Shown in pieces: positions 1 to 34,133 of a DNA stretch of 34,133 bases. Under the pieces are notes generated by a model, which had not been told where the DNA came from, did not search any database, and saw only the letters and a list, made by a program, of their open reading frames with translations. The position numbers and the translations under genes are program-made. Positions within the stretch are counted from its first letter, which is position 1. Each line of letters begins with the position of its first letter. Origin of the DNA: Giesbergeria sp. (GTDB taxonomy: Bacteria; Pseudomonadota; Gammaproteobacteria; Burkholderiales; Burkholderiaceae_C); the NCBI GenBank assembly GCA_023150295.1, contig JAKLLE010000039.1, positions 1-34,133 of the forward strand, given 5' to 3'.

Positions 1-2
1 GA

Positions 3-83
3 GCACTGCGGGTCACCCACGGGGGAATCGATGCGATAGCGCTGCGCATTCTTCCTGACAACCGCAAAGTGCTCAAATATTGA
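3..83 (+). CDS. possible 3' end of a gene entering from the left edge
   Basis: The third plus frame is open from the window edge to a TGA at 81-83 and reads as 26 residues ending in DNRKVLKY. I do not recognise the protein. If real it converges on the lytic transglycosylase gene with about 90 bp between the two stops. The evidence is only an open frame with ordinary high-GC codons. A competing reading exists on the minus strand: an ATG at 104 (MAETLRCS) stays open to the left edge and would be a further gene downstream of the transglycosylase, but it has no visible ribosome binding site. I cannot decide between them from 100 bases. Confidence 0.3.
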   Translation, partial: ALRVTHGGIDAIALRILPDNRKVLKY

Positions 84-87
84 GCAC
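69..87. repeat. perfect 8-bp inverted repeat
   Basis: GTGCTCAA and TTGAGCAC flank a 3-base centre (ATA). The arms match perfectly and there is no T-run on either side, so it looks more like a protein-binding palindrome than a rho-independent terminator. It overlaps the stop codon of the possible plus-strand gene at the left edge. Its function is unknown. Confidence 0.4.
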
Positions 88-173
88 CGAAGTGTTTCCG
101 CCATGTTGCGGTTTTGAATTTTGCAAGTCCCTCAAAATGAAATAAGAACCGCCATCGGCCGAAATGTAACAAA

Positions 174-857
174 CTACCGCGAGAGCGAACGGTAGATGCT
201 GAGAACCCGCTCAACATATTGTTGGGTCTCTGGGTATGGCGGGATACGCCTCCCGTGTTTGAGTACTGCGCCCTCTCCGGCGTTGTATGCAGCCAGGGCC
301 AACTCCTTGTTCCCGTCAAAAATGCGCAACAAGTCGGCGAGGTACTTGCTACCGATGTGTGCATTGAGTTTTGGCTCCATCACTGCTTGACGCACCTCTT
401 GGGTACTGCGTGCTGCTACTCCATAGCGCTGAGCCGTTGCTGGCATGACTTGCATGAGACCCAGAGCCCCTTTGGGCGACACAGCGTCCGCGTTGAAAGC
501 CGACTCTGCCGCGGCGACCGCAATCACCAACGCAGGATCCAATGCTTGTGCCCGTGCAGCTTCCTCCAGCACGGGCTTTGCAGATGCATACCCCGGCATG
601 GACAGCGGGGGCTTGACCATACCCTGGGGCCTATCATTCACTGTACGCCCTACACCTTCCAACCAGAGAACACCACGTGTCGACGGGGGCGCCACATTAC
701 CCATGTGCACCACCCCATTTCGGTCCACAAACTCCCACACCTCAGCACGAACCAGTGGAGAAACCACTGCGCACCAGACGAAAACGAAGACCCAAGGCAT
801 TACCGGCACACCACCGCAACGCGCCAGACACCGCTCCACCATTTCACCCAATTGCAT
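174..857 (-). CDS. periplasmic lytic transglycosylase (SLT domain)
   Basis: A 227-aa murein-cleaving enzyme of the Slt70-type (GH23) fold. A hydrophobic export signal lies around residues 19-38 and ends near VRA-EVW. Next comes a short DUF4124-like segment (WEFVDRNGVVHMGN), then the transglycosylase domain from about residue 95. The catalytic glutamate is in AAAESAFN, followed by the family motifs GALGLMQVMPATA and ALAAYNAGEGAV. The first ATG is used; a second ATG five codons in is also possible. It is the last gene of the polysaccharide operon, 6 bp after the acetyltransferase gene. Small enzymes of this kind often accompany envelope-spanning machines, where they open the cell wall; here it could serve the polysaccharide exporter or the nearby type II secretion system. 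The family call is firm, the partner is inferred. Confidence 0.9.
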   Translation of the reverse strand: MQLGEMVERCLARCGGVPVMPWVFVFVWCAVVSPLVRAEVWEFVDRNGVVHMGNVAPPSTRGVLWLEGVGRTVNDRPQGMVKPPLSMPGYASAKPVLEEAARAQALDPALVIAVAAAESAFNADAVSPKGALGLMQVMPATAQRYGVAARSTQEVRQAVMEPKLNAHIGSKYLADLLRIFDGNKELALAAYNAGEGAVLKHGRRIPPYPETQQYVERVLSIYRSLSR

Positions 858-863
858 GACCTT

Positions 864-1493
864 TCAAGCCCGCATCAGCTTGGCTTTGAACCAATGCCAA
901 AAACCTGGCCGCCTCTCATGGTTCGAGGCTGGCTCGGAAAACTGCCCCGAACGACGAACCCGAATCAGCCGTGCAGGCATACCCGCAGCCACCATTCCAT
1001 CCGGCACATCATGCCTAACCAAGGCACCAGCGGCGACCACCGCGCCCCGACCAATCCTCACGCCTTCCAGCACAATGGCGCCTGCACCAATCCACGCGCC
1101 ATCTTCAACGACAATCCGTGCCCGTGTGATGCGATTGCGTGCGATGATGGCATCTCCTTCGTCTATCGCATGTCCTGCAGACAACAGTTTGGCATGGGGA
1201 CCGATCAGCACATCTTCGCCAATGTCCAGTCCCCCTTCCCCCGAAAGATAGCAACCCACATTCACAATGGTGCGGTCACCAACGCGAATGCCCACCACAG
1301 GATCGGCAAGCACATCTCCCACCACAAGCCGTGTATTGGCATACAGGCTCACCTCTTGTGCAAGGCAGATGACCTCTGGACGCTGGTTGAATCGCATCAC
1401 GGTTACCGTGGGATCGACGCGGCACCCGCTTCCCATGCTATCGATGCCAGGGAAGGATGGCGTGCAATCTGGAACTCCTGATATCTCCGACAT
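864..1493 (-). CDS. hexapeptide-repeat acyltransferase, probably sugar O-acetyltransferase
   Basis: This 209-aa protein shows the left-handed beta-helix pattern from about residue 60 to 180, with repeated I/V-G-x-x-x units such as IRVGDRTIVNVG, LDIGEDVLIGPHA and VRIGRGAVVAAGA. The histidine in LLSAGHAID sits where CysE/WcaF-type acetyltransferases have the catalytic base. The ending AAGMPARLIR is also typical. Residues 1-50 and a basic C-terminal tail (GFWHWFKAKLMRA) lie outside the helix. It is 13 bp downstream of the methyltransferase and 6 bp upstream of the transglycosylase gene, so it is very likely cotranscribed. The probable role is acetyl transfer from acetyl-CoA to a sugar of the exported polysaccharide; the acceptor cannot be read from sequence. 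Confidence 0.85.
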   Translation of the reverse strand: MSEISGVPDCTPSFPGIDSMGSGCRVDPTVTVMRFNQRPEVICLAQEVSLYANTRLVVGDVLADPVVGIRVGDRTIVNVGCYLSGEGGLDIGEDVLIGPHAKLLSAGHAIDEGDAIIARNRITRARIVVEDGAWIGAGAIVLEGVRIGRGAVVAAGALVRHDVPDGMVAAGMPARLIRVRRSGQFSEPASNHERRPGFWHWFKAKLMRA

Positions 1494-1506
1494 GAATACG
1501 TAGACC

Positions 1507-2493
1507 TCACATACCCAGTATTGACTTCAAGCGTGCTTTCCAAGATCTCCGCATATGGTTCAAGTGCTGCTGCGCCAAGTTCAAATCCGACTCCAATGCC
1601 TGCTTTTCCGCCGATAGCTGTGTCACTCCATGTTCCAGCTCGCTGATCTTCTTTTCGAACTTGGCAATGATCTGCCTGGCTTCTCCAAACGCCTTCTGAT
1701 GCTCAAGCAAAGAAGTGTGCTCTGCATCATGCAGCAGTTGAAGCGATTGGAGTTGGGTTTGCATACGATCCAATTCTGAGCGCATGTTCACGATTTCCCA
1801 ATGCCGTGCATACACGGCGGGAGCTACAACGACCATCCACTGATAGACATCGAAGTCCGGACTCGCTGCTATCAGGGGTTGACGCAAGGCCCCAGGCAGC
1901 GCATCCCAAATCCATGCGAACTCACTGTGCGAAAGTGGCACACGGTTAGCATCCCATGCATGGGGCCTCCATCCGCAGTCCAGCATCGTCTTCTCAATGC
2001 TTCGTCGCGTAAAAAACCGCAAATGGGTTCGATCCAACAGACCTTTGTCTGTATAGTCAAAAAGCCCACTGCACAGTGATGCAATCACTCCGGCATATGC
2101 CACATTGGGAAGCGACACCACGAGTCGCCCAGTGGGCTCCACCACGTCCTTCAGCGTTTGCAGCACGCGATCCGGCTGCTGCAGGTGTTCAAGTACATCG
2201 CACGCCAGAATCGCATCAAATCTTCGTCCACCCAACTGCCGCACCCAGTCGGGATGATCCAAATTGGCGTCCATTACATGCACTCCCATGGACTGCAAGA
2301 CCTTGAGCGCATCTGGATCGTTCTCGACGACGGTCACTTGGCAACCACGCCCGAGTAGTACCTTGGTCATGACCCCAGCTCCTGGCCCCAACTCCAGTAC
2401 GGAACACGCCGGGGGAACATTGCGCAACAACCGTGCAGGCCACGAATCGCCGTCAATATCAAAGGCGTAATCGTATCGGTCAATGTTGGACAA
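1507..2493 (-). CDS. class I SAM methyltransferase with C-terminal coiled coil, candidate polysaccharide chain terminator
   Basis: A 328-aa protein. Residues about 15-200 form a Rossmann methyltransferase with motif I LELGPGAG (33-40), an acidic end of strand 2 (VVENDP) and the motif FDAILACDVLEHL. From about residue 235 to 312 the sequence is a heptad-patterned coiled coil rich in Glu, Gln and Leu, followed by a basic amphipathic end (RRSWKARLKSILGM) that could touch the membrane. Methyltransferase plus coiled coil beside a Wzm/Wzt exporter recalls WbdD of E. coli O8/O9a, where methylation caps the O-antigen and a coiled coil sets chain length. This protein has no kinase domain and is much shorter, so the match is of architecture only. 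It overlaps the upstream acyltransferase gene by 14 bp. Confidence 0.85.
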   Translation of the reverse strand: MSNIDRYDYAFDIDGDSWPARLLRNVPPACSVLELGPGAGVMTKVLLGRGCQVTVVENDPDALKVLQSMGVHVMDANLDHPDWVRQLGGRRFDAILACDVLEHLQQPDRVLQTLKDVVEPTGRLVVSLPNVAYAGVIASLCSGLFDYTDKGLLDRTHLRFFTRRSIEKTMLDCGWRPHAWDANRVPLSHSEFAWIWDALPGALRQPLIAASPDFDVYQWMVVVAPAVYARHWEIVNMRSELDRMQTQLQSLQLLHDAEHTSLLEHQKAFGEARQIIAKFEKKISELEHGVTQLSAEKQALESDLNLAQQHLNHMRRSWKARLKSILGM

Positions 2494-3394
2494 GGCGTTC
2501 CTCCTGGGGCATTGGTCGCCACATTTGATCCCAAAGGCCCCAGTGCCACCAGGCCCAGGGTCGTTTTTTTATGTCTGCCTCCAAATGGCAGATCACCGCA
2601 TCGATCGCTTCTCTCGGATTTTGTGGAAGCGCCTCAACACTCACACGCATTCGATCCGGTGCATCGGTGTAGGTCACGGCATGCAGCAACGCTGCACCCG
2701 TCGATTGCGCCAAGCGCTCAATTCCTGTGGGGAGGCTCAACTGCCCTCTCAAGAATGCATGGCTGCGCATACGTCCGAATTCCGGCCGCCAGGCGTCAGC
2801 AAGAATCACCCACGCCTGCCCTGCTCTTAGCCCCTCATGAACAGGCCGCAACCCTTCATCAGACGTGCGCCACTGACCGCCTGTGATACGTGTGTAGGTG
2901 CCAATTTTCTTGATGAGGAAGTCCCGCTGCACGTCACCCAATTCTGGATTGTTCAAGACAGGCATCGTCATATTGTGCAAAACCAGTCCGCGACGGGCCA
3001 GTGCTATGGGGGCAGTCAACAACCGGTCGAAGTGGTTGAGAACCAAAATGAAGCCTTGGTTCCGACGCTGCAGTGCCTCAACACACTCCCACCCCGTCAA
3101 GCTGATCTGAGGGCCCCCGCGGACACCGATTCGCTGGAGGGCACAGGCATCAAGCATTTCTTGCGCAAGCATGCGCATGTGCGCCTGCGCCCACTGTCGG
3201 CGCTGTTCCGGTGTGGATTGTGGGAAAACCTGCTGAAAGCGTTCCTGCAGGAACCGCTCTGTGGTACGACGCACCGGAACAGAATCCCGCCCCAACCAGT
3301 GCACAACTTTCCATGGAAAGGCTGTTGGCAATCGTCCCATCCTGGGAAATGCCCACTCCATTCGCCAATCACGGCTTATGCGCATTGTAGCCAT
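2480..3394 (-). CDS. LpxL/HtrB-like lysophospholipid acyltransferase family protein
   Basis: 304 aa, the normal length for the lipid A late acyltransferase family. The central block GFILVLNHFDRLLTAPIAL (from residue 114) matches the region that carries the active-site histidine (H121). However, the acidic residue normally five places after it (H-x4-D/E) is a leucine here; the nearest acid is D123. Later blocks VHEGLRAGQAWVILADAWRP and LPTGIERLAQSTGAALLHAV fit the family's lipid-binding and G-containing motifs. No strong N-terminal membrane anchor is visible. It lies between wzt (19-bp overlap) and the methyltransferase (14-bp overlap), so it belongs to the polysaccharide operon rather than a lipid A locus. 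It may acylate a glycolipid anchor or have diverged in activity. Confidence 0.75.
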   Translation of the reverse strand: MATMRISRDWRMEWAFPRMGRLPTAFPWKVVHWLGRDSVPVRRTTERFLQERFQQVFPQSTPEQRRQWAQAHMRMLAQEMLDACALQRIGVRGGPQISLTGWECVEALQRRNQGFILVLNHFDRLLTAPIALARRGLVLHNMTMPVLNNPELGDVQRDFLIKKIGTYTRITGGQWRTSDEGLRPVHEGLRAGQAWVILADAWRPEFGRMRSHAFLRGQLSLPTGIERLAQSTGAALLHAVTYTDAPDRMRVSVEALPQNPREAIDAVICHLEADIKKRPWAWWHWGLWDQMWRPMPQEERLVQH

Positions 3395-4596
3395 TCATGC
3401 TCCATCCACACCAAGCCGAATTCGCGATGCTTCTGGTTCAGCACTGTGAACGGCTGGATCAACTCAGCCATATCCAACACCTGCAGCCCCGTATCGTCCA
3501 ATGTATATACGTTCCAAAGATATTCACCAGACAACAACGGCAGGTGTGGAAACTTGAGTCGCAATCGATGCAGACCCTTTCCTTGCAGCGTTGAGTGAGA
3601 TTTTCGAAACTGCGTGCTGGTGCCAAATACGTTATCCTTGTCAGGCCGGACAATGGCAAACCCCACATGAAATGGTGCGTCACTGTAGGCTTCCACCTGT
3701 ATGTCCAGTATCAAATCCTGAAAAGAATCCACTTGTGCAGGATTGATACCGTCGGACGTTTCTGTGGACAAGCATACGATTTTCACCGGGGCGGAACTTG
3801 ATCCTGACAGGGGGCCATTTGTACTGCGCGCAGAAACACCAGGATCGGCAGCGCCCTCAGTTCGCAAATGCGCATACCTGCGTCGTTCGTGTGCCTCATA
3901 GGCTGTGACCACATCTTCGGTATTTCCCAATGCCTCAATGAGACCACCATGCACCCAAGCTGCGCGCTGGCACAAACTGCGCACCTGGTAGAGGTTGTGC
4001 GAGCAAAACAAGATCGTGGTGCCGCGCTCGCGCAGCCCCAAAATGCGGTTGAGGCTCTTTTTCTGAAAGTGCAAATCGCCCACAGAGAGTGCCTCGTCCA
4101 CGATGAGCACCTCTGGATCAATGGCGGTGGCAGCAGCAAAGGCCAGTCGCATGAACATGCCCGACGAATATGTCTTTACAGGCCTTGAGAGCGCCTCAGA
4201 CGACAGCTCGGAAAACTCGATGGTTTGCGCGACAAACGCCTCCAGTACCTCTCCCTGCACCCCATGCAAGGCTGCCATGAAACGGATGTTGTCCTGCCCA
4301 GACTCTTCGGGGTGGAAACCGGCACCCAGCTCCAACAGCGCAGCCACACGACCTTGCCGATATACCTGTCCTTTGGTGGGGCGGATGGTGCCGGCCGCGA
4401 TCTTGAGCAGCGTACTTTTCCCTGCGCCGTTCTCGCCAATCAGACCGAAGGTTTCGCCTGACTGCACCTCGAATTCAACCCCGGTCAGCGCCACATGCAA
4501 GCGGTGACGCTGCTTTCGAGAGAGCCATTCCCAAAGCCGATCCTGTGGCCGCGCATACACCGGGTAGGTTTTCTCGATACCTTCAAAGCGGATCAC
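3376..4596 (-). CDS. wzt: Wzt-type ABC transporter ATPase with C-terminal carbohydrate-binding domain
   Basis: The ATPase of a polysaccharide ABC exporter, 406 aa from a GTG start at 4596 that overlaps the permease stop (GTGA). The frame stays open further upstream, but that part lies inside the permease gene and is not family-like. Residues 1-250 form the nucleotide-binding domain: Walker A GENGAGKST (54-62), signature YSSGM (143-147), Walker B VLIVDEAL and the switch histidine in FCSHN. After a Ser/Pro/Gly-rich linker, residues about 270-406 form a beta-rich domain (IVCLSTE..., HVGFAIVRPD, LSGEYLWNVYTLDD) like the Wzt C-terminal domain that binds the capped end of the finished O-antigen. 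That domain points to export of a pre-assembled, end-modified polymer. Confidence 0.92.
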   Translation of the reverse strand: MIRFEGIEKTYPVYARPQDRLWEWLSRKQRHRLHVALTGVEFEVQSGETFGLIGENGAGKSTLLKIAAGTIRPTKGQVYRQGRVAALLELGAGFHPEESGQDNIRFMAALHGVQGEVLEAFVAQTIEFSELSSEALSRPVKTYSSGMFMRLAFAAATAIDPEVLIVDEALSVGDLHFQKKSLNRILGLRERGTTILFCSHNLYQVRSLCQRAAWVHGGLIEALGNTEDVVTAYEAHERRRYAHLRTEGAADPGVSARSTNGPLSGSSSAPVKIVCLSTETSDGINPAQVDSFQDLILDIQVEAYSDAPFHVGFAIVRPDKDNVFGTSTQFRKSHSTLQGKGLHRLRLKFPHLPLLSGEYLWNVYTLDDTGLQVLDMAELIQPFTVLNQKHREFGLVWMEHEWLQCA

Positions 4597-5447
4597 AGCG
4601 CTTCCCCCAGTGCCGACTTCATCGAGCGGAAGAACCACCAGCCGCCGCAACCCAGCAACAGCACCCACAGCGCCAATGCAGGCACCAGCCCGGACATCAT
4701 GGGCATGCCCAGCACGACCCCCTGCACCACCAACACGAGGCAAGCCACTGGATTGAGCAGATACCAAACGTGATACGACTCGGGAACTTGCGACAGCGGA
4801 TACACCACCGGCGTCAGATAAAACCACAGTTGCGTTGCAAACGCCACAAACGACCCTACGTCACGCCACAGAAAATGGGCCATGCTCAAGAACAGTGTCA
4901 GGCCCAAGGTCAACACCAGTTGTGTCAGCACCAACACCGGCACCAGCAGCCACGCAGCAGACGGTCCGAGGCCCTGTGCCATAGCAAGGGCCAGCAACAA
5001 AACATAGGCCACTGCCATGACCGGCAAACTGCCCCCCACGGACACGGCCGGCAAAATTTCTGACGGCATGGGCTGCTTGCGCAAGAAATCTTCATAGGCC
5101 GCTAGACTACCCACCCCACGCCCGATGGAGTCGGTGAACGGTAACCACACGGCCAACCCTGCCAGCAGATGCAGCAGATAGCCTTGGTTGGTATCCAGGC
5201 CCGGCACTCGAACTGCCAGCAAACGACCGAAGAGCACATAAAAAATGGCAAGCGTCGCTACCGGCTGCACAAATGCCCATGCCAAGCCCAGCACCGACCC
5301 TGCATAGCGCGTCTTGAACTCGCGCGCCATCCAATAGCGCCACAAAACCCATGCATGCTGCCCAGCCCCCTGCTGCGCCACCTGAGCTCGCAACCTCATC
5401 GGCGCGCCTGCAGGCATTTGATTCGGCCCGGACTCTGGCGAGCTCAT
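4593..5447 (-). CDS. wzm: ABC-2 type polysaccharide export permease (Wzm-like)
   Basis: A 284-aa inner-membrane protein with about six hydrophobic segments. The N-terminal segment WRYWMAREFKTRYAGSVLG is the cytoplasmic amphipathic helix typical of O-antigen and teichoic acid exporters, followed by the first membrane span (LAWAFVQPVATLAIFYVLFG). The C-terminal half carries the usual LTPVVYPLSQVPE and the short loop with LNPVACLVLVVQGVVLG. It starts inside the stop of the glycosyltransferase gene (ATGA, 5447-5444) and its stop overlaps the wzt start, so the three proteins are translationally coupled. With Wzt it should move lipid-linked polysaccharide across the inner membrane. Confidence 0.92.
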   Translation of the reverse strand: MSSPESGPNQMPAGAPMRLRAQVAQQGAGQHAWVLWRYWMAREFKTRYAGSVLGLAWAFVQPVATLAIFYVLFGRLLAVRVPGLDTNQGYLLHLLAGLAVWLPFTDSIGRGVGSLAAYEDFLRKQPMPSEILPAVSVGGSLPVMAVAYVLLLALAMAQGLGPSAAWLLVPVLVLTQLVLTLGLTLFLSMAHFLWRDVGSFVAFATQLWFYLTPVVYPLSQVPESYHVWYLLNPVACLVLVVQGVVLGMPMMSGLVPALALWVLLLGCGGWWFFRSMKSALGEAL

Positions 5448-6688
5448 TGCGCCATTCCCGTTGTGGCCGCTGGGAGTTGCTTGCGCGCTGCCAGCAAACC
5501 CCGCTCGAATGCCTCAGCCGAGGCCTGCCAGTGCTGCTGGCGCGCGAATTCCTGCCCTCGGCTGGCCAAGGCCTTACGCGCGGCATCGTCCTCCAGCAAA
5601 TGGCACAGTGCCCCCGACAAGGCCTCTACCGTCGGATCCGTCAACAACGCTACTTCGTCATTGAGCAGCCACTCCACGCCTTCTCCACGATTGGATACCA
5701 CTGCACATCCCGCAGCCATCACCTCCAAGGGCATCAAGGACAGATTGGTCAACGACATCACCAACGCCGCATCGCATTGGCTGAATACGTCGGCCAACTC
5801 TTCTGGCGTGATCACACCTGTTGCAAGATGCGGAAACGGAATGTGATATTCGCCCACATCCCATCCAGCCAGAATGAACTGGGTTCCAGGAAGCTTGCGC
5901 GAAACCGCCTCCAGCACCAGCAGTCCAAATTCAAAAGCGCGCCGCGGAGTGGGAGGACGTGCATAGAAAAACACGCGCTTGATCTGCGGCTCACGCCGGG
6001 GCCGCTGGCGATACAACTCATGGTCTACGCCAAAACTGATGGCGTGCGTCTGCATACCATATTCGGTGTTCAGCTTGCGCGCCAACCAACCACCGGCCGT
6101 GATACCAAAAAACCCGAAGTGATACGTATTGTCTGCCAATACCGACTCAGTACCCGTGGGGTAGAAGCTCGGCTCAAAATCCTGCACAAAGTAGAGCTTC
6201 TTTGCCAAACCCACCACGGCCCGCACCGGATATGCCGTCTGCCAGCCCGTGGCAATGACAAACTCGCTGCTGGGCAACCTATCGAAACCCACATACACCT
6301 TGGCCTGCAAGGGAAAGAAATGCTCGCATATATCGTAGTGGGCCGCCTCGGCACTGGCATGCACGGTTGGGCTCACAATCACGATGCCCGACTCCCAGCC
6401 CATGCGCTCCAGATGCCATATCGTGCGGAAAATAGTCTGGTGACCACCAGAGCCGATGTTGAAATCTGGAATGAACCACAACAAGGTGTTGGGGCGTGCA
6501 GGCTGCGACGCTAACAGCACCTTTTTGACGCACACAAAATCAAATTGTGCAAAGACGTTGCGGTTTTTTAGAACACCGCCGGGCCCAAACCTCAGCCGCT
6601 GCAGAACCATGGATGCTGTGCTTAACACTCCGTGGTGTCGCATCAACTCCGATATTCGGCGCATGCGCCGCACGAACGATCCGAACAT
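5444..6688 (-). CDS. GT4-like glycosyltransferase (WsaF-type, possible rhamnosyltransferase)
   Basis: A 414-aa cytoplasmic glycosyltransferase with a GT-B fold. Its opening block LLWFIPDFNIGSGGHQTIFRTI and the segment LYFVQDFEPSFYPTG are characteristic of the WsaF group of rhamnan-synthesising enzymes. The C-terminal half has the nucleotide-sugar binding region (VFFYARPPTPRRAFEFGL, ILAGWDVG) and the motif NLSLMPLEVMAAGCAVVS, in which a glutamate binds the donor. The N-terminal 50 residues are basic. The rhamnose genes elsewhere in the window make dTDP-rhamnose a sensible donor. It follows the GT2 gene after 64 bp and couples to the permease by a 4-bp overlap. Confidence 0.82.
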   Translation of the reverse strand: MFGSFVRRMRRISELMRHHGVLSTASMVLQRLRFGPGGVLKNRNVFAQFDFVCVKKVLLASQPARPNTLLWFIPDFNIGSGGHQTIFRTIWHLERMGWESGIVIVSPTVHASAEAAHYDICEHFFPLQAKVYVGFDRLPSSEFVIATGWQTAYPVRAVVGLAKKLYFVQDFEPSFYPTGTESVLADNTYHFGFFGITAGGWLARKLNTEYGMQTHAISFGVDHELYRQRPRREPQIKRVFFYARPPTPRRAFEFGLLVLEAVSRKLPGTQFILAGWDVGEYHIPFPHLATGVITPEELADVFSQCDAALVMSLTNLSLMPLEVMAAGCAVVSNRGEGVEWLLNDEVALLTDPTVEALSGALCHLLEDDAARKALASRGQEFARQQHWQASAEAFERGLLAARKQLPAATTGMAQ

Positions 6689-6752
6689 ATTTCCCCAAAT
6701 CTGAGATCAAGACTCGACTGTCTGCATCAGGTATTCTGCCCACTGCACAAGG

Positions 6753-7730
6753 CTAGGCGGTACGACCACGCTGCAACGCCTGGTCGCGCGAAATGGCTCC
6801 CAGCAGCCAGCCTGGCAACCGCCGATGCCGCGTGCCCAGAAACTGGCCCAAGGTTCGTGCCAGTTCGATAGCAGCCATGTAAACGGATTGCTCAACCCAC
6901 GAAATGCCGCCCACCCCAGCCTGACGTAGCCACCGCGCATCTCGCCTCGCCAAAAGCACAGCGCTGGCCAGTGCGCGCCAGAGACTACGTTGAATTTCAT
7001 AACCAAAATCGCGCTGAAAGGAGCTGGCTTCATCAAAATTGCGCTGCAGCGTCTCCCACACGCCAAAATCGTGTGAGTGGAAAACCGCCGCATCTGGAAC
7101 GTAGGCTTTGGAATATCCAGCCTTGATGGCTGCCAACATCCACGTCTGGTCTTCAGCGAACTTTACGTCTGGAAACGGGAGACGTTCCCACACCGTACGG
7201 CGCAGGCATGAATTATTGTTGGAAAAAAAATGTAGAAACTGCCTATAGCCGACTTCGCGGTCAAAACGTTCGCGGTCTCCCAAGCACACCCTAGAAAGGG
7301 TATTGCCAAAGCCTGCAAAATGCTCTTGCAGTTCCCGCTGCGTCACCAGCCGCGCACCCGGGTGCGCACGGTGTGGGCCAAAAGCTCCTGCCACATCAGG
7401 GGCACTGTCACAACCCTCCACAAGGCGAAATAGCCAATGCATGTCGACCGGGCGGGCATCTTGGGTAATGAACACCAAAAATTCACCACGCGACAGACTC
7501 GCCAAGAAATTGCGGGTACGGCCATGGCCAAATTCCGATGGTGGAATTGTTTCTACTCTAACCCCTCTTTGGCGGGCCAATTCGATAGAATTGTCCGTCG
7601 ACCCTGAATCTACAACAATGACCTCGAAAGGCCATGGCGCCTTTTGGTTGAGCACTGCATCAAGAACATCCAACCAAATTTTTCCAGCATTTTTTACTGG
7701 GATCAGCACTGAGGCGCGAGGAGTTTTCAT
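6753..7730 (-). CDS. family 2 glycosyltransferase (rhamnosyltransferase-like)
   Basis: 325 aa. The N-terminal GT-A domain opens with ASVLIPVKNAG, has the donor-binding VVDSGSTDNS (the first aspartate pair region) and FITQDARP as the DxD-like metal site, and later FAEDQTWMLAAI, whose ED probably supplies the catalytic base. The C-terminal 90 residues contain hydrophobic stretches that may sit on the membrane. It is the first gene of the left polysaccharide operon, 109 bp after the prolyl isomerase gene. I see no good Shine-Dalgarno before its ATG, and the upstream bases are AT-rich. A rhamnosyltransferase role is likely given the neighbours, but specificity is not readable. Confidence 0.85.
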   Translation of the reverse strand: MKTPRASVLIPVKNAGKIWLDVLDAVLNQKAPWPFEVIVVDSGSTDNSIELARQRGVRVETIPPSEFGHGRTRNFLASLSRGEFLVFITQDARPVDMHWLFRLVEGCDSAPDVAGAFGPHRAHPGARLVTQRELQEHFAGFGNTLSRVCLGDRERFDREVGYRQFLHFFSNNNSCLRRTVWERLPFPDVKFAEDQTWMLAAIKAGYSKAYVPDAAVFHSHDFGVWETLQRNFDEASSFQRDFGYEIQRSLWRALASAVLLARRDARWLRQAGVGGISWVEQSVYMAAIELARTLGQFLGTRHRRLPGWLLGAISRDQALQRGRTA

Positions 7731-7777
7731 GCACTATTATTTAATCAACACTCATTGAACCCGCGAGAAAACGGAAA

Positions 7778-7792
7778 GCATTTTCCAAATGC
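7778..7792 (-). terminator. weak candidate terminator after the prolyl isomerase gene
   Basis: Read on the minus strand, GCATTT and AAATGC pair around a 3-base loop and are followed by TTTCCGTTTTC. The stem is short and AT-rich, so termination would be partial at best. It lies between the isomerase gene and the glycosyltransferase gene in the only sizeable gap (109 bp) of this stretch. Confidence 0.25.
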
Positions 7793-7839
7793 AAAAATTG
7801 GATTGACTTGACTTTACTTGCGCACATGGAATCACTGAT

Positions 7840-8727
7840 TTATCTCCTCTGAGAATATATTTCTTTTATTGCTAAACTATTTATTACGATCGAATATTTT
7901 AAAAACAATTTTTGCCTTAATTTCTGCTTTTCTTGTTTACGACAAAAACCTTCGGCGCGCACCTTAAAATCCGATTTTGCATCATCGAAATCAAGTTGAC
8001 GCGCCTCGTTTTTCTTCACGATCAAAAATAGATAAACATAATCCCCATCTACCACCGGCCCAACAACCTGACCTTGTCTCGCATTATCCAGAATACGCAT
8101 CACAGGCACATCATCGCTGAGATTTACCCACCCCAAATCTCCCTGAACATCCAATGCGTAGTATTTTTCTGCCTGCATCGCAAAATCTTCGAATTTCCCA
8201 TCTCCAGCCACGATAGTCTTAGACCAATCAGTCAAAATCTCACCCGTCAATTTTCCATCAATTATTTCGCCAGATGGCAGCATAATCCGCTCCAGCCGTA
8301 CAGATGCAGGAATGCGAAACACATCCGGGTTGGTGTAATAGAAATTTTTTCTCTCTTCATCATTCTGTGGTGCAACACACTTTTCAACGATTTTTTGGTA
8401 CACACTCAAACTATACACGTCGTCGAATCGCTCTATTTTTTTTCCCTGGGGCGGTTCCAATCCAAGTGCCTGCCCCTCCAGAGTGAGGGCTCTGGACAAG
8501 ACCATTTCTTCAAGAATCGACTCTACTCCATTTGCGCTGCGCGCCATACCTTTCAAATCAACCCTTCTGCTCAGATATACAGCAACGTCTTCAGTGGTTA
8601 TCTTTTCGCCATTTCCAAAGCTCACAAGCGCCTGTTCAGCCATTGCGGCAGCATTTGCAAAAATAGCGATTATCGCCACTAAAAATCCAACCAAATAGTT
8701 GGTTTCTATTATTTTCGCAATTCTCAT
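7840..8727 (-). CDS. parvulin-type peptidyl-prolyl isomerase, exported or membrane-anchored
   Basis: A 295-aa protein with a hydrophobic segment at about residues 12-30 (LVGFLVAIIAIFANAAAMA), an N-terminal SurA-like helical part (about 40-130: LSRRVDLKGMARSANGVESILEEMVLSRAL) and a parvulin core at about 140-235 (VRLERIMLP, FEDFAMQAEKY, DLGWVNLSDDVP, GPVVDGDYVYLFLIVKK). The order and spacing resemble PpiD, SurA and the EpsD-type isomerases seen in exopolysaccharide clusters. The likely job is folding an exported protein in the periplasm; the 291-aa secreted protein two genes upstream is the obvious candidate. Base composition is clearly more AT-rich than the neighbours, which suggests a separate origin. 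It starts 9 bp after the lipoprotein stop, so the two are probably cotranscribed. Confidence 0.75.
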   Translation of the reverse strand: MRIAKIIETNYLVGFLVAIIAIFANAAAMAEQALVSFGNGEKITTEDVAVYLSRRVDLKGMARSANGVESILEEMVLSRALTLEGQALGLEPPQGKKIERFDDVYSLSVYQKIVEKCVAPQNDEERKNFYYTNPDVFRIPASVRLERIMLPSGEIIDGKLTGEILTDWSKTIVAGDGKFEDFAMQAEKYYALDVQGDLGWVNLSDDVPVMRILDNARQGQVVGPVVDGDYVYLFLIVKKNEARQLDFDDAKSDFKVRAEGFCRKQEKQKLRQKLFLKYSIVINSLAIKEIYSQRR

Positions 8728-8736
8728 AACGTAAAA

Positions 8737-9840
8737 TTAGTTTTTCTTCAGAGTGGAGATTACTTTGCTCGCGCGGTCCCAAAGCGGGCCATAGATGACA
8801 TCGACCCCGCCTTCATCTGAATTAAAAACAATCAAATCTTGCTCACCATCACCGTCCGCATCAATTAATTGCAATCCGGTCGAAAATCCACTGGTAGGGA
8901 GCCAACGCTGCTCTTTGATTGTTCCGTCAACAGCAACGCGCTGCAGTTGCAATAAACGATCCCCCCCCCAAATTACAAATTCATCATTAACCGTTACAAC
9001 CGACACACTTCCCGCCTCATGTACGTCTATGAACTGAATTTCACCACTATCCATATCGATTCGCGCATTTTTCCCCCCAATTTCTATAGCGATATACAAC
9101 CACTTTCCAGAGGGACTTGGCCGCGCCATACGGGGAACATATGGAAAATTTGCCAATGTTAAGGGATCCGCAGTCAATTTGTTTTCTGGCACAATAACCA
9201 CTTTGCGATCATCCAGGCAAGCGACTGCAATAGCTGCCCCATCCAATTTAGGGGTGCGACTCACTTTTACAGGGTGCCATGGTGAGGCGCACCAATCTGC
9301 CCATTGCACTTTGGCAGTCGCTGCGATGTTTTCTTGCCACTGCACCCATGCGACACGCTTACCACTGTAGGGCGTTGCAAGCATCTGATGCTCACCGCCC
9401 TTGGTGCCCAGCACGATGACATCACGTGGATGGAACGCGATGCCAATTTGCTGAACGCGCACTAATTTTTCTTGTTCAATCCGGAAAACATCCAATGAGT
9501 CCGAGTCCTCAACGGCAGCAACCAATAGATCATCTGTGAGCCATTTGGCTGAATCTGGATGGTAGGCTAACGGTTGTCGATCGACAAAAGAAGATGCTCT
9601 CCCACTCAAGCGATGCAATGCAAGCTTGCTCGTCTCGTGTTCCACGACTCCAAGATAGCAACCTCGAGAACCACATCGCACCTCCCCACCCCAAGCCAAA
9701 GGTGCATCGATATTGTTGCGGTCCACAACAACCTGTGGCTCTGCCCCATGCCCGCCAACCGAAGCCGGCACAGACGAGACTTGGCACCCAACTACAAGCA
9801 GCATCCACAAAGGCGCCAACAACAAAAGAAAAGACCGCAT
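8737..9840 (-). CDS. lipoprotein with beta-propeller/FG-GAP-like repeat, function unknown
   Basis: 367 aa with a lipoprotein signal: a hydrophobic run, then the lipobox LVVGC with C19. The mature part is rich in beta strands with repeated short hydrophobic-polar alternation (PSPSGKWLYIAIE, FVIWGGDRLLQLQRV). Near the end, LQLIDADGDGEQDLIVFN is a calcium-binding DxDxDG loop of the FG-GAP/VCBS type. A WD- or FG-GAP-style propeller is the best guess. A GAGGA Shine-Dalgarno lies 6 bases before the ATG. The gene sits just behind the strong terminator of the secreted-protein gene, so it needs read-through or its own promoter. A run of nine G (8961-8969 on this strand) interrupts codons for WGGD and could slip. 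I do not recognise a named family. Confidence 0.65.
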   Translation of the reverse strand: MRSFLLLLAPLWMLLVVGCQVSSVPASVGGHGAEPQVVVDRNNIDAPLAWGGEVRCGSRGCYLGVVEHETSKLALHRLSGRASSFVDRQPLAYHPDSAKWLTDDLLVAAVEDSDSLDVFRIEQEKLVRVQQIGIAFHPRDVIVLGTKGGEHQMLATPYSGKRVAWVQWQENIAATAKVQWADWCASPWHPVKVSRTPKLDGAAIAVACLDDRKVVIVPENKLTADPLTLANFPYVPRMARPSPSGKWLYIAIEIGGKNARIDMDSGEIQFIDVHEAGSVSVVTVNDEFVIWGGDRLLQLQRVAVDGTIKEQRWLPTSGFSTGLQLIDADGDGEQDLIVFNSDEGGVDVIYGPLWDRASKVISTLKKN

Positions 9841-9877
9841 AAGCCGTCCTCAATGAAAACACCATCTACCATAAACA

Positions 9878-9902
9878 AAAGCCAAGCGTAATGCTTGGCT
9901 TT
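9878..9902 (-). terminator. strong rho-independent terminator of the secreted-protein gene
   Basis: A 10-bp stem (AAAGCCAAGC pairing with GCTTGGCTTT) closes a 5-base loop. Read on the minus strand it is followed by TTTTGTTTAT. It lies 53 bp after the stop of the 291-aa secreted protein and is the clearest terminator in the window. Confidence 0.85.
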
Positions 9903-9955
9903 GTTAGTCTAATATGTAGCGCCCCATGATAGGGGACTACATCAACACGACCAAA

Positions 9956-10831
9956 TTAGCGATGTGCACCCAGAATGGTTTGCACGGCGCCAAAAGCAGG
10001 AGCAGAAATCACGCTATAGGTGAAGACGCTCACAGGACCAGCCGTGCGGCCAAAACTTGCAGGCGTAGCATTCCACTCAATGAAACCATCGAGGAAGGTA
10101 GCAGGGCGACCCACGATGGTTTCGGGATCGAACCAGTCAAGCTCGGTATTCGCCAGCGTGAAGTTCACAGACTTGCGGTTCTGAGCATTGTCGTACATAT
10201 CGACGGTGTGCGTGCGCTTCTGATCGCCAACAGACCAAACTGCAATGCGGGTGTCAGTACCACCAGTTGCGCCATCGATGAAATAGCGCATGTTGAAGGT
10301 GGTGGACGTGCTCACTTGAGCAGCACCAGCCACGCCAGTCAGCGTGTTCTCGTTCATCGTGGTGACGGTCGTGCCGGTACCAGCGTAATCAAGGGTCAGA
10401 GGACCATCAATCACAGGCACATAAGCAACATCGCTCGAAGCCGCCGTCACGTGGAACGCGTTAGCAGCAATGGTCGAGGTCGTGGGAGCAGGGTTGGAGC
10501 AGCTGACGCCAGTCGTCAAAACCATGTAACCGCGCACGCCGGCCGTGTTCGTGCCAGAAAAGGCGGGGTCAGCCCACACGAGGCCCTTGAACATCTTGTC
10601 GGTCACAGGGAAGCAACCGTCGGTGATGTGCTGGGAGTTCTGATCAAAGAACGTCCAGTACACGCCTGCAGCGCCGTTGGCGATGACACCGATAGCGGTG
10701 GTATCAGCGGTACCATTGTGAATCACATTGGGGATGACAACACCGTTGCTGAAACCACCCACCGTGTAGGCGTTCGCGACACCTACGGTCATTGCTGCTG
10801 CCGCGACGGCTGCCATTGCAAACTTTTTCAT
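9956..10831 (-). CDS. abundant secreted protein, candidate surface-layer/nanopod-type protein
   Basis: 291 aa with a textbook Sec signal (MKKFAMAAVAAAA..., cleavage after ANA at residue 21), giving a mature protein of about 270 residues. It is rich in Thr, Ala, Gly and Val, poor in Lys, and has just two cysteines (C73, C111), which could form a disulfide. There is no membrane anchor, sorting tail or enzyme motif. Codon choice is narrow (GGT, ACC, GTC, AAC), as in highly expressed genes. It has its own promoter, a 5' hairpin, an AAGGA Shine-Dalgarno 8 bases before the ATG and a strong terminator. Its position right after the type II secretion block makes it the likely main substrate. A surface-layer role, like NpdA of Delftia nanopods, is an inference from these features; I could not compare the sequences. 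Confidence 0.7.
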   Translation of the reverse strand: MKKFAMAAVAAAAMTVGVANAYTVGGFSNGVVIPNVIHNGTADTTAIGVIANGAAGVYWTFFDQNSQHITDGCFPVTDKMFKGLVWADPAFSGTNTAGVRGYMVLTTGVSCSNPAPTTSTIAANAFHVTAASSDVAYVPVIDGPLTLDYAGTGTTVTTMNENTLTGVAGAAQVSTSTTFNMRYFIDGATGGTDTRIAVWSVGDQKRTHTVDMYDNAQNRKSVNFTLANTELDWFDPETIVGRPATFLDGFIEWNATPASFGRTAGPVSVFTYSVISAPAFGAVQTILGAHR

Positions 10832-10877
10832 CTTCTCAGTCCTTAAAAATTGAAGGAAGCTTCCCTTGACGGGATAT

Positions 10878-10907
10878 GCAACCCATCCGCCACTTCGTTT
10901 GGGTTGC
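10878..10907 (-). promoter_or_regulatory. hairpin at the predicted 5' end of the secreted-protein mRNA
   Basis: GCAACCCA and TGGGTTGC form a perfect 8-bp stem around 14 bases. With the promoter at 10912-10940, transcription should begin around 10904-10906, so the hairpin would sit at the extreme 5' end of a leader of about 75 nt. Such terminal stems protect very stable mRNAs, as in ompA. There is no T-run, so it is not a terminator of the upstream lipoprotein gene. Confidence 0.5.
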
Positions 10908-10911
10908 GGCT

Positions 10912-10940
10912 ATCTTAGCTTGAGAGCCGCAGGTTTTCAA
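10912..10940 (-). promoter_or_regulatory. sigma70-type promoter of the secreted-protein gene
   Basis: On the minus strand, TTGAAA (10940-10935; five of six consensus bases) is separated by exactly 17 bases from TAAGAT (10917-10912; four of six). It is the best promoter match I found in the main gene cluster and explains how this gene could be expressed independently of the secretion operon. Confidence 0.55.
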
Positions 10941-10996
10941 TCAATTCCACCCAGAAAACAACATTCGGCCCGTTTGTTGCAAACAAACAACAAGCC

Positions 10997-11443
10997 CTAC
11001 TTGGCACCTGGAAGCATGGAGCTAGGCTTAGGCGCATGGTACCAAACGCCCTGCAAACGGCGCCACTGATCCTGCACAACCAGCTCTTGACCTTTGATGC
11101 GAAGAAGAGGCAGGTCATACCGCATCCAGACATCAACTTCTGCCAGATCTGCGCCCAGGAAGCGCACATCGCGCACTTCTAGAGCTTGGTAAACGATGCC
11201 GCCGCGTTTGAGATAGGCCTCCAGGGTCAGACTTTGATCTTTAGATGCCAACTCGAACTTCCAGGCTCCAAGTTTGTCGTTTGCACGAACCAAACCCCAA
11301 TACTCCTGAGCACGGTGTCTGAGCTCCCCCTTATCGTCGCCGTCCAAGGGCACAGGGACGGCACACCCCACCAGCGCCGACGCCGAGAGGAAGGACGATA
11401 CAAGACCAAGTATTGCTCGGCGCGAGAATTTAGGAATCTTCAT
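10997..11443 (-). CDS. small lipoprotein with a Tat-like signal, possibly NTF2-like
   Basis: The chosen ATG at 11443 gives 148 aa beginning MKIPKFSRRAILGL. SRRAILG resembles the twin-arginine signal motif, and a lipobox LVGC places the lipidated cysteine at residue 27. The frame is open for 14 more codons upstream, but those lack signal character. The mature part (RAQEYWGLVRANDKLGAWKF ... VDVWMRYDLPLL ... DQWRRLQGVWYH) has the helix-then-curved-sheet rhythm of NTF2-like proteins; that fold is a guess. It follows gspD by 78 bp and precedes the secreted-protein gene. It could be a pilotin or accessory protein of the secretin, or a factor for the secreted protein, but nothing in the sequence proves either. 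Confidence 0.7.
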   Translation of the reverse strand: MKIPKFSRRAILGLVSSFLSASALVGCAVPVPLDGDDKGELRHRAQEYWGLVRANDKLGAWKFELASKDQSLTLEAYLKRGGIVYQALEVRDVRFLGADLAEVDVWMRYDLPLLRIKGQELVVQDQWRRLQGVWYHAPKPSSMLPGAK

Positions 11444-11521
11444 CTTCAATGGGCCATTCATGGAATTAACATTGACACACATCAATAAGTTTGCTTGATT
11501 TTTCGTTTCACCCCTGACGGA

Positions 11522-13846
11522 CTACTCTTCCAAGCGACGATTTCCCTGGAAAGGCAGCTGCGCAGCAACGGACCGCATCCGTTGACGCAACTCCAGACTG
11601 GCTGAACGCAGCTGGTCATCGTTCTCCAGGGCGCGCGGTGTGAGCAACACCAGTAGCTCTGTGCGATTGCTGTTGGCGCTGTTTTTCCCAAACAACGCAC
11701 CAAGTACCGGAATCTCTGACAACAACGGGACACCAGTACTACCGCTGGTTGCGTTCTCTCGTATCAACCCACCCAGAACGACAGGATCTCCCGAGCGCAC
11801 TGCGATTTTGCTTTGAATTTGCCGCGTCAAGAAGTTTCGCTGCTGAGTCGCAGCGTCGATCTCACCGACATCGGTCACTTGCTGCATGATATCCATGGTG
11901 ATCAAGCCGCCTGCGTTGACTGATGGTGTTACAGACAGCATCACGCCTGTGTCCTTGTACGTGATTGATTCTGTAACCAAGGTTCCAGACGATGTAGTGG
12001 AGCTTTTGACCGGCTGCTGATTCCCAACCTGTATGGTGGCATTGTGGTTGTCCAGCACCAGAACCGTAGGATTTGAAAGAACCCGTAACTGCGACTTCTC
12101 GGCCAGCGCATTGAGCGTGGCACGGACAGTACCCGCCCCGTTCGAGACAGTGTACGAAAACGCTGGCTGTGTCGCACCGATTGCGTCACTCTTGCGGAGA
12201 TTGAGCAATGCGGCACCCTCATGTCCACTTCCTAGGCTGTTTTGCAGATACCACTCTACGCCGTAGCTCAAGTTACCAGTCAAGCTGACTTCGACAATGC
12301 TCGCCTCAATCAACACCTGTGTGGGCGCCTTGTCTAACTCACGTAGTGCCTGCTCGATGCGTCGGTACTCTGTGCGAGGTGCACGGATGAGCAGTGCATT
12401 GCGTTTTTCGTCGGCGACGACACGAACATTGCCGTCCAGTTGACTCACGGTCGTTGATGCTGCGGCGTTGTTGCTGGCAAGGGGCTGGGGCATGGTAGGA
12501 GTCGCCCCCATACCGCTAGAAACAGTCTTGGAAACACCTGATGCCCCCGATCCGCTGATGGCTGACGCCTGAGAAAATTGGACTGGTGCAGAACCTGAAG
12601 CCACGCCGGGCTTTGTCTGGTTTGTACCCCCCCCAAAAAGCGCATTCAGCATTTCTGCCATGTGGATAGCAGACCCGTTTTGCACGGGGTATACAAACAA
12701 ATTGGACTCCAGGGCATCCATGGGTCGATCGAGTCGACGTATCCATGTTTCAACCTGGCCCAGGATGTGACTGCGCGGCGTGACTACCACCAATGCGTTG
12801 AGCCGTTCCACGGGGATTATGCGAACCAGACCACTCAACGGATTTATGGATTGGCCGCCCTGTGCGACAGCACTGGATGAAGCTCTCAGCCCAGGAAGTG
12901 GCGCTCCCGGCGAGCCCGACACCGCAGGCGACGTGCCCGCCCCACCTCCAAAGGGGTCGACTACTCCATCGGAGCTGAGCATCGCTTGCAACGTCTCGCG
13001 CACAACACTGACACTTGCATTCTCCAGGACAAACACCCCAAGCGACATTCCAGCGAGAAAGTCGACGTCAAAGGCGTCCACCATCTCAAGCCATCCGTTC
13101 AACTGCGCCTTGCTGCCCTGCAGCACAATCAGGTTCCGCAGCGTATCGACGTACACGATCGAGTCTCGCGGAGCCAGGGGCGCGAGAATTTTTGCCATTT
13201 CGGCTGCCGCGATGTGATTCAACGGCACGATCACTGAGCCTGCCCCAGCAAGATCCTTGATGCGGCCAGACGCCACCACTGGACGCGACCCAGCCGTGAC
13301 GGCACGTTTTGTTACATGGTACACACCAGCGCCGTCCCGAACTATTGCCAGATCGTGTGGCAACAGCACGGTATCCAGAACATCCAACACCTGTCCGCGA
13401 GGCAGCGGTTGGCGGGTGTGCAAACTCACCACCACCTCGCTTCCAGCGTCGATGGTGTAGTTGAGCTTGAGCAAATCCCCAAGCAACGCACTTGCCAGGC
13501 TGCCCACCGTGATGTTCTCAAAATTGAGCGACACCATTTCGCCCGACGCCAGCATCGGATCAACTTTTGGCGCCACATCCCGCTTGAACAGTTTGTCGTC
13601 GCCAGGAAACAAGTGCGTAGCAGATGCGCTGCGTTTGTCTCGCCCTTGTGCAACAGTCTCCTTCACTGCATCAGGAAAGGCTTCAGCCGCAGTCTTCTTG
13701 ACTACAGCCTCAGATCGCGCGGATTTTTGAGAGGATAGTTCTTGGCTTTGCGATGGCGCTGCAACACCTGCTGGCTGCGCAGTGTCCATGTTTGCACAGC
13801 CTGTCGCCAAGATCGCGAAGTAAAGGAGGGAAAACCGCATTCTCAT
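11522..13846 (-). CDS. gspD: type II secretion outer-membrane secretin GspD
   Basis: 774 aa from the ATG at 13846, which has GGAG nine bases upstream and starts a lipoprotein signal (lipobox LATGC, C17). The frame also opens at an ATG overlapping the gspN stop (13909), which would bury this signal. After a linker come the N domains (VSLNFENITVGSLASALLGDLL; N1/N2 with IVPLNHIAAAEMAKIL; N3 with VYPVQNGSAIHMAEML), a Ser/Gly-rich insertion, then the secretin core (ALRELDKAPTQVLIEASIVEVSL, LRVLSNPTVLVLDNHNATIQVG, VPLLSEIPVLGALFG, ELLVLLTPRAL). It forms the outer-membrane channel. Being itself a lipoprotein is a variation on the usual cleaved signal. A G8 run in the coding strand lies at 12627-12634. 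Confidence 0.95.
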   Translation of the reverse strand: MRMRFSLLYFAILATGCANMDTAQPAGVAAPSQSQELSSQKSARSEAVVKKTAAEAFPDAVKETVAQGRDKRSASATHLFPGDDKLFKRDVAPKVDPMLASGEMVSLNFENITVGSLASALLGDLLKLNYTIDAGSEVVVSLHTRQPLPRGQVLDVLDTVLLPHDLAIVRDGAGVYHVTKRAVTAGSRPVVASGRIKDLAGAGSVIVPLNHIAAAEMAKILAPLAPRDSIVYVDTLRNLIVLQGSKAQLNGWLEMVDAFDVDFLAGMSLGVFVLENASVSVVRETLQAMLSSDGVVDPFGGGAGTSPAVSGSPGAPLPGLRASSSAVAQGGQSINPLSGLVRIIPVERLNALVVVTPRSHILGQVETWIRRLDRPMDALESNLFVYPVQNGSAIHMAEMLNALFGGGTNQTKPGVASGSAPVQFSQASAISGSGASGVSKTVSSGMGATPTMPQPLASNNAAASTTVSQLDGNVRVVADEKRNALLIRAPRTEYRRIEQALRELDKAPTQVLIEASIVEVSLTGNLSYGVEWYLQNSLGSGHEGAALLNLRKSDAIGATQPAFSYTVSNGAGTVRATLNALAEKSQLRVLSNPTVLVLDNHNATIQVGNQQPVKSSTTSSGTLVTESITYKDTGVMLSVTPSVNAGGLITMDIMQQVTDVGEIDAATQQRNFLTRQIQSKIAVRSGDPVVLGGLIRENATSGSTGVPLLSEIPVLGALFGKNSANSNRTELLVLLTPRALENDDQLRSASLELRQRMRSVAAQLPFQGNRRLEE

Positions 13847-13905
13847 TTCAAGTCGCTCCGATGTCTTGTATTTGCAAAGTGTTCCTGGTTCGCCGACGCG
13901 CATGC

Positions 13906-14382
13906 TCATTGGCGTCGGACAGGCACACCACCCGCCTTGGGCTGCCCCGCCTCCAACGGGCGATCCAACCGCGCCGAATCGGGAGAGACAAACACCGCCC
14001 TGCGGCCGTCAAACGACTCCAATCGCCAAGGGCTGCTCGTCGTGGTGATTTTCAGCACACTGCCATCTGCACGCTTGAGCAGTGCCACGCGCTCAGCGCC
14101 CGACTCCAGCACAGCCATGAGCCGGGATTGCTCAAGTTCTTGTGCAAGACCTGTTTTTTTCTCGCCCGTCAGGACGGGGCGACGTGATGTCCAGAGCAAA
14201 GGCCGCTCCAGAGACTGCTTCGTCAAGGGCACCGCACGCATCGGCAATGCGGTGACCTGCGGGAGATCTGGCAACTTGGCCCGTGGCGGCTGCCAGGTAT
14301 TTTTCTCCATGTGCCACCAATAGGTACTTGCGCCCAAGGCCGAAATTGCCAATGCAGGTGCAAACAACCAGAGACGGATCAT
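13906..14382 (-). CDS. GspN/XpsN-like type II secretion protein in the GspC position
   Basis: 158 aa with one N-terminal membrane span (LWLFAPALAISALGASTYWW) and a periplasmic part containing PLLWTSRRPVLTGEKK and a beta-rich end (VALLKRADGSVLKITTTSSPWRLESFDGRRAVFVSPD). That pattern is like the homology region of GspC proteins and the XpsN protein of Xanthomonas, where the gene also lies between M and D. It should connect the inner-membrane platform to the secretin. It is shorter than usual and lacks a PDZ domain. Its start overlaps the gspM stop by 4 bp. The family placement rests on position and topology more than on strong motifs. Confidence 0.7.
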   Translation of the reverse strand: MIRLWLFAPALAISALGASTYWWHMEKNTWQPPRAKLPDLPQVTALPMRAVPLTKQSLERPLLWTSRRPVLTGEKKTGLAQELEQSRLMAVLESGAERVALLKRADGSVLKITTTSSPWRLESFDGRRAVFVSPDSARLDRPLEAGQPKAGGVPVRRQ

Positions 14383-14924
14383 GGCTTGCTCCCTCCGGGC
14401 GCCAGCGGCGCCTCCAACTGAACGGTCAGCCGGGCATTCTGCGCCCCGGCGGGAAGGCCTTCACGCAGTATGGAGACAGACTGGATCCAGAACGGTGGAG
14501 CATGCGTCTGTAGTTTTTCCATCAGACGAACCAGTTTGCCCCATTCTCCGGTCACCGTGGCCGTCAATTTGTAGCGCTGAATTTTCTTGCCTTCAGCAAC
14601 AGGCTCCAGCGCAGCCTGCGATGACACCAGTGTGGCGCCGGACGATGAAATGACTTCCCGCAGTTTTTGCTGGATCTCGTTCTCTGCATTCGGGCCATTG
14701 GCGTGCAACATTGGCACAACCACATCCCGAACCTGCGCCATTCGCTTTTCTATAGCGGCGCCAGCAAGAATCACTCCATCAATGCGCTCGCTGCGCGATT
14801 CAAATTGTGCAAGGCCCTGCTCATATCGCATCCACAAAACGCGATACACGCCCGCTGCAACAACCAAGGCGCCGAAGCAAAGCAACACGACGATGCCCAG
14901 GGCGCGCCTAGTCCACGGGTTCAT
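14379..14924 (-). CDS. gspM: type II secretion inner-membrane protein GspM
   Basis: 181 aa with one membrane span near residues 10-30 (LGIVVLLCFGALVVAAGVY) and a periplasmic domain that starts with a helical segment (YEQGLAQFESRSERIDGVI) and ends in a ferredoxin-like fold (YKLTATVTGEWGKLVRLMEKLQTHAPPFWIQSVSI). This matches the GspM/PilO type, which pairs with GspL to hold the ATPase at the membrane. ATGA overlaps join it to gspL and to the next gene. Confidence 0.88.
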   Translation of the reverse strand: MNPWTRRALGIVVLLCFGALVVAAGVYRVLWMRYEQGLAQFESRSERIDGVILAGAAIEKRMAQVRDVVVPMLHANGPNAENEIQQKLREVISSSGATLVSSQAALEPVAEGKKIQRYKLTATVTGEWGKLVRLMEKLQTHAPPFWIQSVSILREGLPAGAQNARLTVQLEAPLAPGGSKP

Positions 14925-15922
14925 GGCTTGGACTCCTCAATGCGCCAACGCATTTCGAATGTAAAACGCTCTTTGTTCAACGCTGCATCCCGAACACTAG
15001 CGACCGAAGCACGCACGTCAGAAAGAGAAGGATTGCGCGCCAAAAGGGCCAACAGATCCGTGGCGTTTGCTGTCATGCCGGAGATCTTTATCTCACGTCC
15101 GTTGAGGTCAATCCTGTCGAGCCACGTATCGTCAGGCAGTGTTTGTGACAAGGCCTCGATGACACTCGCCAACGGAAGATCGACTCCCATGCTGGCGTGC
15201 AACTCATTCGCGAGGTCGGCATGGAGCCGCAAAACATCGAGATTCGCACGAATCGGAACCGACAAGGGCTCTTGCGCTGCAATGTGTCGAACCGCCTTGC
15301 GAACCGCCTCGCGCTCCAGCACCAAAGGCATCACCGCAGGCGTCGCAACAGCCGCAACAGTGAAAATGGCACACAGCAACAACACACCTTGAATGAGCCC
15401 ATAGCGCTTCTCACTTGCAGACATAGATTTGGTCTGCACCACCAGGGCAGCGTTCGTTCGCGCCAGAAACAGCGGCGCTTCATTGTTCAATCCCTGCGCA
15501 GAACGCCATTCGTCGCATCGGCTGCTCCGACATACGCCCCACTCGACCATCCAGCCCCCTTGTGCATCAGGGTACCCTCGCCAGGCAGAAACAATCTGAT
15601 CACGCGGCCAGGGGGACGCACGCCACAAGGCCTCTTCAACCGCAGGCCCGAGCGCTTTGCGCGGCATGTCTGGCAACTGTGCGACACCCCAAAGACAGTC
15701 ATCCTCTGGAATCAGCAAACCAGCAGGCTTGCGCGTGCTCTTGCCCCCCCGCAAGCGCGTTCCCGTCAAAAGCCAACGCTCACCAGTGGTGGACACCAAT
15801 TCCAGTGACCGGGCAGGCCACAGTCCCCGCTCAACCAGATGGCGGTGCAGATCACCAAAAGCCCAGGCTAAACGATCCCAAAAAGTCCGCATGCGTTGAT
15901 TGAGTTGCCCTTGCCCAGTCAT
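14921..15922 (-). CDS. gspL: type II secretion protein GspL (PilN-like)
   Basis: 333 aa from the ATG at 15922, which overlaps the gspK stop (ATGA) and has GAGGA nine bases upstream; another ATG three codons earlier has its AGGA too close. The first 180 residues are a reduced cytoplasmic part (LLIPEDDCLWGVAQLPDMPRKALGPAVEEALW resembles the actin-like domain that holds GspE). Then come a membrane span (GLIQGVLLLCAIFTVAAVATPAVM) and a periplasmic PilN-like fold (SVIEALSQTLPDDTWLDRIDLNGREIKISGMT). It should anchor the ATPase GspE to GspM. It is somewhat shorter than the roughly 400 aa typical of the family. Confidence 0.87.
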   Translation of the reverse strand: MTGQGQLNQRMRTFWDRLAWAFGDLHRHLVERGLWPARSLELVSTTGERWLLTGTRLRGGKSTRKPAGLLIPEDDCLWGVAQLPDMPRKALGPAVEEALWRASPWPRDQIVSAWRGYPDAQGGWMVEWGVCRSSRCDEWRSAQGLNNEAPLFLARTNAALVVQTKSMSASEKRYGLIQGVLLLCAIFTVAAVATPAVMPLVLEREAVRKAVRHIAAQEPLSVPIRANLDVLRLHADLANELHASMGVDLPLASVIEALSQTLPDDTWLDRIDLNGREIKISGMTANATDLLALLARNPSLSDVRASVASVRDAALNKERFTFEMRWRIEESKP

Positions 15923-16851
15923 GGGTTCCATTCCTCATCCGGAAGATTGATACGGCGTGTGGGCTCCAGCGACAGCAAGGTCCACGGAGCCAGTGCATCT
16001 GGCCGCTCGCGTGGGTCGACCCAGGCTTCGCGCAACCACCAGCGCTCGCCATCCCATTGAACCGAGGCCCGTATCCGAACCTCCTGACCGCCGCCTGGTG
16101 CAGCCGCCAAGAAGAAATCTGATGCAGTTTCTGGAAGAAGCGCCCCCACTGGGGCTTCAGGTGGCGATCGATTGATTTGCACACCCAACCCCTTTTGGCC
16201 AGACAGCGCATCGATCAAGGCAGGCGGCGCGGCTCCAATGTCAAGGCGCGGCTGCCCATTGCGGCTCAAATATGGGTCGATTATCTCATACAGCTCTGGC
16301 GTGACCCCCAATACTGCCTTGATCTCCGAAGGGTCCTCCAACGCCGAATTCCTGGGCTTTGCAGGCCAGCCTGCAGCCCGGTATTGCGGCGCCTCCGCCC
16401 CGCCCACACCGCTGGCCACGTCATCTGGATCAATGAAATCCCGAATGCGCGATACGATCAATGTCGATTCGCCAGGAGGCATTCCTGCAACTCGTTGGAA
16501 AAATGTTTGTAACAGTGCATCACTGGCCACGTTGAGATCAATCAATCCAGTGGAGGGCGTGATTTCCACCCACACCTCACGGTTCTCCAGGGTCAGCTTT
16601 TCCCGTCGATAGCGGCTCGGCTGGTCTTTCTCGGCCACCAGCCGTTGCGCCGCAAGCTGCAAGGCCCCGTCCAGCAGGGCTTCGGCCCGCAGCCGCTCCA
16701 GCGCCAGGCCCGCATGCTGGGTCTGCTGACGCATGCCTTTGGCCCCGGCCAGCACGGTGAGGGACAAGGCCGCCACCAACCAAAGCACCAGCACCAGGGC
16801 AGCGCCTGCGCTCCTGCGCCGCAAGGGGCGGATCAGATGAGCCGTCGTCAT
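15919..16851 (-). CDS. gspK: type II secretion minor pseudopilin GspK
   Basis: 310 aa. The true start is the ATG at 16851, overlapping the gspJ stop (ATGA); the open frame further upstream is an antisense-like extension. A basic leader RPLRRRSAG is followed by the hydrophobic helix AALVLVLWLVAALSLTVLAG, and, as in other GspK proteins, the fifth mature residue is not glutamate. The large globular domain has LTLENREVWVEITPSTGLIDLNVAS and the helical insertion with IRDFIDPDD, both typical. GspK caps the tip of the pseudopilus together with GspI and GspJ. Confidence 0.93.
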   Translation of the reverse strand: MTTAHLIRPLRRRSAGAALVLVLWLVAALSLTVLAGAKGMRQQTQHAGLALERLRAEALLDGALQLAAQRLVAEKDQPSRYRREKLTLENREVWVEITPSTGLIDLNVASDALLQTFFQRVAGMPPGESTLIVSRIRDFIDPDDVASGVGGAEAPQYRAAGWPAKPRNSALEDPSEIKAVLGVTPELYEIIDPYLSRNGQPRLDIGAAPPALIDALSGQKGLGVQINRSPPEAPVGALLPETASDFFLAAAPGGGQEVRIRASVQWDGERWWLREAWVDPRERPDALAPWTLLSLEPTRRINLPDEEWNP

Positions 16852-17459
16852 CGCGCCCTCGCCAAGGGAAAAACCAGGGGTGGCCATTCCCCCCGCGCAT
16901 CGCCCAACTCCAGCCGAATACGGGCCGGGTATTGCGCCTGAGAGGCGTCCCATTGCTGCGTCCATGCGCCGGTGCGACCATCCTGGAAGTGCCATTGCAG
17001 GGTGCGCACATCGGTCAGCAGGGTCTCGCGCAAAGCCTGGTTCCAGTCCATCGCCATGGCAGAGCCGTCGTAGGGCAGTGCCTCGACGGACAGATCCACG
17101 CGGCCGTCGTTGTGGCGCAGGGGGCCGATGCGAAAGACGTGCAATCCCCCGGCGCTGCCGCGCTCCGGCAAGGGCGCAACCCACATCAGGCCCGCTGCGT
17201 TGCCGCTGAAAAAACGCACAAAAACGCCACCTTCCTGGCGCGAGAGCAGGCGCAGGCCGTCGAACTTGCGCCCCAGCCACTGGCTGACAGTCAGCATGTG
17301 CTCGGCCCGCTCCATGGTGCGCTGGTTGCGATCCTCGGTCCGGCCAATGACACCGAAACCGGCAAACATCAGCCCCACCACCGCCGCCGTGACGGCCAGT
17401 GCAATGAGCAGTTCAATCAGCGTGAAACCGCGCTGGCGGACGGGCAAGTGGCGGCTCAT
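16848..17459 (-). CDS. gspJ: type II secretion minor pseudopilin GspJ
   Basis: 203 aa with the prepilin leader RQRG-FTLIELLIALAVTAAVVGL (cleavage after G11, E16 at mature position 5). The globular part contains RTMERAEHMLTVSQWLGRKFD and the beta-rich region LRHNDGRVDLSVEALPYDG. It belongs to the GspI-J-K tip complex. The ends overlap gspI and gspK by 4 bp each. Confidence 0.92.
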   Translation of the reverse strand: MSRHLPVRQRGFTLIELLIALAVTAAVVGLMFAGFGVIGRTEDRNQRTMERAEHMLTVSQWLGRKFDGLRLLSRQEGGVFVRFFSGNAAGLMWVAPLPERGSAGGLHVFRIGPLRHNDGRVDLSVEALPYDGSAMAMDWNQALRETLLTDVRTLQWHFQDGRTGAWTQQWDASQAQYPARIRLELGDARGEWPPLVFPLARAR

Positions 17460-17902
17460 GGCGCGGCCCTGTAGGGTTTCCAGCCGGTCCAGACCAGCAC
17501 GGGCTCGCCCCCGTCAGCGCGCATTACATCTACAGTGACCCGTGCAACGGCTTGGGGCTGGGGGCTCGGACGGCCAGGCGAAGCCCCCCATTGCGCCACG
17601 GAAGGCTGCATTTTCACGCGCCAGCGCCAGGCGCCCGCCTTGCCATCACTCTGGTTCGCCAGTTCTTCGGCATACAACGCGCCCGCCAGAACCGAACGCG
17701 CCACCATGGCAGCCTCCACCCGCTCCTGGACAGTGACAGCGTTCCTGGAACTTTGCCCGACCGTGCGGTACAACGTGCCCAGGGCCATGGCTGCAATGGC
17801 CATAGCCACCAGGGCCTCCAGCAGGCTGAAACCCCTGATGCTCCTAGCGCCCTGGGTCACCCTCCAGGACAACAGTGCGCTGCATCGTGCCTTGTACGTC
17901 AT
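17456..17902 (-). CDS. gspI: type II secretion minor pseudopilin GspI
   Basis: 148 aa with a long leader ending RSIRG-FSLLEALVAMAIAAMALG (cleavage after G24, E29 at mature position 5). The FSLLEALVAMAI signature is diagnostic for GspI, and the ending VDVMRADGGEPVLVWTGWKPY fits its small domain. It starts within the gspH stop and ends within the gspJ start (both ATGA). Confidence 0.92.
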   Translation of the reverse strand: MTYKARCSALLSWRVTQGARSIRGFSLLEALVAMAIAAMALGTLYRTVGQSSRNAVTVQERVEAAMVARSVLAGALYAEELANQSDGKAGAWRWRVKMQPSVAQWGASPGRPSPQPQAVARVTVDVMRADGGEPVLVWTGWKPYRAAP

Positions 17903-18381
17903 GAGGGAGTCTGCACCGAGGATTGCTCTATCCGGCCCAACAGCCAGTTGACGCGGTACTTCACTCCCTGCCCAGCGCGCAACACACTCAGGCTGCCGCC
18001 TTGCGCGCCGCCATCGTTGTTGAACTGGAACAAGGGTTCACCGGATACCGGGACTGCGCCCTTGCGCCTTTCGATGGCGGTCCATTGCACTTGCAGCGAC
18101 TCGGGCAGATCCACACGCCATTGCCCATCGGCAACTAGCTGACGGCTCTCCGGTTCGTAAGCGACGATGATCGCGCGCCCTTCCCGCTCACTGAGCGTGC
18201 GGGCCTGCACCAGCAGGCTGGCCACGTCACGCACGGTCTGGTGGTAACGCGCGCGGTCCATGTACGACTGCGCGCTGCCGCCCACCACAGCCACCGTGAT
18301 GGCGGCCAGCACGAGCACAACCAACAACTCCAGCAGGGTGAAACCGGAATGCATGCGGCGCACCGGCGCGAGACAAGTCAT
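17899..18381 (-). CDS. gspH: type II secretion minor pseudopilin GspH
   Basis: 160 aa with the leader RRMHSG-FTLLELLVVLVLAAITVAVVGG (cleavage after G13, E18 at mature position 5). The remainder has the GspH/FimT pattern RDVASLLVQARTLSEREGRAIIVAYEPESR. A second ATG at codon 10 is a possible start. It begins 36 bp after gspG, one of the few non-overlapping joints of the block. Confidence 0.9.
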   Translation of the reverse strand: MTCLAPVRRMHSGFTLLELLVVLVLAAITVAVVGGSAQSYMDRARYHQTVRDVASLLVQARTLSEREGRAIIVAYEPESRQLVADGQWRVDLPESLQVQWTAIERRKGAVPVSGEPLFQFNNDGGAQGGSLSVLRAGQGVKYRVNWLLGRIEQSSVQTPS

Positions 18382-18417
18382 CGGCGTGCAAGAAGCGGTC
18401 TGGGTCGAAGCAACCCG

Positions 18418-18888
18418 TCAGTTATATACGTCGGCGTTTTCGCCATCTCCGCCCGGCTTGCCGTCGGAACCGAGCGAGAAAACGTCAGGCCCACCATTGC
18501 GCCCAGGGTTTTTGTACTGGTAGGCCGCGCCCCAGGGGTCGGCGGGCAGGCCTTTCTTCATGTAAGGACCATTCCAGCCCTGGGCGGTGGAGGGGCGCTC
18601 CACCAGGGATCGCAGACCTTCGGCATCGTTGGGGTAGCGGCCCACATCAAGCTTGAACAGGTCGAGACTTTGCTCCAGTTCTCCGATCTGCACGCGCGCG
18701 GTCCTGGACTTGGCGCCGCCGAGCTGATCCAGCACCTTGGGGCCCACCAGGCCGGCAAGCAGGGTCAGGATGACGAGCACCACCAGCAGTTCGATCAGGG
18801 TGAAACCAGAGGCTCGGCGCGGCGCGGCGGCCAAGGGGTGAGAGGGAAAATGTTGCACTGTTTGCATGGATGGGTGTTGCCAGAACAT
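18418..18888 (-). CDS. gspG: type II secretion major pseudopilin GspG
   Basis: 156 aa including an unusually long leader; an internal ATG at codon 8 (18867) may be the real start. Cleavage is expected at G28-FTLIELLVVLVILTLLAGLV. The mature part has the standard series KSRTARVQIGELEQSLDLFKLD, GRYPNDAEGLRSL, LPADPWGAAYQY and, at the end, DGKPGGDGENADVYN, which is the calcium-binding loop of major pseudopilins. It polymerises into the pseudopilus that drives substrate through GspD. It lies 6 bp after gspF. Confidence 0.95.
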   Translation of the reverse strand: MFWQHPSMQTVQHFPSHPLAAAPRRASGFTLIELLVVLVILTLLAGLVGPKVLDQLGGAKSRTARVQIGELEQSLDLFKLDVGRYPNDAEGLRSLVERPSTAQGWNGPYMKKGLPADPWGAAYQYKNPGRNGGPDVFSLGSDGKPGGDGENADVYN

Positions 18889-18894
18889 GAAGGG

Positions 18895-20103
18895 TCAGAT
18901 GGTATCGTTGATAGAGAGCACGCCGCCGAGGATGGAGATGATGATGAAGGCCACCACCATGCCCAGGATGATGATGATCAGCGGCTCCAGCGCGGCCAGC
19001 ACGCGCCCCATGGTGCGGCGCCCCTCTTCCTCGTAGCGGTCGGCCAGCGCGAGCAGTGTGGCGTCGAGTTGGCCGGTTTCCTCTGCCACGCGAATGAGTT
19101 GGGGGGTGCTGGTCTTGTGAAAATGGCGCAACCCGAACCCGCTCGAAAGCCGTTTGCCGGTCCTGACCGTTTCCACCAAGGGCTCCAGATCGGTGCGCAG
19201 CACTGTATTGGTAAGCGCGTCGATGGAGATCTTGAGCGCATCGACCATGGGAATGCCACGCTGCAAAAGAATGCCGAAGGTTCGGAAGTACATCGCGAAC
19301 TGCAAATTGCGCAGCACCACGCCCAGCAAGGGCACGGCCAGCAGGGCGCGATCGATCTGCAGCCGGCCGGAAGGCGTGGCCGCCCAGCGCGAAAAGCCGT
19401 AGAGCGCCAATGTGGAAACCAGCAGCAGCTCCATCCAGCGCGAGCGAATCAGATCACTGAATTGCACCACCAGCCGCGTGGCGTAGGGCAAGGCGTCGCC
19501 CATAGAGTCAAAAATCTCGCGAAACTGGGGCACCACAAAAGCCAGCAGCATGATGACCGAGAGTACCGCCACCACCAGCAGGATGACGGGGTAGGTCATG
19601 GACGAGATGATGTAGTTGCGCAGCTTGTCGTCCGCCTCCAGTTGCACGGTCAGCTCCTTGAGCACGACATGCAGAGAGCCCGAGGTTTCGCCAGCGCGCA
19701 CCAGCACCAAATATTGACGGCCCAGGTCGTTTTCGAAGGGCAGCAGCGACTGGTGCAGCGACTTGCCGGCACGCACGCTCTCCTCGACCTTGCCGATGAA
19801 GGTCTGCAGGCGCTCGTTGTCGGCGGTTTCCTTGAGCATGGACAGCGCACGGTCCAGCGGCATGTTGGCCTGCTTGAGGTGCGCCATTTCGCGCGTGAAC
19901 AGCAACACATCCTTGCGCTTGAGTCCCAAACCACGAGCACCGCCCGCGGAAGGAGCTTCCGAACCCGCGTCGCTGCTGATGCGCACGGGCGTGATCCCCT
20001 GCCCCATGAGGCGCAGGCGTGCGGTGTCGGCATCGGGCGCACGCACGCTGCCCTGGCAGGGTTTGCCTTCGGCGGTCACTCCGGCGTATTGGAATTCAGT
20101 CAT
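18895..20103 (-). CDS. gspF: type II secretion inner-membrane platform protein GspF
   Basis: 402 aa, the standard length. After an N-terminal FQYAGVTAEGKPCQGSVRAPD segment there are two copies of the GspF/PilC helical domain: LLFTREMAHLKQANMPLDRALSML at about residue 67 and FRTFGILLQRGIPMVDALKIS at about 275. Membrane spans include YPVILLVVAVLSVIMLLAFVV and the C-terminal LIIIILGMVVAFIIISILG. It forms the centre of the inner-membrane platform above the ATPase. The start overlaps gspE by 8 bp. Confidence 0.95.
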   Translation of the reverse strand: MTEFQYAGVTAEGKPCQGSVRAPDADTARLRLMGQGITPVRISSDAGSEAPSAGGARGLGLKRKDVLLFTREMAHLKQANMPLDRALSMLKETADNERLQTFIGKVEESVRAGKSLHQSLLPFENDLGRQYLVLVRAGETSGSLHVVLKELTVQLEADDKLRNYIISSMTYPVILLVVAVLSVIMLLAFVVPQFREIFDSMGDALPYATRLVVQFSDLIRSRWMELLLVSTLALYGFSRWAATPSGRLQIDRALLAVPLLGVVLRNLQFAMYFRTFGILLQRGIPMVDALKISIDALTNTVLRTDLEPLVETVRTGKRLSSGFGLRHFHKTSTPQLIRVAEETGQLDATLLALADRYEEEGRRTMGRVLAALEPLIIIILGMVVAFIIISILGGVLSINDTI

Positions 20104-21817
20104 GTTGGCGAGCGACCCGCAGTACTTCTTCTGCCGTGGTCAGGCCCTGAAAGACCTTGGTGGCGCCATCGTGCAACAAGTTCCCTGCGGCGTAGGCGCC
20201 TTCATCGCCACGCAGGGTGGAGCCGTTTTCGAGCACGGCGCGCTTGACCTGGTCGTTGAGCTCCAGCAGCTCATGGATGGCCAGCCGCCCCCGGTAGCCC
20301 GTGGAGCGACAGTGCGCACAACCCACCGGGCGGTAGAGCGTAGCTTCCGCCGGCGCCTGCACCCCCAATGAGGATGCGGCCAAATGGGCCTGCTCTGGGG
20401 TGAGCGGCGCCTTGCAGTCCGTGCACAACTTGCGCACCAAACGCTGCGCCAGCACACCCACCACAGAGGCAGTGATGAGGTAGGGCTCCACCCCCATGTT
20501 GATGAGACGCACAATGGCCCCCAGGGCGCTGTTGGTGTGCAGCGTGGAGAGCACCAAGTGGCCCGTGAGCGCGGCCTGCACGGCGATTTCTGCCGTTTCG
20601 CCATCACGCATTTCGCCGATCATGATGACGTCGGGGTCTTGCCGCAGGAAGGAGCGCAGCACGGCCGCAAAGCTCAGGCCGATTTGCGGCTGCACCTGCA
20701 CCTGGTTGAGCCACTGCAGGCGGTATTCGACCGGGTCTTCCACCGTGAGGATCTTGAGGTTTTCGCCCTCCAGCTCCTGCAGCGATGCGTACAGGGTGGT
20801 GGACTTACCCGAGCCGGTGGGCCCCGTGACCAGCAAGATGCCGTGGGGCAAGGCCAGCATGTGGCGCAAGGCCTGCAGCGTGGCCGGGGTGAAATGCAGA
20901 CTTTCGAGCGAAAGCAGGTCGAAGTTCTTTTCGAGCAGACGCATGACCACCGATTCGCCGAACGCGGTGGGCACGGTGGAGACGCGCACGTCCATTTCCT
21001 TGCCGTGCACGCGCAGCTTGGTGCGCCCGTCCTGGGGCATGCGGCGCTCGGCGATGTCGAGCTGCGAGAGGATCTTGATGCGCGAGACAACGGCGGGGGC
21101 GTCTTTGTTGTCGATCTCATCGACCGGGAAGATCTCGCCGTCCACGCGGATGCGCACCACCGATTTCTGCTCGTAGGTTTCGATGTGGATATCCGACGCC
21201 TTGGAGGTCACCGCATGCGCCAGGATCTGGTTGACGCGCTGGATGATGGGCGCCTCGGAGGCCATGTCGCGCAGGTGCTCAATGAACTCGGACGCCTCGG
21301 CACCGCCAGGGACAGCCTCTTCGTCCTCCTGCGCGGCCTGCACATACCACTCGTTCAGCCGACCGGCAATCTCGGTTTCAAGCCCAAACACCAGCGTGGG
21401 CACGGCACCGAACACCAGGCGCAACGCAGTGCGCAGGGTATCGCTGCGCGGGTCGGCACTGGCAAACACAGGTGGCTCTGCGCCTTCCAACGCTGGCCCC
21501 AGCGGCAGCAGGTTGTGGGCCAGCAGAAAGCCGGTATTGAGGGCGGGCGTTTCCGGGCGGTCCGCCGGAAATGCGTCGGCGCGCAGCAGGGGCAAGTCTG
21601 CCTGCCGGGCCAATGCGGCAAAGACATCGGCCTCCGCCACCAACCCCAGGCTGACCAACAGCCGCCCCAGCTTTCCGCCCATGGAGCGCTGCACTTCCAG
21701 CGCCCGCTCCAAATCGTGGCGCGAGAGCTTCTGGGCAGACAGCAGCATGTCCCCCAGCCTGGGGGCAGCAGCAGCCTGCTCGGTCGGTTCGATACGTTCT
21801 GCGGTCGGCAAACTCAT
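20096..21817 (-). CDS. gspE: type II secretion ATPase GspE
   Basis: 573 aa. An N-terminal domain (LGDMLLSAQKLSRHDLERAL, about 21-80) for docking to GspL is followed by the ATPase: Walker A GPTGSGKST (332-340), Asp box VEDPVEYRL, Walker B DVIMIGEMRD and the His box STLHTN. A four-cysteine zinc site (CTDC ... CAHC) with GYRGR marks secretion/pilus-assembly ATPases. It powers pseudopilus assembly from the cytoplasm. It begins only 3 bp after a glycosyltransferase stop, so the secretion block seems fused to the rhamnose/glycosyltransferase transcript. Confidence 0.95.
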   Translation of the reverse strand: MSLPTAERIEPTEQAAAAPRLGDMLLSAQKLSRHDLERALEVQRSMGGKLGRLLVSLGLVAEADVFAALARQADLPLLRADAFPADRPETPALNTGFLLAHNLLPLGPALEGAEPPVFASADPRSDTLRTALRLVFGAVPTLVFGLETEIAGRLNEWYVQAAQEDEEAVPGGAEASEFIEHLRDMASEAPIIQRVNQILAHAVTSKASDIHIETYEQKSVVRIRVDGEIFPVDEIDNKDAPAVVSRIKILSQLDIAERRMPQDGRTKLRVHGKEMDVRVSTVPTAFGESVVMRLLEKNFDLLSLESLHFTPATLQALRHMLALPHGILLVTGPTGSGKSTTLYASLQELEGENLKILTVEDPVEYRLQWLNQVQVQPQIGLSFAAVLRSFLRQDPDVIMIGEMRDGETAEIAVQAALTGHLVLSTLHTNSALGAIVRLINMGVEPYLITASVVGVLAQRLVRKLCTDCKAPLTPEQAHLAASSLGVQAPAEATLYRPVGCAHCRSTGYRGRLAIHELLELNDQVKRAVLENGSTLRGDEGAYAAGNLLHDGATKVFQGLTTAEEVLRVARQHD

Positions 21818-21820
21818 TCT

Positions 21821-22837
21821 TCAGCCTTGTGGGTTCTGGGGCGCCTGCGCGGCATCTGGGTGCGGCGTGTACTTACCCGTAGCGGGCGCAGGCCACAACA
21901 GGCAGCGCAGCAGCCGGTCCATTTCGGAGCCGGGATAGTATGCCCTGTAAGTGCGAATTCTCTGCCACAGCGGTTGGTTCCGCCAGGCCAGGTAGTCTGC
22001 AACAAGGCTTGCATCTCTTTGCAGGCTGCGCAGGCGCTGTTCCAGTGCCTGGGCCTGGCGGTAGCTGTTGCGCCCGGCCTGGCCGGCACGGCGCAGCACC
22101 CGTGGGGCGTCACGCAACAGGCGCAGCACGCGGTGGTGCAGGCTGCGGCTGTGTGCGCCGATCTGGTTGACCGCATGTTGGCGGTACAGCAGGGTGGGGG
22201 TATCGACGAACGTGCGCCGACCGCTGCCGCTGAGCACGGCACACCACCAGTCGTGCACCACCACCTCTGCGGGAATGGGCAGCGCCATGGCCAGCAGGTT
22301 GCGGTTCACCATGGTGGCGCAGCCGGTGACCTGGTTCATGCTCAGCAGATCCCTTGGCGTGCAGCGTGCGGGATCCATGTGCTGGTAGCGCACAAAGGAA
22401 TCGGCCATGGTTGCCAGCGCCTCATCCACCACACGCAGGTCGGTATGCACCAGGCAGGGCGTATTCGACTCAGCGCCTTGTTCGGTGCGCTGCATGGCGG
22501 CCAGGGTCTGCTCGATCTTGTCCGGCAGCCAGACATCGTCCTGGTCGCAGAACATCGCCCAGGGCGCCTGTGCATCGTCCAAACTGGCCTGCATGAGGTA
22601 TTCGAAATTGCCCAGCCCCCCCCGCCCAGCCGGGCGCGGTGGCAACAGCAGCAGGCGCCCGCCGGACCGCGGGCGGTAGCGCTCCAGCACAGCCCGGGTT
22701 CCATCGGTGGAGCCATCGTCGCTGACCAGCAGGCGGAAATGCGGGTATGTCTGGGCCAGGAGCGAATCGAGCAGCGCCGCCAGATGGCGCTCGCCGTTCC
22801 AGGTGGCCAGCAACACGTCAACCAACGCGGCGTGCAT
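21821..22837 (-). CDS. family 2 glycosyltransferase (rhamnosyltransferase-like)
   Basis: 338 aa from the ATG at 22837 (MHAALVDVLLATWNG), the natural start; the frame is open upstream but only inside the neighbouring gene. The GT-A domain has VDVLLATWNGERHL, the nucleotide-binding LVSDDGSTDGT, the metal site MFCDQDDVWLPDKI and the acceptor-side motif VVHDWWCAVLSG. The DQDDVWLPDKI form is common in O-antigen and polysaccharide rhamnosyl- and galactosyltransferases. The C-terminal 100 residues are basic. It overlaps the previous glycosyltransferase by 20 bp and is 3 bp from gspE. A G8 run at 22616-22623 is a possible slippage site. Confidence 0.88.
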   Translation of the reverse strand: MHAALVDVLLATWNGERHLAALLDSLLAQTYPHFRLLVSDDGSTDGTRAVLERYRPRSGGRLLLLPPRPAGRGGLGNFEYLMQASLDDAQAPWAMFCDQDDVWLPDKIEQTLAAMQRTEQGAESNTPCLVHTDLRVVDEALATMADSFVRYQHMDPARCTPRDLLSMNQVTGCATMVNRNLLAMALPIPAEVVVHDWWCAVLSGSGRRTFVDTPTLLYRQHAVNQIGAHSRSLHHRVLRLLRDAPRVLRRAGQAGRNSYRQAQALEQRLRSLQRDASLVADYLAWRNQPLWQRIRTYRAYYPGSEMDRLLRCLLWPAPATGKYTPHPDAAQAPQNPQG

Positions 22838-23603
22838 GGTCTTGTTGGAACTGCCGGTACGCCGGGGAATGCCACAACCGCCACAGGCTGCGCAGATGCC
22901 AGCCCAGGTGGCGCCATTGGCGGCGGCTGGCACGCTGGCCCGCGTGGACAACGCAGGCGCCTTGCGCCTCGGCCAGGCGATACCCGGCCAGTTGCAGGCG
23001 CAAGCAGATGTCCACGTCTTCGCAGTACATGTGGTAGGCCTCGTCGAAGCCCTGGATGCGCTGGTAGGCCGCGCTGTGGAACAACAGCAATGCAGCGTTG
23101 GCCCAGTCGGGCGCCGCAACCCGTGCCCTGCGCCTGGCGCCGCCGCCCAGGTAGCGCTGCAGCAAAGCACCAGGGGTGGGCAGGCGGCGGGCATGGTCCT
23201 GGGGCTGGCCGTGGGCATCGACCTGCTGCGGATACACGCAGCCCACGCCGGGCTGTTGCGCGGCCTGCAGCATGGCGGCCCAGGGATCCTGGGACCAGGT
23301 GATGTCGGGGTTCATGACCACAAAGAAGGGCGAAGGCGCGCTTTGCTGCTGCTCATGTCCAAAGGCCTGGTTGTGGTTGGCTCCAAAGCCCAGTGGCTGG
23401 GGGTTGTGCAGCACGCGCACATCCAGGCGACCGCGCCAGGCAGCATCCGGGGCGGCCAGCGCCTGCGTGAGGGCGGGCTCGGGGGTGTTGAGCGTGACCC
23501 AGACGCGGCGAATCAACGACTGCGGTGATTGCACCAGCAGCGCCAGCAGGGACAGCACCTGTGCACCGTGGCCATGGCTGACGATGGAAAGCGCGAGGGT
23601 CAC
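22818..23603 (-). CDS. family 2 glycosyltransferase (WbbL-like rhamnosyltransferase)
   Basis: 261 aa. It opens with LALSIVSHGHGAQV, continues with LHNPQPLGFGANHNQAF, the donor/metal site FVVMNPDITWS, and ends the catalytic domain with GFDEAYHMYCEDVDICLRL, where the ED pair is typical of the WbbL/rhamnosyltransferase branch. The last 40 residues are rich in Arg and Trp and may associate with the membrane. It lies 21 bp after rfbC, so dTDP-rhamnose is the expected donor. It could start or extend the polysaccharide backbone on the lipid carrier; the step is not readable from sequence. Confidence 0.87.
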   Translation of the reverse strand: MTLALSIVSHGHGAQVLSLLALLVQSPQSLIRRVWVTLNTPEPALTQALAAPDAAWRGRLDVRVLHNPQPLGFGANHNQAFGHEQQQSAPSPFFVVMNPDITWSQDPWAAMLQAAQQPGVGCVYPQQVDAHGQPQDHARRLPTPGALLQRYLGGGARRRARVAAPDWANAALLLFHSAAYQRIQGFDEAYHMYCEDVDICLRLQLAGYRLAEAQGACVVHAGQRASRRQWRHLGWHLRSLWRLWHSPAYRQFQQDHARRVG

Positions 23604-23624
23604 CGGCCTGCCGCTGGGAAATGG

Positions 23625-24188
23625 TTAGGCAAACAGGGCATCAGCGCCCAGGCTGGCGAGGAGCGGCGCGGCGCTGTCCTTGGCCGAGAGCAGCGGTTGC
23701 TGGCCTTGCGCCAGCGCAGGCCAGGAAATGCCAATGCTCGGGTCGTTCCAGGCGATGCTGCGCTCGTGCTGCGGTGCGTAGTAGTCGGTGGTCTTGTAGA
23801 GGAAGTCTGCCGACTCGCTGAGTACCACGAAACCATGGGCGAAGCCGGGCGGCACCCAGAGCTGGTGCTGGTTGTCCTCAGTCAGTTCCGCGCCCACCCA
23901 TTGCCCGAAGGTGGGCGAGCTGCGGCGGATGTCCACGGCCACATCGAACACGGCCCCGCGCGCCACGCGCACCAGCTTGCCCTGGGCTTGCTGGATCTGG
24001 TAGTGCAGGCCACGCAGCACGCCCCGGCTGGAGCGGCTGTGGTTGTCCTGCACGAACGCATGGTTGGTGCCTGTGGCTTCGTTGAATGCTTTCTGATTGA
24101 AGCTCTCAAAGAAGAAACCGCGCGCGTCGCCGAACACCTTGGGTTCGATCAGCACCACGTCGGGGATGGCCAGCCGGGTCGCTTTCAT
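23625..24188 (-). CDS. rfbC: dTDP-4-dehydrorhamnose 3,5-epimerase RfbC
   Basis: 187 aa, full length for the family. Conserved blocks are IEPKVFGDARGFFFESFNQKAF, the active-site region VQDNHSRSSRGVLRGLHYQ (catalytic His and neighbouring Arg), GAVFDVAVDIRRSSPTFGQWVG and VPPGFAHGFVVLSE. It epimerises dTDP-4-keto-6-deoxyglucose at C3 and C5, the third step of dTDP-L-rhamnose synthesis. Its ATG overlaps the rfbA stop by one base (TGATG). Confidence 0.96.
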   Translation of the reverse strand: MKATRLAIPDVVLIEPKVFGDARGFFFESFNQKAFNEATGTNHAFVQDNHSRSSRGVLRGLHYQIQQAQGKLVRVARGAVFDVAVDIRRSSPTFGQWVGAELTEDNQHQLWVPPGFAHGFVVLSESADFLYKTTDYYAPQHERSIAWNDPSIGISWPALAQGQQPLLSAKDSAAPLLASLGADALFA

Positions 24189-25078
24189 CAGTACACCGTC
24201 TCTTTCAGCAGGCGCTGCAGGTATTGGCCGTAGCCGTTCTTGGCCAGGGGCTGGGCCAGGCGCTGGAGCTGTTCGTCGCCGATCCAGCGGCTGCGCCAGG
24301 CGACTTCCTCGGGGCAGGCGATCTTCAGGCCCTGGCGGTGTTCCAGCGTGGCGATGAACTGGCTGGCTTCGAGCAGGCTTTCGTGCGTGCCGGTGTCCAG
24401 CCAGGCGTAGCCCCGCCCCATGATCTCAACGTTGAGCTGGCCCTGCTCCAGGTACAGGCGGTTGAGGTCGGTGATTTCCAGCTCGCCGCGTGGACTGGGC
24501 TTCAGGCTCTTGGCGAGCTCCACCACCTGGCTGTCGTAAAAGTACAGGCCGGTGACGGCGTAGTTGCTTTTGGGCACCGGGGGCTTTTCTTCGAGCGAGA
24601 GCACCTTGCCCTGCGCGTCGAACTCCGCCACGCCGTAGCGCTCGGGGTCGTGCACGTGGTAGGCAAACACGCTGGCGCCGGTGCTGCGGCCATGGGCGCT
24701 GCCCAGCAGTTCATGGAAGTGGTGGCCGTAAAAGATGTTGTCGCCCAGCACCAGGGCGCTGGGTGCGTCACCCACAAACGACTCGCCGATCAGGAACGCC
24801 TGCGCCAGCCCGTCGGGGCTGGGCTGCACGGCGTATTGCAGGCTGATGCCCCACTGACTGCCGTCGCCCAGCAACTGCGCAAAGCGCGGCGTATCCTGCG
24901 GCGTGCTGATGACCAGGATCTCGCGGATGCCCGCCAGCATGAGGGTGCTGAGCGGGTAGTAGATCATGGGCTTGTCGTACACCGGCAGCAACTGCTTGCT
25001 GATGGCCAGCGTGGCGGGGTGCAGGCGCGTGCCGGAGCCGCCAGCGAGGATGATGCCTTTGCGTGCTGTCATGGTCAT
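24188..25078 (-). CDS. rfbA: glucose-1-phosphate thymidylyltransferase RfbA
   Basis: 296 aa. Signature blocks are [17 protein letters not shown] (nucleotide binding), [35 protein letters not shown] (metal-binding aspartate) and [16 protein letters not shown]. It joins glucose-1-phosphate and dTTP to give dTDP-glucose, the first step to dTDP-rhamnose. A second ATG two codons in is an alternative start. It sits 9 bp after rfbD and overlaps rfbC by one base. Confidence 0.97.
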
Positions 25079-25087
25079 GGGTGGGGG

Positions 25088-25984
25088 TCAGAGGATTTCG
25101 GCGAGCATGCGCGCCACGCCGGTTTGCCAGTGCGGCAACTGCAGGCCGAAGGTGGTTTGCAGCCGGGCCGTGTCCAGGCGCGAATTGTGCGGGCGCGTGG
25201 CGGGCGTGGGGAAGGCACTGGTGGGCACAGGCGCAATTTCTTTTGCTATTATTTTTATAGCTGCCTGCGCTTTGCTGGCGTGCTCAAACACGAATTTCGC
25301 ATAAGAATGCCAGGTGGTTTCCCCCGCCGCCACGCAGTGGTACAGCCCGCCGTCCTGCGGCCGGGCCTGCAGGTGGCGGATGGCGTGTGCCGTGACGTCG
25401 GCCAGCAGGTCAGCCCCCGTGGGCGCGCCCCACTGGTCGTCGATGACGGTGAGGCGTTCGCGCTCCTGGCCCAGGCGCAGCATGGTCTTGGCAAAGTTGC
25501 CGCCGCGTGCGGCATAGACCCAGCTGGTGCGCAGAATCAAATGCTGGCAACCCGATTGCTGGATGCGTTGTTCGCCTTCCAGCTTGGTGGCGCCGTACAC
25601 CGACAGCGGTGCTGGCGTGTCGGTTTCGACCCAAGGCCGGGTACCGCTACCGTCGAACACATAGTCGGTGCTGTAGTGCACCAGCCAGGCCCCCAGGCGC
25701 GCGGCCTCCTCGGCCACGAGGCCGGGGGTGGTGGCGTTGAGCAGGCGCGCGAATTCTGGTTCGCTCTCGGCCTTGTCCACGGCGGTGTGGGCGGCGGCGT
25801 TGACGATGACCTGAGGGCGCAACTGGCGCACGGTGTCGCGCACGCCCTCGGGGTTGGCAAAGTCACCGCAGTGCGCTTGGCTGTCGAAATCCAGCGCCGT
25901 GACCTGGCCCAGCACGCTGAGGCTGCGCTGCAGCTCCCAACCGACCTGGCCGCTTTTGCCGAGCAGGAGGATGTTCATGCTCAT
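25088..25984 (-). CDS. rfbD: dTDP-4-dehydrorhamnose reductase RfbD
   Basis: 298 aa from the ATG at 25984, whose ATGA overlaps the rfbB stop; [13 protein letters not shown] two codons later is an alternative. The NADPH-binding loop [22 protein letters not shown], the catalytic [10 protein letters not shown] and the YGATKLEGE (YxxxK) motif are all present, as is [19 protein letters not shown]. It performs the last reduction to dTDP-L-rhamnose. Near 25235-25260 the sequence is locally AT-rich (codons for [10 protein letters not shown]), but the frame is intact. Confidence 0.96.
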
Positions 25985-27054
25985 GCGACGCTGCCCTCGC
26001 CCTCGTACTGCTTGGCCACCCAGTCGCGGTAGGCGCCGCTTTGCACCTGCGCCACCCAGTCGGGGTGGTCCAGGTACCACTGCACGGTCTTGCGGATGCC
26101 GGTGTCGAAGGTCTCGGCAGGTTTCCAGCCCAGCTCGCGCTCGATCTTGCGCGCATCGATGGCATAGCGCCGGTCGTGGCCAGGGCGGTCCTTCACGTAG
26201 GTGATCTGGCTGCGGTAGCTCTGGCCGTCGGCACGCGGACGCAACTCGTCCAGCAGGGCGCAGACCGTGTTCACGATGTCGATGTTGGGCTTTTCGTTCC
26301 AGCCACCGACGTTGTAGGTTTCGCCCACAGCCCCGGCCTCGAGCACCCGTCGGATGGCGCTGCAGTGGTCCTTGACGTAGAGCCAGTCCCGGATCTGCAT
26401 GCCGTCGCCGTACACCGGCAGGGGTTTGCCCGCCAGCGCGTTGACGATCATCAGCGGGATGAGTTTTTCCGGGAAGTGGTACGGCCCGTAGTTGTTGCTG
26501 CAGTTGGTGGTGAGCACCGGCATGCCATAGGTGTGGTGCCAGGCGCGCACCAGATGGTCGCTGGCGGCCTTGCTGGCGCTGTAGGGGCTGTTGGGCTCGC
26601 AGTTGTGCGTTTCGGTGAACGCGGGTGCATCGGGTGCCAGGGTGCCGTACACCTCGTCGGTGCTCACGTGCAGGAAGCGGAATGCTTCTTTTTTTGTAGC
26701 ATCCAGCGCTTGCCAGTATTGCCTTGCGGCCTCCAAAAGCCTGAAAGTACCGACCACGTTGGTCTGGATGAAGTCCTCGGGGCCGTGGATGGAGCGATCC
26801 ACATGCGATTCGGCCGCAAAGTTGACGATGGCGCGCGGTTGGTACTGCGCCAGCAGGCCATCGACCAGGGTGCGGTCACCGATGTCGCCCTGCACGAAGA
26901 CATGGCGCGCGTCGCCCTGCAGGCTGGCCAGGTTGTGCAGGTTGCCGGCGTAGGTGAGCTTGTCGAGGTTGACGACGCCCTCCGGGTTGCCGGCAAGCCA
27001 GTCAAGTACGAAGTTGGCGCCGATGAAACCGGCGCCTCCGGTGACGAGGATCAT
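25981..27054 (-). CDS. rfbB: dTDP-glucose 4,6-dehydratase RfbB
   Basis: 357 aa from the ATG at 27054 ([16 protein letters not shown]); a TTG four codons upstream is less likely. The Rossmann loop [26 protein letters not shown], the catalytic STDEVYG and [15 protein letters not shown] (YxxxK) and the later [17 protein letters not shown] are all intact. It converts dTDP-glucose to the 4-keto-6-deoxy sugar. It is the first gene of the rhamnose operon. A -10-like GATAAT lies on this strand at 27097-27092, but I see no convincing -35, so the promoter is uncertain. Confidence 0.96.
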
Positions 27055-27145
27055 GGGATGAACCAAAAATGTGCCGAGGGCAAAGTTTTGGATTATCCCA
27101 CCGCGCTTTGTTGCTGCTCGTAACCGCCAGCCCTGGGCAGAACGC

Positions 27146-29131
27146 TCAGAAGTGAATGCCGCGCATCATCTGCTGCAGCGCAACGGCTTCGGCAGACAGC
27201 TGCGGCTTGGCGCCCTTGTCTCCCTTGGCCGCGGACGAATCGGGGAACATGCGGAAGCTGGCGTTCATGCCGATCTGCGCCACACGCGGCACCAGGGCGT
27301 GCAGCACCTGGCCCAGGATGCCCAGGCGCGTGGCGATGCGCACCGGCTTGAAGATGCAGGCCTGCGCCACCATGTCGGCGGCCTCCTCGGGGCTGAGCGT
27401 GGGCACGTTGTTGTAGATCTGCGTGGGCGCGATCATGGGCGTGCGCACCAGCGGCATGTTGATGGTGGTGAAAGTGATGCCCTGGTCGGCGAACTCACTC
27501 GATGCGCAGCGCGTCCAGGCATCGAGCGCCGCCTTGCTGGCCACGTAGGCCGAGAAGCGCGGGGCATTGGTCAGCACGCCGATGGAGCTGATGTTGACGA
27601 TGTGGCCCTTGCGCTTTTCCACCATGGCGGGCAGAAAGCCCATGGTCACGCGCAGGCAGCCAAAGTAGTTGAGCTGCATGGTGCGCTCGTAGTCGTGGAA
27701 GCGGTCGTAGCTGCTCTCGATGGCGCGGCGGATCGAACGGCCCGCGTTGTTGATGAGGAAGTCCACCCCGCCGTGATCGGCAATGAGTTGCTGCACGAAG
27801 CGGTCGCAGTCCTGCATGTCGGCAATGTCCACGGCATAGGCAACGAAGGCATGGCCCTTGTCCTTGGCCTCCTGGCAGGCGGCGTCGAGCTTGTCCTGGT
27901 CGCGCCCGCAGATGATGGTGGTGGCGCCCGCCTCGGCGAACTTGTGCGCCGTGGCCAGGCCGATGCCCGACGAACCGCCCGTGACCAGCACCACCTTGCC
28001 CGCCACCGTGCCCTTGAGCGAGCGGTCGATGAACAGCTCGGGGTCGAGGTTGCGCTCCCAGTAGTCCCAGATGCGCCAGGCGTAGTCGTGCAGGTTGGGG
28101 CAGGCCACGCCCGAGCCCTTGAGCGCCGCGAGCGTTTCGCGGCAGTCAAAGCGCGTGGGGTAGTTCACAAAGGTGAGCATGTCCTCGGGCAGGCCCAGGT
28201 CCTTGAGCACCGCATTGCGCACGCGGCGCACGGGCGCAATGGCCATGAGGCTCTTCTTGATGCCCTTGGGAATGAAACCCAGCAGCGCCGCATTGACGAA
28301 CAGGTTCATGCGCGGGGCGTGGGCGGCGCGCGAGAAGATGTCGAGCACGTCGCCCACCCGGTAGCCCACCGGGTCCACCAGGTGGAAGCACTTCTTGCCG
28401 ATGGATGCCTGGTGGCTGATCACATTGATGGAATTGACCACGAAATCCACCGGCACGATGTTCACGCGCCCACCTTCCAAGCCGACGGAGGGCATCCAGG
28501 GCGGCAGGATCTGGCGGATGCGCTGGATGAGCTTGAAGAAGTAATACGGCCCGTCGATCTTGTCCATCTCGCCGGTTTGGCTGTCGCCCACCACCATGGC
28601 GGGGCGGTACACCGTCCAGGGCATCTTGCATTCCTGGCGCACGATCTTTTCGCTCTCGTGCTTGGTCATGAAGTAGGGGTGGTCCAGCCCCTCGGCCTCG
28701 TCGAACATGTCCTCACGGAACACACCCTCGTACAGACCTGCGGCGGCAATCGACGACACATGGTGGAAATGCCCGGCGTCGATGGCGCGGGCAAACTCCA
28801 CGGTGTTGCGCGTGCCTTCCACGTTGACGGCGACCTGGCTTTCGGTGTCGGCCGAGAGATCGTACACGGCGGCAAGATGATGGAAATGGTCGATCTGGCC
28901 CTTGAGTTTTTTCACGTCCTCGGCGGCCACGCCCAGCTTCTTGGCGGTCAGATCGCCAAACACCGGAATGGCGCGCGCCGCGCTCACGCCCCAGTAGCTG
29001 CGCAGTTCGGCCACCTTGCCCGCGCTCTCCTTGCGCAGCAGGAAGTACACCACGCTGCCCTTGCGTTCCAGGAGTTTTTTGACCAGACGCTTGCCGATGA
29101 ACCCTGTGGCCCCTGTCACGAAATACTGCAT
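27146..29131 (-). CDS. bifunctional fatty acyl-CoA/ACP reductase (alcohol-forming, two SDR domains)
   Basis: 661 aa from the ATG at 29131, which has AGGAG upstream; the frame extends 25 codons further without family character. The N-terminal extended SDR domain ([31 protein letters not shown] as the YxxxK site; [25 protein letters not shown]) is of the male-sterility/fatty acyl reductase type. A second, classical SDR domain starts near residue 375 ([38 protein letters not shown]). This fusion and length match the bacterial alcohol-forming acyl reductases known from Marinobacter, which take acyl-CoA or acyl-ACP through the aldehyde to the fatty alcohol. The gene is divergent from the phasin. 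Wax ester or lipid synthesis is the expected setting. Confidence 0.85.
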
Positions 29132-29182
29132 GCTCAAGACTCCTGTTGGTTGTGCTGTGAAATCGCTCCCATTCTTGCTCAG

Positions 29183-29198
29183 GCCTGCCAGGGCAGGC
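29183..29198. promoter_or_regulatory. inverted repeat in the divergent phasin/acyl reductase intergenic region
   Basis: GCCTGCC and GGCAGGC are separated by two bases, a perfect 7-bp dyad about 50 bp upstream of the reductase ATG and 170 bp upstream of the phasin ATG. The 235-bp space between the two genes must hold both promoters, and I found no clear -35/-10 pair. The dyad is a candidate operator, for example for the TetR regulator encoded downstream. Confidence 0.3.
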
Positions 29199-29366
29199 TT
29201 CAGCAAAAACCCGCGGCGATGCTACCCAGCAAAAACAACGCTAGACCGCACCCTCTATGTTTTTAGGAGCGGCCACCTACACGCGGGCGATTGCACGGCG
29301 TACATTCCTCCCCATGCCCAGCACGGTTGCTGCGGCGCATCTTTCAACCCCTTCCACGGAGGCCGT

Positions 29367-30002
29367 ATGGTCAAGAAACTGCAGAAACTCAGCAACGACA
29401 AGAAAAAGCCGGGCGCCCAGCTCTCGAGCACCGTCAAGGACTCGGCACAGCAAATCTGGCTGGCCGGCCTGGGTGCCTTTGCCAAGGCCCAGGAAGAAGG
29501 CAACAAAGTGTTCGAAGCCCTGGTGAAGGAAGGCCTCTCGCTGCAGCGCAAGACCCAGGCCGTGGCCGAAGAAAAAATCTCGCAAGCATCCAACCGCGTG
29601 ACCGGCATGGCCAGCGACATCGGCTCGCGCGCCGCAGGCCAGTGGGACAAGCTGGAAACCATTTTTGAAGACCGCGTGGCCACCGCGCTGTCCAAGCTGG
29701 GCGTGCCCACCTCGCGCGATCTGGACGTGCTCAACGCCCGCATCGACGCACTGGCCAAGAGCCTGGGCAAGACCCCTCCGGTGACCAAGGCGGCTCCTGC
29801 CAAGAAGGCTGCAGCCAAGCCTGCTGCCAAGAAGGTCGTGGCCAAGCCTGCCGCCAAGAAGGCTGCTGCAAAACCCGCCGCCAAGGCAGCAGCAAAGCCC
29901 GCTGCCAAGAAGGCCCCTGCCAAGCGCGCCCCCTTCCCCAAGGTGGCTCCACGCGGCGCTGCAGAAGCCGCAGCCGCTGCAGACGCCACCCCCAGCGCCT
30001 GA
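29367..30002 (+). CDS. phasin family protein with Ala-Lys-Pro-rich tail (PhaF-like)
   Basis: 211 aa from the ATG at 29367, preceded by GGAGG. Residues 1-130 form the phasin domain: a basic start, then QQIWLAGLGAFAKAQEEGNKVFEALVKEG and amphipathic helices with EKISQASNRVTGMASDIGSRAAGQWDKLETIFEDRVATAL. Residues about 135-195 are low-complexity repeats of AAKPAAKK type, as in PhaF/histone H1-like tails that bind DNA. The protein should coat polyhydroxyalkanoate granules and tie them to the nucleoid. The frame stays open far upstream only by chance. A terminator hairpin follows. Confidence 0.88.
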   Translation: MVKKLQKLSNDKKKPGAQLSSTVKDSAQQIWLAGLGAFAKAQEEGNKVFEALVKEGLSLQRKTQAVAEEKISQASNRVTGMASDIGSRAAGQWDKLETIFEDRVATALSKLGVPTSRDLDVLNARIDALAKSLGKTPPVTKAAPAKKAAAKPAAKKVVAKPAAKKAAAKPAAKAAAKPAAKKAPAKRAPFPKVAPRGAAEAAAAADATPSA

Positions 30003-30047
30003 TCACGCGCAGCCACCGGCCCCAGCGGCGGTGGCTTGAAGCCCCAG

Positions 30048-30076
30048 CGGCTGTCACGTCCTAGGCGTGGCAGCCG
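30048..30076 (+). terminator. hairpin terminator after the phasin gene
   Basis: An 11-bp stem (CGGCTGTCACG with CGTGGCAGCCG, one G-T pair) closes a 7-base loop and is followed by TTGTGCTTTG. The T-run is interrupted, so efficiency is uncertain. A smaller stem, AGCCACCG/CGGTGGCT, lies just before it at 30011-30036. Confidence 0.55.
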
Positions 30077-30187
30077 TTGTGCTTTGCAGTACATCAACAT
30101 GCCGCAGTGCAGCATGAAATCTGCGCAAAACGTCGGTTAGAGTAGCCCCAGGGAACCCTTTGATTCGACGCACGAGGATCAGCACCC

Positions 30188-30844
30188 ATGGTGAAAAAAG
30201 CGCCGCGCCGCACCGCTGAACGCATACTGGAAGTCACGCTCGAACTGTTCAACCGTTTTGGCGAGCCCAATGTCTCGACCACCCTCATTTCTGCGGAACT
30301 GCGCATCAGCCCGGGTAACCTTTACTACCACTACCCGGCCAAGGACGAACTGATCAACGCGCTGTTCGACCGCTACGAGCGCTCGCTCACCGAGTTGCTC
30401 GGCGCCAGCGGCAGCGTGCGCAACGTGGAGGACGCCTGGTTCTTCATGCACACGCTGTTCGAGCTGATTTGGCAGTACCGCTTTCTGTACAGGGACCTCA
30501 ACGACCTGCTGTCCAAGAACCGGCGGCTCGAAACCCATTTCCAGACCGTGCTGCAGCACAAGACGACCTCGGTGCGCACCCTGCTCGACGGCATGCAGCG
30601 CGCAGGCAGCCTGCAGATCGACACCCGCGAGATCGAACCCACCGCCACCAGCATGGTGGTGGTGCTGACCTACTGGCTGAGCTTTGAATACGTGCGCGAC
30701 CCGCGCCGCGCACTGGAACCCGAGAGCGCACAGGCCGCCCTGCTGCGCGGCGCGCACCATGTGCTGAACCTGCTCATGCCCTACCTGGAGCCGGGGCAGC
30801 GCAGCCACCTCTTGCAACTGGCCAGCGCCTACCAGAGCGCCTGA
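30188..30844 (+). CDS. TetR/AcrR family transcriptional regulator
   Basis: 218 aa. The N-terminal helix-turn-helix region (about 8-57) reads RTAERILEVTLELFNRFGEPNVSTTLISAELRISPGNLYYHYPAKDELINALFDRYE, the standard TetR pattern with NLYYHYPAKDEL in the recognition helix. The C-terminal ligand domain contains FELIWQYRFLYRDLNDLLSKNRRLETHF, seen in a TetR group common in proteobacteria. GAGG lies 12 bases before the ATG. Its neighbours, phasin and fatty acyl reductase, suggest control of lipid or polyester storage, but the ligand and operator are unknown. Confidence 0.9.
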   Translation: MVKKAPRRTAERILEVTLELFNRFGEPNVSTTLISAELRISPGNLYYHYPAKDELINALFDRYERSLTELLGASGSVRNVEDAWFFMHTLFELIWQYRFLYRDLNDLLSKNRRLETHFQTVLQHKTTSVRTLLDGMQRAGSLQIDTREIEPTATSMVVVLTYWLSFEYVRDPRRALEPESAQAALLRGAHHVLNLLMPYLEPGQRSHLLQLASAYQSA

Positions 30845-30875
30845 TTACCAACAAACCACAGACCACCGGAGACAA

Positions 30876-31652
30876 ATGATGGCGAAATGGACCCCCTTCC
30901 CCCACGCTGGCGAATTTGACTACACCCCCGCCAGCCTCAAGAAGCAATGGGCCCGCCTGCACGTCGGCGACGCGGAGCCCCTGCCCAAGGACACCGCCGT
31001 GCTGCAGGCCTGGGCCCATTACCACAATGGCAACTTCCAGCAGGCGGCCGAGGAAGGGCTGGCCGCCGGCGGTGACGGCATCACCGTGGCCAACAAGGCC
31101 ACCGCCATCTACGCCACCTACCTGGAAAAAAAGGAAAAGACCCGCCTCGACCTGTTCATGCAGGTGGCCGAGCGCGCCCAGGCCCAAGCCCAGGCAGAAC
31201 CCCAGAACGCCAACGCCTGGTACTGGAACGCCTACGCACTGGGCCGCTACAGCCAAGGCATCAGCGTGGCCAAGGCCCTGGCGCAAGGGCTGGGGGGCAA
31301 GATCAAGGAGTCGCTCGAGAAAGCCATCGCCCTGGCGCCCAAGCATGCCGACGCGCGCATTGCGCTGGGCGCCTTCCACGCCGAGGTGATTGACAAGGTC
31401 GGCGCGCTCATCGGCGGCATGACCTACGGAGCCAAGAAGGATGTGGGGCTCAAACTGTTCCAGGAAGCACTCAAGCTCAACCCGGGCAGCGCCATTGCCA
31501 TGGTCGAATACGCCAACGCGCTGGTCATGCTCGAAGGCGACAAGAAAATGCAGGAAGCGACCAAACTGTACGAACAGGCCGCCGCGACCGAACCCCAGGA
31601 CGCCATGGAGCGCCTGGACGTGGAAATGGCACAGGCAGAGCTAGAAGAATAA
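30876..31652 (+). CDS. tetratricopeptide-repeat protein, function unknown
   Basis: 258 aa, no signal peptide visible. Helical pairs with TPR-like spacing occur at WAHYHNGNFQQAAEEGLAAG, AWYWNAYALGRYSQGISVAKAL, LEKAIALAPKHADARIALGAFHAEV, FQEALKLNPGSAIAMVEYANALVML and EATKLYEQAAATEPQDAMERL. The acidic end (AQAELEE) is plain. It follows the TetR gene by 31 bp with GGAGA before the ATG, so the two may be cotranscribed. TPR proteins are scaffolds; its partner cannot be told from here. Confidence 0.8.
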   Translation: MMAKWTPFPHAGEFDYTPASLKKQWARLHVGDAEPLPKDTAVLQAWAHYHNGNFQQAAEEGLAAGGDGITVANKATAIYATYLEKKEKTRLDLFMQVAERAQAQAQAEPQNANAWYWNAYALGRYSQGISVAKALAQGLGGKIKESLEKAIALAPKHADARIALGAFHAEVIDKVGALIGGMTYGAKKDVGLKLFQEALKLNPGSAIAMVEYANALVMLEGDKKMQEATKLYEQAAATEPQDAMERLDVEMAQAELEE

Positions 31653-31679
31653 CGCCCGTCGCGGGGCGCTATGGCGCCT

Positions 31680-31775
31680 GCCAGTGCCACCGTGGAACTG
31701 GCTTTGCCAGGCCACCGGTGGCGTCCCCCCTCCCGCAGGAGAGGGGGGAAGGCGCGAAGCGACTCAGGGGGGTAT
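31680..31775. repeat. REP-like intergenic element of Comamonadaceae type
   Basis: The stretch between the convergent TPR and coaX genes is built of nested inverted repeats: GCCAGT...ACTGGC (31680-31702), a perfect 12-bp palindrome GCCACCGGTGGC (31711-31722), and CCCCCCTC...GAGGGGGG (31725-31748). Its right part, containing GCGAAGCGACTCAGGGGGG, overlaps the last codons and the stop of coaX. I know very similar sequence from intergenic spaces of Acidovorax and relatives, but could not search. It may act as a bidirectional terminator. Confidence 0.65.
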
Positions 31776-32537
31776 CCCAAATCTGCGGGCCGCAATCTCC
31801 AACAGGCCGTCGAAAATCAGGTTGTCCACCAGCTCGAACGGCCGCGTCATGCTGGGGGCCATCTTCCAGCCCGCGCCGCCGGTCATCATGCACACCGGCT
31901 CCTGGCCGCAGTGCTGCAGCAGGTGCTGGTAGATGCGCTCGACCGCACCGGCGATGGCAAAGGTGCCGCCGCTGGTGAGCGCATCGCTGGTGTTGGTGGG
32001 AAAGAGACACACCTCGCCCGTGGGCACGTGCAGGCCGGCCGTACCGGACTCCAGCGCGCGCAGCATGATGCCGTGGCCGGGCAGGATCAACCCGCCCAAA
32101 AAGCGCCCCTGCGCGTCGATGGCCTCCACCGTGACGGCCGTGCCCACCATCACCACCACCAGCGGCCGCGCCGGGCCCCGCGCCAGCACGCGCTGGCGGG
32201 CGCCGATCATGGCCACCCAGCGGTCGCAACCCAGGCGTGACGGATGATCGTAGCCGTTGGTGAGCCCCGATTCCTGCAGTGAAGGCACGACCCATTGCGG
32301 GTCCACGCTCCACAGCTCCATCTGGTCTTCCACGCGCCTGCGCACCGCGTCGCCCGCCACCACACAGCCCAGCATGCGCGTGGGCGCTGCCAGGTGCGAC
32401 CAGGCGGTTTCGGACAGGCGGTCGATATGGTCCAGAAACTCGGCCCCCTGCGCCAGCAGGGCCGCGCCCGGGCGCGGTGCCTCGTACATTGCCCACTTGA
32501 GACGGGTGTTGCCCACGTCGATGGCCAGAAAGCTCAT
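31764..32537 (-). CDS. coaX: type III pantothenate kinase CoaX
   Basis: 257 aa from the ATG at 32537 ([15 protein letters not shown]); earlier in-frame ATGs precede the conserved start. Family motifs are DVGNT (7-11, phosphate binding), GCDR (103-106) and GTAVTVE (132-138), where most relatives have an aspartate at the last position. [11 protein letters not shown] and the later MTGGAG complete the ASKHA-type fold. It phosphorylates pantothenate, the first step to coenzyme A, and unlike type II kinases needs a monovalent cation. The last four codons and TGA are supplied by the repeat element. It often neighbours birA, which is not in the window. Confidence 0.92.
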
Positions 32538-32590
32538 GGCGCGCATTATCAAGGGATTTGCCTTCGCCGCACGTCACCTTTGCGGCAAAG

Positions 32591-33709
32591 TCACCCCTGC
32601 CGCCAGGGCAGACCATGAAAGCGCCAGCCGCCCAAACGCCCGCGGTGGGCGTGCTCGTCAGGGTCGCCTTCGAAGCCTTCGAGCACGTTCCAGGCCTCCA
32701 GTCCCAGGGCCGTGGCACGCTGCGCGGCCGCGATGGAGCGCACGCCGCTGCGGCACAGCAGCAGGGCCTTGCGGCCTGGGGGCACGGCGGCCTGGATCTG
32801 TGCGTCGAACTGCGGGTTGGGCGCCATGCCGGGCCATTGCTTCCAGGCCACGGCAACGGCGCCCGGCACCTCGCCCACCCAGGCGCGCTCGGCGTCGGTG
32901 CGCACGTCCACCAGCACGGCCTGGCCCGATTGCACCCACTGCCAGGCCAGGGACGGGCTCACGTCGCCCGCATAGCCCTGGGCGCTGCGCTCCTGTGCCT
33001 GCAGGCCGGCAGCGGCAGCATCGTGACGCAGGCCCGAGTGGCGGTTGGCCGGCAGGGTCTCGTGCATGCGCTCGGGCGCGGGCAGGTGCAGTCCTTGCAT
33101 CAGCACGACAAACTGCTCCTCGCTGCGCCCGGCCAGGCGCGGGTTGTGCGCCTGCTCGGCGGCAATGCTGGAGTGGCTGCGCCCCTCGTAGTCGTGCCCC
33201 GGCCAGACCAGGGTGTCGGGCGGCAGCGCGAGCAGCACCTGGGTGATGCTGCGCCACAACGTGCGCGCGTTGCCGGACTGGAAGTCGGTGCGACCGCAAC
33301 TGCCGATGAGCAGCGTGTCCCCGGTGAACACATGGCCGCGCCACAGGTAGCTCATGCTGCCCGCCGTGTGGCCGGGGGTGTGCAGGGCGCGCAGCTGCTC
33401 GCCACCAAAGTGCAGCACGTCACCGTCGGCCAGTTGCACCTGCGCCGTACCGATGCCGCAGGCCGCCGGGGCCGCCGTGCGCGCGCCGGTGTGCTCGGCC
33501 AACAGGGCGGCACTGGTGATGTGGTCGGCATGGTTGTGCGTTTCCACCGCCCAGCACAGCCGCAGGCCCCGCGCCTGCAGCACGGCCAGGTCACGCTCGA
33601 TCTGCGCATCCACGGGGTCGATGATCAAGGCCTCGCGCGTGTGCGGGTCGTGCAACAGGTAGGTGCAGGTGCCGGAGGCGGGGTCCAGGAGTTGGAGGGG
33701 AAATGGCAT
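32591..33709 (-). CDS. persulfide dioxygenase-rhodanese fusion (ETHE1-like)
   Basis: 372 aa. Residues 1-240 form a metallo-beta-lactamase fold of ETHE1 type with one iron site: THNHADH (57-63), HTPGHTAGS (H114), GDTLLIGSCGRTDFQ (130-144) and PGHDYEG (H172). GRTDFQ is the mark of persulfide dioxygenases as opposed to glyoxalases. Residues about 250-370 are a rhodanese domain with the sulfur-carrying cysteine at C319 in LLLCRSGVRS. Such fusions oxidise glutathione persulfide to sulfite and move the sulfane sulfur, so the likely role is sulfide or thiosulfate detoxification. No Shine-Dalgarno is obvious before the ATG. It lies 53 bp upstream of coaX. Confidence 0.9.
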   Translation of the reverse strand: MPFPLQLLDPASGTCTYLLHDPHTREALIIDPVDAQIERDLAVLQARGLRLCWAVETHNHADHITSAALLAEHTGARTAAPAACGIGTAQVQLADGDVLHFGGEQLRALHTPGHTAGSMSYLWRGHVFTGDTLLIGSCGRTDFQSGNARTLWRSITQVLLALPPDTLVWPGHDYEGRSHSSIAAEQAHNPRLAGRSEEQFVVLMQGLHLPAPERMHETLPANRHSGLRHDAAAAGLQAQERSAQGYAGDVSPSLAWQWVQSGQAVLVDVRTDAERAWVGEVPGAVAVAWKQWPGMAPNPQFDAQIQAAVPPGRKALLLCRSGVRSIAAAQRATALGLEAWNVLEGFEGDPDEHAHRGRLGGWRFHGLPWRQG

Positions 33710-33733
33710 GCGTACTAATTAAAAACAGCAAAT

Positions 33734-33772
33734 GGCTTGGCTGAGGGACTTGCAGAATTCCTCAACCCAGCC
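33734..33772. repeat. imperfect 13-bp inverted repeat upstream of the dioxygenase gene
   Basis: Eleven of thirteen positions pair between 33734-33746 (GGCTTGGCTGAGG) and 33760-33772 (CCTCAACCCAGCC), around a 13-base centre. It lies 25-63 bp upstream of the dioxygenase ATG, between this gene and the insertion sequence. It could be an operator or a hairpin in the leader; no T-run follows. Confidence 0.35.
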
Positions 33773-33846
33773 GAATTTGCCTCTGCGTGAGGCGCAAAAA
33801 AAGTTGCGGGCACCGCCCAAAAGGCTGGAAGATCAGGGTATCGAAG

Positions 33847-34133
33847 GGCTTTGTTGCACAAGTCGGAAGGCAGACGAGATTACCCCAGCCCCAGACGCAG
33901 CTATGCCATGGCACCCACGGGCACCGTCTCGGGCGCCCGAGTTGCGTGAAACGGTTGAGCAGAGCCACACGCACATGCAACTCCACCACCTGACGCTCAA
34001 ACGTGCGCGCCATCACCCGTTGGCCCAGGCGTTTGAAGCAGTGCATCTTGGTCTCCACCAGACTTCTGCGGTGATAGCCGCTCCACTTTTTCCAGATGCT
34101 GCGCCCCAATCTGTCACAGGCTCGCAGCGCTTC
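33847..34133. mobile_element. IS5-family (IS903-like) element, right-edge fragment
   Basis: The terminal sequence GGCTTTGTTGCACAAGTC (33847-33864) agrees at most positions with the 18-bp inverted repeat of IS903 (starting GGCTTTGTTG). The 3' end of a matching transposase gene follows 37 bp further in and runs out of the window, so only one end of the element is present. The other end and the target duplication cannot be seen. Confidence 0.7.
33901..34133 (-). pseudogene. 3' end of an IS903-like transposase, apparently frameshifted
   Basis: The frame entering from the right edge reads EALRACDRLG, then WKKWSGYHRRSLVETKMHCF and LNRFTQLGRP, the C-terminal part of IS5-family DDE transposases including the catalytic glutamate region (SLVETKM). 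After LGRP the frame runs on as an unlikely Cys/Trp-rich tail to 33762. One frame over, codons for TVPVGAMA end in TAG at 33901-33903, which looks like the proper terminus. A single-base loss near 33925-33935 would explain this. Start and most of the gene lie outside the window, so activity cannot be judged. Confidence 0.6.

Follow-up and report, generated by a model that had tools for sequence, protein, structure and literature searches.

A type II secretion system (T2SS) block lying between genes for rhamnose synthesis and genes for O-antigen export raises the question of whether these neighbours act together and what they would build. The locus occupies most of the window (the whole stretch of 34,133 nucleotides that was analysed), and a first-pass annotation proposed that it makes, exports and anchors a surface coat. 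We consider it likely that this block serves S-layer biogenesis, as the Sps system of Aeromonas does, and that a secreted protein of 291 residues (p291) is its coat protein, from a new S-layer family in the slot of NpdA, the S-layer and nanopod protein of Delftia and Paracidovorax.

Gene content and order

The named genes are all on the minus strand, approximately at the coordinates assigned earlier (174–27054), except that the rfbB reading frame extends to 27066. Their order is rfbBDAC, glycosyltransferases, gspE to gspM, a small reading frame, gspD, a lipoprotein (p162), p291, a second lipoprotein (lipo367), a prolyl isomerase (PPIase), a glycosyltransferase, WsaF, wzm and wzt (Table 1), and the placement of the T2SS between rhamnose and O-antigen export genes is confirmed. 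Genes rfbB, D, A and C scored above Pfam cut-offs, gspE, F, G and D are unambiguous (the GspD product matched TIGR02517 with 403 bits against a cut-off of 351), and gspK, L and M also exceed their Pfam cut-offs, while gspH and gspI were recognised as N_methyl pseudopilins only and the T2SSJ match of gspJ fell below cut-off. Pfam also identified Wzm, Wzt with a Wzt_C domain (46.2 bits, cut-off 30.4), GT2 and WsaF-type glycosyltransferases and the parvulin-type isomerase. WsaF carries out rhamnosyl transfer. Beyond the genes listed earlier, the block contains an LpxL-like acyltransferase, a methyltransferase, a hexapeptide-type acyltransferase and a lytic transglycosylase. The methyltransferase is a possible O-chain terminator, judging by eye from the coiled-coil-like look of its C-terminus, and the Pfam scans of the locus returned no kinase. 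The 158-residue reading frame upstream of gspD, which had no Pfam family match at E 5, is possibly GspC/PilP-like. The host genome is Comamonadaceae-like and carries, on contig C128, a second GspD of the canonical type (625 bits).

Table 1. Features of the locus in window coordinates, listed in gene order
Feature	Position	Strand	Basis
rfbB/rmlB, dTDP-glucose 4,6-dehydratase	25981..27066	-	Pfam
rfbD/rmlD	25088..25984	-	Pfam; start inferred from beginning of HMM match
rfbA/rmlA	24188..25078	-	Pfam
rfbC/rmlC	23625..24188	-	Pfam
Two overlapping GT2 glycosyltransferase reading frames (22818-23603; 21821-23218, the second may start near 22820)	21821..23603	-	Pfam
gspE, ATPase	20096..21817	-	Pfam
gspF	18895..20103	-	Pfam
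gspG, gspH, gspI, gspJ, pseudopilins	16848..18888	-	Pfam (H, I N_methyl only; T2SSJ below cut-off)
gspK, contains left identity break 16606-16618	15919..16851	-	Pfam; change point
gspL (PilN-like) and gspM (subtype b)	14379..15931	-	Pfam
158-aa reading frame, position of Aeromonas Orf2	13906..14382	-	Conserved in relatives
gspD, secretin	11522..13909	-	TIGR02517 above cut-off
p162, lipoprotein	10997..11449	-	Profile match to lipoprotein of NpdA-type loci
Promoter-like site upstream of p291 gene	10912..10940	-	Consensus scan
p291, secreted protein, proposed S-layer subunit	9956..10831	-	Sequence, model, codon bias
Intrinsic-terminator-like hairpin downstream of p291 gene	9878..9902	-	Terminator-like site scan
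lipo367, lipoprotein, perhaps beta-propeller	8737..9840	-	Sub-cut-off hits; conserved family A6
ppi, parvulin-type prolyl isomerase	7840..8727	-	Rotamase_2
Right identity break of S-layer module, 5' part of GT2 gene	7412..7639		Change point
GT2 glycosyltransferase	6753..7730	-	Pfam
WsaF-like glycosyltransferase	5444..6688	-	Pfam
wzm	4593..5447	-	ABC2_membrane
wzt with C-terminal Wzt_C domain, start approximate	3376..4602	-	Pfam; identity break 3976 between its two domains
LpxL-like acyltransferase	2480..3394	-	Pfam
Methyltransferase, long C-terminal part resembling coiled coil	1507..2493	-	Pfam and sequence
Hexapeptide acyltransferase	864..1493	-	Pfam
Lytic transglycosylase (SLT)	174..857	-	Pfam

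The secreted protein and its accessory genes

The signal peptide of p291 was read by eye and its cleavage site taken from the sequence; if cut after residue 21, the mature protein would have 270 residues, 28.3 kDa and a pI of 4.85. Its predicted structure is all-beta (pLDDT 82.6, pTM 0.82). No solved structure matched the model, and the family had no match in Pfam, NCBIfam or PDB sequences (for its profile, A1, no PDB chain at E 1). The gene had been called highly expressed-looking, which is a fair description given its strong codon bias (ENC 37.6, against 53.9–57.0 for gspD, p162, lipo367 and ppi) but no proof, because rfbA, B and C have lower values (29.5–34.5) and gspE, F, G and J similar ones (37.8–40.1). 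The promoter-like site before the gene is at chance level, with 4 such sites found and 3.9 expected in the region, and the hairpin after it (10 pairs and a T-tail) is one of 6 terminator-like sites, where 4.6 were expected.

The two lipoproteins and the prolyl isomerase named together with this secreted protein are p162, lipo367 and a parvulin-type PPIase with a Rotamase_2 domain. Profile matches to the lipoprotein and the PPIase of NpdA-type loci reached 98.3% for p162 and 97.5% for the PPIase. A possible role for p162 (model pLDDT 69) is that of a pilotin or assembly factor, while lipo367, with FG-GAP_3 and lactonase hits that are both below cut-off, is perhaps a beta-propeller.

Relation to NpdA

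The suggested comparison of p291 with NpdA gave no support for homology, and by profile p291 is not NpdA: the hhalign probability between the two profiles was 0.6%, and p291, with 28 kDa in its mature form, is about half the size of NpdA (52–61 kDa, with a 25-residue signal peptide in P. citrulli; PMC3110197, PMC10765051). The profile used here (A2) was taken as NpdA by its slot, 25-residue signal peptide and size rather than by a named NpdA sequence; its member in genome G194 has a mature mass of 61.0 kDa, and Delftia NpdA is of approximately 61 kDa (PMC3110197). The surroundings are alike in the two systems, as the npdA gene also follows a gsp cluster with a related lipoprotein, a related PPIase and Wzm/Wzt nearby (PMC3110197, PMC10765051). 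In seven of eight loci the NpdA-like gene occupies the slot of p291 between the related lipoprotein and PPIase genes, the lipoprotein being present in 7/8 and the PPIase in 6/8, with one more truncated where its contig ends.

Among 250 family genomes (the host included), 28 have an NpdA-like gene and 12 a strong p291 match, and none has both; about 1.3 shared genomes would be expected by chance, a difference that is weak alone. The profile search found no NpdA-like match in the host genome itself. A. radicis and A. delafieldii are given as npdA carriers (PMC10765051), and the literature counts A. radicis N35 among the strains with an NpdA S-layer, yet the NpdA-like profile search did not reproduce npdA in either species; N35 had no match to this profile and has a p291 homologue (locus L015).

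Linkage across relatives

Each of the 12 strong p291 matches lies 5.0–5.4 kb from this type of gspL, and the contig of a thirteenth genome with this gspL (G142) stops just past gspD. In a genus sample of 26 genomes, p291 was found in eight, and this gspF type in the same eight; hence homologues of p291 are not usually located elsewhere. The rfbBDAC genes are upstream of gspE in 13/13 loci examined. A Wzt_C domain was encoded within 15 kb of p291 in 10/12 loci (12/12 by tblastn) and of strong NpdA-like genes in 17/25, versus 0/150 best-scoring rows for canonical gspD. The arrangement is thus more than chance, recurring in most relatives examined. The linkage of p291 to the T2SS block is strong but not absolute. 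In the metagenome-assembled genome G599, this type of gspD (62% identity) is on a contig (C26) that ends 270 bases after it, and a p162–p291 homologue pair adjoins leuS on a different contig (L016). Two distant genomes, G319 and G555, have approximately seven p291-like genes each, with no gsp match (E 1e-3) in the eight stretches examined and only distant partial secretin matches (32–34%), none to gspD of this type, in the whole genomes; p291 relatives can therefore exist without this T2SS.

Comparison with Aeromonas and other systems

The O11/S-layer locus of A. hydrophila AH-1 has the order RmlB, D, A, C; SpsE–M, Orf2, SpsD; VapA; Wzm; Wzt, and deletion of vapA leaves the strain without S-layer protein, deletion of rmlB or wzt without O-antigen (PMC4413209). 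The parallel with Aeromonas that had been drawn is borne out in gene order: the genes common to both loci (rml, the S-layer T2SS, the VapA position and Wzm/Wzt) have the same order, with the T2SS between rml and Wzm/Wzt. The internal order E-F-G-H-I-J-K-L-M-orf-D also agrees (H, I and J being weakly recognised here), including a small additional reading frame before the secretin gene; the secreted-protein gene is close behind, and Wzm and Wzt are downstream of it. This likeness concerns gene content and order as described, and for VapA the position of its gene. The AH-1 coat protein is longer, with 469 residues; only here do two lipoproteins and a prolyl isomerase adjoin the coat gene, the glycosyltransferases are different, the locus here has an acyltransferase and a methyltransferase, and the truncated wzm of AH-1 is not seen.

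The S-layer protein Slr4 of the marine Pseudoalteromonas tunicata also adjoins a T2SS cluster, and differs, as far as the description compared here goes, in that the relevant passages of PMC7821379 mention no O-antigen gene link. ABC-transporter O-polysaccharide systems (PMC11231755) resemble the locus in having Wzm, Wzt with a C-terminal Wzt_C and a methyltransferase two genes downstream; those systems have a coiled-coil terminator, a role that the methyltransferase may play here.

Mosaic identity

Identity to related loci changes abruptly along the block. Change-point analysis placed the left break of the S-layer module inside gspK and its right break in a GT2 gene, at 7412 against locus L061 and 7639 against L006, and an independent break was found in the same GT2 gene in the pair L012/L065. 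Further breaks lie between the two domains of Wzt and, against L061, at 1445 near the methyltransferase. Because breaks occur in independent pairs, they suggest that an S-layer module (gspK to PPIase) and a polysaccharide module (the Wzt C-domain, acyltransferase and methyltransferase) were swapped between related bacteria; these two proposed modules appear to be what is new in this analysis. Fast protein evolution could also lower the identity of both segments to their nearest relatives, and ppi, p162 and lipo367 indeed show the weakest conservation when all locus pairs are considered (median amino acid identity 46, 52 and 52%); against L006, moreover, fourfold-site identity remains low beyond the right edge of the module (gt2a to wzt, 38–50%) though protein identity reaches 86–88%. 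Against L061, however, fourfold-site identity drops from 62–85% (gspF–J) to 27–50% (gspL–ppi) and then recovers to 57–86% (gt2a–wzt), the breaks have dLL values of 92–291 compared with at most 9.5 in shuffled controls, and wzt has a break at nearly the same position in the independent pair L010/L121. We regard fast evolution without recombination as very unlikely.

Proposed function and alternatives

We infer every functional step that follows, surface location, lattice and anchoring included. RfbBDAC would supply dTDP-rhamnose, the glycosyltransferases would build a rhamnose-containing O-polysaccharide, and the methyltransferase, perhaps also the acyltransferases, would finish or cap it before export by Wzm/Wzt, the polymer ending on LPS. 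p291 would cross the inner membrane via Sec, with folding aided by the prolyl isomerase, and would exit by the GspE–D secretin system, with p162 as the likely pilotin or assembly factor. It would then form a lattice on the O-polysaccharide, in which lipo367 may help assembly or anchoring, and would represent a new S-layer protein family that takes over the position of NpdA in lineages lacking it.

It may be asked whether p291 forms a two-dimensional lattice at all, or is secreted in abundance to the surface or matrix as, for example, an adhesin, sheath or biofilm component. Its lack of a sequence or fold match to known S-layer proteins fits the latter, and the relatives in G319 and G555, present in many copies with no close gspD of this type, resemble a varied surface-protein family more than a single lattice subunit. 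Nevertheless, p291 occupies the position of NpdA beside related accessory genes and never occurs together with an NpdA-like protein in the sampled genomes, and an S-layer is in print for A. radicis N35 despite the missing NpdA-like match, which makes a protein without a lattice unlikely. Somewhat less probable still is that the T2SS and O-antigen genes are neighbours by insertion history only, any coat being anchored otherwise. Insertion can bring genes together, and the S-layer genes of Aeromonas are said to have entered the wb cluster in this way (PMC4413209), but the linkage holds for p291 and NpdA-like genes over several genera and is absent from the 150 best canonical gspD rows. Furthermore, a Delftia S-layer protein requires LPS for reassembly, as cited in PMC3110197, and the LPS of Cs1-4 is 49% rhamnose (PMC3110197). 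The core of the original coat proposal has good support from linkage (gspL 12/12, Wzt_C 10/12) and the AH-1 order; homology to NpdA is not supported.

Significance

A locus for S-layer export and anchoring is already known from Aeromonas; in the probable counterpart described here, the candidate coat protein comes from a family with no counterpart in Pfam or NCBIfam. Homology is a poor guide to S-layer proteins, abundant as they are, and the recurring pattern of rfbBDAC, T2SS, small lipoprotein, coat protein, PPIase and Wzm/Wzt offers a route to new ones without sequence similarity. A wider reading, which we put forward tentatively and with slightly less than even confidence, is that the p291 family is the new S-layer family behind the S-layer of A. 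radicis (perhaps also A. delafieldii) credited to NpdA, and that coat type is changed by swapping matched modules. The coat module would comprise the coat protein, GspK-L-M-(C)-D, p162, lipo367 and the PPIase, and a separately swapped anchor module the Wzt sugar-binding domain, its acyltransferase and the chain-ending methyltransferase. If true, export specificity would reside in GspK-L-M-(C)-D rather than GspE-J, and such loci would be a natural experiment on which T2SS parts read cargo; OutC and OutD were reportedly put forward by Lindeberg in 1996 (cited in PMC3169554) as candidate gatekeepers. The anchor polymer would be switched too, and the joint swap of the Wzt sugar-binding domain and the methyltransferase would be in keeping with the rule of chain-end recognition, by which Wzt reads the terminated end (PMC11231755).

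Gene content of the locus

For the type II secretion system (T2SS) block that the first-pass annotation had placed between rhamnose and O-antigen export genes, the gene list was borne out by ORF calls and by Pfam and NCBIfam matches. The window corresponds to contig C141 in a draft genome assembly of 3.69 Mb. Among the upstream stretches of relatives, a TetR match occurs in 13/13 and the dehydrogenase in 8/13. Since Wzt_C is matched once more in this genome outside the window (G000:C78:70404-70820), a second ABC-exported polysaccharide may be present.

Features of the window, by part of the block
Feature	Position	Strand	Basis
Two-domain short-chain dehydrogenase and divergent TetR regulator, upstream of rfbB	27146-30844		
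Polysaccharide/rhamnose start of block: rfbB, rfbD, rfbA, rfbC, two GT2 ORFs	from 27066 (rfbB)	minus	ORFs, Pfam, NCBIfam
T2SS part: gspE, F, G, H, I, J, K, L, M, 158-aa ORF, gspD		minus	ORFs, Pfam, NCBIfam
After gspD: p162, p291, lipo367 (367 aa), parvulin-type ppi		minus	ORFs, Pfam, NCBIfam
After ppi: gt2a (GT2), WsaF-like glycosyltransferase, wzm, wzt with Wzt_C		minus	ORFs, Pfam, NCBIfam
After wzt: LpxL-like acyltransferase, methyltransferase (MT), hexapeptide acyltransferase (acT), SLT	to 174 (lytic transglycosylase)	minus	ORFs, Pfam, NCBIfam

For p291, the 291-aa secreted protein proposed as S-layer subunit, Pfam and NCBIfam scans gave no match. The protein has a 21-residue signal peptide, recognized by eye, and a strong codon bias, and a hairpin lies 3' of its gene; promoter and terminator scans returned about as many sites as in shuffled sequence. 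A fairly confident model built from 15 sequences (pLDDT 82.6, pTM 0.82) predicts, beyond the signal peptide, an all-beta protein with some short helical turns. A known S-layer fold or other solved fold was rejected as a candidate, as the listed Foldseek matches in the PDB had query TM values of 0.13-0.23 and none reached E 0.001, the profile of the p291 alignment had no match at E 1 among PDB sequences, and a single-sequence search returned one unconvincing match (E 0.15). The Simplicispira lacusdiani homologue (L007:10001-10966), whose frame is interrupted after 135 aa by an internal stop, was left out of that alignment. For the lipoprotein p162 the model was weak (pLDDT 69), as were the Foldseek matches, some of them to NTF2-like proteins.

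Conservation of p291 and its linkage to type II secretion

A scan of genome contigs with p291 identified 15 relatives, nine of them named Acidovorax and the others belonging to Simplicispira, Tepidimonas, one Halothiobacillaceae MAG and three further MAGs. The order gsp-p162-p291-lipo367-ppi is kept wherever the locus is long enough, with gt2a-wsaF-wzm-wzt-lpxL-MT next in most, and rfbB, D, A and C lie upstream of gspE in 13/13 fetched stretches. One locus, L018, deviates (gspD-wzm-wzt-lpxL-p162-p291-lipo367-ppi), L019 gave no match to wsaF or wzm, and L016 has matches to p162 and p291 only. The p291 profile matched 13 of 250 family genomes (the window's own included), 12 of them strongly, a weak match in G113 (E 8.8e-4, stop inside) being excluded from the strong count. 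Window-type GspL (E < 1e-50) was likewise identified in 13 of the 250; 12 of these are the strong p291 genomes, with 4,965-5,415 bases between the p291 and GspL starts, and in the thirteenth, G142, the contig ends just past gspD. In the genus sample, where 11 of 26 genomes are <90% complete or >5% contaminated, p291 is present in eight and window-type gspF (called at 66% identity or more, the next best being 37%) in the same eight. Assembly of the region is perhaps difficult, as draft contigs in L009, L010, G142, G196 and G599 break off at the coat-protein gene, next to it or shortly past gspD.

In the samples of family and genus p291 is firmly tied to this T2SS, yet three genomes show that the link is not absolute. 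In the MAG G599 the p162-p291 pair adjoins leuS (L016:6287-7843), separate from the contig with a window-type gspH-D block (L151; gspD 62%); as the latter contig ends 270 bases past gspD, a second p291 copy there is possible. The class sample numbers 321 genomes, the window's own among them. Outside the family it yielded p291 relatives in two genomes of another family, G319 and G555, each with about seven p291-like genes (match rows: 8 and 7; L110-L120, L137-L144), some in tandem. Of the eight stretches fetched from them, two place p162-like genes immediately before p291-like genes, and a gsp match at E 1e-3 is absent from all eight. The secretins of these genomes that come closest to the window GspD match it only in part, at 32-34% identity. 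These p291-like genes possibly form a multi-copy surface protein family. The gene arrangement noted earlier is confirmed, and its interpretation as a surface-coat locus is favored by linkage, with G599, G319 and G555 as exceptions. Judged from sequence, the locus is probably an S-layer biogenesis block of the Aeromonas type with p291 as the coat protein.

Comparison with NpdA

NpdA builds the S-layer of both Delftia, where it also forms nanopods (PMC3110197), and P. citrulli (WP_011797163; PMC10765051); the latter paper puts npdA after 12 gsp genes, largely conserved across Beta- and Gammaproteobacteria. In eight divergent T2SS loci of the family, a small lipoprotein follows gspD in seven, and in seven the slot of p291 is taken by a protein of 516-634 aa (profile A2) whose signal peptide resembles that of NpdA. 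In the eighth, G120 (L077), the NpdA-like gene is close by and, like wzt, runs against the direction of the gsp cluster; the lipoprotein there is followed by an ORF of 821 aa that begins in a signal-like way. A2 was taken as NpdA on the basis of its slot, its 25-aa signal peptide, its size and its spread. The A2-type protein of the 6.7-Mb genome G194 has a mature mass of 61.0 kDa, and Delftia NpdA is reported at ~61 kDa. Four consecutive NpdA-like genes occur at G018:C1:3193784-3200346, with a fifth copy near the gsp block at 1636105.

That p291 is itself an NpdA homologue was rejected on profile comparison with A2 (no similarity, 0.6%) and on size, although a loosely shared N-terminal pattern, seen by eye, may reflect remote kinship. 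Profile comparison relates the lipoproteins (98.3%) and the isomerases (97.5%) of p291-type and NpdA-type loci. A2 matches 28 of 250 family genomes, none of which has p291, and with that search as positive control, A2 was found in 0/8 named p291 genomes (L007 excluded), including those of the plant-beneficial strain A. radicis N35 and of A. delafieldii DSM 64. This disagrees with PMC10765051, which gives A. radicis and A. delafieldii as npdA carriers and whose culture table includes A. radicis DSM 23535, the same strain as N35 (PMC8416521), and A. delafieldii 2AN. If the A2 negative and the published S-layer of this strain both hold, the likeliest candidate for the S-layer protein of A. radicis is p291.

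Association with O-antigen export

A Wzt_C match occurs 15 kb or less from p291 in 10/12 genomes (12/12 by tblastn with the window wzt) and from the best NpdA-like gene in 17/25, after removal of three weak genomes (G009, G178, G210); some misses are due to contig ends. For canonical gspD, the ordinary T2SS secretin, the count is 0 among the 150 best-scoring rows, which formed the control, and the nearest Wzt_C is 33.6 kb away. The genes that Aeromonas AH-1 has in common with the window stand in the same order (PMC4413209), whereas in A. salmonicida wzm and wzt flank the block (PMC4483657). Rhamnose makes up 49% of Delftia Cs1-4 LPS (PMC4572682), and the Delftia S-layer protein requires LPS for reassembly, as cited by PMC3110197; LPS, lipopolysaccharide, O-antigen and rhamnose are all absent from the main text of PMC10765051. 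Wzt_C proximity, the AH-1 gene order and the Delftia findings make the Aeromonas analogy apt, and loci of this kind are already known.

Mosaic identity pattern and probable module swapping

Between the window and L061 (genome G141, a near relative), fourfold-site identity is 62-85% in gspF-J, 49% in gspK, 27-50% from gspL to ppi, 57-86% in gt2a-wzt, 20-22% in lpxL and MT, 82% in acT and 46% in slt. Nucleotide identity changes at 16618 (87 to 64%), 7412 (54 to 91%), 3976, inside wzt (98 to 65%), and 1445 (58 to 93%), and against L006 (G581 by contig and coordinates) at 16606 (92 to 63%) and 7639 (50 to 79%). Likelihood gains for the window were 92-203, with a maximum of 9.5 among 200 shuffles, for pairs picked after the fourfold-site values were known. 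Among 300 locus pairs compared, a count that omits L070 as well as L062 and L063 (which come from the genomes of L008 and L014), seven have a gene with fourfold-site identity of at least 70% (p291 excluded, at least 30 fourfold sites). Independent pairs show a break in the Wzt linker (L010/L121, L010 being G593; 95 to 63%, gain 291; near residue 218, the window's own break being near 208) and within the 5' part of gt2a, where the S-layer side is the conserved one (L012/L065; 87 to 69%, gain 120).

The left break is common to the L061 and L006 comparisons and is probably one event. GC3 of ppi and lipo367 is 41 and 47% in the window vs 62-68% in L061 and L006, which suggests that the window's lineage was the recipient of a foreign S-layer module. 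Against a mosaic origin, however, L011/L015 has no clear module drop except in lipo367 and ppi, identity declines gradually in L068/L069, L061/L006 drops clearly only from p162 onward, and fourfold sites between the window and L006 do not rise right of the module but stay at 38-50%. The ~50% fourfold identity of p291 in most close pairs is perhaps an effect of codon bias.

The proposed S-layer module carries GspL, GspM, GspD, the 158-aa ORF and the greater part of GspK, while GspE-J stay behind, which fits OutC/OutD as candidate gatekeepers of specificity (PMC3169554). The second module, comprising the Wzt sugar-binding domain, acyltransferase and methyltransferase, fits recognition of a terminated chain end as treated in PMC11231755.

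Implications for surface coats of the family

The system is of a known kind, represented by Aeromonas and NpdA. A literature search of limited coverage found neither the coat-protein family nor module swapping in print, and one joining S-layer, type II secretion and Comamonadaceae found no paper. The linkage exceptions, found on rechecking, slightly lower confidence both in p291 as coat protein and in the broader reading, which we offer tentatively and rate at somewhat below even chances: p291 would represent a new S-layer family, that of A. radicis and perhaps of A. delafieldii, and coat type may change through matched swaps of the S-layer and polysaccharide modules.
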